Below are positions 1-64,000 of a stretch of DNA of 64,000 nucleotides, one piece after another. The DNA comes from Paracoccaceae bacterium (lineage in GTDB: Bacteria > Pseudomonadota > Alphaproteobacteria > Rhodobacterales > Rhodobacteraceae). Below the pieces are notes generated by a model. It did not search any database. It was not told the origin of the DNA and was given only the letters and a program-made list of their open reading frames with translations. Position numbers and translations under genes: made by a program. The DNA lies in NCBI GenBank assembly GCA_020446815.1, contig JAGRDY010000034.1, positions 43,618 through 107,617 on the forward strand. Reading direction: 5' to 3'. How positions within the stretch are numbered: position 1 is the stretch's first letter; each line of letters begins with the position of its first letter.

Positions 1-641
1 GCTGGGTCCATGTCGACGGGGCCTTTGGGCTGTGGCTGGCGGCGGTGCCGGAACTGGCGGGCAGGCTGGCGGGGGTGCAGGGCGCCGACAGCTGGGCGGT
101 CGATCTGCACAAATGGTTGAACGCGCCCTTCGATGCGGGGATGGTGATCTGCCGCGACCGGGCGCCTCTGGTACGGTCCATGACGGCGCGCGGCGCCTAT
201 CTGCCCGCTCTTTCGGATCAGTGGGAGCCGGCGGATTCCACCCCGGAGCTTTCGCGGCGGGCACGCGGGGTGCCAAGCTATGCGATCATGCGCCATCTGG
301 GTCGCGCGGGAGTGCGCGCCCTGATCGCCCGCCACTGCGCACTGGCCGAGCGGGCCGCAGGGTTGCTTGCCGCGGAGCCGGGGATTTCGGTTCTGAACGA
401 GATACATAGCAACCAGGTCGCCGTGACTTTCGGCGAGGGCGCGGAGGGCGACGCCCAGACCGAAGCCGTGCTGGCGCATGTGCAAAAGCGCGGCAGGGTC
501 TATCCGACGCATGGCACCTGGCGGGGGCGGCAGATCATGCGGATTTCGGTGATCTGCCATGCCACGCAACAGGCTGATATCGAGCTTCTGGCCGCAGAGG
601 TGATCGGCGCCTGGCGGCAGGTCGGGAAGGGCGCGCTATGA
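1..641 (+). CDS. PLP-dependent (group II) decarboxylase, C-terminal part
   Basis: Partial gene: the window opens inside it and about 212 residues are visible, in frame from base 3. The sequence contains WVHVDGAFG, whose Asp would bind the pyridoxal nitrogen, and DLHKW, whose Lys would form the internal aldimine. Both are hallmarks of the aromatic amino acid/glutamate decarboxylase family (Pfam Pyridoxal_deC). The remaining C-terminal small domain ends normally at a TGA. The substrate cannot be told because the N-terminal half is missing. The gene lies about 50 bases upstream of a VOC protein and an ABC importer on the same strand, so it may belong to a small catabolic or uptake operon. That link is inference from spacing only. 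Confidence 0.85.
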   Translation, partial: WVHVDGAFGLWLAAVPELAGRLAGVQGADSWAVDLHKWLNAPFDAGMVICRDRAPLVRSMTARGAYLPALSDQWEPADSTPELSRRARGVPSYAIMRHLGRAGVRALIARHCALAERAAGLLAAEPGISVLNEIHSNQVAVTFGEGAEGDAQTEAVLAHVQKRGRVYPTHGTWRGRQIMRISVICHATQQADIELLAAEVIGAWRQVGKGAL

Positions 642-693
642 GGCAGGGCAAACTGGCGCGCGCGCCCCTCTCTGTCGCGCCGGGTGCGCTGTG

Positions 694-1122
694 ATGGGCC
701 AGGCGGCACTTTCGATCGACGGCGTGCTGGAGGCGGCGGTCTATGCTGACGACCTCGATGCCGCCGCCGGCTTCTATGGCGGCCTGTTGGGGCTAAAGGA
801 AATACTGCGCCACCCGCTGCGGCATGTGTTCTTTCGCTGTGGCGGCACGATCGTGCTGGTGTTCCGGGCCGAGCGGTCGCGCATCGCACCGTCGGGCAAC
901 GCGCTGCCGGTGCCGCCGCATGGCGCCGAGGGGCCGGGGCATATCTGTTTTTCGGTGCCCGGGCCGTCGCTTGACGCCTGGGCCGAGCGCCTGTCACGGG
1001 CGGGTGTGGCCATCGAGGCGGATTTTCGCTGGCCGAACGGGGCGCGGTCGATCTATGTGCGCGATCCGGCGGGCAACAGCGTCGAATTCGCCGAGCCGAA
1101 ATTATGGAGGCAGGCAGGGTGA
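694..1122 (+). CDS. VOC (glyoxalase/dioxygenase-like) family protein
   Basis: A protein of about 142 residues with one vicinal-oxygen-chelate fold. It starts with a beta strand and DLDAAAGFYGGLLGL, typical of the first betaalphabetabetabeta unit, and ends with YVRDPAGNSVEFAEP, the usual C-terminal metal-ligand strand (Glu). The family includes glyoxalases, extradiol dioxygenases and resistance proteins, so substrate cannot be inferred. A GTG at 691 is an alternative start just before the chosen ATG at 694. The stop codon overlaps the preferred GTG start of the following ABC ATPase (GTGA), which indicates translational coupling. Confidence 0.8.
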   Translation: MGQAALSIDGVLEAAVYADDLDAAAGFYGGLLGLKEILRHPLRHVFFRCGGTIVLVFRAERSRIAPSGNALPVPPHGAEGPGHICFSVPGPSLDAWAERLSRAGVAIEADFRWPNGARSIYVRDPAGNSVEFAEPKLWRQAG

Positions 1123-1904
1123 GACGTGAAACGGTGATCGAGGCGCGGAATCTGGGTCTGACCTTCGAGACGAACGACGGGCCGGTACATGCGCTCAGGG
1201 ATGTGTCGCTGAGCATCGGCAAGGGCGAGTTCGTGTCGTTCATCGGCCCGTCGGGATGCGGCAAGACGACGTTCCTGCGGTGCATCGCCGCGCTTGAGGC
1301 GCCGACCGCGGGAACGCTTTCGGTCAACGGGATGAGCGCCGATGCGGCGCGCCGGGCACGGGCCTATGGCTATGTGTTTCAGGCGGCGGGGCTTTACCCG
1401 TGGCGGACGATCGCCGGGAACATCCGGCTGCCTCTTGAAATCATGGGGTTTTCCAGGGCCGAGCAGGCCGAGCGGGTGGAAAAGGTGCTGTCGCTTGTCG
1501 ATCTTGAGGGTTTCGGCAGGAAGTTTCCCTGGCAACTGTCGGGAGGGATGCAGCAGCGCGCCTCGATCGCCAGGGCGCTGGCCTTCGATGCCGATATCCT
1601 GCTGATGGACGAACCCTTTGGCGCGCTGGACGAAATTGTCCGCGACCGGCTGAACGAGGCCTTGCTGAAGCTCTGGGCGCGTACCGAAAAGACCATCGGC
1701 TTTGTGACCCATTCGATCCCCGAGGCGGTATATCTTTCCACGAAGATCGTGGTGATGAGCCCGCGCCCGGGGCGGATCACCGACGTGATCGAGAGCACCC
1801 TGCCCAGGGAGCGCCCGCTCGACATCCGCGACAGCAGCGCATTCATCGCCATCGCGCATCGGGTGCGCGACGGGCTCAGGGCGGGGCAGGGCGATGAGGA
1901 ATGA
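1119..1904 (+). CDS. ABC transporter ATP-binding protein (SsuB/TauB/ThiZ-type)
   Basis: A nucleotide-binding subunit of 261 residues. It shows the Walker A GPSGCGKTT, the Q-loop region GYVFQAAGLYPW, the signature LSGGMQQRASIARAL, the Walker B ILLMDEPFGALDE and the switch histidine FVTHSIPEA. These fit the nitrate/sulfonate/taurine/pyrimidine importer subclass. Start choice: the GTG at 1119 overlaps the VOC stop (GTGA) and has GGAGG at 1106-1110 with good spacing. An ATG at 1104 would put that Shine-Dalgarno inside the gene. Two permeases and a periplasmic binding protein follow on the same strand, completing an importer. Confidence 0.92.
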   Translation: MRRETVIEARNLGLTFETNDGPVHALRDVSLSIGKGEFVSFIGPSGCGKTTFLRCIAALEAPTAGTLSVNGMSADAARRARAYGYVFQAAGLYPWRTIAGNIRLPLEIMGFSRAEQAERVEKVLSLVDLEGFGRKFPWQLSGGMQQRASIARALAFDADILLMDEPFGALDEIVRDRLNEALLKLWARTEKTIGFVTHSIPEAVYLSTKIVVMSPRPGRITDVIESTLPRERPLDIRDSSAFIAIAHRVRDGLRAGQGDEE

Positions 1905-1996
1905 GGGCGTGACGGCACGCGCGGTGCATCCGCGGGGCATGCATGGGCCGCCCGTTGAGCCATCTTGCCGGGCGCGGGTTTGGTGGCGAAGGGCGC

Positions 1997-2070
1997 ACGG
2001 GGGGCTGTCTGCCCCCCGGCCCCCGGCGCTGCCGGGGGCTCCCCCCGAAGGTATTGGGCAACAGAAGAAA
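1997..2070 (+). repeat. GC-rich double-hairpin repeat inside the ABC operon
   Basis: Two perfect hairpins follow one another: a 7-bp stem of GGGGGGC with loop TGTCT (1999-2017), and a 9-bp stem of GCCCCCGGC with loop GCT (2019-2039). A CCCCCCGAAGGTATTGGGCA-like tail comes next. This architecture resembles the dispersed intergenic elements I associate with Rhodobacterales genomes. It separates the ATPase gene from the first permease gene. It may stabilise or attenuate the transcript, which is inference. Confidence 0.6.
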
Positions 2071-2087
2071 GGCGGGCGGAGGTGAAG

Positions 2088-2945
2088 GTGCTGGTTCCGG
2101 TCCTGACGGTGCTGTCGGTGATCGTCGTGCTCTGGTACGGGGCGGCGATCTGGCTGAATGCGCAATGGACCTATGATCAGGCGGCGCGCGCCGGGGCCGA
2201 GGTATCGTTTTCCGAGCTGCTGGCCGACACCCTGACGCAGGACCGCCCGGTACTGCCCGCGCCGCATCAGGTGGCGGCGGGGCTTTGGGACGGGTTCTTC
2301 GCGCAGAAGGTGACGTCGAAGCGGAGCCTCGTCTATCATGGCTGGATCACCCTTTCGGCGACGCTTCTGGGCTTTGCCATCGGCAGCGGCGCGGGGATCG
2401 TTCTGGCGGTGGGGATCGTCCATAACCGGGCGATGGATCTGTCGGTGATGCCCTGGGCGATCGCCTCGCAGACCATTCCGATCCTGGCCATCGCGCCGAT
2501 GGTGATCGTGGTGCTGGCCTCGGTGGGGGTGACGGGCATCTTGCCCAAGGCGGTGATTTCGGCCTATCTGTCGTTCTTTCCGGTGGTGGTGGGAATGGCC
2601 AAGGGGTTCCGCAGCCCGCGTCCCATGCAGCTCGATCAGTTGCGCACCTATAATGCGACCCGTGCCCAGACCTTCTGGAAGCTGCGGTTTCCGGCGTCAC
2701 TGCCCTATCTTTTCGCCTCGCTGAAAGTGTCGGTGGCGGCCTCGCTGGTGGGGGCGATCGTCGGCGAGTTGCCGGCCGGGGGGGCAGGCGGCCTGGGAGC
2801 GCGGCTCTTGTCGGGAAGCTATTACGGGCAGACGATCCAGATTTGGTCGGCGCTGTTCACGGCGGCGATCCTGGCCGCCGGGCTGGTGATGATCATCGGG
2901 GCGATCGAAAAGGCCACCTTGCGGCGGATGGGGATGGGCGGATGA
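2088..2945 (+). CDS. ABC transporter permease (BPD_transp_1 family)
   Basis: An inner-membrane permease of about 285 residues. It has an N-terminal membrane segment (VPVLTVLSVIVVLWYGAA), a linker, then a core of several hydrophobic helices. An EAA-type cytoplasmic loop is visible around RTYNATRAQTFWKLRFPAS, which would contact the ATPase. Two GTG codons compete as start, at 2082 and 2088. GGAGG at 2078-2082 favours 2088, with 5 bases of spacing. The stop overlaps the ATG of the next permease (ATGA). The pair would form a heterodimeric channel for the ThiY/SsuA-type binding protein at 3813. Confidence 0.88.
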   Translation: MLVPVLTVLSVIVVLWYGAAIWLNAQWTYDQAARAGAEVSFSELLADTLTQDRPVLPAPHQVAAGLWDGFFAQKVTSKRSLVYHGWITLSATLLGFAIGSGAGIVLAVGIVHNRAMDLSVMPWAIASQTIPILAIAPMVIVVLASVGVTGILPKAVISAYLSFFPVVVGMAKGFRSPRPMQLDQLRTYNATRAQTFWKLRFPASLPYLFASLKVSVAASLVGAIVGELPAGGAGGLGARLLSGSYYGQTIQIWSALFTAAILAAGLVMIIGAIEKATLRRMGMGG

Positions 2946-3790
2946 TCTGGTTCTGGGGATCCGTGGGCTTCTGGCTGGCGGCCTGGGCGTTCAATGCCTG
3001 GCTGGCGCGCCAGAAGGTGGCGCGCGGGCGGGCGGTGCGGCTGTTCATTCCCGCGCTTTTCGGGGTGACCTTGCTGATCCTATGGGAAGGGGTGGTGCGC
3101 GGGCTGAAGGTGCCTGGGGTGATCCTGCCCGCGCCGACGCAGATCTGGGCGGCGATCGGGGGGTCGCTGCCGATGCTGTGGGGGGATTTCGTCCAGACGA
3201 TCCTCAAGGGCGCGCTTTCGGGTTATGTCATGGGCTGCGGGGCGGCGGTGGTGACGGCGATCATCATCGACCGGTCGCCCTTCCTGCAGCGCGGTCTTTT
3301 GCCGGTGGGCAATTTCGTGGCCGCCCTGCCGGTGGTGGGCATCGCGCCGATACTGGTGATGTGGTTCGGCTTCGACTGGCACTCGAAAGCCGCCGTGGTG
3401 GTGGTGATGGTGTTCTTTCCGGTGCTGGTCAACACGGTTGCGGGGCTGGCGGATACCGACAGGATGCAGCGCGATCAGATGGCGACCTGGTCGGCAAGCT
3501 ATGGGCAGTCATTGCTGAAGCTGCGCCTGCCCGCGGCGATGCCTTTCATCTTCAATGGTCTGAAAATCGCCACGACACTGGCCTTGATTGGCGCTATCGT
3601 GGCGGAATTCTTCGGCTCGCCGGTTCGCGGCATGGGATTTCGGATTTCAACAGCGGTCGGGCAATTGTCGCTCGATCTGGTCTGGGCCGAGATCGCGGTG
3701 GCGGCGCTGGCCGGGTCGGCCTTTTACGGATTGGTGGCGGGGATCGAGAGAGCCGTCACTTTTTGGCATCCCTCACAAAGGGGGAGGTGA
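2942..3790 (+). CDS. ABC transporter permease (second subunit)
   Basis: A permease of 282 residues overlapping the previous gene by 4 bases. N-terminal membrane helices are followed by the core with the EAA-type loop near MATWSASYGQSLLKLRLPAA, matching the family's coupling-helix position. About six membrane segments can be read. The presence of two different permeases, one ATPase and one NMT1-like binding protein is the layout of ThiXYZ or riboflavin/pyrimidine-precursor importers. Substrate assignment is inference. Confidence 0.88.
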   Translation: MIWFWGSVGFWLAAWAFNAWLARQKVARGRAVRLFIPALFGVTLLILWEGVVRGLKVPGVILPAPTQIWAAIGGSLPMLWGDFVQTILKGALSGYVMGCGAAVVTAIIIDRSPFLQRGLLPVGNFVAALPVVGIAPILVMWFGFDWHSKAAVVVVMVFFPVLVNTVAGLADTDRMQRDQMATWSASYGQSLLKLRLPAAMPFIFNGLKIATTLALIGAIVAEFFGSPVRGMGFRISTAVGQLSLDLVWAEIAVAALAGSAFYGLVAGIERAVTFWHPSQRGR

Positions 3791-3812
3791 CAACAACATG
3801 GAGGTTGTGACG

Positions 3813-4802
3813 ATGAAGACGTTTATGACGACGGTACTGGCGGCGGGGCTGATCGGCTCGGGCGCGCAGGCGGCCGATGATGTGACGATGCAGCTCAAAT
3901 GGGTGACGCAGGCCCAGTTCGCGGGCTATTTCGTCGCGAAGGACAAGGGTTTTTACGATGAAGAAGGGCTCGATGTCACGATCAAGCCGGGCGGGCCGGA
4001 CATCGCGCCCGAACAGGTGATCGCCGGCGGCGGCGCCGATGTCATCACCACCTGGATGCCCGCCGCGCTGGCGGCGCGCGAACGCGGGCTGCCGCTGGTC
4101 AACATCGCCCAGCCGTTCAAGCATGGCGGGCTGGAACTGACCTGCCTGAAGGAGACCGGTATCGAAAGCCCCGCGGATTTTCCCGGCCATACGCTGGGCG
4201 TGTGGTTTTTCGGCAATGAATATCCGTTCTTTTCATGGATGGCCAAGCTCGGCTATCCGACTGACGGATCGGCGGGGGGTGTGACGGTGCTCAAGCAGGC
4301 CTTCAACGTCGATGCGCTGCTGCAAAAGCAGGCCGCGTGCATTTCGGTCATGACCTATAACGAATACGGCCAGGTGCTCGACGCGGGGATCACCCCCGAC
4401 CAACTTGCCACCTTCAACTATCTCGATGAAGGGGTCGGGGTCATGGAGGACGGGCTTTACGTTCTTGAAGACCGCCTGACCGATCCGGCATTCGAGGACA
4501 AGATAGTCCGCTTCGTGCGTGCCTCGATGAAAGGCTGGAAATATGCCGAGGCCCACCCGGATGAAGCCGCCCAGATCGTCATCGACAATGACGAGACCGG
4601 CGCGCAGACGCTTGCGCATCAGCAATACATGATGGGCGAGGTGGCCAAGCTGACCGCCGGATCCAACGGGGCGCTCGACCCGGCCGATTTCGACCAGACG
4701 GTGGCAACGCTGCTGAGCGGCGTGTCGCCGGACAATCCGGCGATCACCAAGGCGCCGGACGGCGGCTGGACGCATCAGATCAGCGACAAGGCGCTGCAGT
4801 AG
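3813..4802 (+). CDS. ABC transporter substrate-binding protein, NMT1/THI5-like
   Basis: A periplasmic binding protein of 329 residues with a Sec signal peptide (MKTFMTTVLAAGLIGSGAQA, cleavage after AQA). The mature start MQLKWVTQAQFAGYFVAKDK is typical of the NMT1/THI5-like family that binds hydroxymethylpyrimidine precursors, riboflavin, sulfonates or nitrate. An ATG at 3798 is in frame, but GGAGG at 3800-3804 is a well-spaced Shine-Dalgarno for ATG 3813, so 3813 is preferred. It is the last gene of the transporter operon and is followed by a strong hairpin at 4815-4838. Candidate ligands are thiamine-pyrimidine or flavin-type compounds, with moderate confidence only. Confidence 0.88.
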   Translation: MKTFMTTVLAAGLIGSGAQAADDVTMQLKWVTQAQFAGYFVAKDKGFYDEEGLDVTIKPGGPDIAPEQVIAGGGADVITTWMPAALAARERGLPLVNIAQPFKHGGLELTCLKETGIESPADFPGHTLGVWFFGNEYPFFSWMAKLGYPTDGSAGGVTVLKQAFNVDALLQKQAACISVMTYNEYGQVLDAGITPDQLATFNYLDEGVGVMEDGLYVLEDRLTDPAFEDKIVRFVRASMKGWKYAEAHPDEAAQIVIDNDETGAQTLAHQQYMMGEVAKLTAGSNGALDPADFDQTVATLLSGVSPDNPAITKAPDGGWTHQISDKALQ

Positions 4803-4814
4803 GCATTGGCGGTG

Positions 4815-4838
4815 CAACCGGGGCGCTTGCCCCGGTTG
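4815..4838 (+). terminator. Hairpin after the ABC operon
   Basis: A perfect 10-bp stem (CAACCGGGGC / GCCCCGGTTG) with a GCTT loop starts 12 bases after the binding-protein stop. No T-run follows, so it may act as a transcript-stabilising or Rho-assisted end rather than a classical intrinsic terminator. Confidence 0.6.
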
Positions 4839-4955
4839 CCGGCCGATTGTGCCGTGCCATGGGAAAACCGGGAAGGGCGCTTTCCGGTTTTCGCTTGCGT
4901 GGCGGGGCGGTTCGGGGTGAATAGGAGAAATCCGGTGCGATGTGAGGAGCGGTCA

Positions 4956-5102
4956 ATGCGGCGATTGGGGATTCTGGCGGTGGTGGGGCTGGTGGTTCTG
5001 GCGGGATGCAACCGCAACAAGCCGAAACTGACCGCCTGTGTCGATGGCAAACCGGTGGTGGAGCGGACGCTGGATGTGGCGCCGCCGAATTGTGTGCCTT
5101 GA
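4956..5102 (+). CDS. Small lipoprotein, 48 residues
   Basis: A tiny open frame with a convincing lipoprotein signal: positive MRRLG, a hydrophobic stretch ILAVVGLVVLAG and the lipobox LAGC. The mature peptide is only about 31 residues (CNRNKPKLTACVDGKPVVER and onward) and contains two further cysteines that could form a disulfide. GAGGAG lies just upstream of the ATG at 4956. No function is recognised. It stands alone between the transporter hairpin and the ScfR-like regulator. Confidence 0.65.
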   Translation: MRRLGILAVVGLVVLAGCNRNKPKLTACVDGKPVVERTLDVAPPNCVP

Positions 5103-5181
5103 TAATCGCCGATCAAGCCCTTTGAATTTCTGAGAATGCCTGTAAACTTGCCGCGGATGCGAAGGCTCATTTGGCAAGGGT

Positions 5182-6498
5182 GTGGCGGTGCGATCGGCTC
5201 TGACCGGAACGAGAGTGCGCGAAAGGCGGTTGCTGGTAGGGCTCAAGCAGGCCGATCTGGCGCGCGCCGCGGGGATATCGCCGGCCTATCTGAACCTGAT
5301 CGAGCATAATCGCCGCCGGGTGGGCCCGGAGCTGCTGGCCACCCTGGCGGCTGTGCTCGGGGTGGATGAGACGACGCTGGCGGAAGGGGCCGAGTCGGTC
5401 ATTTTCGAAAGCCTGCGCGAGGCGGCGGCGGGCGCGCCGACCGAGGAGCACGCCCCCGAGGTCGAGCGGATCGAGGAATTTCTGGGGCGGTTTCCCGGAT
5501 GGGCGGCGCTTCTGGCGTCACGGCAGGTGCGCATGACGGCGCTTGAACGGTCGCTGGAGGAGCTCAATGAACGGATGGCGCACGATCCGTTCCTGTCGGC
5601 TTCGCTGCACGAGGTGGTGTCGGCGGTGACGTCGGTGCGTTCCACGGCGGCTATTCTGGCGGAAACCGACGATATCGACCCGCAGTGGCGGGCGCGCTTT
5701 CATCTCAACATCTATGAAGACAGCATCCGGCTCAGCGAGGCGGCGGCGGCATTGGTGAGCTATCTCGATGCGAGTCAGGAAAGCGAGACCGGGCTGATGT
5801 CGCCGCAAGAGGAGGTCGAGGCTTGGCTGGCGCGGTCCGGGTATGATCCGCAAGCCGCGGACGCGCCGCCGCCGGGCACCGACGAAGACTATGTCACACG
5901 GATGCCGGAACTGGCGAGCACGGCGGCGCGCAAGCTGGCATTGGCCTATCTGGCGCGCAGCCGCCAGGACGCGGAGCTCTTGCCGGAAGACCGGTTTCGC
6001 GCGGCGCTGGCCGATGTCGGCGCGGATCCGGGGCTGCTGGCCAGACGTCTGGGCACCGGCCTTGCCCCGGTCTTTCGCCGCCTTGCCACATTCAGGCAAG
6101 ATGAAGAGGATGGCGTGCCCGTCGGTCTGGTGGCCTGTGACGCGTCGGGCACCTTGACCTTTCGCAAGCCGATGCCGGGGTTCGCGCTGCCCCGTTTCGG
6201 TGCGGCCTGCCCGTTATGGCCGCTCTACGAGGCCCTGGCGCGGCCGATGGTGCCGATCCGGGCGGTGGTGGAACTGGCCGGGCAGGTGCCGCAGCGCTTC
6301 TTGACCTATTCGTTCAGCGAGCCGCGTTTTCCCGCCGGATTCGACGGGCCGCAGGTGGTCGAGGCGATGATGCTGATCCTGCCCGCGCCGCGTGCCCGCC
6401 CCGACGGCGAACGGGCGATCGGCACATCCTGCCGGATCTGCCCGCGCAGCGGATGCGTGGCGCGGCGTGAACCGTCGATCCTGAGCGTGGACGCATGA
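5182..6498 (+). CDS. Short-chain fatty acyl transcriptional regulator (ScfR/RamB-like)
   Basis: A 438-residue regulator with a GTG start. The N-terminal Cro/C1-type helix-turn-helix (about 10-65: LVGLKQADLARAAGISPAYL, LIEHNRRRVGPELL) is followed by a long sensor region. The C-terminus ends in a cysteine cluster, CRICPRSGC, characteristic of the ScfR/DUF2083 group. Known members control acetate or propionate assimilation genes. Here it precedes a receiver and an SLC5-type sensor kinase, which supports a role in sensing short-chain acids. The 80 bases upstream contain no gene and presumably carry its promoter. Confidence 0.85.
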   Translation: MAVRSALTGTRVRERRLLVGLKQADLARAAGISPAYLNLIEHNRRRVGPELLATLAAVLGVDETTLAEGAESVIFESLREAAAGAPTEEHAPEVERIEEFLGRFPGWAALLASRQVRMTALERSLEELNERMAHDPFLSASLHEVVSAVTSVRSTAAILAETDDIDPQWRARFHLNIYEDSIRLSEAAAALVSYLDASQESETGLMSPQEEVEAWLARSGYDPQAADAPPPGTDEDYVTRMPELASTAARKLALAYLARSRQDAELLPEDRFRAALADVGADPGLLARRLGTGLAPVFRRLATFRQDEEDGVPVGLVACDASGTLTFRKPMPGFALPRFGAACPLWPLYEALARPMVPIRAVVELAGQVPQRFLTYSFSEPRFPAGFDGPQVVEAMMLILPAPRARPDGERAIGTSCRICPRSGCVARREPSILSVDA

Positions 6499-6594
6499 TC
6501 GGGCGATGGCCATTCGCGCCGGGCCCGATGCGTCGCTTGGGTTTTGACTTTGAGGCGGTTCATCGTTGATACTGAAGGCGCGGCGATTTTGGGG

Positions 6595-6972
6595 ATGGCG
6601 CGGATGGGCAGACGGATCTTGCTGATCGAGGATGAGCCGCATATCGCCGAGGCGATCCGCTTTTTTCTGGCGCGCGACGGCTGGACGGTGGCGACCCATG
6701 ACAATGGCCTTGACGCACTCGAGGTGATCCGGGCGCAAGAACCGCATGTTCTGGTGCTGGATGTGATGCTGCCGGGGCGGTCGGGCTATGAGATTCTGGC
6801 CGATTTGCGCGCCGATGCAGGTCTGGCGCGGTTGCCGGTACTGGTTCTTAGCGCGCGTGGGCAGGAAGGCGAGCGCGCCAGGGCAGAGGCGGCCGGCGCC
6901 AGCCGGTTCATGGCCAAGCCGTTTGCCAATGACGCGATATTGGCGGCCCTGCGCGACATGGCCGGATCATGA
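6595..6972 (+). CDS. Stand-alone response-regulator receiver
   Basis: A protein of 125 residues made only of a CheY-like receiver. The acidic pair in LLIEDEP, the phospho-acceptor Asp56 (HVLVLDVMLPG), the Thr/Ser position in VLVLSARG and Lys108 (FMAKPF) are all present, so it should be phosphorylatable. It has no output domain. An ATG at 6604 (MGRRILLIEDE) is a possible later start. It lies between the ScfR-like regulator and the SLC5-kinase at 7327, which may phosphorylate it. The usual partner of CrbS-type kinases has a DNA-binding domain, so this one may act through protein contacts instead (inference). Confidence 0.85.
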   Translation: MARMGRRILLIEDEPHIAEAIRFFLARDGWTVATHDNGLDALEVIRAQEPHVLVLDVMLPGRSGYEILADLRADAGLARLPVLVLSARGQEGERARAEAAGASRFMAKPFANDAILAALRDMAGS

Positions 6973-7033
6973 GGGCGCGCATCGCCCGCCGCGGGCCTGA
7001 CCCGGTGCCGGCCGCTTTTGCGGAGCCGCGCCG

Positions 7034-7327
7034 GTGACGCCGCCGCGCCCGCCCCTGTTTCTGGCCCGTCAGAGTTACCGACGCCGCCGGATGATGGATG
7101 CGGCACGGTTATGGCCGCTCGTGGGTGCGTTTCTCTTTTTCCTGCCGATCCTGTGGCATACCGCCGAAACGCCGCAGCCGGACACGGTATGGGGCGGGCT
7201 TTATCTGTTCACGGCATGGACGCTGCTGATCGCCGGGGCATTGGTGCTGTCGCGGATCCTGTCGCACAGTGACACGCGCGAACAACCCGGCCAAATGTCC
7301 GAAGACGAAGCGCCGGGGCCGGGCTGA
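7034..7327 (+). CDS. Small membrane protein upstream of the sensor kinase
   Basis: A 97-residue protein with a GTG start. A basic N-terminus (RQSYRRRRMMDAARL) is followed by two hydrophobic helices, LWPLVGAFLFFLPIL and a second around GGLYLFTAWTLLIAGALVL, then an acidic tail. Its TGA shares one base with the ATG of the kinase (TGATG), so the two are translationally coupled. The pattern recalls the small DUF-type proteins that precede SLC5 transporters or kinases. A role as an accessory subunit of the kinase's transporter part is inference. Confidence 0.75.
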   Translation: MTPPRPPLFLARQSYRRRRMMDAARLWPLVGAFLFFLPILWHTAETPQPDTVWGGLYLFTAWTLLIAGALVLSRILSHSDTREQPGQMSEDEAPGPG

Positions 7328-10029
7328 TGGTGCCCTTCAAGATACTCGTCGCGGTTTGCCTGGCCTATGTCTGCATGTTGTTCATGGTGGCCTTCGCCGC
7401 CGAAAGGCGGGCCCAGCGCGGGCAGATCGGCTGGTTGCGTTCGCCCCTGGTCTATACGCTGTCGCTGTCGATCTACTGCACGGCCTGGACCTTTTACGGC
7501 GCGGTCGGCTATGCGGCGCGGTCGGGGCTGGAATTCGTCACGATCTATCTCGGGCCGACGCTGGTGCTGGTGGGCTGGTGGTGGGTGTTGCGCAAGCTGG
7601 TACGGATCGGGCGCAGCCAGCATGTCACTTCGATCGCCGATCTGATTTCGGCGCGTTACGGCAAGTCGAATGTTCTGGGCGTGATCGTCACGCTGATGTC
7701 GGTGGTGGCGGCGACCCCCTATATCGCGTTGCAATTGCAGTCGGTGACGCTGTCATTCGGTGTATTTGCCTCTGGCGCGCCCGAGGGCTGGGCCACACCC
7801 GATCAGGGGGCGACGACATTGTGGCTGGCGGGGGGGCTGACGCTTTTCACCATCCTCTTCGGCACCCGCAATCTTGACGCCAATGAACGTCATCACGGCG
7901 TGGTCATGGCGATCGCGCTGGAAGCGGTGGTCAAGCTGGTGGCGTTGCTGGCCGTGGGCATCTTTACCGTCTGGAGCGTGGCCGGCGGCTTTGTCGATGT
8001 GCTGGCGCGCATCGATGCCTCGCCCATCGCAGACTGGCCGCTGGCGCCGGGGCGCTGGATCGGGCTGACCTTCGTTTCGGCGGCGGCGGTGCTGACCTTG
8101 CCACGGATGTTTCAGGTGATGGTGGTCGAGAATTCCGACGAGCGGCATCTGGCGACCGCTTCCTGGGCCTTCCCTCTCTATCTGATGCTGATGAGCCTGT
8201 TCGTCATCCCCATCGCGGTGGTGGGGCTGCAAGCCTTGCCGGAAGGGGCCAACCCCGATTTGTTCGTGCTGACGCTGCCCTTGACCCAAGGGCAGGGAAA
8301 GCTGGCGATGCTGGCGTTTCTGGGAGGCTTTTCCTCGGCCACCTCGATGGTCATCGTGGCGGCGATCGCATTGGCGACGATGGTGTCGAACCATGTCGTC
8401 ACCCCCCTGTGGCTTAGCCTGCGGCGCGGGGGGACACGCGCGCCGGGCGATGTGCGCGGCCTCGTGCTGATGTCGCGGCGCCTGTCGATCGCGGGCATTT
8501 TGGCGCTTGGCTATGGCTATTACCGGCTGTCGGGCGGCGGCGCGGCGCTGGCGGCGATCGGATTGATTTCCTTCGTGGGCGCGGCACAGATCCTGCCGTG
8601 TCTGCTTGGGGGCATCTTCTGGCGCGGAGGCACCGGGACGGGTGCGGCGCTTGGTCTTGGCACGGGGTTTCTGGTCTGGCTCTACACGCTTTATCTGCCG
8701 TCTTTCGGCACTGGCGGGCTGTTGTCAGAGACGCTGATGACGGCGGGGCCATGGGGGATCGGCTGGCTCAGGCCACAGGCCTTGCTGGGGATCGACACGC
8801 TCGACCCGCTGTTGCATGCCATCTTCTGGTCTCTGGTTCTCAATACCGCGGGTTATGTCCTGGGCTCGCTGGCAACCTTTCCAGGGCCGGTGGAGCGGAT
8901 GCAGGGTGTGGCCTTCGTCAATGTCTTTGACCACGATCCAGTAGCGCGCGGATGGTCGCGCGGCGGCGCCGAGGCCGAGGATCTTCTGGCGATGAGCCAG
9001 GGCATTCTGGGCGCCGAGGAAGCCCAGCAGTTTTTCCAGCGCGAGGCCGAAGCCCAGGGCAAGGCCGGATTCCTGCCCGAAACCACGCCGGATTTCATCG
9101 AACGGCTGGAGCGCAGGCTCGGCGGCGCGGTGGGGGCGGCAACGGCCCATGCGATGATCGCCCAGTTCGCGGTGGGCGCGGTGGTTTCGGCGCAGGATCT
9201 GATGGCGGTGGCCTCCGAGGCGCAGCAGATTCTGGAATACTCGACCCAGCTTGAAGCGAAATCCGATGAACTGGCGCGCACCGCGCGGCAATTGACGGAA
9301 GCCAATGACAAACTGACCGAACTTTCTGTGCAAAAGGATGCTTTCCTGAGTCAGATCAGCCATGAATTGCGAACGCCGATGACCTCGATCAGGGCGTTTT
9401 CGGAAATCTTGATGGATCGCGATCTGGCCAGTGACATGCAGCAGAAATACGCGGGCATCATCCATGACGAAACCATCCGGCTGACCCGGCTTCTGGATGA
9501 TCTTCTGGATCTGTCGGTGCTGGAAAACCGCAAGATGAAGCTGAACATCAAGGTGGCCAACCTGCATGATCTGATCGACCGCGCTGTGCGCTCGGCCAGC
9601 AATATCCGGCCCGAGCGGGACTTTGCCATTCGCCGGGACGTTTCGTCCGAACATATGCCGGTGGTCACCGATACCGACCGGCTGGTGCAGGTTTTCATCA
9701 ATCTGGTGTCCAACGCGCGCAAATATTGCGATGCGCCGCGCGCCGAAATGACCATCCATGCCCGTCAGCGCAAGGGGGGGATCATCGTCGATTTCATCGA
9801 CAACGGTTCGGGGATAGCCGGCAAGGCGCAAACCGTGGTCTTCGAGAAATTCACCCGCCTGACCGATACGGCGCGGGCGGGCGGGGCGGGGCTCGGGCTG
9901 GCGATCTGCCGCGAGATCATGGCCAATCTCGGTGGCACCATCGCCTATCTGCCGGGGCAGGGGGGGGCGGCCTTTCGTGTCACCCTGCCGATACGCCCCG
10001 GCGGCCGATCCGACAATGCCGATGGCTGA
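7327..10029 (+). CDS. SLC5 transporter-histidine kinase fusion (CrbS/CbrA-like)
   Basis: A protein of 900 residues. The first 560 or so form a sodium:solute-symporter-like membrane domain with about 13 helices. A linker and coiled stretch (LEYSTQLEAKSDELARTARQ) leads to a HisKA domain with phospho-acceptor His679 in SHELRTPMTSI. The HATPase domain follows, with the N box in NLVSNARKY, G1 in DNGSGIAG and the G2 region in GGAGLGLAI. Known relatives (CrbS, CbrA) couple a transporter domain to kinase control of acetate or carbon metabolism. The neighbouring ScfR regulator agrees with an acetate-type signal. The stand-alone receiver at 6595 is the obvious candidate partner. Confidence 0.9.
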   Translation: MVPFKILVAVCLAYVCMLFMVAFAAERRAQRGQIGWLRSPLVYTLSLSIYCTAWTFYGAVGYAARSGLEFVTIYLGPTLVLVGWWWVLRKLVRIGRSQHVTSIADLISARYGKSNVLGVIVTLMSVVAATPYIALQLQSVTLSFGVFASGAPEGWATPDQGATTLWLAGGLTLFTILFGTRNLDANERHHGVVMAIALEAVVKLVALLAVGIFTVWSVAGGFVDVLARIDASPIADWPLAPGRWIGLTFVSAAAVLTLPRMFQVMVVENSDERHLATASWAFPLYLMLMSLFVIPIAVVGLQALPEGANPDLFVLTLPLTQGQGKLAMLAFLGGFSSATSMVIVAAIALATMVSNHVVTPLWLSLRRGGTRAPGDVRGLVLMSRRLSIAGILALGYGYYRLSGGGAALAAIGLISFVGAAQILPCLLGGIFWRGGTGTGAALGLGTGFLVWLYTLYLPSFGTGGLLSETLMTAGPWGIGWLRPQALLGIDTLDPLLHAIFWSLVLNTAGYVLGSLATFPGPVERMQGVAFVNVFDHDPVARGWSRGGAEAEDLLAMSQGILGAEEAQQFFQREAEAQGKAGFLPETTPDFIERLERRLGGAVGAATAHAMIAQFAVGAVVSAQDLMAVASEAQQILEYSTQLEAKSDELARTARQLTEANDKLTELSVQKDAFLSQISHELRTPMTSIRAFSEILMDRDLASDMQQKYAGIIHDETIRLTRLLDDLLDLSVLENRKMKLNIKVANLHDLIDRAVRSASNIRPERDFAIRRDVSSEHMPVVTDTDRLVQVFINLVSNARKYCDAPRAEMTIHARQRKGGIIVDFIDNGSGIAGKAQTVVFEKFTRLTDTARAGGAGLGLAICREIMANLGGTIAYLPGQGGAAFRVTLPIRPGGRSDNADG

Positions 10030-10462
10030 TCGGGCGAAGGCAAAGCCGGTGATTTCGCGCACCTGCGATGAGATGATCGCCCGGATGGCCCCCGATCTGC
10101 GCCCCGGAGAGTTCGTTTTCGTCACCACCCGCGAGGACAGTCTGGCCCAGACGTTGCTGCCCGGAGCCGTCGCCCTGTTTCGCGAGGATGAGGGGTTTTC
10201 GCTGATCGTTCCGCTGGCCCTGGCTCAGGACAGCGGGCTGGGCGTCGATCATCCGATGCGGTGCATCACGCTCAGCGTCCATTCGGCGCTCGACGGGGTC
10301 GGGTTGACGGCGGCGGTGTCGGCGGCGCTCGGCCGGCAGGGGGTTCCTTGCAACATGGTGGCGGCCTATCACCACGATCATGTCTTCGTCCCTTCGGCGA
10401 TGGCCGAACGCGCCCTGGCCATACTGGCCGCTTTGCAGGCATCCGGCCAGGACGGCGGGTAA
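10022..10462 (+). CDS. ACT-like domain protein
   Basis: A 146-residue cytosolic protein whose start overlaps the kinase stop by 8 bases. The middle and end show a pattern typical of ACT/aspartokinase-like ligand-binding modules (CITLSVHSALDGVGLTAAVS and VPCNMVAAYHHDHVFVP). This resembles the COG3603-type predicted amino-acid-binding proteins. No catalytic motif is seen. It could sense a small ligand for the two-component group, but there is no direct evidence. Confidence 0.7.
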   Translation: MADRAKAKPVISRTCDEMIARMAPDLRPGEFVFVTTREDSLAQTLLPGAVALFREDEGFSLIVPLALAQDSGLGVDHPMRCITLSVHSALDGVGLTAAVSAALGRQGVPCNMVAAYHHDHVFVPSAMAERALAILAALQASGQDGG

Positions 10463-10547
10463 TGCGGCCGTGTGCGCGGCCGGGCGCATCAATACTTTGC
10501 TAACGCCGTTATGCCAGACCGGTTGCAGCAAGGGCCGGGAACCGGGC

Positions 10548-11585
10548 ATGAACGATACGTCGCCCCCATCTGTGTTGAAGCGCAAGGTCGAGGCGGGGGC
10601 GCCCTTCTCGGGGCGCATGGTCATGACGCCGAAAAAGGCGTTGCAGCAGGCTCTGGCCAAGACCGCGCAGGATTTGATGCAATTGCCGGTCGAGCCGATA
10701 TCGCTGCGCGAAACGCGCCTGTCGCTGGCCGAGATCCCCGAACATCTGGATGAACGGGCCTTGCTGGCGATTCTGTCGGGGCCGGGCGAAGCGCTGGGGC
10801 TGGCGGCATTGTCGCCCGCAACCCTGGCGACACTGATCGAAATGCAGACCACCGGGCGCATCGCGGCCGGCACCGTGGCGGCGCGCCGCCCGACCCGGAC
10901 CGATGCCGCCATGTCGACGGGGTTCATCAACCAGGTGCTGGGCGAGGTGGAGGTGCTTCTGGCGGCCGACCCGGCGATCGCCTGGGCCGGCGGGTTTCAG
11001 TATTCTTCCTATCTCGACGACCCGCGTCCGCTGGCGCTTTTGCTTGAGGATGTGGCCTATCGCACTTTCCAGATCACCCTTCGGTTTGGCGAGGCCGGCG
11101 CGCGCGAAGGCCGGTTCTTTCTGGCCCTTCCCGCGGAAGGGCGCGGGCCGGGCGGTGCCGCTTCGGGCGCGAATGCGGCCGAGGGCGGCGGCGGCGCGCT
11201 GCTTCGGGTTCAGGCGGAATGGGGGGCGCGGATCGAACAGGCGGTCCTGGCGGCGCGCACCCCGATCGAGGTTGTCCTGGAACGGCTGTCGCTGTCTTTG
11301 GGCGAGGTGATGGCGCTGCAACCCGGATCGCTGGTGCGGTTGCCGCCAAAGGCGCTTGACCATGTGCGCATCGAAGGCAGCGGCCGCCGCTTCGTCGCCC
11401 ATGCCAAGCTGGGTCAATGCGGTGACAAGCTGGCGGTGCGGGTGTTCATGGGTCGGCAAGGGGCGGCAAATGAGCCCGCCGCGCACAAGGCGCAACCCCT
11501 GAAGAAAGCCCTGCCCGGGCAGCAGGAAAACCCGAAAGAGGCATCCGGCAACACGCCGGAAAACGGTGCGAGCAAAGATGCCTGA
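10548..11585 (+). CDS. fliM: FliM-like flagellar motor switch protein
   Basis: A protein of 345 residues. The N-terminus (SVLKRKVEAG) fits the alphaproteobacterial FliM start. The middle resembles the CheC-like core, and the C-terminal third looks like a SpoA/FliN domain (VVLERLSLSLGEVMALQPGS, VAHAKLGQCGDKLAVRVF). The tail is Ala/Gly/Glu-rich and low-complexity. FliM normally forms the middle of the C-ring and binds phospho-CheY. No other flagellar gene lies nearby, so this is an isolated copy. In this order fliM is often found away from the main flagellar cluster, which I recall but cannot check. Confidence 0.75.
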   Translation: MNDTSPPSVLKRKVEAGAPFSGRMVMTPKKALQQALAKTAQDLMQLPVEPISLRETRLSLAEIPEHLDERALLAILSGPGEALGLAALSPATLATLIEMQTTGRIAAGTVAARRPTRTDAAMSTGFINQVLGEVEVLLAADPAIAWAGGFQYSSYLDDPRPLALLLEDVAYRTFQITLRFGEAGAREGRFFLALPAEGRGPGGAASGANAAEGGGGALLRVQAEWGARIEQAVLAARTPIEVVLERLSLSLGEVMALQPGSLVRLPPKALDHVRIEGSGRRFVAHAKLGQCGDKLAVRVFMGRQGAANEPAAHKAQPLKKALPGQQENPKEASGNTPENGASKDA

Positions 11586-11737
11586 CCGCATCGGTCACTG
11601 TGGTTTCGCCGGTAATCGGGCGGCATGAACCGCGCCCCGGTGAAATGGCGGGTCGAGGGATGATGCAGCGCCATTTTCGCCGGGATGCCCGACCCCGTTG
11701 TGGGTGGCGCCCCGCCTGGCCGCCCGGCAGACCTGCT

Positions 11738-12160
11738 TCAGCCGATTGGGGCCGCAAGCGCCGCCCTGAAAGGCTCGAGGTCGTAGCCCCATCGTGCCGC
11801 CGCCGCGATCAGTTCATCGGCGCAAACATCGCCTGCCTGCGCCAGCGCCCAGACGATCGACGACCGGTTTCCCGATGCGCAATAGGCAAAGACCGGGCCC
11901 TCTGCCGTTGTCATCGCCTTCTTTTGTGCGCCGATGTTGTCGCGGCTGATCGCGCCGCCGGTGACCGGGTTCATCACGAACTCCATCCCTGCCGCCTCGA
12001 CCAGCGCGCGAATTCGGTCGGCGTGGATTTCGGGTGGTATCTCGCTGTCGGGGCGGTTGCAGATGACCCGCACGAATCCGGCGGATCTGATCGCCGCCAC
12101 GTCGGCCGGAAAGATTTGCGGCGAAACCGCATAGATGGGTGTCAGGTTGCGGGGGCGCAT
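11738..12160 (-). CDS. TIGR01244/DUF442 family phosphatase
   Basis: A 140-residue protein with the rhodanese/dual-specificity-phosphatase-like fold of the DUF442 group. It starts MRPRNLTPIYAVSPQI and has the predicted P-loop YCASGNRSS, a C-x2-G-x-R-S arrangement with the nucleophilic Cys. In other bacteria the domain occurs alone or fused to Blh, a persulfide-dioxygenase-like protein involved in sulfide detoxification. Here it is a single domain, convergent with fliM and divergent from the dksA-like gene. Substrate unknown. Confidence 0.85.
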   Translation of the reverse strand: MRPRNLTPIYAVSPQIFPADVAAIRSAGFVRVICNRPDSEIPPEIHADRIRALVEAAGMEFVMNPVTGGAISRDNIGAQKKAMTTAEGPVFAYCASGNRSSIVWALAQAGDVCADELIAAAARWGYDLEPFRAALAAPIG

Positions 12161-12528
12161 TCTGCTCTCCTCGGGTGGCCTGCCGGCGATGGCCGGCCGG
12201 TAGGTCCGAACTCCCGATCATACCGGCGTTCGTGGCCATTGAAAAGACCGGCCCGCCAAAGCCTCCCGATCTGGCCGTTCCGCTCGATTCGGCCGCCGGG
12301 CCGACACAGGGCCGGCCCGCGCCCCCGGGGCGAGGCTGCCGGCGGCGGCCGGGCCTTCTGGCGCGCGTATCCGCAGGGCCTGCCGGAGGATTGTCTGCGC
12401 CCGATGCAATACATATATCATCCCTGAAACGGGATCGCGCCGTTACCGCACATCGCATGTTTGACTTGCATCAAAGCGGGTTACAGACGAGCCTGTGAAG
12501 ATTGGCGTGAGAGGCAAAGGAGTGAGAG
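12161..12528. other. 368-bp intergenic region between divergent genes
   Basis: No gene is supported here. The left part is GC-rich with no coding pattern on either strand. The right part is a promoter region for the DksA-like gene and contains an FNR-type site at 12461-12474 and an AAAGGAG ribosome-binding site before the ATG at 12529. Confidence 0.6.
12461..12474 (+). promoter_or_regulatory. FNR/FnrL-type box upstream of dksA-like gene
   Basis: TTGAC-N4-ATCAA matches the FNR/CRP-family consensus TTGAT-N4-ATCAA at nine of ten positions. It lies 54 bases before the start codon of the DksA-like gene. Oxygen- or NO-responsive control is therefore plausible. No binding data are implied. Confidence 0.6.
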
Positions 12529-12846
12529 ATGAAATCGGACGCGCGCCGCAGGGCCCAGATGGAAGCCCGCAAGGCCTACCTGTTGCGGCGTATCGCCGGG
12601 ATCGGGGCCGAGCTTGACAGCCATGAGGCCAAGGATTGGGAAGAGATGGCGGTAGAGCGTGAAACCGATGAGGTTCTCGAAGATCTCGGGCAGGCGGCCC
12701 AGCAGGAACTGCGGATGATAGACGCGGCCCTGGCGCGTATGGATGAAAACGAATATGGCGATTGTGTGCGCTGCGGTGCGCGGATTTCCGAGGAACGCCT
12801 CGATCTGATTCCGGCCACGCCTTTTTGTCCCAATTGCGCCGCCTAG
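12529..12846 (+). CDS. DksA/TraR C4-type zinc-finger protein
   Basis: A 105-residue protein. An N-terminal coiled-coil region (about 5-70, rich in Arg/Glu/Ala) is followed by a zinc finger with CVRCGARISEERL and CPNC, all four cysteines present (C-x2-C-x17-C-x2-C). It is shorter than classical DksA (about 150) and belongs to the short DksA/TraR class, which binds the RNA polymerase secondary channel. A well-placed AAAGGAG precedes the ATG. The FNR-type box upstream suggests oxygen-linked expression. Confidence 0.88.
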   Translation: MKSDARRRAQMEARKAYLLRRIAGIGAELDSHEAKDWEEMAVERETDEVLEDLGQAAQQELRMIDAALARMDENEYGDCVRCGARISEERLDLIPATPFCPNCAA

Positions 12847-12963
12847 GGTGTTGCCCCTGCGGTCCGCGTCGCAGGCGAATGGCTTTTGGAGCAGCAAGTC
12901 ATTGCCAATGCTGGCATTCGCCGTAGAATTGCGCGCAGTGTAACGCATCCGAAAAGGGCCGAG

Positions 12964-15036
12964 ATGCCGGAACCTGTCGCAAACCGTGTCACCGACGGCG
13001 TGGCCGTGATCACCATCGACAACCCGCCGGTCAATGCCTTGTCGGCCCCGGTGCGTGCGGGGTTGGCGGCCGCGCTTAGCGAGGCCGAAACCAGTGCTTC
13101 GGTGCGCGTCATCGTGCTGGCGGCGCGCGGGCGAAGCTGGCCGGTGGGGGCGGATATCCACGAATTCGACAAGCCGCCCGTCGGCCCGCCTTTGTCCGAG
13201 ATTTGCACGGCCATCGCGCTTTGCCCCAAACCTGTGCTGGCCGCGCTGCATGGCACGGCCCTGGGCGGCGGGCTGGAGCTTGCGCTGGTGGCCGATTACC
13301 GCCTGGCCGCGGCAGGCACCCGGCTGGGGTTTCCGGAAGTGTCGCTGGGGTTGTTGCCTGGTGCCGGGGGCACCCAGCGGCTGCCGCGCCTGATCGGGCC
13401 CAAGGCGGCGCTCGGGATGATGTTGTCGGGGCTGCCGATGCTGGCAAGGCGGGGGGTTGAACTGGGGCTGATTGACGAGGTGGTCACGGGCGATGTCGCC
13501 GTCGCGGCCGAGGAACTGGCGCAAAAGGTGGTCTCGGGGCTGCGCAGGCTGCGCCCCGGCCCACGGCCGGACCGGCTGCGCGAAGATCCGGCCCAGAGTC
13601 TGGCAGCCATCGCGGATGCACGAAAGGGCCTGCTGGGCCGGCGGCTGCCTGCGCCGGTACGCATCATCGACTGTGTCGAGGCGGCGCTGCTCTTGCCCGA
13701 AGAAGAGGGGGCGGCCTATGAAGCGGTCGCCTTTGGCGATCTGGTGGAATCGTCGCAATCGGCGGCGTTGCGCCATGCCTTCATCGCCGAACGCCGCGCC
13801 GGACACCCGCCGGAGCTGGAAGGTGTCTTGCCGCGCCCGGTCGCCCAGGTCGGGGTGATCGGCGCCGGGCCGGAAGGAACCGCCGCCACCTTGATGCTTC
13901 TCGCGGCCGGCTATTCGGTGATCCTGTTCGACCGCGTGACCGGCACGCTGGCCGAGGGGCTGGAACGGATTGCCACGGCCCATGAAATGGCTGTCGCGGC
14001 AGGAACGCTGTCGCCCGAACAACGTGAGGAAGCCTGGGACAGGGTCAGCGGTGCGGCTTCGCTGGCCGGTCTGGCCGCCTGCGATCTGGTGATCGAGGCG
14101 ACCGATCTGGACGAACCGGGCGTGGCGCGCCTGTTTGCCGAACTGGAGCGCGAATTGCGCCCCAGCACGGTGCTGGCGACGACCCATGGCGGCATCGACA
14201 TCGACCGCCTGGCCGGGGCCGGCAGCCGCGCCGACGATGTGATCGGGGTCTATTTTCACGACTATCAGGCCAACAAGCGATTGGTCGAGATCGTGACCGG
14301 AACAGCCACCGCGCCAGCCGTGACCGCGACCATCCTGGCATTGGTCCGCAAGACCGGCAAACTGGCGGTGCGCGCCCGCTCTGGTGCGGGGATGATCAGC
14401 CAAAGGCTGATGAGGGCCTATCATCTGATGGCGGAGGCGCTGATGGAGGCGGGCGCCTCGCCCTATGACATCGACCGCGCGATGGTTTCGTTCGGGTTTC
14501 GCCACGGCCCCTGCCAGGCTCTCGATCTGGAGGGGCTGGAAGGGAGCGCGGGGGGTGTGCCCGGCGGGTCCGCCCCCCCGACGATCCGCCAGCGGCTGGT
14601 GGCGGCAGGCCGGCTGGGGCGCGACGCCGGGCGCGGCTTTTACCGTTATGACGAGACCGGGCGCGGCGCGGAAGACCCCGAGGTGCTTGAACTGATTGAA
14701 TCCGTCCGGCGCGACAAGGGGATTGCCGCAAGATCGGTTTCGGGGCGCGAAATCCGTCACCGGGCCGTGGCGGCGATGGCCAACGAAGGCGCGCGTCTAC
14801 TGGGCGAAGGTGTCGCAAGCTGCCCGTTGGACATCGATCTGGTGATGCTGGCGGGGTTCGGCTTTCCGCGCTGGCGCGGCGGGCCGATGCAGACCGCCGA
14901 TCAGGCCGGTCTTTTGCGCATTCGCAACGACTTGCGCGATTACGCCCGCGAGGATGCGGATTTCTGGCAGCCCGCCGATCTCTGGGACGATCTGATCAAG
15001 AACGGACGGAAATTCGCCGATCTGAACGGCGGCTGA
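12964..15036 (+). CDS. FadJ-like enoyl-CoA hydratase / 3-hydroxyacyl-CoA dehydrogenase
   Basis: A 690-residue fusion. The N-terminal crotonase domain (about 1-250) has the oxyanion motif LHGTALGGGLELAL and the GFPEVSLGLLPGAGGTQRL segment holding the catalytic Glu. A Rossmann NAD domain follows (GVIGAGPEGTAATLML) and then two dehydrogenase C-terminal domains. The trifunctional enzyme family carries out hydration and oxidation in fatty-acid beta-oxidation. Oddities lie in the dehydrogenase site: the usual G-x-H-F-F segment reads GVYFHDYQ, so Tyr430 replaces the catalytic His with a His two residues on, and the usual SNTS segment reads TTHGG. The domain may be altered or inactive. It may also prefer an unusual substrate. 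Confidence 0.85.
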   Translation: MPEPVANRVTDGVAVITIDNPPVNALSAPVRAGLAAALSEAETSASVRVIVLAARGRSWPVGADIHEFDKPPVGPPLSEICTAIALCPKPVLAALHGTALGGGLELALVADYRLAAAGTRLGFPEVSLGLLPGAGGTQRLPRLIGPKAALGMMLSGLPMLARRGVELGLIDEVVTGDVAVAAEELAQKVVSGLRRLRPGPRPDRLREDPAQSLAAIADARKGLLGRRLPAPVRIIDCVEAALLLPEEEGAAYEAVAFGDLVESSQSAALRHAFIAERRAGHPPELEGVLPRPVAQVGVIGAGPEGTAATLMLLAAGYSVILFDRVTGTLAEGLERIATAHEMAVAAGTLSPEQREEAWDRVSGAASLAGLAACDLVIEATDLDEPGVARLFAELERELRPSTVLATTHGGIDIDRLAGAGSRADDVIGVYFHDYQANKRLVEIVTGTATAPAVTATILALVRKTGKLAVRARSGAGMISQRLMRAYHLMAEALMEAGASPYDIDRAMVSFGFRHGPCQALDLEGLEGSAGGVPGGSAPPTIRQRLVAAGRLGRDAGRGFYRYDETGRGAEDPEVLELIESVRRDKGIAARSVSGREIRHRAVAAMANEGARLLGEGVASCPLDIDLVMLAGFGFPRWRGGPMQTADQAGLLRIRNDLRDYAREDADFWQPADLWDDLIKNGRKFADLNGG

Positions 15037-15100
15037 ATTTCACCCGGCCAAGCCACTCCGGCCCCTGGCCCTGGCCGTGTCAGGGCGCGCTCGGGCCGCC

Positions 15101-15316
15101 TCAGGCCAGGAAAACGCCGACCACCACCATCATCAACCCCAGCGCCGAGAGAAGCAGCGCGCCGAGATTGAGCGCCACGGCGCGTTGCAGCCGCGCCCGC
15201 AGCTGGGCGTCGGGCAGTCCCGCGCGCCTGGCCCTGGCCACGCCGATGATGCACCAGATCAATCCGGCAAGCCCCGCCACCGTCACCGCTGTCCCGATCC
15301 AGACGAGCCATTCCAT
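15101..15316 (-). CDS. Small membrane protein, 71 residues
   Basis: A short protein with two predicted membrane helices, LVWIGTAVTVAGLAGLIWCI and a second around LGALLLSALGLMMVVVGVFL, joined by a basic loop (RARRAGLPDAQLRARLQR). The inferred topology is a helical hairpin with the loop in the cytoplasm. The ATG at 15316 is the first Met before the hydrophobic part. Small two-helix proteins of this type are common in Rhodobacterales. No function is known to me. Confidence 0.75.
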   Translation of the reverse strand: MEWLVWIGTAVTVAGLAGLIWCIIGVARARRAGLPDAQLRARLQRAVALNLGALLLSALGLMMVVVGVFLA

Positions 15317-15404
15317 TGCCGTTCTCCCTCGCTTTTGCGCGTGCCGCCTAACCTGAAACGCCGTCTCGGAGCAAGAGCAGGTCTTGAAGCGGCAGGTCCG
15401 AGCC

Positions 15405-15530
15405 TCTATAGCGCTTCGACTTGACCTTGAATCGCGTGTTCGCTGTCTCTCCCCTTCGGTCGAACGCGAAAAGCGGTGCCCGATGCTTTGAGACGAAGCC
15501 GAAACGATTTGGTCAGAGGATCGACCATAG
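15405..15530. repeat. Possible dispersed intergenic element upstream of the DUF2312 gene
   Basis: The stretch between the small membrane protein and the DUF2312 gene contains TATAGCGCTTCGACTTGACC and a segment around GAACGCGAAAAGCGGTGCCC. The latter is reminiscent of the repeated AAAGCGGT-type intergenic elements of alphaproteobacteria. No second copy was found by eye in the window, so the repeat status is only a suspicion. Part of it may instead be the DUF2312 promoter. Confidence 0.3.
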
Positions 15531-15546
15531 AGCCGGAGAATTGACC

Positions 15547-15807
15547 ATGAACGATGCGGTTTCTGATGCAAGCTACAGTGTCACTGCCGATGAATTGCGC
15601 CAATTTATTGAGCGTTTCGAGCATCTTGAAGCGGAAAAGAAGGACATATCCGATCAGCAGAAAGAGGTGATGGCCGAAGCCAAGGGGCGCGGCTATGACA
15701 CCAGGGTGATCCGCAAGGTGATTGCCCTGCGCAAGCGTGACAAGGATGATCTGGCCGAAGAAGAGGCCGTGCTGGAGATGTACAAGGCAGCACTCGGGAT
15801 GGCCTAG
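15547..15807 (+). CDS. DUF2312 family protein
   Basis: An 86-residue soluble protein. The first half is charged and helical (LRQFIERFEHLEAEKKDISD, likely a coiled coil). The second half has KGRGYDTRVIRKVIALRKRD, the diagnostic core of the DUF2312/GapR family. GapR is a known nucleoid-associated protein of Caulobacter that binds overtwisted AT-rich DNA ahead of the replication fork. The length fits the family. The start at 15547 is the first Met before the conserved part. Confidence 0.88.
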   Translation: MNDAVSDASYSVTADELRQFIERFEHLEAEKKDISDQQKEVMAEAKGRGYDTRVIRKVIALRKRDKDDLAEEEAVLEMYKAALGMA

Positions 15808-15945
15808 CGATCGGGATCACCGGCTGGCCCGCAACGAATGGGGAGTTGGCGCTGCGCAGAGCCCCGATGGTGCCGGGCAGCGCGCGCTTTTCCGGAAGAC
15901 AGGCCTAGACAGGCGGGAGGCGGTTGTGTTCCTGCCCCGCCGCTT

Positions 15946-17367
15946 TCAGGGTGGGGTTGCCGGGCCGCCCGCGACGGCCCTGGGGCGGGCGTGGGCGGTA
16001 TCTTCATACGGTGCCTGGCCAAGATAACGGCTGACCCGCTGGCCGGTATCGAGCGCGGCATCAGCGCAAGCACCGACCGACACGCCGCACAGGTAATTTC
16101 CGGTGACGAACACCCCGGGTGTTTCGCACAACGCCTGCTTCAGCCGTGCCACCAGGCGGGAGTGGCCGGGTTCGAACTGCGGCAAGCCTCTGGGCCAATG
16201 CCGGATCCGCGCCACGACCGGCGCGCCATCTGCGCCTATGAGATCGGCAAACTCGGCGCGCACGATGTCGATCAGCTCCTGCGCCGGAAGGCGCGCGTGA
16301 TCCGGGGCGCGGGCGCCGCCCACATAGGCACTGATCGCCACATGATCGGCGGGCGCGCGCCCGGCGAACATTGTCGAACAGAACAGCGCCCCGTTGACGA
16401 CGCGCGCTTCACAGCCGGGTGTCAGATAACCGAGCCCGTTCAGCGGATGCGCGATCCGGTCGCGCCGGTAGCCGAGAAAGATCACCGCGAGCGGCGGCGC
16501 GGCGATGCGCGCGCATTCGTCTGCGGCGCGCGGGGCGAGAGGCGCCAGCAGATGCGCCGCGACATGAGGTTGCGTGGCGATGATCACCGCCCTCGCGTGA
16601 AGGTGCCCCCGGGGCCCGGCGTCGATGACGAAACCCTGCCGCGCGCGGTCGATCCGGCGCACCGGGACGGCGGTTTTTACCGCGCCGCCCAGGCTCAGTG
16701 CAAGCGCGCGGGGCAACGTGCCGATACCGTCGCGCCATGACGACAGCTGCCGCGCGGGCATTCTGGCGCCCGTCAGGCGGGCACGCAGGATCGCCGCGAT
16801 GAGCGATCCATGCGCGTGCTCCATCGCGGCCAGCGCGGGCATCACGAAGCCAAGCTCGGTGCGCGCGGCGTCGCCTGCGAACATCCCCGCGACCAGCGGG
16901 TCGAAAACCCGTTCGGCGAATTCGGCGCCGAACCGGCGCCGGGCGAATTCCGCGACGGTTTCGCCGGCGCCCCGATCACCGCGCGGCTGCCACAATTCGG
17001 CGGCCAGTCGCGCCCGTCCGGCCAGCGACAGATAGCCCGATGTCAGGAACGCCAGCGGATGAAGGCCGATTCCCGCCAGCCGCCCGCCTTTCGTCAGGAA
17101 CCGCTTGCGGACATTCGGGCCAAGATCGGTGCGCGCGCGGCCCAGCCCGAGGCTTTCCGCCAGATATGCGATTCCCGCCATGGAATGATTGACCGTGCTG
17201 GGGCCATGTTCCATCAGAAAGCCGCCGATCCGCTCGGAAATCGCGTTTCCTCCGGGGCACACCTGCCGTTCCAGCACCAGCACATCGTGGCCCGCCTCGC
17301 GCAGCGCGTGGGCGGCGGTCAGGCCCGACACGCCGCCACCGATGATGGCCGCGTCAACCGAGGTCAT
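15946..17367 (-). CDS. HemY-type protoporphyrinogen/coproporphyrinogen oxidase-like flavoprotein
   Basis: A protein of 473 residues and the last gene of the NXR-type operon. It starts TSVDAAIIGGGVSGLTAAHA, a GxGxxG dinucleotide-binding loop for FAD, followed by LVLERQ and GGNAISERIGGFLMEHGPST, the pattern of HemY-like amine-oxidase-family flavoproteins. The C-terminal FVTGNYLCGVSVGACADAAL is the second FAD-contacting segment. HemY enzymes oxidise a porphyrinogen to a porphyrin. Members of this order usually rely on HemJ, as I recall, so a HemY homologue here suggests a dedicated tetrapyrrole step. The start overlaps the radical SAM stop by 14 bases. The phytoene desaturase-like superfamily is an alternative. 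Confidence 0.75.
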   Translation of the reverse strand: MTSVDAAIIGGGVSGLTAAHALREAGHDVLVLERQVCPGGNAISERIGGFLMEHGPSTVNHSMAGIAYLAESLGLGRARTDLGPNVRKRFLTKGGRLAGIGLHPLAFLTSGYLSLAGRARLAAELWQPRGDRGAGETVAEFARRRFGAEFAERVFDPLVAGMFAGDAARTELGFVMPALAAMEHAHGSLIAAILRARLTGARMPARQLSSWRDGIGTLPRALALSLGGAVKTAVPVRRIDRARQGFVIDAGPRGHLHARAVIIATQPHVAAHLLAPLAPRAADECARIAAPPLAVIFLGYRRDRIAHPLNGLGYLTPGCEARVVNGALFCSTMFAGRAPADHVAISAYVGGARAPDHARLPAQELIDIVRAEFADLIGADGAPVVARIRHWPRGLPQFEPGHSRLVARLKQALCETPGVFVTGNYLCGVSVGACADAALDTGQRVSRYLGQAPYEDTAHARPRAVAGGPATPP

Positions 17368-18652
17368 GGCGTCTTTCCGGCCGGGTCCGCGCAGCCTCCG
17401 CGCCCGGCCGCGGCGGCGCAGCGGAGCCAAAGCGGCTGCGCGCCAGAACCTCCAGATGTTCGGTGGTTACCGTGTCGCAGCCTAGCGCGCCCGCATAGGC
17501 CTCGGCCCGTTGGCGAACGAATCGGCGCACGAAGGGCGGCACGCGGGCCAATCGCGTCCGCGCCGTCTCGGTCCAGGTGACGGCGGGGGCATCGGTGCGT
17601 GGCATGTGCGGGATCGCGCCGGTTGCGTCGGGCTGGTAGGCGCAGAGCGGATCTTCGCCCATCATGTCGCCCGTCGCGGCGAAAGGGCGGGCGCGGCAGC
17701 CGCCACAGATCCTGGCGTATTCACAAAGTCCGCAGCGGCCGGTGAGCCGCGGCGCGCGCAGCCGTTCGAACACCGGCGCGTCTTGCCAGATGTCGGCAAA
17801 GCCGCGTTCGCGGATCGAACCGGCGCTGATTTCCATGTAGGGGCAGGGGGTGATCTCGCCCGAAGGCGTGACGCGGGCGTATCGGGTGCCGGCAAGGCAT
17901 CCGCCGGCCTCGTAGCCATGCGCCAGCGTGATTGGCCAGCCAGCATCAAGTTCGATCGCCATACGCTTGAAATGCGGCGCACATTTCGCGCGGATCATGA
18001 TCCCCTCCGCGGCGCGCGCCGCGCGGGTCAGATGGCGCAGGGTGCGGTCGTATCCGGCGCGGCTGATGTTGCTGACATAACGCCCCCGCCCGGTACAGAC
18101 CAGGAAGAACACGTTGAGCGCGATGGCCCCGATCGATTGTGCGAAGGCGATCATCGCATCCAGTTCCCCCGCGGTGTCGTCGGTGACGGTGAAATGGATC
18201 TGAAAGCCAAGGCCGCCGCGCCGGCAGGCGTCGATCCCCGCCATGGTGCGTCCGAAGCTGCCGGGCAGCCCGCGAAAGGCGTCGTGCCGGCCGGGGTCGA
18301 GCGAATCGACGCTGATCCCGACCCCGACCACTCCGGCACCTTTCAGCGCCGCAACCCGTCTGTCGGTCAGCGCCATGCCATTGGTGCCGACCACCACCAT
18401 CAGCCCGAGGCCGGCGGCATGGGCGGCGATCTGCTCGATATCGGGGCGCAAAAGCGGCTCGCCGCCGCTCAGCACCAGCATGGTTTCGTCGCTGAGCGCC
18501 GCGATGTCGCCGATCAGCGCGCAGACTTCGCGGGTGGTCAGTTCTTGGGGATCGGCATCGCGCCGTTTGCCCGCGTCGAGATAGCAATGGGCGCAGTCGA
18601 GATTGCAGCGCCGGGTCAGGTTCAGGGCAACAAGATAGGGCGCGCCGACCAT
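17354..18652 (-). CDS. Radical SAM protein (NirJ/AhbD-like) with C-terminal PCP_red domain
   Basis: A protein of 432 residues. The cluster-binding C-x3-C-x2-C is at Cys16, Cys20 and Cys23 (TRRCNLDCAHCYLD). The SAM core follows, including VLSGGEPLLRPDI. A C-terminal SPASM-like region carries CPYMEI and the cysteine group CGLCEYARICGGCRA. This combination is that of the NirJ/AhbC/AhbD class, which acts on heme d1 or alternative heme precursors. About residues 358-403 form an added PCP_red-type module (VTWTETARTRLARVPPFVRR, GCDTVTTEHLEVL), otherwise known from dark protochlorophyllide reductase. It lies 5 bases after the USP/PCP_red gene. Substrate is not known; a porphyrin is the leading idea. 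Confidence 0.85.
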   Translation of the reverse strand: MVGAPYLVALNLTRRCNLDCAHCYLDAGKRRDADPQELTTREVCALIGDIAALSDETMLVLSGGEPLLRPDIEQIAAHAAGLGLMVVVGTNGMALTDRRVAALKGAGVVGVGISVDSLDPGRHDAFRGLPGSFGRTMAGIDACRRGGLGFQIHFTVTDDTAGELDAMIAFAQSIGAIALNVFFLVCTGRGRYVSNISRAGYDRTLRHLTRAARAAEGIMIRAKCAPHFKRMAIELDAGWPITLAHGYEAGGCLAGTRYARVTPSGEITPCPYMEISAGSIRERGFADIWQDAPVFERLRAPRLTGRCGLCEYARICGGCRARPFAATGDMMGEDPLCAYQPDATGAIPHMPRTDAPAVTWTETARTRLARVPPFVRRFVRQRAEAYAGALGCDTVTTEHLEVLARSRFGSAAPPRPGAEAARTRPERRHDLG

Positions 18653-18657
18653 GGCCC

Positions 18658-20307
18658 TCACTCCGCGTCGGCTGGCGGCACGGGGTGGCCGCCACGCTGC
18701 ATCCTGCGTTCCATCCTTTGCCGGGATGCGGTGATCACGGTTTCGAGCAGCGCGGGCGTTATCTCGGCGGCGGCCGTTTCGGCGGCCTCCGCCTCGGTCT
18801 GCCGGCGGATGGTGGCGCGCACCATTTCGGGCACGCGCGCCAGCCGCGCCAGGGCCGCGGCGTTCCATCGGGCCACCGGGGCTGCGGCGTCAAGAAACGG
18901 GCGAACATGCGCGGGCAATACCCGCTCGGCGCCGTCACGGCGCGCGCGTTTCTCGGCCCGCAGCCGGATCGCCGCAACCATCGCGGCGCCGCCGCCATTG
19001 CGCGCCAGCGTCTCGGCCTCGCGGGACCAGACCACCGGCGTTTCCCGGCGGGAATCGCCGCCGGAATGCGGGCACAGTTTCCGTGTCGCCCGCTCGATCA
19101 GATCGCAGGTGACGACGGTGTGGCCGCTTTCCTGCGCGAAACGCTGAACGGCAAGCCGGATCATGGCGCGCGCCATTTGCGGTGCCCGCGCGAGCCGGGC
19201 CTCGGCCTCTTGCGTCCAGTGCATGGTATGTTCGGCCAGTGCGTCGGCCGGCGGCACGAAGGCGCAAGCGCCAAGCCAGACATGACAAGGCGCGCCGCGC
19301 AGCAGGTTTTCGGCGTTGCCGCCGATGTCCAGTTGGTCATCGGCATGAATGCCGGTCCGGCCGATCAGCAGAAGACCGGCGCGGGCCTTCGCCAGATAGG
19401 CGGCGATGGCGGCAAATGGCTTGCCGTCAAGCAATTTCGTGGTCAGCGGCACGCCTTCGTCCCTGGCGATCCGCTCGGCCAGCGCCAGATGCGCGCGGTA
19501 GATCTTTGCCAGTCCGTCGTCGATGATCTCTTCGTGCAGCCTTTCCTGTTCCTTGAAACGGAATACCTTGCCGGCCTCGTCGCTGAGCACCCCGGCGATG
19601 CGGTTGAAGGCGACGTAGTGGAAATAGGGGTCGTATGCGGCGACGGCATGGACCGGAAGCGCAAAGGCGCGCCCCAGCCGCAACGCGGTTTTCAGCGCCC
19701 CGTAGCTGCGAGGCGAGCCATCGACAGCGGCGACCAATGGCCCGGCCGCGATCGCGCGGGCCGGATCGCGGATCACCAGAAGGTCGATGCCCGCCCGCCG
19801 CGCCACCCGTTCGCAGACCGAACCAACACTGGCCCCCGGTGTCGCACCAAGCCCCTGCGCACCCATCGCCAGCAGATCGAACCCGTCGATGGCGGCCGCC
19901 GCGACGATCTGGCGATAGTTCTTGCCTTCGGGGCTGAGCCGGCCATAGGCGATGCCGGCAGCCTCGCAGGCCGCGCCGGCTTTGTCATGGTAGCTGTCGG
20001 AAATGATGCCGAGCCCGCGTGTGATCAGGCTGTCATGCACCGCGCGCTGATGCTCGATACCCTCTTCGGTGCGGTAGCGTTCGGGCAGGCCGCCTTCCAT
20101 TTGCCTGAACCGGCGGTCGTGCAGGCGCGCGGCATAGGCGTGAATGCCGGTGATCGCGCCGCCCGATACACCGGCCAGGCGCAGCGCCTCCTCCAGCGCC
20201 CGTGCCGCGTGATCCGAGGCATCAAGCGCCACGAGGATCTGCCGCGGCAGCGCCGCGCGAGCCGCGCCCCGCGTGGTGTCAGGCATTGCCTCAACCGTGC
20301 CCTTCAT
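18658..20307 (-). CDS. Tandem universal stress protein fused to three PCP_red-like modules
   Basis: A protein of 549 residues. Two universal-stress domains occupy about 23-180 (QILVALDASDHAARALEEAL) and 190-348 (LVAAVDGSPRSYGALKTALR). Three PCP_red-like modules follow: about 363-410 (HWTQEAEARLARAPQMARAM, HTVVTCDLIERATRKL), a degenerate one at about 427-472, and about 481-525 (RLARVPEMVRATIRRQTEAE). The domain order is not one I know as a standard family. The ATG at 20307 has GGAAGGAA upstream and overlaps the gamma-subunit gene by 17 bases. An ATG at 20286 is also possible. It is co-expressed with a radical SAM protein that carries the same module. Confidence 0.8.
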   Translation of the reverse strand: MKGTVEAMPDTTRGAARAALPRQILVALDASDHAARALEEALRLAGVSGGAITGIHAYAARLHDRRFRQMEGGLPERYRTEEGIEHQRAVHDSLITRGLGIISDSYHDKAGAACEAAGIAYGRLSPEGKNYRQIVAAAAIDGFDLLAMGAQGLGATPGASVGSVCERVARRAGIDLLVIRDPARAIAAGPLVAAVDGSPRSYGALKTALRLGRAFALPVHAVAAYDPYFHYVAFNRIAGVLSDEAGKVFRFKEQERLHEEIIDDGLAKIYRAHLALAERIARDEGVPLTTKLLDGKPFAAIAAYLAKARAGLLLIGRTGIHADDQLDIGGNAENLLRGAPCHVWLGACAFVPPADALAEHTMHWTQEAEARLARAPQMARAMIRLAVQRFAQESGHTVVTCDLIERATRKLCPHSGGDSRRETPVVWSREAETLARNGGGAAMVAAIRLRAEKRARRDGAERVLPAHVRPFLDAAAPVARWNAAALARLARVPEMVRATIRRQTEAEAAETAAAEITPALLETVITASRQRMERRMQRGGHPVPPADAE

Positions 20308-21322
20308 CGCGGTTTCCTTCCTTGCTCGATGCGTTTCGGCGCAGCGCGCGAAGCCCCCCAAGCTGGGCTGCGAGCACCCCTGCCGCGGCAACCACCGGCG
20401 CCCAGTAAAGGGCGTTGCCCACCGGCTGTTCGAGACTCGTGAAATACCAGGTCGACACGGCTTTTTCTCCGCCGCGGTGCAGCCGCGCACCGTCCCAGAC
20501 GGCAAATGCCATCGGCAGCGTCATTCCGGGCGCAAAGGTGAAACCGCCCTGTTCGCGGGGCAGGGTGATCACCACCCGCCAGCGACCTTGCGCGGGCGCG
20601 CCGTTGCCGTTTCCGTCCTGTGCCGGGGCATCGGCGGGGGTCAGCGTACCGAACCCTTCCGCGCCAAGTTTCTCGACCGGGGTGCGGGCCTGCAGGGCGG
20701 TGTCGCTCAACAGGCTGCCCGCCGCGGCAGAGGTCAGATAGATGCGATCATCGCCATAGTCGCCGGACCCGGCGATCTCGCCCGCCGGCCGCCCCGAAAA
20801 GGGGTACCAATCGTCGATCATGTCGGGATGGCGCTGCGACACATCGTTGCCCCGGCCGAACTGCCAGTCGGCCTTCCACTGGTAGATCGTCACCGGCTTG
20901 CCCGGCTCTCCCATGGCGAAATAGGGGATGCCCGCACCCGGATCGGCGGGAAACTCCACCGCCACCGCATCGCGGAAATCGGCGACATCAGTCAATTCGG
21001 TGTTGGCCTTCTCATCCTCCCATTCGATCAGCAGCGCCAGACGGTCGGCATCATAAAGCGCGCGCACCGTCAGCGCGGTGACCCCGGCCTCGTAAAGGCG
21101 CGGCTTGACCACGGCCTGCGGCGCCATCGGCACCGGCAGGGTATCGGCGCCGGCCCAAGCGGCGTCATCCGGCGCCTCGGGCACACGGTCGACCGATTTT
21201 GCCAGCAGCGTCGCCTTTTCCTGCGCCGCGGCGCGCCTTGTACCCAGCAGCGCCGCCGCACCCGCGGCGAGTGGCGCGAGCAGGAAGCTGCGGCGCAGCA
21301 GTCTGATGTCACGAAGGCTCAT
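20291..21322 (-). CDS. nxrC: NXR-type gamma subunit, heme b-binding (ethylbenzene dehydrogenase-like)
   Basis: A protein of 343 residues. The N-terminus has a twin-arginine-like motif (LLRRSFLLAPLAAGAAALLG). The body follows the DMSO-reductase-family type II gamma fold: ALYDADRLALLIEWEDEK, then FRDAVAVEFP, then IYQWKADWQ, close to where this family keeps its Met/Lys heme ligands. Known homologues are the gamma subunits of dimethylsulfide and ethylbenzene dehydrogenases and NxrC. A C-terminal hydrophobic segment (about 301-324, ALYWAPVVAAAGVLAAQL) followed by basic residues predicts a membrane anchor. Its ATG overlaps the chaperone stop (ATGA). The frame extends 21 codons upstream, but that part is basic and lacks a signal. 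Confidence 0.85.
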   Translation of the reverse strand: MSLRDIRLLRRSFLLAPLAAGAAALLGTRRAAAQEKATLLAKSVDRVPEAPDDAAWAGADTLPVPMAPQAVVKPRLYEAGVTALTVRALYDADRLALLIEWEDEKANTELTDVADFRDAVAVEFPADPGAGIPYFAMGEPGKPVTIYQWKADWQFGRGNDVSQRHPDMIDDWYPFSGRPAGEIAGSGDYGDDRIYLTSAAAGSLLSDTALQARTPVEKLGAEGFGTLTPADAPAQDGNGNGAPAQGRWRVVITLPREQGGFTFAPGMTLPMAFAVWDGARLHRGGEKAVSTWYFTSLEQPVGNALYWAPVVAAAGVLAAQLGGLRALRRNASSKEGNRDEGHG

Positions 21323-22113
21323 GCGTCGTTCCTCCTTTCGGCGGGGGCGCCGAACGCGACGGCCGGGCATGGCCCGCAGGCGCATTCGTCTTCATGCTCG
21401 GCCCCGCCTTCGTTGACGAAGGGATCATCGTGCCGCGCAATGCCTGCGGCCGCCAGTTCCTGTGCCAGGAAAGACTCCAGAAGTCCCGCCCAAGCGGCGA
21501 AAGGCCCGGGGTCCGGCCTTTGACGCAGGCGGCGGGCGAAGGAAAACGCCCAGAAACCCAGATGATCGGCCAGAAAGTTCCGCTGCGCCTTCCTGCAAAG
21601 CGCAAGCTGCCCGTGGCTGTGCCCTTTGCTGTCGGCCCAGGCCTGTTTCAGGCACAGGAATTCCATGAATTCCAACTCCACGGCGATGTGATCGGGGCGG
21701 TCGTGAAGATCTTCGGCCAGCGCCAGACCGAAAGCGCGGTAAAAGCCCGCGGCATCGGCCAGCGTCTGGGTCTTTTCGAATATATGGGCCTGGCCGTATT
21801 CGCTGCCGTAAGGCGGGCAATCCTTGGAAAGGGCATGGCCGAACACCGCCAGATGCGCGCGTTTCAGCGCCAGGTCACTGTGCCTGCCGGTCGCGGCGGC
21901 GGCCATCTCTGGGGCAAGCCGGAGGGCGCGCAGCGCCGCCTCGGCCAGCGGCCTCTGCCGCGCGAGGGCCTTTGCGCTGCCTGTCGCAGGGTCGCTGAAC
22001 GCCAGCGCGAGATAGCGGTAAAGCGCGGCGCGCGCCGCGGCGGGGCGCCCATCGGGCGCGGCACCCGCCGGTGCCGGCTCAGATCGAGTTGTAATGCTTG
22101 TCCGGGCGCTCAT
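21319..22113 (-). CDS. TorD/NarJ-like molybdoenzyme chaperone
   Basis: A 264-residue cytoplasmic protein of the TorD (DMSO reductase chaperone) family. Visible features are ALYRYLALAFSDPATG near the N-terminus and the conserved block DRPDHIAVELEFMEFLCLK. These proteins bind the Tat leader and the apo-catalytic subunit while the molybdenum cofactor is inserted. The partner here is the Mo-subunit at 23621. An unusual C-terminal tail contains a cysteine cluster (EDECACGPCP) that could bind a metal or Fe-S (inference). The start overlaps the beta-subunit stop by 35 bases. Confidence 0.85.
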   Translation of the reverse strand: MSARTSITTRSEPAPAGAAPDGRPAAARAALYRYLALAFSDPATGSAKALARQRPLAEAALRALRLAPEMAAAATGRHSDLALKRAHLAVFGHALSKDCPPYGSEYGQAHIFEKTQTLADAAGFYRAFGLALAEDLHDRPDHIAVELEFMEFLCLKQAWADSKGHSHGQLALCRKAQRNFLADHLGFWAFSFARRLRQRPDPGPFAAWAGLLESFLAQELAAAGIARHDDPFVNEGGAEHEDECACGPCPAVAFGAPAERRNDA

Positions 22114-23353
22114 AGCGCGGCTCCTCGACCGTGACGCGCGCGACCTCGCGGCCGTCCTGGCCGTAACCGATCACCGTGTCGTTGAAGATTTCCCATGGCT
22201 TGCCGTCCACCGTGCGTTCAAAGATCTTGTCGCCTTCCTCGATCTCGTAGCGAAAGACGATGGTCTGGCTGGCGCGGAAAAGCTGGAGGACCGCCATCAA
22301 TTCGCGCGACGGGAAGCTGTAGGCTGCGATCGCGTCATCGACACCGGGGCCGAACATCTGCCGCAGATAGGGGCGTGGCGCCCAGCGCGGCGGGATGTAA
22401 TAGCCATTGGGTTCGGTACCGAACTGCGGGTAAAGCGGCAGTGCCACCCGCGCCACCTTGACGAGGAAGTAAAGCGGGTTGGTGCGGTCCTCGGCCCAGC
22501 CACCCTGTTCGTCGATCGCCACCAGCCCCTGCATCCGTATCTTGCCCACGCAGGCCGCCATGCAGCGGGTTTCCATCGGCTGGCCATCGGTCAGCGGGTC
22601 CGTGCCCTCGATGCGCGGATAGCAGGCGATGCATTTTTCGCTGACCCGCGTGGTGGAGCGGAACATCGGTTTCTTGTAAGGGCATTGCGCCACGCATTTG
22701 CGGTAGCCCCGGCAGCGCTTCTGGTCGATCAGCACGATGCCGTCCTCGGGCCGCTTGTAGATGGCGCCGCGCGGACAGGCGGCGAGGCAGGCAGGATAGG
22801 TGCAGTGGTTGCAAAGCCTTTGCAGGTAAAAGAACCAGGTGCCGTGCTCGGGCAGTTCCGCCGATTCCATCGACAGCGTGTCGCGGTGGTTTTTCGCTCC
22901 GGCGGCGGTGTCCTCGTAGAAATTCGGCGACGACCATTCCTGTTCGCTGGGTTCGTAGCCAAGGGCTACATCCTTGCGCTGCGGCGCCTTGTGCGCGGCC
23001 TCGAAAATGGTCATGCCGCCGAAGCTTCCGTAGGGAGCGGCCGGATCGCTGCCATCGCCGGCCGCCCATGCCGCGTTTCGCCCCGCTGCCTGATGCGCGC
23101 CGTCCAGCGCCTTGAGAAGCTTCACGTCCCACGATTGCGGATAGCCGCCGAAAGGCTTGGTCTCGACGTTGTTCCACCACATGTATTCCTGCCCCTTCGA
23201 GAAGGTCCAGGTGGACTTGCAGGCCATCGTGCAGGTCTGGCAGGCGATGCAGCGGTTGATGTTGAAGACGAAGGCGAACTGCCGGTCGGGATGTGCCTCG
23301 GCATGGGGGTAATACATGCGCCGCCCAAGCTGCCAGTTGAAGACGTCAGGCAT
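22079..23353 (-). CDS. nxrB: NXR-type Fe-S (beta) subunit
   Basis: A protein of 424 residues with four ferredoxin-type cysteine groups: Cys35/38/41/45, Cys181/184/189/193, Cys214/220/224 and Cys241/244/264/268. The third has Tyr217 in the place of a fourth Cys, the arrangement that gives a [3Fe-4S] cluster in NarH-like subunits. Long identities to the NxrB of Nitrospira and anammox bacteria can be recalled, such as QFAFVFNINRCIACQTC, KGQEYMWWNNVETKP, NHCTYPACLAACP and YPRIEGTDPLTDG. It would carry electrons from the Mo subunit to the gamma heme and be co-exported with the Tat-bearing alpha subunit. ATG 23353 gives the family start MPDVFNWQLG, and it overlaps the 92-residue gene by 8 bases. 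Confidence 0.93.
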   Translation of the reverse strand: MPDVFNWQLGRRMYYPHAEAHPDRQFAFVFNINRCIACQTCTMACKSTWTFSKGQEYMWWNNVETKPFGGYPQSWDVKLLKALDGAHQAAGRNAAWAAGDGSDPAAPYGSFGGMTIFEAAHKAPQRKDVALGYEPSEQEWSSPNFYEDTAAGAKNHRDTLSMESAELPEHGTWFFYLQRLCNHCTYPACLAACPRGAIYKRPEDGIVLIDQKRCRGYRKCVAQCPYKKPMFRSTTRVSEKCIACYPRIEGTDPLTDGQPMETRCMAACVGKIRMQGLVAIDEQGGWAEDRTNPLYFLVKVARVALPLYPQFGTEPNGYYIPPRWAPRPYLRQMFGPGVDDAIAAYSFPSRELMAVLQLFRASQTIVFRYEIEEGDKIFERTVDGKPWEIFNDTVIGYGQDGREVARVTVEEPRYERPDKHYNSI

Positions 23354-23624
23354 CGCCGGTTCCTCCCTCATCCTTGCGCGCCGCCGGTCGCCAGGCAGAG
23401 CCGACGCGGGCGATCAGTTCGCGCACATGGGGCTCGCCCCGGTCTAGATAGATTCGGTGCGTGGCCCGGAAACGGGGGTGGGTGAACAGGGCCATCAACT
23501 GGCGCTCTGACCATCCCATGAGCAGGAATTCCTCGATCACGCATTCGGCCATCAGATCGGGATCGCCTTCTGGCAGGGGCACTGCGACAAATTCCATCGG
23601 GTCGTTTTCGGCGGCAGGTTTCAT
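23346..23624 (-). CDS. Small hypothetical protein between alpha and beta subunits
   Basis: A 92-residue soluble protein, acidic in its first half (EFVAVPLPEGDPDLMAECVI) and basic towards the end. LMGWSERQLMALFTHPRF and YLDRGEPHVRELIARVG read as amphipathic helices. There is no signal peptide or cysteine motif. Its ATG overlaps the alpha-subunit stop (ATGA) and its end overlaps the beta start, so it is embedded in the translational chain of the enzyme. I know no function. An assembly role in the cytoplasm is inference from position. Confidence 0.8.
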   Translation of the reverse strand: MKPAAENDPMEFVAVPLPEGDPDLMAECVIEEFLLMGWSERQLMALFTHPRFRATHRIYLDRGEPHVRELIARVGSAWRPAARKDEGGTGDA

Positions 23625-26600
23625 GAGGATTTCTCCACCCTGGTCAGATCGCCGGCCAGATAGCGCGCCATCGCCGCGTCTTCGTGGCCAGGCGAAAAGC
23701 CGGTTGTTACCGGCGCCCAGACGCCTTTGCCGCCGGGTCCGCCCGCCTCGGCGCGTTCGATCCTGACCAGCGTCTCCTTGGGAACGGTGTTGACGGCGTG
23801 GTTGTCTTCGTCAAAGCCGAACACGAACGACATTTCGGTCGCCTTCTTGTGAAACAGGCTGTCGGTCTGGTGCATGATCGGCGCCCAGCCGCGGGTGATG
23901 CTCTGGTGGCTGCCGTAGCGGAAATTCGACTGATAGCCGGTGTCGGCGGCCAGCGCGCGGCCGTCCTCGCGGCTCTCATGGGCCTTCACGGTGCGTTCCG
24001 AGGCGATCCAGGCCGAGTGTTTGGTCATCACCACGTTATAGGGATAGGCGGGGTTGTACTTGACCCGGGTCAGCAGGCGGAACGCCTTGGCCCGGGCGGG
24101 GTCGTCGGACCAGCCCGCGAAGGGCCGGTCGGCGGGGTTGGCATCGACATGGATGTAATCGCCATCCTCGATGCCCATGTCCTTGGCCGCATCGGGGTTC
24201 ATGTGTACCTGCCAGTCGGCAACGCCGGGCTGGCGCCGGTCGCGGCGGTAGGGGTCGCCGAAATTGGTGCTCCAGATCCAGTTCCAGTCGACCGTGGCCC
24301 AGGACGAATGGGTGGTATGCCGGCTTTTCGGCGTCATCGCGTAGAAGGTGAAGCCGTCGCGCCACAGCGGGTTCTTCGTGGCCCTGACCTTTGCCCATGG
24401 CATCTTGTTGTTGGCGATGGCGCGCAGGTCTGCATCGACCGGTTCAGCCTGAAGCATTTCCGGGGTCACGCCGTAATTTTGCGGCCGAATGTAGGGGCTC
24501 GACGAGACGATGACATTGGGCAGATAGGGCGTCGCCTCGGGCGCCTCGCGATGCGAGACCAGATTTTCACCGTATTCGATCGCTTCGGGGATGTCAGCAT
24601 AGGCGTTGAGCCGCCCGGTATCCGTGTAGAACGGGATCGAATCGTGCACCTGTTCATAGAATGATACCCGCGGGTAGGTGCGAAACAGCATCAGGGCGGC
24701 ACCCGGCTCGCCATATTTTCCGGCCATGATATCCGCCACCTTGTAGCCTTTCGTGGTGGTGGAATTATCAAGCACCCGTTGCAGATAGACGCGGGACTTG
24801 CCATCCAGGATGAACTTCCAGTGGTCGCGGAAGCGTGTATCTTCCGTCAATTCGCCCAGCTTTTGGGACACCAGCGCGAAGATCATGCCGTCATCCTTGC
24901 TGTCGTAGAGCGGCTTGATCCCCGTGCCACCCCAGAATTGCAAAAACGGGTTGGAACAGGATGCGCCGCATTCGAGATCCGCGAATTCCATCCACGAATT
25001 GGCGGGCAGGATCACATCGGCATATTCCGCCGATCCGGTCCATTCGACCTGCTGATCGACGATCAGGTCGATCTTCGGGTTGACGTTGGTGATGAGGTGA
25101 TAGGCCCATTTGGCCTGGTTGATCAGGTTGGCGTTGCAGTACCACATCGCCTTGGTGGGCGTCGGCAGATGGCTGTGGCCAGTGAAGTTCCTGCGCCCCG
25201 CGCCGGGCGTGTCGACGATCATCGGCCGGTCGCCGAAGCCCCAGTAGCTCAACTCCTCGGCGTGGCTGTATTCGCGGATATTGCCGGGGCCGATGCTGCC
25301 GGTCTCGTCCAGCACCTGATTGAACGGGTCTTCCTTGACCCAGGCGCCTGCGCCCGCGCCAGACCAGGGCGAGGCCTGCATCAGCGCGCCCTTGTAGTTG
25401 CCCGCCCAGGTATGGGCGCCGCTGCCGGGAATGCCGATCGAGCCGATCAGCATAAGCGGCAGCATGGTGGCGCGGTTGTGCAGTGTGGCGTGATAGTAAT
25501 GGTTGATGCCCTCGCCGTAATGGATCGCCACGGGGTAGGATTCGCGCGGCTTGCCGATGAAATCGGGGTCCCAGAAGCGGCGGCCGAAATCCTCGACGAT
25601 GCGTTCGAGCAGGTTTTCCGGGGCGCCGGTGATCTCGGCGGTGGTGGCAAGGTCGTAATCGGCCAGATGTTCGCGGTACATCGACCAGACGGTCATCGCC
25701 TCGACCGCGCCGCCATCGGCGAGCGTCACGCGCCCCTTCCAGTCCAGCGCCGGGTCGATGCCGGCCTCGGCAACATGTTTGCCCACATCGTCGCGGCTGA
25801 CGGGCTGCGGCTGGCCGGTTCGGGCGTCGTGGACCAGAAAATCACCCAGCCGGCCGCGCTGTTCGGCGGTCAGCCCCTGAATCTTGAAGCTCGGGCCGGC
25901 GCTGATGTCCTTGTCGGTGTAACCCGCGATCACCTCCTGGGGTTTCAGGCGTTTGAGTGTATCGGTGCGTACAAGGGTCGGGAAATCGGTGAATTGCTTG
26001 ACGAAATCGGCGTCATACCAGCCGCGTTCCATCAATTCGCGGGTGGCATATAGGAAGATCGAGGTGTCCGACAGGCCGGGGCGCACCGAGATCCAGTAAT
26101 CCGCCTTGGTGGCCGAGGGGCTGTATTCGGGCGCGATCACCACGCTGCGCGCGCCGCGTTCCATCAGCTCGGTCAGCCAGTGCGCATCGGGCATCTTGTT
26201 TTCGATCAGGTTCTTGCCGACCTGCACGACGAACTTGGTGAAGCGCAGGTCGTTGAGGTCGATGTCGGAGGTCTGAAGCCCGTGCACGAAGGGCTGGCCC
26301 GGCGCCTGATCGCCGCGCCAGGTGTATTCGGACCATTCGCGCCCGCCCTTGGCCTGATCCGGGCCGACGCCGCGCACATGCGCATCGACCAGTCCCAGAA
26401 GGTTGCACATGCGAAACAGGCCGAACTTGCCGATCACACCGTGGATCGGCAGCGACGACCCCAGTTTGATGGTGCGGGTGCCGGCCTCTTCCCAATGGGC
26501 CAGCATTTCCTCCGGATAGCCATCCTTGTCGATCAGCCGGGCGCGGCCTTGCTCGCCGCTGTAGGTTGTGGCGACCGCCATCAGGCCGCGGGCGAGATAG

Positions 26601-27175
26601 GCCGTCGCCTCGTCCCAGCTCATCCGGGTAAAGGTGTCGGTGCCTCGGCTGTCGAACTTGTAGGTGCTGCGCAGTTCGGGGGAGTCGGAAAGCGACGGAA
26701 ATCCGGCATCCGCCCAGGCCTTCCAGCCATCGCGGATCATCGGCCCCTTGGCGCGGTAGGGGCCGTAGACCCGCCGGTGCATGGTATAACCCTTCAGGCA
26801 CATGCGCGGGTTCCAGGCATAGGTGGCCTTGTTGCCGTAAAGATCGGTGTATTTCTGGTAGTCGTAATTCTGTTCCAGCCGTGTCACGATACCGTTGCGC
26901 ACGAACGCCTTGACCCGGCACATGTGGGTGTCGTTGGGGGCGCAGATATAGGTGAAGCTGCGGTCATAGGCGTATTGATCGCGGTAGACCTGTTCCCAGT
27001 CGCGGTCGGGATAATACTCAAGCGGATTGTCGATGCGCACGACCGGCGTCAGCGCGCGCCCCTCGAACAGAGGCTGGGCGCCAAGACGCCCGAGCGCATC
27101 GGCCCCCGCAACCGCGCCCACCACCGCCGCGCCACCGCGCAGCACCTGGCGTCTGCTGAATGTCTTTCTGGTCAT
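23621..27175 (-). CDS. nxrA: NXR-type periplasmic Mo-bisMGD catalytic (alpha) subunit
   Basis: A protein of 1184 residues with a Tat leader (FSRRQVLRGGAAVVGAVAGA), so the enzyme is periplasmic. The N-terminal Fe-S region has Cys78, His84, Cys86 and Cys126. Asp289 in YTWRGDQAPGQP aligns by eye with the molybdenum-ligand Asp of NarG (type II DMSO reductase family). Many stretches match what I recall of anammox and Nitrospira NxrA: YDRSFTYICAPNDTHMCRVK, NPRMCLKGYTMHRRVYGPYR, GKNLIENKMPDAHW, HYGEGINHYYHATL and NPAYPYNVVMTKHSAWI. The reaction would be nitrite to nitrate, or the reverse. Periplasmic nitrate reductase and chlorate/selenate-type enzymes are the alternatives. It heads the enzyme genes, 37 bases after the cytochrome gene. 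Confidence 0.92.
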   Translation of the reverse strand: MTRKTFSRRQVLRGGAAVVGAVAGADALGRLGAQPLFEGRALTPVVRIDNPLEYYPDRDWEQVYRDQYAYDRSFTYICAPNDTHMCRVKAFVRNGIVTRLEQNYDYQKYTDLYGNKATYAWNPRMCLKGYTMHRRVYGPYRAKGPMIRDGWKAWADAGFPSLSDSPELRSTYKFDSRGTDTFTRMSWDEATAYLARGLMAVATTYSGEQGRARLIDKDGYPEEMLAHWEEAGTRTIKLGSSLPIHGVIGKFGLFRMCNLLGLVDAHVRGVGPDQAKGGREWSEYTWRGDQAPGQPFVHGLQTSDIDLNDLRFTKFVVQVGKNLIENKMPDAHWLTELMERGARSVVIAPEYSPSATKADYWISVRPGLSDTSIFLYATRELMERGWYDADFVKQFTDFPTLVRTDTLKRLKPQEVIAGYTDKDISAGPSFKIQGLTAEQRGRLGDFLVHDARTGQPQPVSRDDVGKHVAEAGIDPALDWKGRVTLADGGAVEAMTVWSMYREHLADYDLATTAEITGAPENLLERIVEDFGRRFWDPDFIGKPRESYPVAIHYGEGINHYYHATLHNRATMLPLMLIGSIGIPGSGAHTWAGNYKGALMQASPWSGAGAGAWVKEDPFNQVLDETGSIGPGNIREYSHAEELSYWGFGDRPMIVDTPGAGRRNFTGHSHLPTPTKAMWYCNANLINQAKWAYHLITNVNPKIDLIVDQQVEWTGSAEYADVILPANSWMEFADLECGASCSNPFLQFWGGTGIKPLYDSKDDGMIFALVSQKLGELTEDTRFRDHWKFILDGKSRVYLQRVLDNSTTTKGYKVADIMAGKYGEPGAALMLFRTYPRVSFYEQVHDSIPFYTDTGRLNAYADIPEAIEYGENLVSHREAPEATPYLPNVIVSSSPYIRPQNYGVTPEMLQAEPVDADLRAIANNKMPWAKVRATKNPLWRDGFTFYAMTPKSRHTTHSSWATVDWNWIWSTNFGDPYRRDRRQPGVADWQVHMNPDAAKDMGIEDGDYIHVDANPADRPFAGWSDDPARAKAFRLLTRVKYNPAYPYNVVMTKHSAWIASERTVKAHESREDGRALAADTGYQSNFRYGSHQSITRGWAPIMHQTDSLFHKKATEMSFVFGFDEDNHAVNTVPKETLVRIERAEAGGPGGKGVWAPVTTGFSPGHEDAAMARYLAGDLTRVEKSS

Positions 27176-27212
27176 GGCCTTCGGTCCCCGGATCGGTGTT
27201 TTCCTGCGGCGG

Positions 27213-27989
27213 TCATTCGGCGCGCGGCGTGTAGCCCGTTTCGCGATAGAGAAAGAGGATCACCTGCCACGCCTCGTCAGGCGTGAGGTCGTTGCTGTGC
27301 AGCGACGAGGCATTGGCATCGCCCGGTGCTGCGACCCAGCGCGGCATGGCGCTGTTGAACTGGTTCTGGATGCCGCCGACGGTCAGGCGCCAGTAGACAT
27401 AGGGCAGGGTCAGTTGGCCGATGGTACCCGCGTCCCGGAAATTGGCGGGCCGGATCGGATAGCGGAACCCTGCCGCCGCCGGCCCGGCGCCGTCGAGCCT
27501 TTCGCCGTGGCAGACCACGCAATTGGCGGTGTAAAGCGTCTTGCCGGCGGCGATGTCGCTGTCGCGCCAGTTGGCCGGCGCCGCGGCCCAGGGCGGCACG
27601 ACGATCCGTGCCAGTGTCGCTTCGCCCACCGTCGGGTGGCGCTGGAAAATCTCGACCGGCGGCGCATAGGTCGGGCGCACGCTGTCATAGGCCCACCATC
27701 CCGCCGCCGCCGGCAACAGCGCCAGCACTGCCAGGCGTTGCAGCTTCGGCCATCCGCCCTCGCCGGGGTGCGACAGGAAAAAGTTCCAGAACCGGCGGAT
27801 GCGGGTGTCCTCGAGCGTGATGTGAATGACGGTGCCCAGCACGATGAAACCCATGTAAAGCAGGATGACGCTATGCGGGATCACCGGGCGGACCGCCTTC
27901 AGCGCAACGAAAGCCGCGATGACGATCAGCGCCGCGCCGACGGGCAGCGGCAGCCATCGGTGGTTCGTTTTGCCGGATCCGGCGTTCAT
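27213..27989 (-). CDS. Membrane-anchored monoheme c-type cytochrome
   Basis: A protein of 258 residues. Three hydrophobic stretches in the first 150 residues (PVGAALIVIAAFVALKAV, VILLYMGFIVLGTVIHI, LAVLALLPAAAGWWAY) anchor a periplasmic domain. This carries one heme site, CVVCH (in LYTANCVVCHGERLDGAGPA), with a distal Met probably in the C-terminal part (NSAMPRW). It overlaps the diheme cytochrome stop (ATGA) and precedes the Mo subunit. It is a plausible acceptor for electrons from the gamma heme b, passing them to the diheme protein or the bd-like membrane protein (inference). Confidence 0.88.
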   Translation of the reverse strand: MNAGSGKTNHRWLPLPVGAALIVIAAFVALKAVRPVIPHSVILLYMGFIVLGTVIHITLEDTRIRRFWNFFLSHPGEGGWPKLQRLAVLALLPAAAGWWAYDSVRPTYAPPVEIFQRHPTVGEATLARIVVPPWAAAPANWRDSDIAAGKTLYTANCVVCHGERLDGAGPAAAGFRYPIRPANFRDAGTIGQLTLPYVYWRLTVGGIQNQFNSAMPRWVAAPGDANASSLHSNDLTPDEAWQVILFLYRETGYTPRAE

Positions 27990-28816
27990 TGCCCGCCCTC
28001 CCGTGTGGTCAGATATTCGGTGAGTGTGAAAAGCTGCGTGGCGGTCAGCCTCTCGCCGTAGTCGTCGGGCATCGTGTCGGCGGGAAATTCCGTTCGCTGA
28101 ATGGCGCGGGGATCGACGATCGATTGCATCACATAACGATCCACCGCCATGCCCTGTGCATCGGCGGCGGCGCGCAGTTGCGCTGCCACGAACGGCGGGC
28201 CGACCAGCACTTCGCCCGGCTCCATGCTGTGACAGCCGAGACAATCGAAGGCCTCCAGCATCGCGGCGGGGTCGGTGGGGACCGTCTCAGGCGACGCGGC
28301 CGCCGGGGCGGCGCTGGCATCCGACGGCGCCGGCAGGCTTGCCAGCGTCACGCTCGGCGTGCCGCCAAGCGATTCGAGATAGGCGACCACCGCCGCAACC
28401 TCGGCCCGGTTCAGCTTGGCCGGTGCCTTGAGCGAGGCCGGCATGATGTTGGAAAATCCCTCGACCAGATAGGCGCCGGGGGTATAGAGCGCCTGCGTCA
28501 GATAGCCGATCAACGTGTCGGGCCCGCCCGCGACGCCATTGGCGCGCCGCTCGGCCACGCCGGCAAGGTTGGGGCCGCGGCCCTGACCCTTGATGCCCTG
28601 GCCCGGCTCGATCGTGTGGCAACTCAGGCAGCCGCGTTCACGCACGATGGCCTGTCCGACCACCGCCAGTTCCGCCGGGGTCATGGTGGTGGCGATCTCG
28701 CGCGTCTTGGGCGGATCCCAGCGGGTCTGGGGAATCCAGTTGGCGAACCAGACGAAGAAGCCCAGCACCAAGAGCGCCGGCAGCGTCGCCGTGCCGTATG
28801 TCGTCAGCGCCCTCAT
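27986..28816 (-). CDS. Membrane-anchored diheme c-type cytochrome
   Basis: A protein of 276 residues. A single N-terminal membrane helix (LPALLVLGFFVWFANWI) is followed by two cytochrome c domains with heme motifs CLSCH (in RERGCLSCHTIEPGQG) and CLGCH (in FDCLGCHSMEPGE). The domains are separated by an Ala/Pro-rich linker. Each has a candidate distal Met (SNIMPASL and DTMPDDYGE). Start and stop both overlap neighbours by ATGA. It would be a periplasm-facing electron carrier between the NXR-type enzyme and the membrane oxidase-like protein. Confidence 0.9.
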   Translation of the reverse strand: MRALTTYGTATLPALLVLGFFVWFANWIPQTRWDPPKTREIATTMTPAELAVVGQAIVRERGCLSCHTIEPGQGIKGQGRGPNLAGVAERRANGVAGGPDTLIGYLTQALYTPGAYLVEGFSNIMPASLKAPAKLNRAEVAAVVAYLESLGGTPSVTLASLPAPSDASAAPAAASPETVPTDPAAMLEAFDCLGCHSMEPGEVLVGPPFVAAQLRAAADAQGMAVDRYVMQSIVDPRAIQRTEFPADTMPDDYGERLTATQLFTLTEYLTTREGGQ

Positions 28817-30588
28817 GCCGCCGCCTCCCCGGCCCTGTCGCCGAATGCGGGCAGCCCGGCGCGCCCGCCAAGCGCCGAGATCGCGAAGGCGACGCCCAGC
28901 AGCGCAAAGAAGATCAGGGTGATCGCCGTCACCACGATGGCCGCATCGCCAAGCGGCGGCAGGCCGGCGCCGGGCGAGGTGTCCTCGACCAGCCCGAAAA
29001 CATGCCAGTTGAGCCGCGCGCCGCTGCGCGCATAGCCCATCAGCCCCATCAGCCAGACGATCACGAAGGCGAGCAGGATGAGAATATACTGGCCGCGCCG
29101 CGGCATCGTGCCCCAGCGCACCGCCGCTTGGGTCCGGGCGCCTCTCAGAAGATAAAGATCGATCACGAAGGTGACCACGATGCCACCGATCAGCACGAGT
29201 ATCTGCCAGATCGAGGTCTTGATGCGCACATCTGCCGGGGCGAAATATCCGTATATCCCCAGCCCCAGGATAGTCGCCGCCATCAGCGCGATCAGCGCCC
29301 ATTCGATCCGGGTGCCGGTTGCCGCCCAGGCAACCACCGGCACCTTGCCCGCGCGCCGGTAAAGCAGATAGCTGACGTAAAGCACCACCAGGATCAGCGT
29401 GACCGCGATCATCTTCGGCGCCATCAGCCCCAGCGCGCCCAGGAGCGGATGGAACTGGCCGGTCGATTCCTCGATCGAGGCGGCCATCGAATGTGGCGTC
29501 GCCCAGACCATGAAACCGGCGATCAGCGCCACGTTGAAGGCCGGCACCAGGCGGCGCTGCGGCTCCGATCCCGGAATGCGCAACAGCCCCAGCCAGGCGT
29601 AATAGGCCGCGCCGATGAACAGGATCGCGATGACGATTGCCTGGATGATGAACAGCCACGACAGCACCCCGCCCATCAGCGTCACACCATAGGTGGCCGA
29701 ATAGGCAAACAGCTCGAAGCCGAAATAATAGCCCGCAAAGGGCAGGAACAGCATGGTGAAAAGCGCGATCAGGTTGCCGGTGTAGCCCATCCAGTCATAA
29801 AGCGCGCGCTCGGCCTCGGTACGCGCCGACAGGAACCGGTAGGCCGCATAGGCCGCGCACAAAAGCGCGCCGAAGGTGATATTGGCGATCAGCCGGTGCA
29901 CGTTCAGCGGCATCCAGCCGGGGTTCCAGATCGCGCCGTAAAGGCTGACCAGCGCACCGGCTTCGTCCACACCGCCCGGCGTCATCATGAAGGTCGCCCA
30001 GGCATTGGCGATGAACATCACGATGGTGCCGAATATGTTGAGCAGCAGCCCCAGCAGGATATGCGCCCATTTGCGGCGGCCCTGAAGGCGGTCCCAGGCG
30101 TAGTACCAGAAGTAGAGACAGAGGGTTTCGGCCACGAAGAACAACGGGTAGATTGCGAAGGTCGGCCCGAAGGTTTCGGTCATGTAGGCCATCAGGCGGG
30201 GATAGGCGGAAAACAGCAGCATCCCCAGCAACGCCCCCGAAATGGCGGTCAGCGAATAGGCCGCCGGCAGGAGCCGCGCCATCTCATGCGCCAGCCAGTC
30301 GTAGCGCGCCGCCCCGGCCGGGTCGCGGCGCGCCATTCGCCAGCCGAAAAACTCGATCGCCAGCGCGAACATCGGCACCGCCAGCACGAAGGCGGCGAAA
30401 TCGAGGTGCAGTTGCGCGGCAATCCAGACCGCCAGACGGCTGTCGATGAATGCTGGCTGTGCATAATCGGGGATCGGGACGCTTTGCGCCAGCGCCAGCG
30501 CCGGGGCGGCGGCGGTGGCAAGAAACGCGACCAGGGCGATGCCGGCCGCTGGCGGGGTTCTGCGATCCGGGGTGGCGCTACGTCGCAT
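28813..30588 (-). CDS. Cytochrome bd-like membrane protein with signal peptide
   Basis: A 591-residue polytopic protein with around 14 hydrophobic helices after a cleavable-looking leader (IALVAFLATAAAPALALAQS). The region HLDFAAFVLAVPMFALAIEF and later His-containing helices (NVHRLIANITFG) resemble the CydA-type heme-binding scaffold. I recall similar long bd-like proteins in Nitrospira, proposed as unusual terminal oxidases. No CydB-like partner gene is present. Its stop overlaps the diheme cytochrome start. A role as the electron sink (or quinone-linked reverse-flow module) of the nitrite system is inference. Confidence 0.78.
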   Translation of the reverse strand: MRRSATPDRRTPPAAGIALVAFLATAAAPALALAQSVPIPDYAQPAFIDSRLAVWIAAQLHLDFAAFVLAVPMFALAIEFFGWRMARRDPAGAARYDWLAHEMARLLPAAYSLTAISGALLGMLLFSAYPRLMAYMTETFGPTFAIYPLFFVAETLCLYFWYYAWDRLQGRRKWAHILLGLLLNIFGTIVMFIANAWATFMMTPGGVDEAGALVSLYGAIWNPGWMPLNVHRLIANITFGALLCAAYAAYRFLSARTEAERALYDWMGYTGNLIALFTMLFLPFAGYYFGFELFAYSATYGVTLMGGVLSWLFIIQAIVIAILFIGAAYYAWLGLLRIPGSEPQRRLVPAFNVALIAGFMVWATPHSMAASIEESTGQFHPLLGALGLMAPKMIAVTLILVVLYVSYLLYRRAGKVPVVAWAATGTRIEWALIALMAATILGLGIYGYFAPADVRIKTSIWQILVLIGGIVVTFVIDLYLLRGARTQAAVRWGTMPRRGQYILILLAFVIVWLMGLMGYARSGARLNWHVFGLVEDTSPGAGLPPLGDAAIVVTAITLIFFALLGVAFAISALGGRAGLPAFGDRAGEAAA

Positions 30589-30614
30589 CCTGTCGTTCCT
30601 TCGGCTTCCTCGCG

Positions 30615-30839
30615 CTACCGCGTCAGGCCGGCCTCTGCGGGTTTTTCGGCCCATAACCCATTGCACCCCACGCCACTCATCCGTTCCAGAAAGGCGCACA
30701 TCTCGGTCAGCCGACTGAAATGCCTGTCTTCGCCGGACTGGACATGCTGGACGTGGCCACGCCAGGCGGGGTCACCGTTTCGGCGCCGCTCGAGCCAGAT
30801 CCGGACAACGAAAGACGCCGCTTCCTGCCTGCGTCGCAT
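30615..30839 (-). CDS. Small hypothetical protein leading the NXR-type operon
   Basis: A 74-residue protein. The start ATG at 30839 has AGGAAAG 4 bases upstream. The core SFVVRIWLERRRNGDPAWRG followed by HVQHVQSGEDRHFSRLTEMC resembles a small beta-strand/helix module seen in several bacteria ahead of unrelated genes. No function is known to me. It ends 26 bases before the bd-like gene, so it is likely the first gene of the operon. Confidence 0.65.
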   Translation of the reverse strand: MRRRQEAASFVVRIWLERRRNGDPAWRGHVQHVQSGEDRHFSRLTEMCAFLERMSGVGCNGLWAEKPAEAGLTR

Positions 30840-30852
30840 TGGGCTTTCCTGA

Positions 30853-30869
30853 TTCCCGGTTGCCCGGAA
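30853..30869. promoter_or_regulatory. Inverted repeat before the NXR-type operon
   Basis: TTCCCGG-TTG-CCCGGAA is a dyad with one mismatch per arm, located 14-30 bases upstream of the first start codon (30839, minus strand). A second, wider dyad, CCTGAT (30848-30853) and ATCAGG (30888-30893), brackets it. The region between regulator end and operon start is only 89 bases, so this is a good candidate operator. The binding protein is unknown; the PAS-BTAD regulator next door is the first suspect. Confidence 0.4.
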
Positions 30870-30928
30870 ACACTACGAAACGCCGGTATCAGGCTGGTAA
30901 CAGGACAGGCGCGCGCCGACCGGGCCCG

Positions 30929-32092
30929 TCAGTCGATTGACGGCCCCGCGGCGCGCAGCGCGCGGATCCGGTCCGCGACACCGCAAGTTTCGGGCAGGGG
31001 TTTCACGCCAAGTTCGCGGTCGAGCGCTTCGCGGCAGCGGCGGAACTGCCGCTCGGCCTGTTCCACCCGGCCCTGCGCCAGCAGACATTGCATCCGCAAC
31101 CGGTGAAACACCTCGCGGCAGTCCTCCCGCGAAAGGGCCGCGTCGCAGATCCGACCTGCCGCATCGAAGGAATGCCGCTGCATCAGGATGTCGGCCAGAT
31201 ACTCCGCCGCCTCGAAATATAGCTCGCGCAGGCGCATGCGCGCTTGCGCGCACCAATCCTCATAGGCGTCCTCTTCGAGCAGGTCGCCGCGATAGAGCCT
31301 CAGCGCGTCGCCAAGACGTGTCGCGGCCAGCTCGGGGCATTGCCTCCTTGCGTGCCGGATCCCCTCCGAGACGAGCCGCTCGAACAGGGCGACATCCAGC
31401 AACACCGCAGCGGTCGGCAGCGCATAGCTCTTGTCGGCATGTTCGATCAGATTGCCGGACCCCAGCAATTGCCGTAACGAATGGATGGCAACCTTGAGAC
31501 GGTCGCGCCCGCGCTTGTCGTCGACGCCGGGCCAGAGCCATTCGACCAGACGCTCGCGCGGCACGGGCTGGCCTGTGTGCATCGCCAGCATCTTGAGCAG
31601 TTTTACCGCGGCCTTGCGCTGCCAGGTCTCGGTGGCGATGGGCCGGTGGTTCAGCGCGACGGAGAACCGCCCGAGCATTCTGATGTGCAGCGGTTGCGGC
31701 ATCGGTTGCTGTGGGTGCGCGCCATCGAGCCGATGCATGAAAACCAGCGCACGGGTCCGCGACTCATCGGCGGGCGCCGCGTCGGGCACGATCAGCGAAC
31801 TGATGCGAACGCGCATGGCGTTCTGGCCGGCGCCCTGAACCAGACAATTGTCGATAGTGAACGGCGTTCCGGTATTGAAGCATATGCCGCCGTGACAGTC
31901 CGGGCCACACAAAGGTTCGCCATTGGGCATCTGCGCCGACACCACGTCGCAACAGCGCCGCCCGACTGCATCGTCCGCCGAAGATCCGAAGATGCGTTCG
32001 GCGGTCCGGTTCCACGCCAGAATCCGCAAATTTCCAGATACCGCAAAAGCTGCGTCGGACGACAAGGAAACGTAATCGCGCGCCCTGGGCAT
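30929..32092 (-). CDS. PAS-BTAD (SARP-type) transcriptional regulator
   Basis: A protein of 387 residues counted from ATG 32092; in-frame codons extend to 32188. A PAS domain (about 9-105) has LRILAWNRTAERIFG and an unusual set of cysteines: 47, 48, 62, 66, 71 and 83, including C-x3-C-x4-C. About 137-235 form an OmpR-like winged helix (MLGRFSVALNHRPIATETWQ, LVEWLWPGVDDKRGRDRLK). About 240-375 are the bacterial transcriptional activation domain of TPR-like helices. The regulator is transcribed in the same direction as the NXR-type operon and ends 89 bases before it. It is likely its activator, with the cysteines as redox or Fe-S sensor (inference). Confidence 0.85.
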   Translation of the reverse strand: MPRARDYVSLSSDAAFAVSGNLRILAWNRTAERIFGSSADDAVGRRCCDVVSAQMPNGEPLCGPDCHGGICFNTGTPFTIDNCLVQGAGQNAMRVRISSLIVPDAAPADESRTRALVFMHRLDGAHPQQPMPQPLHIRMLGRFSVALNHRPIATETWQRKAAVKLLKMLAMHTGQPVPRERLVEWLWPGVDDKRGRDRLKVAIHSLRQLLGSGNLIEHADKSYALPTAAVLLDVALFERLVSEGIRHARRQCPELAATRLGDALRLYRGDLLEEDAYEDWCAQARMRLRELYFEAAEYLADILMQRHSFDAAGRICDAALSREDCREVFHRLRMQCLLAQGRVEQAERQFRRCREALDRELGVKPLPETCGVADRIRALRAAGPSID

Positions 32093-32201
32093 CGAACAAC
32101 ACCGCGTTCGGGGTTGGATTGGGACGGTGTAGCGCGCATAGCCTACTATGGATGGTGCGGGCAGGCAATCTGGGGGGCGCATCGCCAATGCGCCCGAAAC
32201 A

Positions 32202-32750
32202 TTATTGCTTGGGGGTGCCTTTCCTTAAAATATCGGCAAGATCGGCAAAGGGCCGCAGCGCCTCGTCGGTCAGCGGCGCAACGCCCGGCTGGCAAAACAC
32301 CGTCTGGTCCAGCCGAGCCCCTCTGGAGCGCGGATAAAGCGGCAAGGCCAGCGCCAGCGCCTCGGCCATGACGGCGCCAAGATCGATGGTCTCGGGCAGG
32401 GGTTCGATGCTGTCGTCTTCGGGCATCTCGGTCTCTTCCGCCTCGGGGGGCGGCAGATCCGCGACATAACGGCGCAACACCGGTTCATGGATATCTGTCA
32501 CGACCGGTGCCAGCGTGACGACACAGGGCTGTTCGACCTCTGCGTCAAGCTCTGCGGTCAACTGCCAGTCCTTATTGCCGCCCGCCCGCAACTCGCCTTT
32601 GAAGGTCAGTGCGCTGACTGCGGTGATGCCGAACGCTTCGGCAAGGGCGGAGCGGGCATCGGAGCCGGGCGCGAGGCTGAACCGTGTCGGCTTGCGCACG
32701 GGCAGATCGGCAAGGCGAAGCAGATGCGAATAAACCGGTGTGTCAGACAT
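32202..32750 (-). CDS. yceD: YceD/DUF177 family protein
   Basis: A 182-residue protein of the DUF177 (YceD) family, linked to 23S rRNA accumulation in E. coli and in plants. Visible features are FKGELRAGGNKDWQLTAELD, EVEQPCVVTLAPVVTDIHEP and the acidic middle, which match the family order. The ATG at 32750 is chosen over upstream in-frame codons because the conserved part begins there. In this bacterial order the gene is normally followed by rpmF, plsX, fabH and ihfA. Here the PAS-BTAD regulator follows after 109 bases. Confidence 0.85.
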   Translation of the reverse strand: MSDTPVYSHLLRLADLPVRKPTRFSLAPGSDARSALAEAFGITAVSALTFKGELRAGGNKDWQLTAELDAEVEQPCVVTLAPVVTDIHEPVLRRYVADLPPPEAEETEMPEDDSIEPLPETIDLGAVMAEALALALPLYPRSRGARLDQTVFCQPGVAPLTDEALRPFADLADILRKGTPKQ

Positions 32751-32877
32751 CCTGTGCACCCTACGCGCCACTGAAGCGCCGTTCAAACCCCAATTGCCGC
32801 CATCTGTCCTTGAACGACAGCCCCGGCATGTTGTAAGCGGGATAGAAGGCTTGAGGCAGCAAGGCAAGAGGGTGGCA

Positions 32878-33336
32878 ATGGGCAGGCTCGGGATCGGGAT
32901 GCGGCGCGGCGTGACGCTGCTGGCCCTGTTTGCGCTGGTTTCCTGCACTGCCATCTACCGCAATCACGGTTATGTTCCGCGCGACGAGGATCTGGAAAAG
33001 GTCGTCGTCGGGCAATCCACGCAACAGGATGTGGCCGCGGCGGTCGGGCGGCCTTCCTCGACCGGCCTTCTGGCAGGCTCGGGGTGGTTTTATGTGGGCA
33101 GCCGGTTCAAGTATTTCGGCGGGCGCGAACCCAAGGAGGTCGACCGGCAGGTTGTCGCGATCAGCTTCGATGACAAGGGTGTGGTCGAAAATGTCGAACG
33201 CTTCGGCCTGGAGGACGGGCAGGTCATCGTCCTGTCGCGGCGCGTGACCAGCAGCAGCATCAAGGGCATGGGATTCCTGCGCCAGCTTCTGGGCAATATC
33301 GGCAATATTTCGGCGGGCCAGATATTCGGCAACTGA
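32878..33336 (+). CDS. bamE: Outer-membrane assembly lipoprotein BamE (SmpA/OmlA)
   Basis: A protein of 152 residues with a lipoprotein signal (VTLLALFALVSC, lipidated Cys) and a SmpA/OmlA domain: YVPRDEDLEKVVVGQSTQQD, GRPSSTGLLAGSGWFYVG. BamE is part of the BAM complex that inserts outer-membrane proteins. ATG 32878 has AAGAGGGTGG upstream. It is divergent from yceD, a pairing I recall as conserved in Rhodobacterales. Confidence 0.9.
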   Translation: MGRLGIGMRRGVTLLALFALVSCTAIYRNHGYVPRDEDLEKVVVGQSTQQDVAAAVGRPSSTGLLAGSGWFYVGSRFKYFGGREPKEVDRQVVAISFDDKGVVENVERFGLEDGQVIVLSRRVTSSSIKGMGFLRQLLGNIGNISAGQIFGN

Positions 33337-33386
33337 CGATCAGCAGAGGGCGTTATTGCGCGCGGCTTGCCGCCGGGCCGCGCGAT

Positions 33387-34100
33387 GTGATCCGCGCCCG
33401 GCAATTGCGCGCCCTGGCGTTTCGCGGCCAAAGCCATGCGGGCGATGGCGATCCGGGCGATGGCGACATGTTCGACGACCGATGCTGTCATGGTCTGGTG
33501 GAGGATCACGAAACCGGGCGCCTGGTTGCGACGTTCCGGCTGCTGCCCATGACATCGGGCGCCGAGATCGGACAAAGCTACGCGGCGCAGTTCTACGATC
33601 TTTCGGCGCTTGCGGCCTACCCGCGCCCTCTGGCCGAGCTTGGCCGCTTTTGCGATCACCCTGACTGGCGGCATGATCCGGATATTGTGCGCATCGCCTG
33701 GGCGGTGCTGACGCGGATCGTCGACCGCCTCGGGGTCGCCATGCTTGTCGGCTGTTCATCCTTTGCCGGCACGGATGGCGATGCCTACCGCGACGCCTTC
33801 GGCTATCTCAGGCAAAGGCATGTCGGCCCGGATATCTGGCGGCCGGGCGAAAAGGCGGCGCAGGTCATCCGCTTTGGCACCGGCCCCGAGATGCGCGCCT
33901 GCGACATGGCCCGTGCGCTCGAGACCCTGCCGCCGCTCTTGCGGACATATCTTGCCATGGGGGGCTGGGTCAGCGACCACGCGGTCGTCGACCGCGACAT
34001 GGGCACGCTGCATGTCTTCACCGGGCTGGAGATTTCGGCCATCCCGGCGGCGCGGGCGCGGGCGCTGCGTCAGATCGCGGGGCAGGGTGCGGGGCCGTGA
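33387..34100 (+). CDS. OlsB-like GNAT N-acyltransferase
   Basis: A protein of about 237 residues from a GTG start. It matches the ornithine-lipid/hemolysin-type acyltransferase family (LVATFRLLPM, LAELGRFCDHPDWRHDPDIV, LVGCSSFAGTDGDAYRDAFG, and the C-terminal YLAMGGWVSDHAVVDRDMGT). Coding-like, family-like sequence continues upstream of the GTG (GRYCARLAAGPRDV from 33348) without ATG, GTG or TTG in frame, so the true start is uncertain, possibly a rare CTG at 33333. The window holds a second, fuller OlsB at 51361. Substrate here is unknown. Confidence 0.78.
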   Translation: MIRARQLRALAFRGQSHAGDGDPGDGDMFDDRCCHGLVEDHETGRLVATFRLLPMTSGAEIGQSYAAQFYDLSALAAYPRPLAELGRFCDHPDWRHDPDIVRIAWAVLTRIVDRLGVAMLVGCSSFAGTDGDAYRDAFGYLRQRHVGPDIWRPGEKAAQVIRFGTGPEMRACDMARALETLPPLLRTYLAMGGWVSDHAVVDRDMGTLHVFTGLEISAIPAARARALRQIAGQGAGP

Positions 34101-34324
34101 CGCAGGACAGCGACGCGCCCGGCGCCGGGGCGTTGAAATCCGCCGCAAGCGTTTCGGGAAGTGCCCGCCCCATCAATCATCGCCAAAAGCCAATGAGCGC
34201 CGCAGGCGCGGCAGGGTTCTGGCGATTCAGGATTTCCCGAACCGCCATAGCGGATGAAAAGCCATGCGGCGGCCCCGCCTGATCGGTCGGAGCCGCCGGA
34301 TCATGTGGCGCGAATGGCGCCTGT

Positions 34325-35287
34325 TCAGCCGCGCCGGCGCCGTCCGCCTTCGCGGCCCGCGCGCCCGGCACTGGCGATCGCGGTCGAGGCTTCGGCGAAG
34401 GCTGTCCCTTCCCTGACCGACTCGAGCACACGGGCGAACTTGATCCAGTCGGTACCGTTGGAATCGTGGTTCATCAGCAAATTGGCGGCCCGGATCGCTT
34501 CCATTTCAACCGGGCGCACCGGGTTCATGATGGCCGAGGTCATGCCCGCGCCGATGGCCATCGGCAGGAAGGCTGCGTTGATCCCGTGCCGGTTGGGAAG
34601 GCCGAAGGACACGTTCGATGCGCCGCAGGTGGTGTTCACGCCCAACTCGTCGCGCAACCGCCGCACCAGGGCGAAGACCTGCCGCCCGGCATCACCCAGC
34701 GCGCCCACCGGCATCACCAGCGGGTCAACGACGATATCATGCGCCGGGATGCCATAATCGGCGGCCCTTTCGACGATCATCTTGGCGACGCCAAAACGTA
34801 CGTCCGGATCCATTGAAATGCCGGTATCGTCGTTGGAGATCGCCACGACGGGCACGTTGTATTTCTTGACCAGCGGCAGCACCATTTCCAGGCGCTCTTC
34901 CTCGCCCGTGACGGAATTGAGCAGCGGCCGCCCCTGCGCCGCGGCAAGCCCTGCCTCGAGCGCGCCGGGCACCGAACTGTCGATGCACAGCGGGGCATCG
35001 ACAAGGCCCTGAACGATATTGATCATCCTGGTCATCAGGGGCGGTTCGGTTTCATTCGGGTTGGGATTGGAATTGTAAACGACACCCGCATTCACATCGA
35101 GAACCATCGCCCCGCAGGCCACCTGTTCGATGGCATCGCGTTCGACGGTCGAAAAGTCGTTCGCCTCCAGTTCCGCGGCGAGTTTCTTGCGCCCCGTGGG
35201 GTTGATCCGCTCGCCGATGACGCAGAACGGTTCATCAAAGCCGATCGTGACGGTTTTCGTTTTTGATTCTATGACGGTACGGGTCAT
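34325..35287 (-). CDS. Methyltetrahydrofolate:corrinoid-type methyltransferase
   Basis: A protein of 320 residues with a pterin-binding TIM barrel. FCVIGERINPTGRKKLAAEL near the start and GAMVLDVNAGVVYNSN, LCIDSSVPGALEAGL, LNSVTGEE and ASNVSFGLPNR follow the pterin-binding strand order of MetH/AcsE/MtgA-type enzymes. It would transfer a methyl group between a corrinoid protein and tetrahydrofolate. No corrinoid protein lies in the window. It is transcribed after the MTHFR-like gene, 15 bases apart, in a three-gene C1 operon. Confidence 0.85.
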   Translation of the reverse strand: MTRTVIESKTKTVTIGFDEPFCVIGERINPTGRKKLAAELEANDFSTVERDAIEQVACGAMVLDVNAGVVYNSNPNPNETEPPLMTRMINIVQGLVDAPLCIDSSVPGALEAGLAAAQGRPLLNSVTGEEERLEMVLPLVKKYNVPVVAISNDDTGISMDPDVRFGVAKMIVERAADYGIPAHDIVVDPLVMPVGALGDAGRQVFALVRRLRDELGVNTTCGASNVSFGLPNRHGINAAFLPMAIGAGMTSAIMNPVRPVEMEAIRAANLLMNHDSNGTDWIKFARVLESVREGTAFAEASTAIASAGRAGREGGRRRRG

Positions 35288-35302
35288 TTCTAACTTTCTT
35301 TA

Positions 35303-36223
35303 TCAGCTTGTGCGGGCCGGAGCGGCAAAGGCGCCGCCATGCTCGATGGCCCAGGTTGCGTTGGTCTTGATACCGCCCAGCGGAAAGAAATGCACGGCTT
35401 CGATGCCGAATTTCGGGTTGGCCGCCTTGTGGGCCGCCAGTTCGGAGACAAAGTCGTTCGGCTCATAGGGCAAGAGCAGTTTGGTCACATCCATGGCGCG
35501 CTTTTGCAGCACCTTCAGCGAAGGGCCGACACCGCAGGCAATGGCGAACTTGATCAGCGTCTGCAATTTGGCCGGGCCGGCCACACCGATGTGAATGGGC
35601 AGATCAATGCCTTCGACAGCCAGCCGGTCGGCCCATTGGATCACTGGTCCGGCCGCGAAACAGAATTGCGTGGCCAGCGCCATCCTGGCGTCGGTGCGCG
35701 CCGAAAACGCCTGTTTCCAGCGCAGCGCGTCCATCACGTTCCTGTCGGAGCCATCGGCGTCTATGTCGCGGTTGCCTTCTGGATGGCCCGCGACATGGAG
35801 CCGCTCGAAGCCATCGAACTGGCCGGATTCGAGAAGTTGCATCGAGGAATGAAATTCGCCATGGGGCCGGGCAACGCCCCCCGCCAGCAGCAACGCCTGC
35901 CTGACATCGGCTTCGCCCCGGTAACGGGCGATCCAGTCGCCCAGCGTGGCCTTGTCCTTGATGATGCGCGCCGGAAAATGCGGCATGACGGCAAAGCCTT
36001 CGCCATTGAGCCGTTTTGCCGTGGCGACCATTTCCTCGATCGGCGTGCCTTCGATATGGGCGATGTAGACACGGGTGTCTTGCGGCAGGAGGGCGCGGAA
36101 ATCCTCGACCTTTTCGGCGGTGCGCGGCATCACCTCGATCGAATAGCCTTTCAGAAATGCCTCGACTTGGGATTTGTTGCCGGCCGGGGCCGCCTCCTTG
36201 CGGCGGAAATTCAGTAGCGCCAT
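35303..36223 (-). CDS. Methylenetetrahydrofolate reductase-like protein
   Basis: A 306-residue protein related to MetF but divergent. The TIM-barrel segments SIEVMPRTAEKVEDFRALLP, GFAVMPHFPARIIKDKATLG, ALATQFCFAAGPVIQWADRL and LPIHIGVAGPAKLQTLIKFA are visible. Methyl groups carried by tetrahydrofolate could be oxidised to methylene-tetrahydrofolate by it. Its neighbours, a methyltransferase and a Virulence_fact-domain protein, form a group I associate with demethylation of methylated amines or betaines in marine Rhodobacterales. That is recalled context, not proof. Confidence 0.85.
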   Translation of the reverse strand: MALLNFRRKEAAPAGNKSQVEAFLKGYSIEVMPRTAEKVEDFRALLPQDTRVYIAHIEGTPIEEMVATAKRLNGEGFAVMPHFPARIIKDKATLGDWIARYRGEADVRQALLLAGGVARPHGEFHSSMQLLESGQFDGFERLHVAGHPEGNRDIDADGSDRNVMDALRWKQAFSARTDARMALATQFCFAAGPVIQWADRLAVEGIDLPIHIGVAGPAKLQTLIKFAIACGVGPSLKVLQKRAMDVTKLLLPYEPNDFVSELAAHKAANPKFGIEAVHFFPLGGIKTNATWAIEHGGAFAAPARTS

Positions 36224-36249
36224 CGCAGTTCTCCAGAAATGTTTTCGTG

Positions 36250-36546
36250 TCACGCCCAACCGTCGTTGGCAATCAGCGTCTTGATGCGGTCAGTGTCATA
36301 TTCCGCGACGATTCGCGCCACTTCGGCTTCGGCGACGGCTTCGTCCTCGCCGTCGACGCTTACCGGGGCGGCCTTGCGCCATTCCGCCAGATAGGCATCC
36401 GTGCCCGCCGCGCCGATCTTCATGGCGCATCGGTCGATGGCCTGTTCGAACCGTTCCGGCAGGGCTTTTTTCGTCCCCCGGCGGCCCTTTCCGACGATGA
36501 CCTGTGCGGGAATGTCGCGCCAGTAAACGATGGTAACCTCAGCCAT
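36250..36546 (-). CDS. Virulence_fact-domain small protein
   Basis: A protein of 98 residues. AEVTIVYWRDIPAQVIVGKG, then KKALPERFEQAIDRCAMKIG, match the small Pfam family named 'virulence factor' (PF13769), whose function is unknown. It starts the three-gene operon with the MTHFR-like and methyltransferase genes (26-base gap), so it is probably an accessory of C1 transfer. No signal peptide or cofactor motif is seen. Confidence 0.8.
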   Translation of the reverse strand: MAEVTIVYWRDIPAQVIVGKGRRGTKKALPERFEQAIDRCAMKIGAAGTDAYLAEWRKAAPVSVDGEDEAVAEAEVARIVAEYDTDRIKTLIANDGWA

Positions 36547-36733
36547 GGCGAATCTCCCCGGAGTTGGGCCCTCAATACTGTGCCCGGGCCGGCAAACGAT
36601 GACGATTTTCGACATTGTGCGCAATCAGAGCGACCTGTGGCAGGGTGGTGCGCCGCGGAACGCCGCCGTGTGCCTTGCCTGACAGGGCGGCAGCGGTTAT
36701 TCAGGGGCCAACAAGACAAAGGAGGGCGCGACG

Positions 36734-37846
36734 ATGGCGCCCAGGCGTCCCGGAGGTGCGGGCGCGTTCCCCAGGTCGGTAGAGCCGCCAAGCACCCCAA
36801 GGCCGGATTCCGCGCAGCTTTATGCGGCGCTGGATCTCGGCACGAACAGTTGCCGCATGCTGATTGCCCAGCCGCAGGGCAGTCAGTTTCATGTGATCGA
36901 CAGTTTTTCCAAATCGGTCCGTCTTGGCAACGGGCTGGAAGCGTCGGGCCGTCTGGGGCGCGCCTCCATCGCGCGCACGATACAGGCGCTGCAAATCTGT
37001 CGGCGCAAGATCGAACAGCATGAAGTGACGCGGATGCGCCTTGTTGCGACCGAGGCGTGCCGGCGGGCGTCGAACGCCGGTGAATTCCTGCGGCTGGTGC
37101 GCAAGGAAACCGGCCTGCCACTGGAAATCATCGAAACCGAGGAAGAGGCGCGACTGGCGGTGGTTTCCTGTGCGCCGCTGGTGTCGGTCAAGACCGAACA
37201 ATTGCTGGTTGTCGACATTGGCGGGGGGTCTACCGAGCTGGTCTGGATCGACCTGTCTGCCGTGGCCGGACCCCAGCGGCCGCGCGCGATCATGCGCCTG
37301 CATGGCGGATTCCATCCCCCCGACAGCCCCTTTCCCGCCGCCAAGGTGGTTGACTGGATATCGGTGCCATTGGGGGTTGCCACGCTCAAGGATCAGTTTT
37401 CGGATGTCCTGGATGATGCCGCCCGCTTTGCGTTGATGAGCTGGTATTTCGAGGAAAACCTTGCAAAGTTTTCGCCCTATAGTGCCAGCCAGCCGCGCGA
37501 GGGGTTCCAGATTGTCGGCACCTCGGGGACGGTGACCACGGTTGCCGCGAGCCATCTGGGGCTGAAACGATATGACCGCAGCAAGGTCGACGGGCTGAGG
37601 ATGACCAGCGATCAGATCGACCGGGTGATTCGCGAATATCTGAGCCTGGGGCCGGAAGGGCGCCGCAACGACCCGCGTATCGGCCGCGACCGGCATTCGC
37701 TGATCATGTCCGGTTCGGCGATCCTGCAGGCGCTGTTGCGGGTCTGGCCGACCGACCGGCTGTCGGTGGCCGATCGCGGATTGCGCGAAGGGCTGTTATA
37801 CGCGCAAATGTCGGCGGATGGCGTTCTGGAACCGGACTGCCTTTGA
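36734..37846 (+). CDS. Ppx/GppA phosphatase family protein
   Basis: A 370-residue protein of the ASKHA fold. AALDLGTNSCRMLIAQP is phosphate-binding loop 1 and LLVVDIGGGSTELVWI is loop 2. MSGSAILQALLRVW near the C-terminus matches the family. Such enzymes remove phosphate from polyphosphate or pppGpp. The length (300-350 core) suggests a short, GppA/Ppx1-like form without the HD domain. It is followed at 37950 by rlmE, an arrangement I recall as frequent in alphaproteobacteria. Confidence 0.88.
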   Translation: MAPRRPGGAGAFPRSVEPPSTPRPDSAQLYAALDLGTNSCRMLIAQPQGSQFHVIDSFSKSVRLGNGLEASGRLGRASIARTIQALQICRRKIEQHEVTRMRLVATEACRRASNAGEFLRLVRKETGLPLEIIETEEEARLAVVSCAPLVSVKTEQLLVVDIGGGSTELVWIDLSAVAGPQRPRAIMRLHGGFHPPDSPFPAAKVVDWISVPLGVATLKDQFSDVLDDAARFALMSWYFEENLAKFSPYSASQPREGFQIVGTSGTVTTVAASHLGLKRYDRSKVDGLRMTSDQIDRVIREYLSLGPEGRRNDPRIGRDRHSLIMSGSAILQALLRVWPTDRLSVADRGLREGLLYAQMSADGVLEPDCL

Positions 37847-37949
37847 CGGGTGCAGTTGCGGCGGCGATTGAGGTTGCAGGATTGAGATAGCAGGCCGGAA
37901 TGGTTATCCGGGCGGCAGATTGCGGCAATTCCTTGAGGCAAATGCGGAC

Positions 37950-38708
37950 ATGGCAAAGACGCCGACAAGAAATACATCCGGGCGCGGGGCACGCGATTTG
38001 CGGGTCCGTGTAAGGACCGCCAAGGGGCGCAAGCTTTCCTCGACGCTGTGGCTGGAACGGCAATTGAACGACCCCTATGTCCAGCGCGCGCAAAAGGAAG
38101 GCTTTCGCGGCCGCGCGGCCTTCAAGATCATCGAACTGGATGACAAATACCGGTTTCTGGTGCCGGGCGCGCGCGTGGTCGATCTGGGCTGTGCGCCGGG
38201 CGGCTGGTGTCAGGTCGCGGTTGAGCGGGTGAATGCGCAAGGCACTCGGGCCGGAAAGAAACGGGGCAGGGTGCTGGGCGTGGATTTGCAGGAGGTCGAG
38301 CCGATTGCCGGGGCCGAAATCCACGTTCTGGATTTTCTGTCCGATGGCGCGGACGCAAAGGTCAAGGCCTGGCTTGGCGGCAAGGCGGATGTGGTGATGT
38401 CCGACATGGCCGCATCGGCGTCGGGCCACAAGGGCACCGATCATCTGCGGATCATCGCGCTGTGCGAGGCGGCCGCGGAACTGGCGTTCGATGTTCTGGA
38501 AATCGGCGGCACCTTCGTGGCCAAGGTTCTGGCCGGTGGGGCCGAGAGCGAATTGCAGATGCTGCTCAAACGCGCCTTTGCCAAGGTCGCGCATGTGAAG
38601 CCGCCTGCCAGCCGATCTGACAGTTCCGAAAAATTCGTGGTCGCCACCGGCTTTCGCGGCCATCCGACCGATGGGCGTTCGCCGGAGGGCGGCCAGGCGG
38701 AGAAATAG
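37950..38708 (+). CDS. rlmE: 23S rRNA (uridine-2'-O-)-methyltransferase RlmE/FtsJ
   Basis: A protein of 252 residues. An Arg/Lys-rich N-terminus is followed by the FtsJ fold: [15 protein letters not shown] (catalytic Lys), [15 protein letters not shown] (SAM binding), [18 protein letters not shown] (catalytic Asp) and [11 protein letters not shown] (catalytic Lys). The K-D-K-E set for 2'-O-methylation is readable. It modifies the A-loop of 23S rRNA in the large subunit. ATG 37950 gives a start matching homologues; an earlier ATG at 37920 is less likely. Confidence 0.93.
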
Positions 38709-38773
38709 ACCTTGCCGGCGGTCAGGCCGAGTCGAAGGCCCTTTCCATGCCGGTCCGGCACCCCAGGAGTGGG

Positions 38774-39319
38774 TCAGGGCGCGACGCTGGTCCAGGTGCC
38801 GTTCACGCTGACGGTAACGGGAACCGTGCAGTTGAACAGGTAATAGGTCAGCAGCATTTCGGGCTTGCGCAAGACGCCCGGCATATGCTCCAGATCGCGG
38901 GCAAGGCAGAATTCCTGACGAAACTGGGCCTTGCTTACATTGATCTTCTGATGCGGCGAGACGGTCAGATCTTCCTTGGGCAGATTGTGGCCCAGCGAAC
39001 CCGCGCGGATCAGGATCGGCTGGGCGTCGGGATGGGTGCGCAGAAATTCCTCGTCAAGATGGATCTTGTCCACCCAGCCCACCGTCGCGATGGTTCCCGC
39101 AACGGTGCGCAGGGGGTCGCGCAGGCGAAGCGCATAGATCGGCATTTCACCGAAGCTGGTGGCGATCTTGGTGCCGCCACAGAAACCCGGCAGGGTCCAG
39201 AGCGTATCCTTGACGGGAAGCGGCCGGCCCTTCGCGCGAGGCCCGCGGCGCGCCGCGGCTGCCTGAGCGAAACCGGTCGCGGCGATTTCGGATGGGGTGG
39301 AACTCTTTACCTGGTGCAT
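38774..39319 (-). CDS. Hint (hedgehog/intein)-domain protein
   Basis: A protein of 181 residues. After about 45 Ala/Arg-rich residues comes a Hint-type domain: FCGGTKIATSFGEMPIYALR with a candidate Cys nucleophile (Cys47), PILIRAGSLGHNLPKEDLTV and SPHQKINV. Many Rhodobacterales carry such Hint_2 proteins of unknown role, often at the end of secreted RTX-type proteins. Here the domain is nearly alone with no visible N-extein partner or signal peptide. Autoprocessing is conceivable but untested. Confidence 0.82.
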   Translation of the reverse strand: MHQVKSSTPSEIAATGFAQAAAARRGPRAKGRPLPVKDTLWTLPGFCGGTKIATSFGEMPIYALRLRDPLRTVAGTIATVGWVDKIHLDEEFLRTHPDAQPILIRAGSLGHNLPKEDLTVSPHQKINVSKAQFRQEFCLARDLEHMPGVLRKPEMLLTYYLFNCTVPVTVSVNGTWTSVAP

Positions 39320-39842
39320 CGTTACCTACTCACTTACTCATTTACTTGTTCGACATTAGCCGACCGCCCCGCTGAACCGCCGGTACGGCATTGGCCTTTT
39401 CTTACATCACTTTGCGGCCCGACATCTTCGACCGCGGCTTGCCCCCATCCGTGTCCCGATCGCTGTTCTTTCGTGCTCATGGCCTGATGAAGGCAGATAC
39501 CCCACCTTCAAGCAGTTGAGAGCAATGGAAAAAAACCCCACGCGATCGGGCGCCGCTTCCCCCAAGCCTTGCGCCAATTCTGCGGCAATGCCCGGCTGAT
39601 TCAAAGGACTTTCAATTTTAGGTAGAGCAATGCGAAACAATTCCGGGCAGCATCGGCAAAAGTATCCGAAGAATTTTCAAAGCACCGATTCCATTGTCCT
39701 TTAGGATAGGTCGGGCCGGCCCGGAACCCGACGGAAATTCCCGCCGCAATTGCCGGGTCTGGCCCAAGGAGGCGCGAATCAGCGGTCTGTCGCGCGCGGC
39801 CGGGCCTAGGAAAAGCCGATGGCCTGGGCTAAGACGCCGACC
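39320..39842. other. 523-bp intergenic region between Hint gene and tgt
   Basis: No gene is supported. The first 35 bases contain a short imperfect repeat of ACTTACTC-type units (39327-39348), upstream of the Hint gene on the minus strand. The centre has many stops in all frames. AAAGGAC (39603-39609) and GTCCTTT (39696-39702) form a widely spaced inverted repeat of uncertain meaning. The right end should hold the tgt promoter. Confidence 0.5.
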
Positions 39843-40973
39843 ATGACAAACCGGTTTGCCTTCACACTGAACTCCACCGACGGTCTGGCCCGCGCCGGTG
39901 TCATTTCGACCCCGCGCGGTGAGATTCGCACACCGGCCTTCATGCCGGTGGGCACCGCGGCGACCGTCAAGGCGATGTTGCCCGAAAATGTTGCCGCTAC
40001 CGGCGCCGATATCCTGTTGGGCAATACCTATCACCTGATGCTGCGCCCCACCGCCGAAAGGATCAGCCAAATGGGCGGCCTGCACCGGTTCATGAATTGG
40101 CCGCGTCCGATCCTGACCGATAGCGGCGGCTTTCAGGTCATGAGCCTGGCCAGCCTGCGCAGGATGAGCGAAGAAGGCGTGCGCTTCAAATCCCATATCG
40201 ACGGATCGCCCCATCACCTGACGCCCGAAAGGTCGATGGAGATTCAGCGCCTGCTCGGCAGCGACATCGTGATGGCCTTTGACGAATGCACGCCTTATCC
40301 GGCCGATGAGGCCACAGCCCGCAAGTCGATGGAGCTTTCGATGCGCTGGGCCCAAAGGTCGCGCGAGGCTTTCGGCGACAGGCCGGGTCACGGCCTGTTC
40401 GGCATCCAGCAAGGCAGCATCTTTCACGACCAGCGCGCGCAAAGCGCAGAGAAATTGCGCGAGATCGGCTTTGACGGCTATGCCGTTGGTGGATTGGCGG
40501 TGGGCGAGGGGCAGGAACGGATGTTTTCGGTTCTGGACTATGCGCCACAGATGCTGCCATCCGACAAACCGCGATACCTCATGGGGGTCGGCAAGCCCGA
40601 CGATATCGTCGGCGCCGTTGCGCGCGGGATCGACATGATGGACTGTGTGTTGCCGTCGCGTTCGGGGCGCACCGGGCAGGCCTTTACCCGCAAGGGTGTC
40701 GTCAACATCAAGAACGCGCGTCACCAGGATGATCCGCGGCCGCTGGATGATCAATGTCAGTGCCCGGCGTGCCAAAACTATTCGCGCGCCTACCTGCACC
40801 ATGTCTTTCGCGCGGGCGAAATCATCGCCTCGATGCTGATGACATGGCACAACCTTCATTACTATCAGGAACTGATGGCCGGTCTGCGCGCGGCGGTATC
40901 GGCGGGCGCGCTGCAAGGCTTTGTCAAATTGTTCAATGATTTGCGCAGCCAGGGCGATATCGAGCCGATTTGA
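39843..40973 (+). CDS. tgt: Queuine tRNA-ribosyltransferase
   Basis: A protein of 376 residues. [10 protein letters not shown] carries the general Asp of the active site, [20 protein letters not shown] the nucleophile Asp and base-binding loop, and [18 protein letters not shown] is part of the zinc site (C-x-C-x2-C and a downstream His). It exchanges guanine-34 for a queuine precursor in GUN tRNAs. The start [10 protein letters not shown] (39843) agrees with family members; a Met at 39819 is upstream. The stop lies 5 bases from the convergent AHL-binding gene. Confidence 0.95.
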
Positions 40974-40978
40974 AGGCC

Positions 40979-41518
40979 CTACCCGTGGGTCAGGTAGATA
41001 GACATCTGGCGCAGGGTGTCGTGGATTTCCGGGCTGAGCGTCTGCATGCCGATGGTTGCGTCGTGCAATGCCCTGAGATCCTTGTGGATTCCGGCCATCT
41101 CAACATCCGTCATTTCGCGATCGCCGCGCGAAAACCCGGCAATCGAACGGGACGAACCGCGCATGACCGAAGCCGCCATGCCAAAGCACATGCCGAATTT
41201 GGCGGCCTCGCTCAGCACACCCAGCGGGTCGGTCTGCGCCAGATCGCGCCAGCGGATCGAACCTTCATTGGAAAACCCCCAATGCACGATCGGGTCATTC
41301 ATCACGAAGCCCTTGGCCGAATAGGCATCGAGCCATTCCTTGCTGTAGGACTGAAAGAAGTACCGGGGTGTGGTAAACTGGATATGCAGCCCGATCGCGA
41401 AGCCCGTCGGGCTGCGTTCATGGAGCCGCCTCAAAAGATCGTTCGCTTGCGAAACCTGAGTCACTTCGCGCTTTTCCTCGCGGTATGGGTTCTTTATCTG
41501 CCACGCCTTACCTGTCAT
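40979..41518 (-). CDS. LuxR-type autoinducer-binding protein lacking the DNA-binding domain
   Basis: A 179-residue protein (from ATG 41518; in-frame codons extend to 41590). It contains the AHL-binding fold signature: YSKEWLDAYSAKGFVMNDP, then IVHWGFSNEGSIRWRDLAQT, corresponding to the conserved Trp/Tyr/Asp/Trp of LuxR proteins, followed by the Gly-rich FGMCFGMAASVMRGSSRSIA. The protein ends at LSPEIHDTLRQMSIYLTHG, where LuxR proteins carry an HTH. No HTH is found in any frame before the tgt stop. It diverges from a complete LuxR at 41574. It could titrate signal or form inactive heterodimers, as described for Agrobacterium TrlR (inference). Confidence 0.82.
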   Translation of the reverse strand: MTGKAWQIKNPYREEKREVTQVSQANDLLRRLHERSPTGFAIGLHIQFTTPRYFFQSYSKEWLDAYSAKGFVMNDPIVHWGFSNEGSIRWRDLAQTDPLGVLSEAAKFGMCFGMAASVMRGSSRSIAGFSRGDREMTDVEMAGIHKDLRALHDATIGMQTLSPEIHDTLRQMSIYLTHG

Positions 41519-41573
41519 AACTCGATATGCACAGTTTTCGATATTGCACCTTTTCTGACCGGAACGCAAAGCC

Positions 41574-42212
41574 TTGGCGAAAGAATTCATCCGCGCGGAG
41601 CCAGAAGATGAAGGCGCCGGAAGTCTCGAGTTTTCGGCCCTCGCTCCGGCAGGGTATTATATCGCCTTGCGGGTGGGTTTCGCGTTTCCGCTTGCTGAAC
41701 AAAACGCCCTGCCGCCTGCCTGGGTCGAGCGTTACACCAACGAAAGCTACATGGTCTTCGATCCGGTCATGCAATGGGTCTATCGCAATTTCGGCACCAT
41801 CCGCTGGAGCGAAATCACCCTGCCTGATCCGCGTGAAATCCTGCGAGAAGCGGCGACTCATGGCCTGAAATACGGCGTGGCCATCAGCTTTGAGGATCCC
41901 GGCCCGCATGGTCAGCGGTCATTCGGCAGCTTTTCACGCCCCGACCGCGAATTCACCGATGACGAGATCGCAGCCCTCATCCGCAGGCTTCAGTTGCTGC
42001 ATGTCGCGACGGCGCCGCCGACCAATCTGACCAAGGCCGAACTCGAGGCTCTGGAGATGGTCAAAGAGGGGATGCTCTTGAAAGAAATCGCAAATCGGCT
42101 GGGCGTGTCCGAGGGTGCGGTCAAGCAAAGGCTCAAGAACGCCAAGGCCAAACTGGGTGCCAAAACCGCAAGCCAGGCCGTTTCCACCGCGGCCGGATAC
42201 GGCCTGATTTGA
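41574..42212 (+). CDS. LuxR-family quorum-sensing regulator
   Basis: A 212-residue protein with a TTG start preceded by GGAACG. The autoinducer domain (WVERYTNESYMVFDPVMQWV, YGVAISFEDPGPHGQRSFGS) is followed by a C-terminal helix-turn-helix (TKAELEALEMVKEGMLLKEI, GVSEGAVKQRLKNAKAKLGA). It is slightly shorter than LuxR (about 240). The luxI gene follows 119 bases downstream, the classical convergent-in-function pair. It is divergent from the HTH-less protein at 40979, with about 55 bases between. Confidence 0.9.
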   Translation: MAKEFIRAEPEDEGAGSLEFSALAPAGYYIALRVGFAFPLAEQNALPPAWVERYTNESYMVFDPVMQWVYRNFGTIRWSEITLPDPREILREAATHGLKYGVAISFEDPGPHGQRSFGSFSRPDREFTDDEIAALIRRLQLLHVATAPPTNLTKAELEALEMVKEGMLLKEIANRLGVSEGAVKQRLKNAKAKLGAKTASQAVSTAAGYGLI

Positions 42213-42331
42213 TTGTTAGGGTTTGAAAAACACAGCGTCAGGTAGAAAAATACCGAAACTTTCACCTAAAAGATTATAAACTGTTTCCAATAGTGATCTA
42301 ATTGTCCCGCCTGAAAAAGGAGGGGCAATCC

Positions 42332-42934
42332 ATGAAGAACATCACCTTCGATCTGTCGGAAATGCATCGTTATGGAACAGCGTTTTACGAATACCTGAAG
42401 TTGCGCAAGCAGTATTTTGTCGATTCGCTGAACTGGGACATTCCCCATAACGAGGCGGTCGAGATGGACCAATACGACAACCCGCTGGCGCATTATTCCC
42501 TTGTGGTCAAGGACGGCAAGGTGGTCGGTGGCGCACGGGCCATGCCGACGACCTCGAAATGGGGTGACCATACCTACATGATCCGCGACGCGGCGGAAGG
42601 CAAATTGCCGGGCATCCCCGACAAGCTGATGAGCAACGCGATCGTCACCCCGCAGGTGTGGGAGTGCACGCGGCTCATCACAGCTGATTCGGTGGCCACG
42701 CATTCCGACCGGTCGCAGGTGCTGTCGCTGGTCATGCAAGGGGTATCCGATATCGCCCAGGCACATGGCGCAAGCGAACTGATCGCGATCGCCCCGGTGT
42801 TGCTGGTGCGGGCGATGCGCCAGCTCGGCTGGCCGGTCAGCCGGGCAAGCGACCCCTATGTCGGCAAGGAAGACGGTCGCCGCTATGCGGTTTTGGCCAT
42901 GCCGGTCGCGCCGATGCGCATCGCCGCCGAATAA
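42332..42934 (+). CDS. Acyl-homoserine-lactone synthase (LuxI family)
   Basis: A protein of 200 residues. It has the autoinducer-synthase core: YLKLRKQYFVDSLNWDIP (Arg/Trp/Asp positions), VEMDQYDNPLAHYSLVV, VVGGARAMPTTSKWG and WECTRLITA, a Glu/Arg motif of the active site. A strong AGGAGG is at 42319-42324. The 119-base AT-rich region after luxR should hold the promoter and a lux-type box, for which only a weak AGGT...ACCT dyad is visible. A GC hairpin follows the stop. The acyl chain length cannot be read from sequence. Confidence 0.92.
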   Translation: MKNITFDLSEMHRYGTAFYEYLKLRKQYFVDSLNWDIPHNEAVEMDQYDNPLAHYSLVVKDGKVVGGARAMPTTSKWGDHTYMIRDAAEGKLPGIPDKLMSNAIVTPQVWECTRLITADSVATHSDRSQVLSLVMQGVSDIAQAHGASELIAIAPVLLVRAMRQLGWPVSRASDPYVGKEDGRRYAVLAMPVAPMRIAAE

Positions 42935-43237
42935 CGGCATCCGGGCGAGGCGCCCGGCGGAGCAAGAGATGATGGGCAGCACTGGCTGAAGCCGCAACGC
43001 ATTTGGTCGCGGATGACGCGGGCACGCGCCCTGGCGGTGAAAGAAAGCCGGCAAGACCGCGCGCGGGGTGCCAATTCCGGGTTGCGCGTGAAGACATGCA
43101 CACTATTGTCGCGCCACCAACGCTGAAGGCCGGTTGAAGAGGGCAGGCCGCATCCCTAGATAGCGTAGCTGAACAGGGGAAAGCCAAGCGCCGCCGATAA
43201 TCGGGGCCGGTGTTTTCCTGCGAAACAAGGAAACCTG
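42935..43237. other. 303-bp intergenic region between luxI and lon
   Basis: No gene is supported. The left edge is a perfect hairpin (see 42941-42957). The remainder contains no coding pattern on either strand and ends with the lon promoter area; no clear sigma-32 site could be fixed by eye. Confidence 0.5.
42941..42957 (+). terminator. Hairpin after luxI
   Basis: CCGGGCG-AGG-CGCCCGG, a perfect 7-bp stem 6 bases after the luxI stop. It has no T-run, so termination would be weak or Rho-assisted. Confidence 0.5.
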
Positions 43238-45646
43238 ATGTCTGAACACAGCCCCCAAAACTACCCGGTATTGCCGTTGCGCGATATCGTGGTTTTTCCG
43301 CATATGATATTCCCGCTTTTCGTTGGCCGGGAAAAATCGGTGCGCGCCCTTGAAGAGGTGATGCGCGAGGACAATCAGATCCTGCTTTCCTCGCAAATCG
43401 ACCCATCGGTCGATGACCCGGCCGCGGAAGGGATCTACCGCGTGGGTGTCCTGGCCAATGTGCTGCAATTGCTGAAACTGCCCGATGGCACGGTCAAGGT
43501 GCTGGTGGAAGGCAAGACACGGGTGCGGATCGTCGAATTCATCGACAACGAATCCTATTTCGAAGCGAGGGCAGAGCCCTTGACGGAAATCCCCGGCGAT
43601 GAAGCGACGGTGGAGGCATTGCTGCGCTCGGTGCCCGAGGAATTCGAACGCTACGCCAAGATCAAGAAAAACGTCCCCGAGGAAGCGCTTTCGGCCGTGG
43701 CCGAAAGCCGCGAGGCCGCGCGGCTGGCCGATCTCGTTTCGGGGCATCTGGGCGTGGAGGTCAGCCAGAAACAGGATCTGCTTGAAACGCTGGATGTGGC
43801 CGAACGTCTGGAAAAGGTATTCGGCCTGATGCAGGGCGAAATGTCGGTCCTGCAGGTCGAGAAGAAAATCAAGACGCGGGTCAAGTCGCAGATGGAGCGG
43901 ACCCAGCGCGAATATTATCTGAATGAGCAGATGAAGGCCATTCAGAAAGAGCTTGGCGACGGCGAAGAAGGCCAGAACGAAATCAACGAACTGGTTGAAA
44001 AGATCGCCAAGACCAAGTTTTCCAAAGAGGCGCGCGACAAGGCCGAGGCGGAGTTGAAAAAGCTCAAGTCGATGTCGCCGATGTCGGCCGAGGCGACGGT
44101 GGTGCGCAATTATCTCGACTGGCTGCTGGCTTTGCCTTGGGGGGTCAAATCGCGCGTCAAGAAGGATCTGAACGCGGCGCAGAAGGTCTTGGATGACGAT
44201 CATTATGGCCTGGAAAAGGTCAAGGAACGGATTGTCGAATATCTGGCCGTGCAGCAAAGGTCCGCCAAGATGAAAGGCCCGATCCTGTGCCTCGTCGGCC
44301 CGCCGGGGGTTGGCAAGACCTCGCTCGGCAAATCGGTGGCGCGGGCGACGGGGCGCGAATTCATCCGCATCAGCCTTGGCGGGGTGCGCGACGAATCCGA
44401 GATCCGCGGCCACAGGCGCACCTATATCGGCTCCATGCCCGGCAAGATCATTCAGGCGCTGAAGAAAGCCAAGACCACCAACCCGCTGATCCTTCTCGAC
44501 GAGATCGACAAGATGGGCCAGGATTTTCGCGGCGATCCGGCAAGCGCGATGCTCGAGGTGCTGGACCCCGAGCAGAACGCGACCTTCATCGATCACTATC
44601 TGGAGGTTGAATACGACCTTTCCAACGTGATGTTCCTGACCACGGCCAACACCTACAACATGCCGTTGCCGCTGCTCGACCGGATGGAGATCATTCCGCT
44701 GGCCGGATACACGGAGGATGAAAAGCGCGAAATCGCCAAACAGCACCTGATCCCCAAACAGATCAAGAACCATGGGCTGCGCAAACAGGAATTCCGCCTG
44801 ACCGACGATGCGTTGCAGGAAATCATTCGCACCTACACGCGCGAGGCCGGCGTGCGAAACCTGGAGCGTGAAATCTCCAAGCTCGCCCGCAAGGCGCTGA
44901 CACGGATCGTGCGCAAGGATGCCGAGCGGATCGAGATCACCCCCGCGCAGCTGGAAGAGTTTCTTGGCGTGAAACGCTTTCGGTACGGTCTGGCCGAAAA
45001 GGAGGACCAGATCGGCGTGGTGACCGGGCTGGCCTGGACTTCCGTGGGGGGCGATCTCTTGTCGATCGAGGCTGTGCAACTGCCGGGCAAGGGGCGGATG
45101 AAGACCACCGGCAAGCTCGGCGAGGTGATGAAGGAATCGATCGAGGCGGCGGCGAGTTTCGTGCGTTCCATCAGCCCGCAGATCGGCGTCAAGCCCCCGA
45201 AATTCGAGAAGGTGGATATTCATGTTCACGTCCCCGAAGGGGCCACCCCGAAGGATGGGCCGTCGGCCGGTGTCGCCATGGTCACCTCGATCGTGTCGGT
45301 GCTGACCCAGATTCCGGTGCGCAAGGATATCGCCATGACCGGCGAGGTGACGCTGCGCGGCAATGTGCTGCCCATCGGCGGATTGAAGGAAAAGCTTCTG
45401 GCGGCGCTGCGCGGCGGAATCAAGACGGTATTGATCCCGCAGGAAAACGCCAAGGATCTGACCGAGATTCCCGACAATGTGAAATCCGGGATGACGATCA
45501 TCCCGGTGGCGCATGTGCGCGAGGTGCTTCAACATGCGCTGGTGCGGATGCCCGAGGCGATCATTTGGGATGAAGAGGCCGAGGAGGCGGCCGCCAAGGC
45601 GGCGATGCAGGACAAGGGTGACAACGCTTCGCGAACAGCGCATTGA
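43238..45646 (+). CDS. lon: ATP-dependent Lon protease
   Basis: A protein of 802 residues. It contains a LonA N-terminal domain ([20 protein letters not shown]), a coiled middle, an AAA+ module with Walker [21 protein letters not shown] and Walker [10 protein letters not shown], and a C-terminal peptidase with Ser676 ([10 protein letters not shown]) and Lys719 as dyad (by 43-residue spacing as in E. coli S679/K722). It degrades misfolded and regulatory proteins in the cytoplasm. The hupB gene that often follows lon is absent. Confidence 0.97.
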
Positions 45647-46148
45647 GGGGCCGGCCGGCCGAACGGCCGGCTGCGAGCGATCGACCGTAGACGGCGAGCG
45701 CGGCCATTGCGCCGGGACACGGCCTTGGATCGATTGCGCGCTGAGTGTGTCTCCTACCGTCTGCCTTGGTTCTGAGGCGGAGTGAGAAGGCAGGCAGCGT
45801 CAAGCGCATGCGGCGCCGCACCTTCGGGCCGGGCGCCCGGCAGCTCATTGCCTTTCAACAGGGGCCGGAAACGCTTGAATTCTCGATTTCGCGAAAGCGT
45901 GATCATTGAAAATGCCACTCTGTTGCCCCATTTCGGCTGTATCGGTCCCGGTTCAGGCCCCTTAGCGGCGGGGCCGGCCGCGGGCTTTCGGGCGGTAACT
46001 TCCCGTTAACCTGGGAGGCGGTAGGAATTGGTTAATTGCGTTTCGGTCTTTGCTCGAAGCGTCGTGCGACAAGAGCGCGTCCGAGCGAAAGGAAAGGCAG
46101 GTCCGCGCGGCGCACCGCATAGGTGAGACGCCCCTGAGGAGGGAAGGC
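45647..46148. other. 502-bp intergenic region between lon and GNAT
   Basis: Directly after lon is a palindromic hairpin GCCGGCC-GAAC-GGCCGGC (45653-45670), probably ending transcription. In the middle a 33-codon frame (45808-45909, containing TFGPGARQLIAFQQGPETLE) looks coding-like but is too short to name and may be a gene remnant. Further on, TTAACC and GGTTAA (46006-46011 and 46030-46035) form an inverted repeat 18 bases apart. No ribosomal genes rplU and rpmA are here, although they commonly precede the GNAT-obg genes in this order. Confidence 0.5.
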
Positions 46149-46688
46149 ATGATTCATCCATCCGTCGTCGTCCAGCCCGCGCTGGCGAGCGATCGTTTTG
46201 TGCTGCGCCCCTTGCAGCAGTCCGATGCCGGGCTGATTGCGCTTCATACCGCCGACCGGCGCATCGCCGAAGGCACCAGAACCATTCCGCACCCCTTGCC
46301 GCCCGGCGCGACCGAGGCGTTTTGCGCCCGCATCCTGGCCGGTGGCAGTGGCGAGGATATCTGGATCATCGACGGGTCGGGGGCCGGCCATGCCGAGGTG
46401 ATCGGCCTGGTCAGCCTGACCCCGATGGAACGCGACCAAAGCGAGATCAAGTATTGGGTCGCGCCGGCTTTCTGGAATACCGGCTACGCATCCGAAGCTG
46501 TCGCGGCTATCGTCGCGGCCAACCCGCAAGGCGCCCGGACGTTGTTTGCAGAGGTCTTTCAGGACAATCCCGGCTCGGCGCGGGTCCTGACAAATTGCGG
46601 TTTCGAATATCTCGGCGATGCCGAGGCCTTTTCCGTCGCGCGCAACGCCACCGTGCCGACCTGGACCTATCTGCGCCGGATGGCATGA
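46149..46688 (+). CDS. GNAT acetyltransferase (RimJ/RimL-like)
   Basis: A protein of 179 residues. Its N-terminus LASDRFVLRPLQQSDAGLIA and the segments IKYWVAPAFWNTGYASEAVA and NPGSARVLTNCGFEYLGD match the GNAT family that acetylates amino groups. ATG 46149 has GAGGAGGGAAGG upstream. It lies immediately before obg, as in other Rhodobacterales. Confidence 0.88.
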   Translation: MIHPSVVVQPALASDRFVLRPLQQSDAGLIALHTADRRIAEGTRTIPHPLPPGATEAFCARILAGGSGEDIWIIDGSGAGHAEVIGLVSLTPMERDQSEIKYWVAPAFWNTGYASEAVAAIVAANPQGARTLFAEVFQDNPGSARVLTNCGFEYLGDAEAFSVARNATVPTWTYLRRMA

Positions 46689-49030
<2,342 letters not shown>

Positions 49031-49056
49031 AGACGACCGGGAAACGGGGGCATCCG

Positions 49057-50319
49057 ATGGAATTGAACGATCTGCCTGACCTGATGAAAGCGATCGGTGG
49101 CAATGCGCGTGCCGCCGCCGCGCAACTGGCCTGCGCCAGCGCAGAAAGCAAGGTTGCAGCACTCAGGGCCGCCGCGGAGGCGGTCTGGAGCGCCCGCGCC
49201 AAGATTGCCGCGGCAAATGACGAGGATATGGCCCTTGCCACCTCCAGAAACCTCAACCCGGCCATGCTGGACCGGCTCAGGCTGGATGAGCAGCGTATTG
49301 CCGGCATTGTCGAAGGCCTTCGATCGGTTGCGGACCAACCCGACCCTGTCGGCTCGGTCATCGCCGAATGGGACATGCCGTCGGGTCTGCATATTCGCCG
49401 CGTGCGCACGCCTCTGGGAGTGGTCGGGGTGATCTATGAAAGCCGCCCGAACGTGACTGCCGACGCCGGGGCGCTGTGTCTGAAGGCGGGAAACGCCGTC
49501 ATTCTGCGCGGCGGATCGGAAAGCTTTCGCTCCAGCCAGGCGCTTCATGCCTGTCTGCGAACCGGGCTTGACCATGCGGGCCTGCCCGAAACCGCGATCC
49601 AGCTGGTGCCGACACGCGACCGCGCCGCCGTGTCGGAAATGCTGGGCATGACGGATTTTATCGACGTCATCGTGCCGCGCGGCGGCAAGGGGCTTGTCGG
49701 GCTGGTGCAGGCCGAGGCGCGGGTGCCGGTATTTGCGCATCTGGAAGGCATCTGCCATGTCTATGCCGATGGCGATGCCGATCTGGAAAAGGCCAGGGCC
49801 GTGGTGATCAACGCCAAGACGCGGCGCACCGGAATTTGTGGCGCGGCCGAATGCCTGCTGATCGACAAGGCCTTCCTTGCCGCCCATGGGGCGGTTCTGA
49901 TCGAGGATCTGCTGGCGGCGGGTGTCGAGGTGCGGGCCGATGGCGATCTGGCCGCGATCGCCGGTACGGTGCGCGCGAAGGCGGGGGATTTCGGGCATGA
50001 ATTTCTTGACAGCATCATCGCGGTCAAGGCCGTCGACGGGGTGGAAGGGGCAATTTCCCACATCCGCCGGTATGGCTCGAACCATACCGATGCGATCCTG
50101 ACCGAAAACGACGCCACGGCGAACCGGTTTTTCCAGTGTCTCGATTCGGCGATTCTGATGCGCAACGCATCGACCCAGTTCGCCGATGGCGGTGAGTTCG
50201 GCATGGGCGCGGAGATCGGCATCGCCACCGGAAAGATGCATGCGCGCGGCCCGGTCGGCGCCGAGCAACTGACATCGTTCAAATATCTCGTGGAGGGGAA
50301 CGGAACGGTCAGGGCGTAA
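49057..50319 (+). CDS. proA: Gamma-glutamyl phosphate reductase
   Basis: A protein of 420 residues of the aldehyde dehydrogenase fold. [20 protein letters not shown] and [12 protein letters not shown] bind NADPH. The catalytic Cys is in [37 protein letters not shown] is diagnostic of ProA. A palindromic hairpin follows. The second enzyme of proline synthesis. Confidence 0.95.
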
Positions 50320-50328
50320 ATCGGCATT

Positions 50329-50344
50329 GCCGGAATTTTCCGGC
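50329..50344 (+). terminator. Hairpin after proA
   Basis: GCCGGAA-TT-TTCCGGC is a perfect palindromic stem 9 bases after the proA stop. It is short, without a T-run outside the stem. It lies between convergent proA and chpT and may serve both. Confidence 0.5.
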
Positions 50345-50416
50345 GGCGCGGCCCGCGCCTTGATCGCGCAGGAAAGCGATGCGTGGCCGATCGGGAACGT
50401 CGCGAAACGCTGCGCA

Positions 50417-51016
50417 TCAGAACCGCAGGGCCATCCGGGCGTCACCGAATTCGGCGATGATTTTGCGCTTCCTGCGCGCGAGCTCATCGGCAAGAAGCGC
50501 AAATTGCACATGCGCGGCAGACAGGTTCCTGTCGGCTGCCCCCGCGTCGAGGGTTTCCCAAAGCGTTGAGTCGACATTGATCTTTTCGGCGCTGGCGCTC
50601 ACCAGCCAATTGCCTTGCACCCGGTCCATGCTGACATGGCCGCCGCCGGTCAGCGCCGTTTCAAGACACAAGAACGCAAGCATGGCGAGCTTGGCATCCT
50701 GCCGGGGCACGCGGTCGGTTATGTGCCAGTCTATCTTGATCCGGCCGGTGCGGCCGATGTCGTCGAAGATCGCGCGGGCTTGCTTGCTATCGACAAACTG
50801 ATCGGCCCGTGCCAGACCGAAGGCGATACGAAACAGGCGTACCCTGGCATTGGCATTCGTGATACTGTCGAGGATCAGCGTGATTTCCGGGCCGCTTTCG
50901 GTGCCGGTCATCAGCAAAAGTTCCATGCCATTGCCAATGGCGCCCAGGGGGCTGACAATGTCGTGGCAAATTCGCGAGCTGAGCAATTCGCTCAGGTTGG
51001 GGTTTTCACCGGCCAT
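50417..51016 (-). CDS. chpT: Histidine phosphotransferase ChpT
   Basis: A 199-residue protein of the ChpT family: LSELLSSRICHDIVSPLGAI with the phosphorylated His in the HDIVSP motif, then NGMELLL and a degenerate ATP-binding-like C-terminal part. ChpT relays phosphate from CckA to CtrA in alphaproteobacteria, controlling cell cycle or motility. The start, ATG 51016, is 27 bases from the divergent DUF3553 gene. A CtrA-type box occurs at 51234. Confidence 0.87.
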   Translation of the reverse strand: MAGENPNLSELLSSRICHDIVSPLGAIGNGMELLLMTGTESGPEITLILDSITNANARVRLFRIAFGLARADQFVDSKQARAIFDDIGRTGRIKIDWHITDRVPRQDAKLAMLAFLCLETALTGGGHVSMDRVQGNWLVSASAEKINVDSTLWETLDAGAADRNLSAAHVQFALLADELARRKRKIIAEFGDARMALRF

Positions 51017-51043
51017 CGGTTTCCTGAAACTGGATGTGATAGA

Positions 51044-51220
51044 ATGAACGCACTCTTGGAACCGGGAATGCTGGTACGCCATCCGCGCCGCGAAGACTGG
51101 GGGTTGGGGCAGGTGCAGTCGAACATTGGCGGCAAGGTCACCGTGAATTTCGAACATGCGGGCAAGGTCGTCATCGACAGTTCCAATGTCAGCTTGGTCT
51201 TGGTCGTGGATTTCGAGTGA
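51044..51220 (+). CDS. DUF3553 domain protein
   Basis: A 58-residue protein. ALLEPGMLVRHPRREDWGLG and QVQSNIGGKVTVNFEHAGKV are the core of DUF3553, a small SH3-like fold also found at the end of UvrD-like proteins. It lies divergent to chpT with only 27 bases between the starts, so the two promoters must overlap the coding sequences. Confidence 0.85.
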   Translation: MNALLEPGMLVRHPRREDWGLGQVQSNIGGKVTVNFEHAGKVVIDSSNVSLVLVVDFE

Positions 51221-51233
51221 TGCTGGAAGATGA

Positions 51234-51249
51234 TTAAAAACCAGTTAAC
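51234..51249 (+). promoter_or_regulatory. CtrA-type box upstream of olsB
   Basis: TTAA-AAACCAG-TTAAC is an exact match to the CtrA consensus TTAA-N7-TTAAC. A further TTAA follows 8 bases later. It stands 112 bases before the OlsB start codon and downstream of the DUF3553 gene; ChpT, a CtrA phosphorelay protein, is encoded next door. Confidence 0.6.
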
Positions 51250-51360
51250 GCAACCATTAAGAGTGTCAATGCCAGCTTTTTCCGCGTCTTGTTGCAAATA
51301 CGCGCCGTCCGACCTAAGAAAGCAGCCTCGCCATGGGATGTATGAAACCGAACGTTATCG

Positions 51361-52146
51361 ATGATCCCTGAAAACACGCATTTTGAAATTCGACTTGCGG
51401 ACGGCGAACGGGACGTGCTGGCCGCGCAGCGGCTGCGGTATCGGGTATTCATCGAGGAATTGGGCGGCGGCGGGGCATCCGCCAACCATGCCGACCGGCT
51501 CGAATGTGACGAATTCGACGCGGTGAACGACCACCTGATCCTGGTTGACCGGCGCCGGGATGCGGCCAAGCTCGACCATGTCGTCGGCGCCTATCGGCTG
51601 TTGAAAGGTGACGCAGCCGCAAGTTTCGGGCGGTTTTACAGCGATTCCGAATATGATCTTGGCCCGCTGCGCCGTTCCGGGCGGCGCTTGCTGGAGCTGG
51701 GCAGGTCATGCGTGCTGGGTGAGTTTCGCGGCAGTTCGGCCATGTTCCTGCTATGGAACGGGCTGGCCGAATACGTTCTGCAAAACGGCATCGAGGTGAT
51801 GTTTGGCGTCGCCAGTTTTCACGGAACCGATATCGACGCGATCAGGATGCCGCTTAGCTGGCTTCACGAACATCATCTGGCGCCGGCGCATCTGCGCGTT
51901 CGCGCCCGTTCGGCGCATTATCAGCGCATGGACATCGTCGCCGGGGATGCGCTTGATCGCCATGCGGCGATGGTTGCGATGCCAGCCTTGATCAGGGCCT
52001 ACCTTCGGCTTGGCGGGTTTGTCGGCGACGGGGCCTTCATCGACCGGGATTTCAATACGACGGATGTATGCCTGCTGATGGATACGGCGGCCATGAGCGT
52101 GCGCCACAAGAGCTTTTTCACGCGCAAGCATGAGGCCAAGGGGTGA
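51361..52146 (+). CDS. olsB: Ornithine-acyl-ACP N-acyltransferase (OlsB-like)
   Basis: A protein of 261 residues. It has the GNAT-like hemolysin/OlsB fold: LAAQRLRYRVFIEELGG, ANHADRLECDEFDAVNDHLI, LLELGRSCVLGEFRGSSAMF and GFVGDGAFIDRDFNTTDVCL. OlsB makes lyso-ornithine lipid from ornithine and 3-hydroxyacyl-ACP. Its stop overlaps the OlsA GTG (GTGA), so the pair is coupled. Possible CtrA box 112 bases upstream. Confidence 0.9.
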   Translation: MIPENTHFEIRLADGERDVLAAQRLRYRVFIEELGGGGASANHADRLECDEFDAVNDHLILVDRRRDAAKLDHVVGAYRLLKGDAAASFGRFYSDSEYDLGPLRRSGRRLLELGRSCVLGEFRGSSAMFLLWNGLAEYVLQNGIEVMFGVASFHGTDIDAIRMPLSWLHEHHLAPAHLRVRARSAHYQRMDIVAGDALDRHAAMVAMPALIRAYLRLGGFVGDGAFIDRDFNTTDVCLLMDTAAMSVRHKSFFTRKHEAKG

Positions 52147-52982
52147 GCACCTGGAATGCGCGCGCTGAACCCGATCCGGTGCGCATCGGCCCGGCCGGAT
52201 GGGTGCGCGCCGCGTTGAGGGCGACGGCGCTGGGGGGGGTGACCTATGGCTGCCTGGGTGTGCTTCTGGCCGCCAGGCTGATCGAGGCGCCGCTTTTTGG
52301 CATGAACCGTCCCGTCACCCCCAATATCACCCGGTTTGTCTGCCGCTCGTCTTTGGCCATTCTCGGGATGCGTTACCGGGTGACGGGACAGCCGATGAAA
52401 CACCGCGGCGCGGTGGTGGCCAATCATGTATCCTGGCTCGACATCTTTTCGCTGAACGCCTGTCAGAAAATCTATTTCGTCTCAAAATCCGAGGTAGCGG
52501 GCTGGGCCGGGATCGGCTGGCTTGCGCGCGCCACGGGAACCGCCTTCATTGCCCGCGACCCGAAGGAAGCGCGCGCCCAGCGGGCGCTGATAGAAGACAG
52601 GATCCGGGCCGGCCATCAGCTTTTGTTCTTTCCCGAAGGCACATCGACCGACGGGCTGCGTGTCTTGCCGTTCAAATCCACCCTCTTTGCGGCTTTCTTC
52701 AGCCATGGGTTGGAACAAGCACTGAAGATTCAGCCGGTAAGCGTTGTCTACCGCGCCCCGGCCGGGCAAGATCCCCATTATTACGGCTGGTGGGGCGACA
52801 TGGGTTTTGGCGCGCATTTCTGGAAGACGCTGGCAACCCGGCGGCAAGGCACGGTCGATGTGGTTTTTCATCAGCCGGTCAGTGTCGATGCGTTCGAATC
52901 GCGCAAGGAACTGGCGGCGCATTGCGAAGCGGTCGTGAGAGACGGTGTGAAGAACATTCTTGGCGCCGACTACCTGGAGTGA
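52143..52982 (+). CDS. olsA: Lyso-ornithine lipid/1-acylglycerol-phosphate acyltransferase (OlsA/PlsC-like)
   Basis: A 279-residue membrane-linked protein with a GTG start. The acyltransferase motifs are NHVSWLDIFSLN (H-x4-D), a Lys/Ser region VSKSEVAGWAG, and FPEGTSTDG. It would acylate lyso-ornithine lipid to ornithine lipid, a phosphorus-free membrane lipid. The coupling with olsB is diagnostic. The first 45 residues include a hydrophobic helix. Confidence 0.9.
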   Translation: MSTWNARAEPDPVRIGPAGWVRAALRATALGGVTYGCLGVLLAARLIEAPLFGMNRPVTPNITRFVCRSSLAILGMRYRVTGQPMKHRGAVVANHVSWLDIFSLNACQKIYFVSKSEVAGWAGIGWLARATGTAFIARDPKEARAQRALIEDRIRAGHQLLFFPEGTSTDGLRVLPFKSTLFAAFFSHGLEQALKIQPVSVVYRAPAGQDPHYYGWWGDMGFGAHFWKTLATRRQGTVDVVFHQPVSVDAFESRKELAAHCEAVVRDGVKNILGADYLE

Positions 52983-53010
52983 GCGCAGCGCCCAGCGGTC
53001 AGTCCAGAGG

Positions 53011-53667
53011 TCAGCCGAGCGGCGCCAGCAGTTCCTTGAGGGTTTTCGCCGGATCGTCCGCTGCCCATATCTCGGCACCGATGCCGAAAAAATCGGTGAC
53101 GGGGGCAAGAGTTTCGATCAGTTCGACCGAAAGCCCTCCCTCGCACACCACGGGCACCTCGATCATCTCGGACCACCAGGCAAGAAGATCACGCCCGACC
53201 ACCTCGCCCAGCCCCAATGCCGAAACACCGACCGGGCCGAAGGCCACATAATCCGCACCCGCTTCGCCGGCGGTCAATCCGTCATGGCGCGACCGGCCGC
53301 TGAACGCACCGACAATGGCATCGCCGCCAAGTTCCTTGCGAGCCAGGCGCACATGCCGTGCGCCGTCCGACAGATGCACCCCGTCAAGGCCGTGGCGTTC
53401 GGCCAGGCGGATGTGGTTTTCGATCACCAGCGCCACATCGCGCTCATGCGCGATCTGCCGCAACGCGTCACATGCCCGCCCGATCCTGTCTTCGTCGCTG
53501 CCGGCCAGCGCCAGGCGAACGCAGGCAGTCTCCACCTGATCCAGCACGCGCGCCAACTGGCCCGAAAAGGTTTCCAGCGTGAAGTCCGGCGGCGAGATCA
53601 GGTATATCTGGGGACGATTGCCTGCGCCATCAACTGCGCCATCAACTGCGGTGTCATTTGCGGCCAT
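53011..53667 (-). CDS. Thiamine-phosphate synthase-like protein (ThiE/TenI)
   Basis: A protein of 218 residues. The TIM-barrel shows VALVIENHIRLAERHGLDGV, HLSDGARHVRLARKEL, GADYVAFGPVG and CEGGLSVELIETLAPVTDFF, the phosphate-binding side of ThiE/TenI. An Ala/Asp/Gly-rich N-terminus (TAVDGAVDGAGN) derives from a repeated 12-base unit. ThiE couples pyrimidine and thiazole phosphates; TenI-like members act differently, so activity is uncertain. A longer open frame runs upstream to 56331, but it is antisense to three genes and is not real. Confidence 0.8.
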   Translation of the reverse strand: MAANDTAVDGAVDGAGNRPQIYLISPPDFTLETFSGQLARVLDQVETACVRLALAGSDEDRIGRACDALRQIAHERDVALVIENHIRLAERHGLDGVHLSDGARHVRLARKELGGDAIVGAFSGRSRHDGLTAGEAGADYVAFGPVGVSALGLGEVVGRDLLAWWSEMIEVPVVCEGGLSVELIETLAPVTDFFGIGAEIWAADDPAKTLKELLAPLG

Positions 53668-53808
53668 GTCGGGTTCCTGCGCTGTGTCCGGTCCGCACTT
53701 AGCGCAGATTTCCGCGCTTGGCCATGATCGGTTGCCGGCAATGACCCGGCCGCCTTGCCAACCCGGCGGGCGCGGCGTATTTGGCCGCAGTTCGCATGAA
53801 AGGTCCGC

Positions 53809-54546
53809 ATGCCCGGCAACGGCCCCAGCTTTGTACTTGTCCGCCCGCAGATGGGTGAAAACGTCGGTGCGGCGGCACGGGCGATGCTGAATTTCGGCCT
53901 CGACCGGATGCGGCTTGTCGCCCCGCGCGATGGCTGGCCCAATCCCCGGGCGGTGGCCATGGCATCGGGGGCGGCGGGGCGGGTGCTCGATCGCGCCGGG
54001 ATCTTTCGGACGGTGCCCGACGCGATCGCCGATTGCACATTTGTCTTTGCGACGACAGCGCGCAGCCGTGAATTGATCAAGCCGGTGATGACGCCGGAAC
54101 ACGCGATGGCCCGGGCGCGTGAATTGATCGAAGGCGGGCAAAGGGTCGCGGTGCTTTTCGGCCCTGAACGGGCGGGACTGGAAAACGACGACGTGGCGCG
54201 CGCGCATGCGGTCATTTCGGTGCCGGTGAACCCCGCGTTCGCCTCGCTCAACCTCGCGCAGGCAGTTCTGTTGTGCGGCTATGAATGGTGCCGGCAGGGC
54301 ACGGCGCAACCGGCCGAGATGATGGGGCTGGGGCGCAGCGAATTCGCCCCGGCGATCGAGATCGAGAAGCTCGGCGATCACTACGAACGATGTCTGGACG
54401 ATGCCGGGTTCTTCTTTCCCGCGACCAAGGCTGACAGCATGAAGCTCAATCTGCGCAATCTGTGGACGCGCGCCGCCTTGACACGCGCCGATGTGCAGAT
54501 GTTCCACGGCATCTTGCGAAAACTCGTGCGGAGCCGTGAAAAATAG
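53809..54546 (+). CDS. trmJ: tRNA (cytidine/uridine-2'-O-)-methyltransferase TrmJ-like
   Basis: A protein of 245 residues of the SPOUT class. VLVRPQMGENVGAAARAMLN (motif 1 with Asn-Glu), VAVLFGPERAGLENDDVARA (motif 2) and NPAFASLNLAQAVLLCGYEW (motif 3) are read. It would bind SAM in a trefoil knot and methylate position 32 of tRNAs. ATG 53809 gives a start right at the first strand. Confidence 0.9.
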   Translation: MPGNGPSFVLVRPQMGENVGAAARAMLNFGLDRMRLVAPRDGWPNPRAVAMASGAAGRVLDRAGIFRTVPDAIADCTFVFATTARSRELIKPVMTPEHAMARARELIEGGQRVAVLFGPERAGLENDDVARAHAVISVPVNPAFASLNLAQAVLLCGYEWCRQGTAQPAEMMGLGRSEFAPAIEIEKLGDHYERCLDDAGFFFPATKADSMKLNLRNLWTRAALTRADVQMFHGILRKLVRSREK

Positions 54547-54612
54547 TCGCACAAGCATGCCTTGAAGCCGGCTGGCCCGGCTTCTAGTCTCCGCCGCGTC
54601 AGGGAGGGATCG

Positions 54613-55764
54613 ATGGCCGAAAAACGCAAACTGTTCGAAGAGGTAGGCCCAGAGGTGAAAACCCGCGCCGCGCCCAGAACCGGGCTGATCGACGCCCAAA
54701 GGCGCGGTGCGCGCGGGCCGATCCGTGGCTGGCTGATCGTCATCTTCGTGCTGGTGACGGCGATGATCCTTGTCGGCGGGCTGACGCGGCTGACCGATTC
54801 GGGGTTGTCGATCACCGAATGGCGACCGGTGACGGGCGCCATGCCGCCGATGAACGCGGCCGACTGGGACGCCGAATTCGCCAAGTACCAGCAAAGCCCG
54901 GAATTCCGGCTTCAGAACCACCAGATGGATCTGGCGGCATTCAAGTCGATCTATTGGTGGGAATGGGGGCACCGCCAGCTGGGCCGTCTCATCGGCCTGG
55001 TCTGGGCGGCGGGCTTTGTCTTTTTTGCCGCGACCCGCAAAATCCCCGCCGGATGGACGGGGCGGCTTGCCGGTCTGGGCGTGCTTGGCGCTTTGCAGGG
55101 GGCCATCGGCTGGTGGATGGTATCGTCGGGGCTGAGCGGGCCGGTGGTCGATGTGGCCTCTTACCGGCTGGCGGTGCATCTGGGGCTGGCCTTCGGCATT
55201 CTGGGGCTGAGCGCGTGGTACATATTCGCATTGGGGCGCAGCGAGGCCGACCTGATGCAGGCGCGCCGGTCGCGTGAGCCGAGGCTGTTCGCCATGACCA
55301 CCGGGCTGATGTATTTCGCGCTCTTGCAGGTTCTGCTGGGCGCGCTGGTCGCGGGCATCGACGCGGGGCGCGGTTTTCCGACCTGGCCGCTTATGGGCGA
55401 AAGCTTTTTTCCTGCCGATGCCTTTTATGTTCCCGACGGGGCGGCGTGGCGGGCGTTTTTCGAAAATCCCGGCCTGGTTCAGTTCATCCACCGCATGGTG
55501 GGGTATCTGGTCTTCGGTTTCGGTCTGGCCGTATGGCTGCGCGGCCGCCGTTCGCCGCACCCCGGAACCGTGCGCGCCTGTGACTGGATGGCTGTCATGC
55601 TGTTCGGGCAGGTGGTTCTGGGCATCGTCACGGTCCTTCATGCGGCACCTCTGGATCTGGGGCTGGCGCATCAGGCGGGTGCGGTCGTCCTGTGGGTCTT
55701 GATCCTGCGGGCACGGTTTCTGGCGCGTTATCCCGTTGCCCGGCAGATCAGGGGCAGCAGATGA
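54613..55764 (+). CDS. ctaA: Heme A synthase (CtaA/COX15)
   Basis: A 383-residue membrane protein with eight helices. ILVGGLTRLTDSGLSITEWR and WWEWGHRQLGRLIGLVWAAG carry conserved Arg/His for heme binding; FIHRMVGYLVFGFGLAVWL and LAHQAGAVVLWVLILRARFL repeat the pattern in the second half. It converts heme O to heme A for cytochrome c oxidase, so an aa3-type oxidase should exist elsewhere in the genome. RBS AGGGAGG precedes ATG 54613. ATGA overlap with the M32 peptidase. Confidence 0.94.
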   Translation: MAEKRKLFEEVGPEVKTRAAPRTGLIDAQRRGARGPIRGWLIVIFVLVTAMILVGGLTRLTDSGLSITEWRPVTGAMPPMNAADWDAEFAKYQQSPEFRLQNHQMDLAAFKSIYWWEWGHRQLGRLIGLVWAAGFVFFAATRKIPAGWTGRLAGLGVLGALQGAIGWWMVSSGLSGPVVDVASYRLAVHLGLAFGILGLSAWYIFALGRSEADLMQARRSREPRLFAMTTGLMYFALLQVLLGALVAGIDAGRGFPTWPLMGESFFPADAFYVPDGAAWRAFFENPGLVQFIHRMVGYLVFGFGLAVWLRGRRSPHPGTVRACDWMAVMLFGQVVLGIVTVLHAAPLDLGLAHQAGAVVLWVLILRARFLARYPVARQIRGSR

Positions 55765-57233
55765 GTGCGTTTTCGCAGTTGATGGACTTTCAGCGGGGCA
55801 CCGAGGCATTGGCGCAGATCGCCGGACGCTTGGGCTGGGATCAGGAAACCATGATGCCCAGGGGGGCGGCCGAACAGCGCGGCGAGGAAATGGCCGCGAT
55901 CGAGGCCGTGCTGCACGCCCGGCGCACCGATCCCCGGCTGGGCGACTGGCTTGCCGCGGCCGAGGCCCCGGACGCTGCGGGCAGGCGGGCCGTCGCGCTG
56001 ATCGGTCGGGCCCATGCCCGCAACACCAGGATCCCGGCGCGCCTTGCCACCGAAATCGCCCGCCAGACCAGCGTGGCACAGGGAATCTGGGCCGAGGCGC
56101 GGGCGCGCGATGACGTGGCACATTTCCTGCCGACGCTGACGAAGGTGATCGCCCTGATCCGCGAAAAGGGTGCGGCGCTGGCAGAAGGCGGTGATCTTTA
56201 TGATGCGCTTCTGGATGAATATGAACCCGGCGCCACGGGTGACGAGATCGCCGCGATGTTCGGCCGGATGCGCCCGCGGCTGGTGGCCCTGCGCGAAGCG
56301 GTGCTGGCGTCCGATGTGCGCCCCGCCGCATTGACCGGAGTCTTTGGCCGGGACAAACAGCTCGACCTGGCGCGCGAGATGGCCGCGGCGCTTGGCTATG
56401 ACTGGCGGCGCGGGCGGCTGGACATGGCGGTGCATCCGTTTTCCTCGGGGTCGGGCAACGATGTGCGGATCACCACGCGGGTGGACGAGGCGGATCCCTT
56501 CAACTGTCTTTATTCGACGATCCATGAGACAGGCCATGCCTGCTATGAACAGGGCATCGACCAGGCCTATCTTCTGACGCCGCTCGGGCAGGGTGCCTCG
56601 ATGGGGGTACACGAAAGCCAAAGCCGCATCTATGAAAACCAGATTGGCCGGGGGCGTGCCTTTGGCGGCTGGCTGTTCGACAGGATGCGCGCCACCTTCG
56701 GCGATGTCGGGATCGCGGATGCCGATGCCTTCCATGCCACCATCAACCGGGTGCGGCCGGGGTATATCCGCACCGAAGCCGACGAGGTTCACTACAATCT
56801 CCATATCATGATGCGTTTCGATCTGGAGCGCGAATTGATGAAGGGCAATCTCGCCGCCGCCGATCTCGAGGCCGCCTGGAATGACCGGTTCCGCGCCGAT
56901 TTTGCCGTCGTGGTCGACCGGCCGGCCAACGGCATGTTGCAGGATGTGCATTGGTCGGTGGGGCTTTTCGGGTATTTCCCCACCTATGCGCTTGGCAATG
57001 TCTATGCGGGATGTCTGATGCAGAAGCTGCGCGCCGACCTGCCGGATCTGGACGCCGGCCTTGGCCGGGGCGACGCGCGCGCCGCGACCGATTGGCTAAG
57101 AACCCGCCTGCACCGGTTCGGCAGCCTTTACGAGCCGCGCGACCTGGTGACAAGGGCCTGCGGTTTCGCCCCGACCGAGGCCCCCCTGCTGGCCTATCTG
57201 GAACAGAAGTTCACCGCGATCTACGGGCTCTGA
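55761..57233 (+). CDS. Carboxypeptidase M32 (Taq-type)
   Basis: A protein of 490 residues. The zinc motif is HETGH (in YSTIHETGHACYEQG), and the downstream ESQSR region supplies the third ligand (HESQSRIYENQIGRG). YIRTEADEVHYNLHIMMRFD and RADFAVVVDRPANGMLQDVH are family segments. It trims broad peptide C-termini in the cytoplasm. The start overlaps ctaA by 4 bases. Confidence 0.93.
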   Translation: MSAFSQLMDFQRGTEALAQIAGRLGWDQETMMPRGAAEQRGEEMAAIEAVLHARRTDPRLGDWLAAAEAPDAAGRRAVALIGRAHARNTRIPARLATEIARQTSVAQGIWAEARARDDVAHFLPTLTKVIALIREKGAALAEGGDLYDALLDEYEPGATGDEIAAMFGRMRPRLVALREAVLASDVRPAALTGVFGRDKQLDLAREMAAALGYDWRRGRLDMAVHPFSSGSGNDVRITTRVDEADPFNCLYSTIHETGHACYEQGIDQAYLLTPLGQGASMGVHESQSRIYENQIGRGRAFGGWLFDRMRATFGDVGIADADAFHATINRVRPGYIRTEADEVHYNLHIMMRFDLERELMKGNLAAADLEAAWNDRFRADFAVVVDRPANGMLQDVHWSVGLFGYFPTYALGNVYAGCLMQKLRADLPDLDAGLGRGDARAATDWLRTRLHRFGSLYEPRDLVTRACGFAPTEAPLLAYLEQKFTAIYGL

Positions 57234-57239
57234 GGTGCG

Positions 57240-58418
57240 ATGTCGCGTGACGAACAACTGGGCGTCTGGGCGCTGGCCGTGGGGCAGACTTTGGGCTTTG
57301 CCGCGCTCATCTACATCTTCGGCGCCATCCTCGTATCGCTCGAGGCGGGCAGCACCTGGGGGCGCGCGGAACTGGCCCTGGGGCCGACGCTCGGGCTGTT
57401 GGTGTCGGCGGCATCGGCGCCATTTTCCGGCCGCCTGGTGGACAAGGGATATGGCGGAACGCTTCTGGGCGGGGCTGCCGGTCTGGGAGCCATCTGCCTG
57501 ATCGCATTGTCGCGGGTGGACCATCTGGCGCTATGGCTGGGCTTTTGGGCAGTGATCGGGCTGGCGCAGGCGGGCAGTCTTTATGAAACCTGTTTCGCTT
57601 TCCTGACCCGGCGCCTTGGCGGGTTGGCGCGCGGCGCCATCATCCGCGTTACGCTGGTTGCCGGGTTCGCCTCGACCATCGCCTTTCCGCTGGGGGCCTA
57701 TTCGGGCCACAGCCTTGGCTGGCGGGGCGCCCTTCTCACATTTGGTCTTGTGCAACTGGCCGTGACAGTGCCTGCCAATCTCATAGGTGTGGCCCTGTTG
57801 CGGCGCGGCGAACGGCGTGGCCGAGCGGCGGGAGAGGTGCCCAAAGGGGCCATTCGCGCCGCCATGCAGCGGCCCGAGTTCTGGTTGCTGGCGGGCCTGT
57901 TCGGCCTGATCCTCGGCAATCACACGATGCTGTCGACCTTTGCCCTGCCGGTCCTCGCCGATCGCGGCGCCGGGGCCGGGCTGGCCGTTCTGGTCGCCTC
58001 CACGGTCGGGCCGATGCAGGTGGCGGGGCGTATCCTGCTGATGGTCGGGGCAGAGCGCATCCGCGCCGGAACGGCGATCCGCGCCGTTGCCATGCTTCTG
58101 GGGTTGGCCAGCCTGTCGCTATTGCTTGCCGCGGGGCAATTGCCGCTCTTTTTTGCCTATGCGATATGTCAGGGGGCCGCGGCGGGGGTGTCGTCGATCC
58201 TGCGCCCGGTTCTGGTGGCCGAAGCGCTGGGGCGCGAAAACTTCGGCGCCGTCGCCGGCGCATTGGCCATCGCGCCGCTGACCGCCGCGGCGGCGGCCCC
58301 CTATGCGGGGGCGCTGCTGATCGGGGCAGGTGGCATCGCTTTGTTTCTATCGGGAACCTTGTTGATGGCTGCGACAGCGCTGGCACTGGCACTGGCGCTG
58401 CGCGCGCGGGGGATTTGA
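57240..58418 (+). CDS. MFS transporter
   Basis: A protein of 392 residues with about 12 hydrophobic helices. FSGRLVDKGYGGTLLGGAAG corresponds to the loop 2-3 motif region (GxLaDkyGrr, degenerate). A central basic loop (RRGERRGRAAGEVPKG) divides the two halves. The transported substrate cannot be read; no nitrate-type signature was noticed, so it is not assumed to serve the NXR operon. It lies 6 bases after the M32 gene. Confidence 0.85.
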   Translation: MSRDEQLGVWALAVGQTLGFAALIYIFGAILVSLEAGSTWGRAELALGPTLGLLVSAASAPFSGRLVDKGYGGTLLGGAAGLGAICLIALSRVDHLALWLGFWAVIGLAQAGSLYETCFAFLTRRLGGLARGAIIRVTLVAGFASTIAFPLGAYSGHSLGWRGALLTFGLVQLAVTVPANLIGVALLRRGERRGRAAGEVPKGAIRAAMQRPEFWLLAGLFGLILGNHTMLSTFALPVLADRGAGAGLAVLVASTVGPMQVAGRILLMVGAERIRAGTAIRAVAMLLGLASLSLLLAAGQLPLFFAYAICQGAAAGVSSILRPVLVAEALGRENFGAVAGALAIAPLTAAAAAPYAGALLIGAGGIALFLSGTLLMAATALALALALRARGI

Positions 58419-58433
58419 GGGCCGGCGCCCGCC

Positions 58434-59222
58434 TTACCGCCAGTCCGGGTCGCGCTTTTCGATAAAGGCGTTGATGCCTTCCTCGGTATCGCGCCAGAGC
58501 ATGTTTTCGACCATGACCGCCCCGGCATGGGCATAGGCATCGGCGCGCGACATCTCGATCTGTTCGTAAAACGCGCGTTTGCCGATCTTGACGGCACCCG
58601 ACAGTTTCGCCGCGACGACACCCGCCAAGGCCCACGTTTCGGCCCCGAGCAGTTGACCGGGGACGGTGCGATTGATCAGCCCGGTGGCTTGTGCTTGCGC
58701 GGCGTCGACGAAGGCACCCGTCGTCAGCATTTCAAAGGCCTTCTTGCGCGGCACATTGCGCGACAGGGCGACCATCGGTGTTGAACAGAACAGCCCGATA
58801 TTGACCCCATTGACGCCAAAGCGCGTGCCTTCTGCCGCCACGGCCATGTCACAGCTGGCCACCAGCTGGCATCCGGCGGCCGTGGCGATGCCGTGGACCT
58901 GGGCGATGACCGGCTGGGGCAGGGCGGGGATCAACTGCATGACTTCGGTGCAGCGGTCGAACAGGTCGCGAAAATATCCCCGCCCCTTGTCGGGCGCGCC
59001 TCGCGCGGCCTGCATTTCCTTCAGATCGTGCCCGGCGCAAAAGGCCTTTCCCGCGCCTTTCAGGATGACCACGCGGATCGCCGGATCGGCGCCGAGGGCC
59101 AGCAATTCCGCCTTCAAGGCCGCCAGCATCGCATCGCAAAGCGCATTCAGCCGGTCGGGCGCATTGAGCGTCAGCGTGGCAATGCCATCGCGATCGTCGC
59201 GCAAAAGAATCTGGTCGGCCAT
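58434..59222 (-). CDS. Enoyl-CoA hydratase/isomerase family protein
   Basis: A protein of 262 residues. ATLTLNAPDRLNALCDAMLA, KAFCAGHDLKEMQAARGAPD (oxyanion hole) and VHGIATAAGCQLVASCDMAV show a crotonase fold. The usual catalytic Glu of the ...GLELA region is not where expected (GCQLVAS), so it may act in a non-hydratase role, as in ECHDC3-like proteins. Convergent with the MFS gene. Confidence 0.86.
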   Translation of the reverse strand: MADQILLRDDRDGIATLTLNAPDRLNALCDAMLAALKAELLALGADPAIRVVILKGAGKAFCAGHDLKEMQAARGAPDKGRGYFRDLFDRCTEVMQLIPALPQPVIAQVHGIATAAGCQLVASCDMAVAAEGTRFGVNGVNIGLFCSTPMVALSRNVPRKKAFEMLTTGAFVDAAQAQATGLINRTVPGQLLGAETWALAGVVAAKLSGAVKIGKRAFYEQIEMSRADAYAHAGAVMVENMLWRDTEEGINAFIEKRDPDWR

Positions 59223-59283
59223 CTTGCAATTCCCCCGGTTTGATAGAAACCCTGTGACCCGTGGATAGCGGCGGGTGTAGGGA

Positions 59284-59703
59284 ATGCAAGTGTTGACTAT
59301 AGAGGATCTGAGGGCATTTCTTGTCGCCGAGTTTTCCCAGGTCGCCGATGAATTCGACCTGCTGCGCCTGACACCAGACGGCATCGAGGTGAAACTCAAC
59401 GTCGGCGACCGGCATCTGCGCCCTGGCGGCACGGTGTCGGGGCCGACGATGTTCTCACTGGCAGATGTCGCGATCTATCTTGCCATCCTTGCGCGCATCG
59501 GCCCGGTCGCCCTGGCCGTCACCACCAGTGCCAGCATTGATTTTCTGCGAAAACCGGCGGCAGGTGTCGATCTGGTTGCGACGGCGCGTATCCTGAAACT
59601 TGGTCGGGTTTTGGCCGTGGGCGATGTGCTGATCTATTCCGAGGGGGGCACAGACCCCGTTGCGCGCGCGTCGATGACCTATTCCATCCCGCCCGGGAGA
59701 TAA
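59284..59703 (+). CDS. PaaI-like thioesterase (hotdog fold)
   Basis: A protein of 139 residues. VGDRHLRPGGTVSGPTMFSL and ADVAIYLAILARIGP are the central hot-dog helix with a candidate acidic residue, followed by SIDFLRKPAAGVDLVATARI. It hydrolyses acyl-CoA thioesters of unknown chain. Divergent from the enoyl-CoA hydratase gene, which suggests related chemistry. Confidence 0.85.
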   Translation: MQVLTIEDLRAFLVAEFSQVADEFDLLRLTPDGIEVKLNVGDRHLRPGGTVSGPTMFSLADVAIYLAILARIGPVALAVTTSASIDFLRKPAAGVDLVATARILKLGRVLAVGDVLIYSEGGTDPVARASMTYSIPPGR

Positions 59704-59910
59704 GGGCGGATGGCCAGATCGCGGCAAATCGTCCGGTTTTCGGGGCAAAGAGTGGGGTAATATAATACCTATTTTGTAACCATATGAAGATAAACAATTA
59801 AATAGGTTTCAACGCTCTTGACTGCGCCACGCGAATACACGACAAGCCCCCATCCGAATGCGACTCTCGTCTTGAGGGTCATGTCAGATTGCGAAGTCAA
59901 AGGGCAGACC

Positions 59911-60375
59911 ATGAAAACCTATACCGCGAAACCGGCGGAGATCGAGAAAAAATGGGTCCTGATCGATGCCGAAGGCGTCGTTCTGGGCCGTCTCGCCGTG
60001 ATCGTCGCCAACCGCCTGCGCGGCAAGCACAAGCCAACCTTCACGCCGCATATGGACATGGGCGACAATGTGATCGTCATCAATGCCGACAAGGTGCAGA
60101 TGACCGGCGCCAAGCGTGAAGACAAGCGTTACTACTGGCACACCGGCCATCCGGGCGGTATCAAGTTCCGCACCGCGGGTCAGGTACTTGACGGGGCGCA
60201 CCCCGAACGGGTGGTGATCAAGGCGGTCGAGCGCATGATCAGCCGCAACCGTCTGGGCAGCCAGCAGATGACCAATCTGCGCGTCTATGCCGGAAGCGAG
60301 CATCCGCACGCGGCGCAGTCGCCCGAAGTGCTGGATGTCAAATCGATGAACCCGAAGAATACCCGGAGCGCGTGA
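59911..60375 (+). CDS. rplM: 50S ribosomal protein L13
   Basis: A protein of 154 residues. [40 protein letters not shown] and [15 protein letters not shown] are L13 signatures. ATG 59911 is chosen over an upstream Met, giving the normal length. The 200 bases upstream are AT-rich (TAATATAATACC, TTTTGTAACC) and likely hold a strong promoter. It overlaps the rpsI region closely. Confidence 0.97.
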
Positions 60376-60380
60376 ACAAG

Positions 60381-60872
60381 ATGGCCGAAGAAATCAAAAC
60401 CCTCGACGATCTGAAATCCGTTGTGGCAGATACCTCCGCCACCGAGGCTCCCGCCGCCGAAACCCGCACCGCGCAGCGCGATTCCCTGGGGCGCGCCTAT
60501 GCAACCGGCAAGCGCAAGGATGCGGTCGCGCGGGTCTGGATCAAGCCGGGTTCCGGCAAGGTTGTCGTAAACGGCAAGGAAATGACCACCTATTTCGCCC
60601 GCCCGGTGTTGCAGATGATCCTGCGCCAGCCCTTTACCGTCGCAGGCGTTGACGGCGAATTCGACGTGATGGCAACGGTCGCCGGCGGCGGCCTTTCGGG
60701 TCAGGCCGGTGCGGTCAAGCACGGTATCTCGAAAGCATTGCAGCTATATGAGCCTTCTTTGCGCCCGGCGCTGAAAGCCGCCGGTTTCCTGACCCGCGAC
60801 AGCCGCGTGGTGGAACGAAAGAAATACGGCAAGGCCAAAGCGCGCAAGAGCTTCCAGTTCTCCAAGCGTTAG
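60381..60872 (+). CDS. rpsI: 30S ribosomal protein S9
   Basis: A protein of 163 residues. An acidic N-terminal extension ([20 protein letters not shown]) precedes the S9 core [20 protein letters not shown], and the basic C-terminal tail ([19 protein letters not shown]) contacts the P-site tRNA. The start, 5 bases after rplM, is the first ATG. A GTG at 60372 would be an alternative. Confidence 0.97.
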
Positions 60873-60895
60873 AGCGGGCTGCATCAGTGGAAATG

Positions 60896-60927
60896 GGGGC
60901 GTGCCGGGTTCGGTGCGCCCCTTTTTT
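60896..60927 (+). terminator. Intrinsic terminator after rpsI
   Basis: GGGGCG (60896-60901) and CGCCCC (60916-60921) form the outer stem around a small inner hairpin (CCG-GGTT-CGG), followed by six T residues (60922-60927). It is the best classical terminator in the window, 23 bases after the rpsI stop. Confidence 0.85.
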
Positions 60928-61046
60928 CATGTGCCCGGGTGTTGCCGCGCGGACTCGGCCGCACAGATTTGCGATTTCGCCAGTTGACGCTGCGTCGCAT
61001 CCGGTGTCATTGCTGGCCCTACAGAGGCAAATAACCGAGCAGAAAA

Positions 61047-61304
61047 ATGCCCAACCAGTCCTTTTTTCATTCCTCCTCGGGGGGGTGCGATTTTCTTGGC
61101 TTGCGCACCTCGCCGACCGGCAAGATCGAAATCGTCTATGATGACGGTGTGAAACGCCGCATGGTGTGGCGCGTGCAGTCCGAATCCAGCGTCGGGCGTG
61201 TCGGCGATGCGCTGCGCAGCGCGGTCGACAAGCCGCGCGTTCTTCAGGCATTGTATTGCGAGTTGAAAAAGCGTTCCATCGCCATTGATGTTGTGCCTGT
61301 CTGA
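61047..61304 (+). CDS. Small hypothetical protein, 85 residues
   Basis: A soluble, strand-rich protein (GKIEIVYDDGVKRRMVWRVQ, RVLQALYCELKKRSIAIDVV). No cysteine motif or signal is visible. It begins 120 bases after the rpsI terminator, so it has its own promoter, and ends 32 bases before the AlkA-like gene. I do not recognise a family. Confidence 0.55.
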   Translation: MPNQSFFHSSSGGCDFLGLRTSPTGKIEIVYDDGVKRRMVWRVQSESSVGRVGDALRSAVDKPRVLQALYCELKKRSIAIDVVPV

Positions 61305-61336
61305 AACGCTCCGGTATTGCCGGATGCCGGTCTGAA

Positions 61337-61993
61337 ATGCCGCGCGCGCCGAAGCGCCGTGCAACTGGTGTCGGCCGTCTGATCGTATCGGATGACTGCG
61401 TTGCCGAAGGCGCCGCCTGGCTGGCTGTGCGAGAGCCACGCTTTGCCGGGGCCCTGGCCGTGACCGGGCCGTTGCCGCTGCGTCTGCGGCCCGAGGGATT
61501 TGCCGCGCTGTTGAACGCGATCATGGCCCAGCAGGTTTCCGTGGCTTCGGCCGAGGCGATCTGGCAAAAGTTGCTGGCCGCCGGACTAACCGGCGAAGAA
61601 GCCGTGGCAAAGGCCGATGAGGACGCGCTGCGCCAATGCGGGCTGAGCCGGCAAAAGATCAGATATGCCAAGGCGCTGGCCCATGCGCGCATCGATTACG
61701 CGGCGCTCGGCGGTCTGCCCGACGCCGATGTGCTGGGCATTCTGACCCGGGTGCCCGGTATCGGGGCCTGGACTGCCGAGATTTACGCCATGTTCTCGCT
61801 TGGCCGCGCCGATGTCTTCGCCCCCGGCGATCTGGCGCTGCAAGAGGCTGCCCGCCTGCTGTTCGATTTGCCGCAGCGGCCAGGTGTGCGCGATTTTCGG
61901 TGCAGGGCCGAGGAATGGCGGCCCTGGCGGGCGGTTGCGGCGCGGATCTTGTGGGCCTATTACCGCAAGGCGAAAGACCGAGAGGGGATTTGA
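61337..61993 (+). CDS. DNA-3-methyladenine glycosylase II-like (HhH-GPD)
   Basis: A protein of 218 residues. The HhH-GPD core has LTRVPGIGAWTAEIYAMFSL (hairpin) and GRADVFAPGDLALQEA, whose second Asp would be the catalytic one. It repairs alkylated bases. Compared with E. coli AlkA it lacks the N-terminal domain, so it resembles the short Mag1-like class. The stop shares a base with the esterase start (TGATG). Confidence 0.9.
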   Translation: MPRAPKRRATGVGRLIVSDDCVAEGAAWLAVREPRFAGALAVTGPLPLRLRPEGFAALLNAIMAQQVSVASAEAIWQKLLAAGLTGEEAVAKADEDALRQCGLSRQKIRYAKALAHARIDYAALGGLPDADVLGILTRVPGIGAWTAEIYAMFSLGRADVFAPGDLALQEAARLLFDLPQRPGVRDFRCRAEEWRPWRAVAARILWAYYRKAKDREGI

Positions 61994-62673
61994 TGGCGCG
62001 TGAACTCAACTTTGGCCACAGGGCGGCCCGGTCGGGGCAGGCCCGATCGATGGTGGTGTTCCTGCATGGCTATGGCGCGGATGGCGCCGATCTTCTCGGG
62101 CTTGCCGATCCGCTGGCGCCGCATTTGCCGGATACGGTTTTCGTGGCGCCAGACGCGCCGGAGCGCTGCACGGGCAATCCGCAGGGGTTTCAGTGGTTTG
62201 CGATCCCCTGGCTCGACGGATCGAGCGAAGCCGCGGCCGCTGCGGGGTTGCAGGCATCGGCCGCGGATCTGAACGGGTTTCTCGATGCCCGGATGCGGGC
62301 GGAAAAGCTGACCGCGCGACAGGTTGCGATCGTCGGCTTTTCGCAAGGCTCCATGTTGGCCCTGCATGTCCTGCCGCGCCGTGCCGATCGCTTTGCCGGT
62401 ATCGTTGCCTTTTCCGGCAAGATGCTGCACCCCGAAACGCTCGCCGGCGAGGCTCTGTCGAAGCCGCCGGTCCTGCTTGTCCATGGCGATCAGGATCCGG
62501 TGGTCCCCTTTGCCGAAATGCCCGCGGCAGGGCAGGCCCTGACCGCCGCAGGGTTCGAAACCTATGCCCATGTGATGAAAGGCACGGGCCACGGCATCGC
62601 CCCAGACGGATTGTCGGTCGCGCTGGCCTTTCTGCGCGATCGGCTTGGCCAAAGCGTTTCGGGCAGTGACTGA
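61993..62673 (+). CDS. Alpha/beta-hydrolase, phospholipase/carboxylesterase family
   Basis: A protein of 226 residues. VVFLHGYGADGADLLGLAD, the nucleophile elbow IVGFSQGSMLALHV (Ser), LLVHGDQDPVVPF (Asp) and GHGIAPDGL (His) give a complete triad. The natural ester substrate is unknown. Coupled to the AlkA-like gene by a one-base overlap. Confidence 0.9.
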   Translation: MARELNFGHRAARSGQARSMVVFLHGYGADGADLLGLADPLAPHLPDTVFVAPDAPERCTGNPQGFQWFAIPWLDGSSEAAAAAGLQASAADLNGFLDARMRAEKLTARQVAIVGFSQGSMLALHVLPRRADRFAGIVAFSGKMLHPETLAGEALSKPPVLLVHGDQDPVVPFAEMPAAGQALTAAGFETYAHVMKGTGHGIAPDGLSVALAFLRDRLGQSVSGSD

Positions 62674-62849
62674 CCAACCGGGCATCGCCAAAAGCCCCGA
62701 AGCGCATCGGGCGTGGCCGTGTTTCGGCGCCCCGGCGATTTGGCAAAACGCCACAGACCGGGTGCGGGGCATCTTCTAAGACGCGCCGAAATGCGCGGAT
62801 TGCCCCGAAAGATGAATGACAAACCACTGTGACAGGCACATTGAGGGGC

Positions 62850-62877
62850 TTGTCACACTGCGACCGCGATATATAGT
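62850..62877 (+). promoter_or_regulatory. Sigma-70-like promoter of the HNH gene with dyad
   Basis: TTGTCA (62850-62855) and TATAGT (62872-62877) are spaced 16 bases. The -35 box lies in the right arm of an inverted repeat TGTGACA (62828-62834) / TGTCACA (62851-62857), which could be an operator. The HNH gene starts 72 bases after the -10 box. Confidence 0.45.
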
Positions 62878-62948
62878 TGCGTTGAATCGGCTTGCAGCCC
62901 GCCCTCTCGCGAAAGGCAGAGGCTGCCGGGGCAAGGACGGAGTCTTCG

Positions 62949-63548
62949 ATGCTCGACGCGAGCGAAGGTGACACATTCAGAACCGCATTCGTGCGCGAAC
63001 CGGTTGTGCTGAAACATTTTCCGGCGCTGGTCCTGAACGCCGATTATCGGCCGCTTTCCTATTACCCGCTGTCGCTTTGGCCCTGGCAAGAGGCGATCAA
63101 GGCGGTATTTCTGGAAAGGGTCACCATCCTGGCCGAGTATGACGAGATGGTCCATTCGCAGCGCGCGGCCTTTCGAATACCGTCGGTCGTGGTGCTGAAG
63201 GATTATGTGAAACCTCAAAAGCGCGTGGCCTTCACGCGCTTTAATCTTTTTTTGCGCGACGAATTCCGCTGTCAATATTGCGGATCGAAGGGCGATCTGA
63301 CCTTTGACCATGTGGTGCCCCGGTCGCGCGGCGGGGTGACCAGCTGGAACAACGTGGTGGCGGCCTGTTCGCCGTGCAATCTGCGCAAGGGCAACCGGTT
63401 GCTGCGCCAGTCGGGGATGACTTTGCGCAAACGCCCCTATCAGCCCCAGCCCGAAGAAATGCGCAATATCGGGCGCCGGTTTCCGCCCAATTTCCGGCAT
63501 GAAAGCTGGGTGGATTTTCTCTATTGGGATGCCGAACTGGAAGCCTGA
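62949..63548 (+). CDS. HNH endonuclease family protein
   Basis: A protein of 199 residues. The C-terminal HNH domain shows CQYCGSKGDLTFDHVVPRSR followed by GGVTSWNNVVAACSPCNLRK, with the zinc-type cysteine pairs and the D-H-V catalytic region. The N-terminal part (VLKHFPALVLNADYRPLSYY) is the usual companion of this family in alphaproteobacteria. Role is unknown; not linked to a mobile element here. Confidence 0.9.
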   Translation: MLDASEGDTFRTAFVREPVVLKHFPALVLNADYRPLSYYPLSLWPWQEAIKAVFLERVTILAEYDEMVHSQRAAFRIPSVVVLKDYVKPQKRVAFTRFNLFLRDEFRCQYCGSKGDLTFDHVVPRSRGGVTSWNNVVAACSPCNLRKGNRLLRQSGMTLRKRPYQPQPEEMRNIGRRFPPNFRHESWVDFLYWDAELEA

Positions 63549-63956
63549 AGGTCGTTAACGACGGCCGACCGTGTGCTGGCGGGATATGCTCGTGCCGGTA
63601 ACGGCAGGGGCGTCGGGTCTCGGGACAGACAGATTCTATCGCCTGGTTTCGAGGATGGAAATGCCGCGGTTCATGGGCATCGCCACCTTCATGCGGCTAT
63701 CGCATGTGCCCAGGGCATCCGCGCCTTGACGAGGTGCAGATCGGCCCCGTCGGCTTGCCCCCGGGACGGCGGCGCGTCGAACCGCCCCGGCCCGGGGGCA
63801 CGGCCTGGCTTGGCGCATCGCTGATGTTCGAGATCCTCTGCGTGATGGTCGCGTTTATGCGCTATGGGCGGTCGATTCACCGGGGCTGCCGGTCGGCCCG
63901 GCAGGTTGGGCGGCACCGCAATGCATGGCGGCCGCGGACCGGCGCTGAGAGGAGGG
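63549..63956. other. 408-bp region between HNH gene and tRNA, with gene wreckage
   Basis: No intact gene is present. The central 190 bases are a decayed agmatinase-type gene (separate entry). The last 150 bases have no recognisable content apart from the tRNA 3' flank. Confidence 0.6.
63619..63806 (+). pseudogene. Agmatinase/ureohydrolase N-terminal remnant, frameshifted
   Basis: Three successive reading frames give the expected N-terminal order of an agmatinase-type protein. From 63622 (frame of ATG 63661): RFYRLVSRMEMPRFMGIATF, ending in a stop at 63727. From 63716 (second frame): HPRLDEVQIGPVGLP. Then in the third frame, about 63756-63806: PRDGGASNRPGPGARPG. Functional members read, as I recall, GIATFMRLPH...DEVQIGxxGVPxDGGTxNRPGxRHGP. 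Two frame changes and the lost C-terminal metal-binding part make a functional product impossible. It is likely an old deletion remnant beside a tRNA gene. Confidence 0.72.
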
Positions 63957-64000
63957 TGGAGCGGGTGAAGGGAATCGAACCCTCGTCTGGAGCTTGGGAA
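63957..64000 (-). tRNA. tRNA-Gly(CCC), 3' half, cut by window end
   Basis: Read on the minus strand, the segment gives the anticodon loop TTCCCAA (anticodon CCC, complement at 63996-63998), a variable region, the T-arm GAGGGTTCGATTCCCTT and the acceptor strand ending CACCCGCT-CCA, with CCA encoded. It matches the 3' half of E. coli glyU-type tRNA-Gly(CCC) as recalled. The 5' half lies beyond base 64000. Confidence 0.9.

Follow-up and report, generated by a model that had tools for sequence, protein, structure and literature searches.

A complete periplasmic nitrite oxidoreductase-type operon in a Rhodobacteraceae genome: gene content, relatives and predicted role

Described systems and the operon in the window

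Nitrite oxidation is attributed to a few specialized lineages, and surveys of nitrite-oxidizing bacteria (NOB) rely on those lineages or on their nxr sequences. Rhodobacteraceae are not usually reckoned as nitrite oxidizers.

The closest described systems are the periplasmic nitrite oxidoreductases (NXR) of Nitrospina, Nitrospira and the anammox bacterium Kuenenia. The Kuenenia enzyme forms intracellular tubules with NXR-T (PMC8387239). Periplasmic Nxr in proteobacterial MAGs was published in 2022. The pNxr of MAGs PRO3, PRO6, PRO11 and PRO12 from a nitritation-anammox reactor are stated to belong to a group with NOB and anammox enzymes, and the available text of that account (PMC9306079) does not describe the bd-like/cytochrome unit, regulator or Rhodobacteraceae carriers reported below. 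No description of a Nitrospina-type NXR operon in Rhodobacterales was recognized among the papers that searches of the CC-licensed PMC literature listed; the Rhodobacteraceae "nxrAB" of Marivivens may, to judge from the available part of PMC11758582, be an annotation of narGH.

The window, i.e., the whole 64,000-nt stretch analyzed here, comes from a Paracoccaceae bacterium (GCA_020446815.1, contig JAGRDY010000034.1, positions 43,618-107,617). Its minus strand encodes, at 15946-30588, a complete operon of the periplasmic NXR type (Table 1). A reading of this DNA from sequence only had placed twelve genes within 15946-30839; we counted 11, and a twelfth, a PAS-BTAD regulator, lies upstream of that interval, so the module reaches beyond 30839. 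We counted the regulator with the module because, among the 24 loci whose alpha subunit is of the close type, 8 also carry a homolog (L037, L021, L046, L020, L016, L022, L010 and L013); a homolog was found in L024 as well, and one precedes the bd-like gene in L104, from a MAG titled Sulfuricaulis. The remainder of that description of the layout was borne out: the Mo, Fe-S and heme-b gamma subunits, chaperone, two cytochromes c and bd-like membrane protein are all present where it had put them, and genes overlap at 8 of the 10 junctions, by 4-35 bases with the chosen starts (30588 for the bd-like gene). A 92-aa gene that it had left unnamed separates alpha and beta. All module reading frames are open within the window. 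The GC content of the operon (0.663) compared with its flanks (0.658 and 0.629) gave no foreign signal.

Table 1. Genes of the NXR-type module in the window
Feature	Positions	Strand	Evidence
PAS + winged-helix/BTAD transcriptional regulator	30929..32188	-	Pfam BTAD 2.8e-25, Trans_reg_C 1e-6, PAS 2.9e-5
Cytochrome bd-like (CydA-related) multi-helix membrane protein	28813..30588	-	Pfam Cyt_bd_oxida_I 4.4e-14, residues 87-325 only
Diheme cytochrome c (CLSCH, CLGCH)	27986..28816	-	Pfam Cytochrom_C 1.3e-13 and motifs
Monoheme cytochrome c (CVVCH)	27213..27989	-	Pfam Cytochrom_C 3.6e-7 and motif
nxrA, Tat-type molybdopterin subunit, periplasmic NXR clade	23621..27175	-	7b04_B match, trees, Mo/FS0 motifs
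92-aa helical protein between nxrA and nxrB	23346..23624	-	Homologs in 33/43 loci
nxrB, iron-sulfur subunit	22079..23353	-	638.3 bits to 7b04_A (Kuenenia NxrB)
TorD/NarJ-like maturation chaperone	21319..22113	-	Pfam Nitrate_red_del 3.8e-20, above cut-off
nxrC, heme-b gamma subunit	20291..21322	-	TIGR03477 6.4e-41, under curated cut-off
Universal-stress-protein (Usp) + PCP_red domains, two stretches each	18658..20307	-	Pfam Usp 8.1e-28, PCP_red 7e-19
Radical SAM/SPASM, AhbD/NirJ type, C-terminal PCP_red domain	17354..18652	-	TIGR04545 9.1e-94, under curated cut-off; Pfam
HemY-like FAD protein, protoporphyrinogen oxidase family	15946..17367	-	TIGR00562 6.6e-63, above cut-off

The operon shares NxrABC, a TorD-like chaperone, the bd-like protein and the diheme and monoheme cytochromes c with the systems of Nitrospina and Nitrospira (the latter compared via papers only). 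In a Nitrospina MAG (locus L103), homologous genes for a bd-like protein, a diheme and a monoheme cytochrome c directly succeed one another in the same order as in the window and are followed by a gene for a 571-aa NxrC-matching protein with two heme-c motifs. In contrast to the Nitrospina and Nitrospira systems, the window operon joins this electron-transfer unit in one gene run to nxrA, the small gene, nxrB, the chaperone gene and nxrC; its NxrC is short and has no heme-c motif (CxxCH), and neither an alternative NxrC with heme c nor a cupredoxin match was found among the operon proteins. It also adds the radical SAM, HemY-like and Usp genes and the PAS-BTAD regulator, and its host is a member of Rhodobacteraceae in which RuBisCO was not found. 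According to the available part of the Nitrospina genome paper (PMC3578206), a gene set such as that of L103 is conserved among Nitrospina, Nitrospira and Kuenenia, and the Kuenenia NXR genes form one cluster, as in the window. The alternative NxrC and cupredoxins of the NOB set are described as genes that accompany NXR-ABC and not as parts of it. In N. moscoviensis on nitrite, the genes of a comparable cluster rank within the top 40 by transcription (PMC6606698, in the part available).

NxrB matched its Kuenenia counterpart over residues 4-424 of 424. NxrC, which has a twin-arginine-like start, scored 71.4 bits against 7b04_C, and the heme ligands Met155 and Lys305 align to Met and Lys. The chaperone also matched TIGR03482 (7.4e-26, under the curated cut-off). 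For the 92-aa protein we found no Pfam or NCBIfam match; its model consists of four helices (mean pLDDT 79.8) and gave no fold match with E<=0.001. When the bd-like model was searched with Foldseek, all 8 matches with E<=0.001 were cytochrome bd oxidase chains, which supports the relationship at the level of fold only, the model being poor (mean pLDDT 60.2). Homologs of the bd-like protein, at 39-43% over most of its length, occur in G697 (Nitrospina), G699 and G700. A search of 12 genomes with more distant NXR-clade alpha subunits detected it in three, one of them the Nitrospina MAG, and not in the remaining 9.

Relationships of the alpha subunit

NxrA (1184 aa) has the twin-arginine motif SRRQVL near its N-terminus, a predicted Tat export signal. 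Its full-length alignment with Kuenenia NxrA (7b04_B) shows 57% identity, and the phmmer score of this match, 1575.7 bits, excludes chance resemblance; the second-best PDB family scored 161.7 bits, and EbdA, PcrA-type and NarG chains about 97-162 bits. Identity was 58-63% to the Nitrospina-containing clade, 23-27% to ClrA and a PcrA-like protein, and about 25% to NarG, in this last case over part of the chain only. By alignment, NxrA keeps the Mo ligand Asp275, the substrate residue Asn70 and the FS0 ligands Cys67, Asp71, Cys75 and Cys115 (Kuenenia numbers); these residues and the NxrC heme ligands are named in the available part of the Kuenenia structure paper (PMC8387239). The Mo loop YTWRGDQAPGQPFVHGLQT and the FS0 motif CAPNDTHMC have the same letters in NxrA of the Nitrospina MAG.

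We built three trees of alpha subunits, with 58, 36 and 24 rows, the last with AU tests. The Nitrospina MAG and Kuenenia represent the NXR clade in these trees, from which rows for SerA, DdhA and EbdA are absent and in which Nitrospira and Nitrotoga are not included by name. Broken or short sequences (L046, L042, L034, L028, L050) and copies (L051/L052) were excluded from the 58-row tree, and 22 further rows were dropped for the 36-row tree, which has no far outgroups. In all three trees NxrA falls within the periplasmic NXR group, in a proteobacterial clade whose sister clade holds Nitrospina, and NxrA is closer to that sister clade than Kuenenia is; in the 36-row tree Kuenenia NxrA branches outside both clades, and support was 100/100 for the proteobacterial clade and 100/100 for this clade together with its sister. 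NarG and the PcrA-like protein (58- and 24-row trees) and ClrA (58-row tree) are far outside the NXR group. It should be noted that warnings of long branches meeting were raised for the 58-row tree, where long end branches were flagged for ClrA, the PcrA-like protein, two archaeal rows and others, and for the outgroup of the 24-row tree. Natronococcus was marked as compositionally unusual in all three trees, together with Halomicrobium at 58 rows and with Kuenenia at 36 and 24 rows. The 36-row tree gave the same placement with no warning of meeting long branches and three long rows flagged. The sequence-only reading had named such a phylogeny as its check, with placement among (per)chlorate, selenate or dimethylsulfide enzymes as the refuting outcome; in the part of it that was run, this outcome did not appear, and the trees support its interpretation.

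Other identities of NxrA were considered. The window enzyme has its Mo and Fe-S architecture in common with NarGHI, of which the host has its own NarG; NxrA is outside the NarG clade and has a Tat motif. The Nitrotoga/Hydrogenobacter-type NXR/NAR likewise belongs to this superfamily of Mo enzymes and is periplasmic. A Pseudomonadota group that we take, from its ~40% identity only, to be of this type forms a separate clade; a forced union of NxrA with this group and an archaeal protein was rejected (AU p 4.6e-64). The trees and AU tests thus rule out NarG, perchlorate/chlorate and Nitrotoga-like identities. A further alternative would be a type II DMSO-family enzyme for (per)chlorate, selenate, dimethylsulfide or another substrate that only resembles NXR. 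In its favor, all these enzymes share a superfamily, the NCBIfam matches of NxrA all fall under cut-off, and pNxr-like genes have been reported next to chlorite dismutase on soil contigs (PMC9751292, in the part available). However, NxrA is outside the PcrA/ClrA clade (58- and 24-row trees), its forced union with the PcrA-like protein was rejected (AU p 3.1e-7), its identities to Kuenenia and the Nitrospina clade far exceed those to ClrA and the PcrA-like protein, and no chlorite dismutase was found among the scanned window proteins, which covered part of the window genes. We regard this explanation as extremely unlikely.

Distribution and genomic neighborhood

Forty-three related loci were fetched by patterns built from the window protein, so counts of carriers do not represent prevalence, and because many carriers are MAGs, absences in them carry little weight; the "Rhizobiaceae" record L037 bears no MAG label. 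A close-type alpha subunit is present in 24 loci, 20 of which have upstream sequence; 19 of these 20 carry the bd-like gene and both cytochrome genes there. The same arrangement is seen in MAGs whose titles name Rhodobacteraceae, Hyphomicrobiaceae and Burkholderiales, and homologs of the Usp/PCP_red protein occur in most carrier loci. Several carriers have reactor-like (nitritation-anammox) isolate names, by name only: L019 (H5_PRO6), L028 (DTUPRO3) and L029 (PRO2). The alpha subunit of L028, by its name presumably PRO3, is 78% identical to the window NxrA.

The alpha subunit was found in 2 of 295 genomes of the family and the bd-like protein in 1 of 22 of the genus, the host being counted in both, and this rarity in the genus suggests horizontal gain or repeated loss. 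The sporadic presence fits the horizontal transfer proposed by the sequence-only reading, but repeated loss would explain it too. No alpha relative with at least 60% identity was found on plasmids (0 of 223 records), and a plasmid search with the bd-like protein gave 2 weak matches. Gene order to the right of the module, up to yceD, is kept in 5 of 6 genus-mate stretches, L084 sharing only two genes. Past yceD the mates have a fabH-like gene (6/6) and a plsX-like gene (5/6; both named by eye), whereas in the host yceD is followed by the module. A search for the genes that mate L080 has past yceD detected none of them in the window or in the 43.7 kb to its left on the host contig. Synteny breaks at the module edge; no exact empty site or clean insertion was found in the genus mates.

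A decayed copy is present in Roseovarius FR_34 (L046), where nxrA is in pieces and no match to nxrB, nxrC, the chaperone, cytochromes or bd-like protein was detected. Together with the sporadic presence, this copy would agree with a horizontally passed remnant, or a conditional nitrite detoxification with no energy role, that is being lost. In the window, however, the module genes are open and the checked NxrA and NxrC ligands are intact, and retention of the same genes in different families implies selection for the whole chain. We consider such a remnant very unlikely.

Host metabolism and direction of the reaction

The host has narG on another contig (C36) with narH-, narK- and narI-like neighbors, and three COX1-family matches, one of which appears by eye to be of aa3 type and one of cbb3 type. 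NapA was not found in the host, nor was any RuBisCO-family match, the sign of carbon fixation sought for a nitrite-oxidizing chemolithoautotroph. By its gene content, the host looks like a heterotrophic nitrate reducer and not a classical NOB. A RuBisCO-family match is present in 13 of 25 carriers (one a fragment), not every one of which need mean CO2 fixation because PF00016 also hits RuBisCO-like proteins, as in our B. subtilis control, whose matching protein we take to be RuBisCO-like.

By sequence, the module encodes NxrA, with a twin-arginine motif and its cofactor ligands in place, NxrB, NxrC, likewise with its cofactor ligands, and a chaperone, together with an NOB-type electron-transfer unit and an upstream regulator. 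We think it probable, although well short of certain, that it is a complete periplasmic NXR module of the Nitrospina/Nitrospira/anammox lineage that oxidizes nitrite in a Rhodobacteraceae host and supplements heterotrophy. Nitrite would be oxidized to nitrate at NxrA in the periplasm; the electrons would travel via FS0 of NxrA, the NxrB clusters and heme b of NxrC, be handed to the bd-like protein and the pair of cytochromes c, and then reach the host cytochrome c oxidases. Since RuBisCO was not found in the host, nitrite would be a supplementary source of energy for a heterotroph. The PAS-BTAD protein is the probable regulator of the operon, and the radical SAM, HemY-like and Usp proteins probably assist in supplying heme or in assembly. 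Several observations count against nitrite oxidation: the host has the look of a heterotrophic nitrate reducer; no NapA match was found in it, so a periplasmic nitrate-reducing role could fit; the operon is without the alternative heme-c NxrC and cupredoxins of the NOB set; the sister periplasmic clade includes a characterized nitrate reductase; and the module is rare in the genus and decayed in L046.

The main rival to nitrite oxidation, which we consider possible but appreciably less likely, is that the complex serves chiefly to reduce nitrate in the periplasm, as Nap does elsewhere, with electrons moving from the quinol pool through the bd-like protein and cytochromes to NxrC, NxrB and NxrA. 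NXRs are bidirectional, so NxrABC may run as a nitrate reductase without oxygen, and the host otherwise resembles a nitrate-respiring heterotroph. However, such a quinol-fed periplasmic reductase conserves no energy past quinol formation. A NarG match is present in 17 of 25 carriers, i.e., the host and 16 of the 24 others (one of these 16 partial and under cut-off), which leaves no obvious need for another nitrate reductase. Nor does the module substitute for a lost NapA: in 14 of 21 genus mates searched for both enzymes, all 14 without the bd-like gene, NapA was absent from every one (E<=1e-100) and NarG was present in 9. As far as the available parts of the papers go, the sister periplasmic clade includes a characterized nitrate reductase (PMC6050957), the authors who described such genes in a nitritation-anammox reactor left the direction open (PMC9306079), and the bd-like proteins may interact with quinone but are without known quinol-binding residues (PMC3578206).

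Whether a self-contained nitrite-oxidation operon of Nitrospina type, comprising regulator, NXR, chaperone, electron-transfer complex and heme-related helpers, has spread in Alpha-, Beta- and Gammaproteobacteria, so that ordinary heterotrophs as well as some Rhodobacteraceae and "Rhizobiaceae" with RuBisCO would be unrecognized nitrite oxidizers, is in our judgment an evenly balanced question. If these organisms oxidize nitrite, nitrate formation may be a more common capability than supposed, and nitrate production would have been overlooked or credited to the wrong organisms. Established hosts of periplasmic NXR are hard to cultivate and manipulate, whereas the carrier group is rich in cultivable, genetically tractable bacteria. 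The compact operon would thus offer a gene-deletion system for the role of the bd-like protein and for the direction of periplasmic NXR.

Organization of the operon and identity of the enzyme

A tight run of 11 minus-strand genes extends from 30588 down to 15946, with overlaps of 4 to 35 bases at 8 of its 10 junctions (given the chosen starts), and the electron-transfer unit (CydA-related bd-like membrane protein, diheme and monoheme cytochromes c) is located head to tail with nxrA.

Genes of the module and its regulator
Gene	Position	Strand	Remark
PAS-BTAD regulator	30929-32188	minus	340 bases upstream of bd-like
bd-like	28813-30588	minus	
diheme cytochrome c	27986-28816	minus	
monoheme cytochrome c	27213-27989	minus	
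nxrA	23621-27175	minus	
92-aa gene	23346-23624	minus	
nxrB	22079-23353	minus	
TorD-like chaperone	21319-22113	minus	
nxrC	20291-21322	minus	
Usp protein	18658-20307	minus	
radical SAM protein	17354-18652	minus	
HemY-like protein	15946-17367	minus	

In a PDB search, the alpha subunit (NxrA) matched Kuenenia NxrA over its full length (1575.7 bits); the next family was of the perchlorate reductase type (161.7 bits), and NarG scored about 100–106 bits. NxrB matched 7b04_A, its Kuenenia counterpart (638.3 bits), and NxrC matched 7b04_C (71.4 bits), the alignment preserving Met and Lys as heme ligands. The alpha subunit was 57% identical to that of Kuenenia, 60% to that of a Nitrospina MAG, 58–63% to the rest of that MAG's clade, 38–41% to a second periplasmic group from Pseudomonadota (the 40% group) and 23–27% to NarG, ClrA and a PcrA-like protein. 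Since Kuenenia NXR was described as about 60% identical to NXR of NOB and comammox organisms and 40% to that of Nitrotoga/Hydrogenobaculum (excerpt of PMC8387239), the alpha subunit falls within the NOB band. Aligned to Kuenenia, it keeps the Mo ligand, the substrate Asn and all four FS0 ligands (residues as named in the same excerpt), and the Nitrospina MAG shares its Mo loop and FS0 motif letter for letter.

The helical 92-aa protein belongs to no known family; homologs were detected at 33 of the 43 related loci, among them records titled Nitrospina, Methylomirabilis and Planctomycetota, and it is possibly an NXR-specific assembly factor. Both the radical SAM and Usp proteins (17354–20307) contain a PCP_red domain (light-independent protochlorophyllide reductase), an odd shared module adjoining a heme-related gene.

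Phylogeny of the alpha subunit

The sequence-only reading had assigned this protein to the periplasmic NXR clade, for which the Nitrospina MAG and Kuenenia served as stand-ins in our trees (no Nitrospira sequence was present by name). In a 58-row tree, it occurred in a 21-row proteobacterial clade (SH-aLRT 100), whose sister was a 13-row clade of Nitrospina, Methylomirabilis, Planctomycetota and others (99; both together 100). A careful 36-row tree gave 100/100 for its 18-row clade, 100/99 for the sister and 100/100 for the pair. Outward from this pair followed Kuenenia, then the 40% group with an archaeal plasmid protein, and, in the 58-row tree, the PcrA-like protein, ClrA and NarG. Both trees thus bear out placement inside the periplasmic NXR clade. 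Grouping with perchlorate-type enzymes, named in advance as refuting it, was not seen: ClrA and the PcrA-like protein lay far outside, and union with the latter was rejected by the AU test. Forcing nine proteobacterial carriers (genomes with a close-type alpha) together with the 40% group and archaeal protein cost 142 log units (p-AU 4.6e-64); the corresponding union with the PcrA-like protein cost 104 (p-AU 3.1e-7). Long-branch warnings concerned far outgroups in the 58-row tree and the 24-row AU-test tree.

Four loci (L039, L041, L044 and L047; titled Planctomycetota, Planctomycetes or Brocadiaceae) formed a deep NXR-like clade, about 50% identical and outside Kuenenia NxrA, with a different Mo loop, YTWHGDLGPGHPMVSGIQT.

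Electron-transfer unit and distribution of the module

The electron-transfer unit is the most telling part of the evidence. In the Nitrospina MAG, homologs of the bd-like protein, the diheme cytochrome and the monoheme cytochrome, in this order, precede a 571-aa protein that matches nxrC and has two heme-c motifs, i.e., an alternative NxrC (38%, 28%, 31% and 23% identity to the window proteins in gene order, tblastn). There, the set and NXR are on separate contigs, whereas the window carries the unit linked directly to nxrA. The same set, but with its last two genes fused, occurs in two further MAGs, titled Sulfuricaulis (G699) and Proteobacteria (G700). A PAS-BTAD regulator homolog precedes the set in G699, and the contig also carries NXR and rSAM, HemY-like and Usp matches; every piece is thus present there, though not as a single run. 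Such a set was reported as common to Nitrospina, Nitrospira and Kuenenia (excerpt of PMC3578206), and the genes of the N. moscoviensis cluster (bd-like, two cytochromes, alternative NxrC) ranked within the 40 with the highest transcription on nitrite (excerpt of PMC6606698); these excerpts suggest an oxidase or a quinone-linked path as the bd-like role. Of 12 other genomes whose NXR-clade alphas are more distant, 9 gave no match to the bd-like protein; these genomes are MAGs by title, which makes the absences weak.

Nitrospina-type NXR and the bd-like/cytochrome/alternative NxrC set occurred on one contig in Sulfuricaulis S40-5 (L030/L104) and on different contigs in Proteobacteria B5T3L11 (L024/L105). 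Because their alphas branch with Nitrospina, these MAGs may be further unrecognized nitrite oxidizers, or binning errors.

The sampling of the 43 loci favored close relatives; 24 of them had a close-type alpha (best segments 75–91% identical), under the titles Rhodobacteraceae, Roseovarius, Alphaproteobacteria, Rhizobiaceae, Hyphomicrobiaceae, Pseudorhodoplanes, Burkholderiales/Burkholderiaceae/Ideonella/Betaproteobacteria, Gammaproteobacteria and, once, Deltaproteobacteria. Directly upstream of nxrA, the bd-like gene and both cytochromes were present in 19 of the 20 loci with upstream sequence (L008, L009, L028 and L042 start too late). The exception, L046 (Roseovarius sp. FR_34, about 9078–16978), is a decayed copy: nxrA is fragmented, the regulator match is split in two, and the Usp, rSAM and HemY-like matches that remain are spread over more than one frame. 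Nothing there matched nxrB, nxrC, the chaperone, the bd-like gene or the cytochromes.

At E≤1e-100, alpha was detected in 2 of 295 genomes of the host's family (host included) and in 21 of 398 in a phylum sample (host aside, 39–43% identical). In the genus, bd-like was detected in 1 of 22 genomes, the host itself. In genus mates, yceD is followed by fabH- and plsX-like genes; in the host, the module follows. This rarity and altered synteny suggest horizontal gain, with loss in the mates as the alternative. Transposase-like genes (by eye) just upstream of the regulator in Rhodobacteraceae MAG_49 (L021, 743–2582) are a possible vehicle.

Periplasmic Nxr of the NOB/anammox group was reported in proteobacterial MAGs in 2022, with function left open (excerpt of PMC9306079). 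In excerpts of the open-licence papers searched, we found no description of the full module as a single gene run complete with NOB-type electron-transfer unit and regulator, of its occurrence in Rhodobacteraceae or of its spread across classes; these three features are apparently new.

Host metabolism and proposed direction

The host genome (3.47 Mb, 99.98% complete) has a narG (TIGR01580 above cut-off) with narH-, narK- and narI-like neighbors (by eye); narJ was absent from the surrounding ORF list, and no NapA was found in the genome. Its seven PF00384 matches were NarG, the window NxrA, formate dehydrogenase, NuoG, a TorA/BisC-type reductase, a formate-dehydrogenase-like protein below cut-off and one protein without clear family. 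Three COX1-family matches included one aa3 and one cbb3 type by eye. An autoinducer synthase gene (window 42302–42934; Autoind_synth, 5.9e-16) suggests quorum sensing, and modABC-like molybdate transport genes (L101, left of the window, 4568–7037; by eye from sequence beginnings) are carried by the same contig as the operon, at a distance of about 33 kb.

Among the 25 carriers including the host, NarG matches occurred in 17 (16 above cut-off), NapA in 5 and RuBisCO-family matches in 13 (one a fragment); the latter are candidates only, because PF00016 also matches RuBisCO-like proteins. The L037 and L049 genomes have a full RuBisCO-family match but gave no NarG or NapA match at the thresholds applied, and are therefore the best candidates for nitrite-based autotrophy.

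The composition of the module, its operon logic, the NxrA and NxrC ligands and the phylogeny are established at the sequence level. In the working considered most likely, nitrite would be oxidized at the NxrA Mo site, with the protons from this reaction released outside. Electrons would travel through FS0, NxrB and the heme of NxrC, reach the cytochromes c and the bd-like protein, and pass from there to the host cytochrome c oxidases. The opposite direction, with the complex acting as a nitrate reductase, is a real though less likely rival that is compatible with the sequence evidence. With nitrite oxidation, the host's gain would be supplementary energy, since no RuBisCO-family match (PF00016) was found in its genome.
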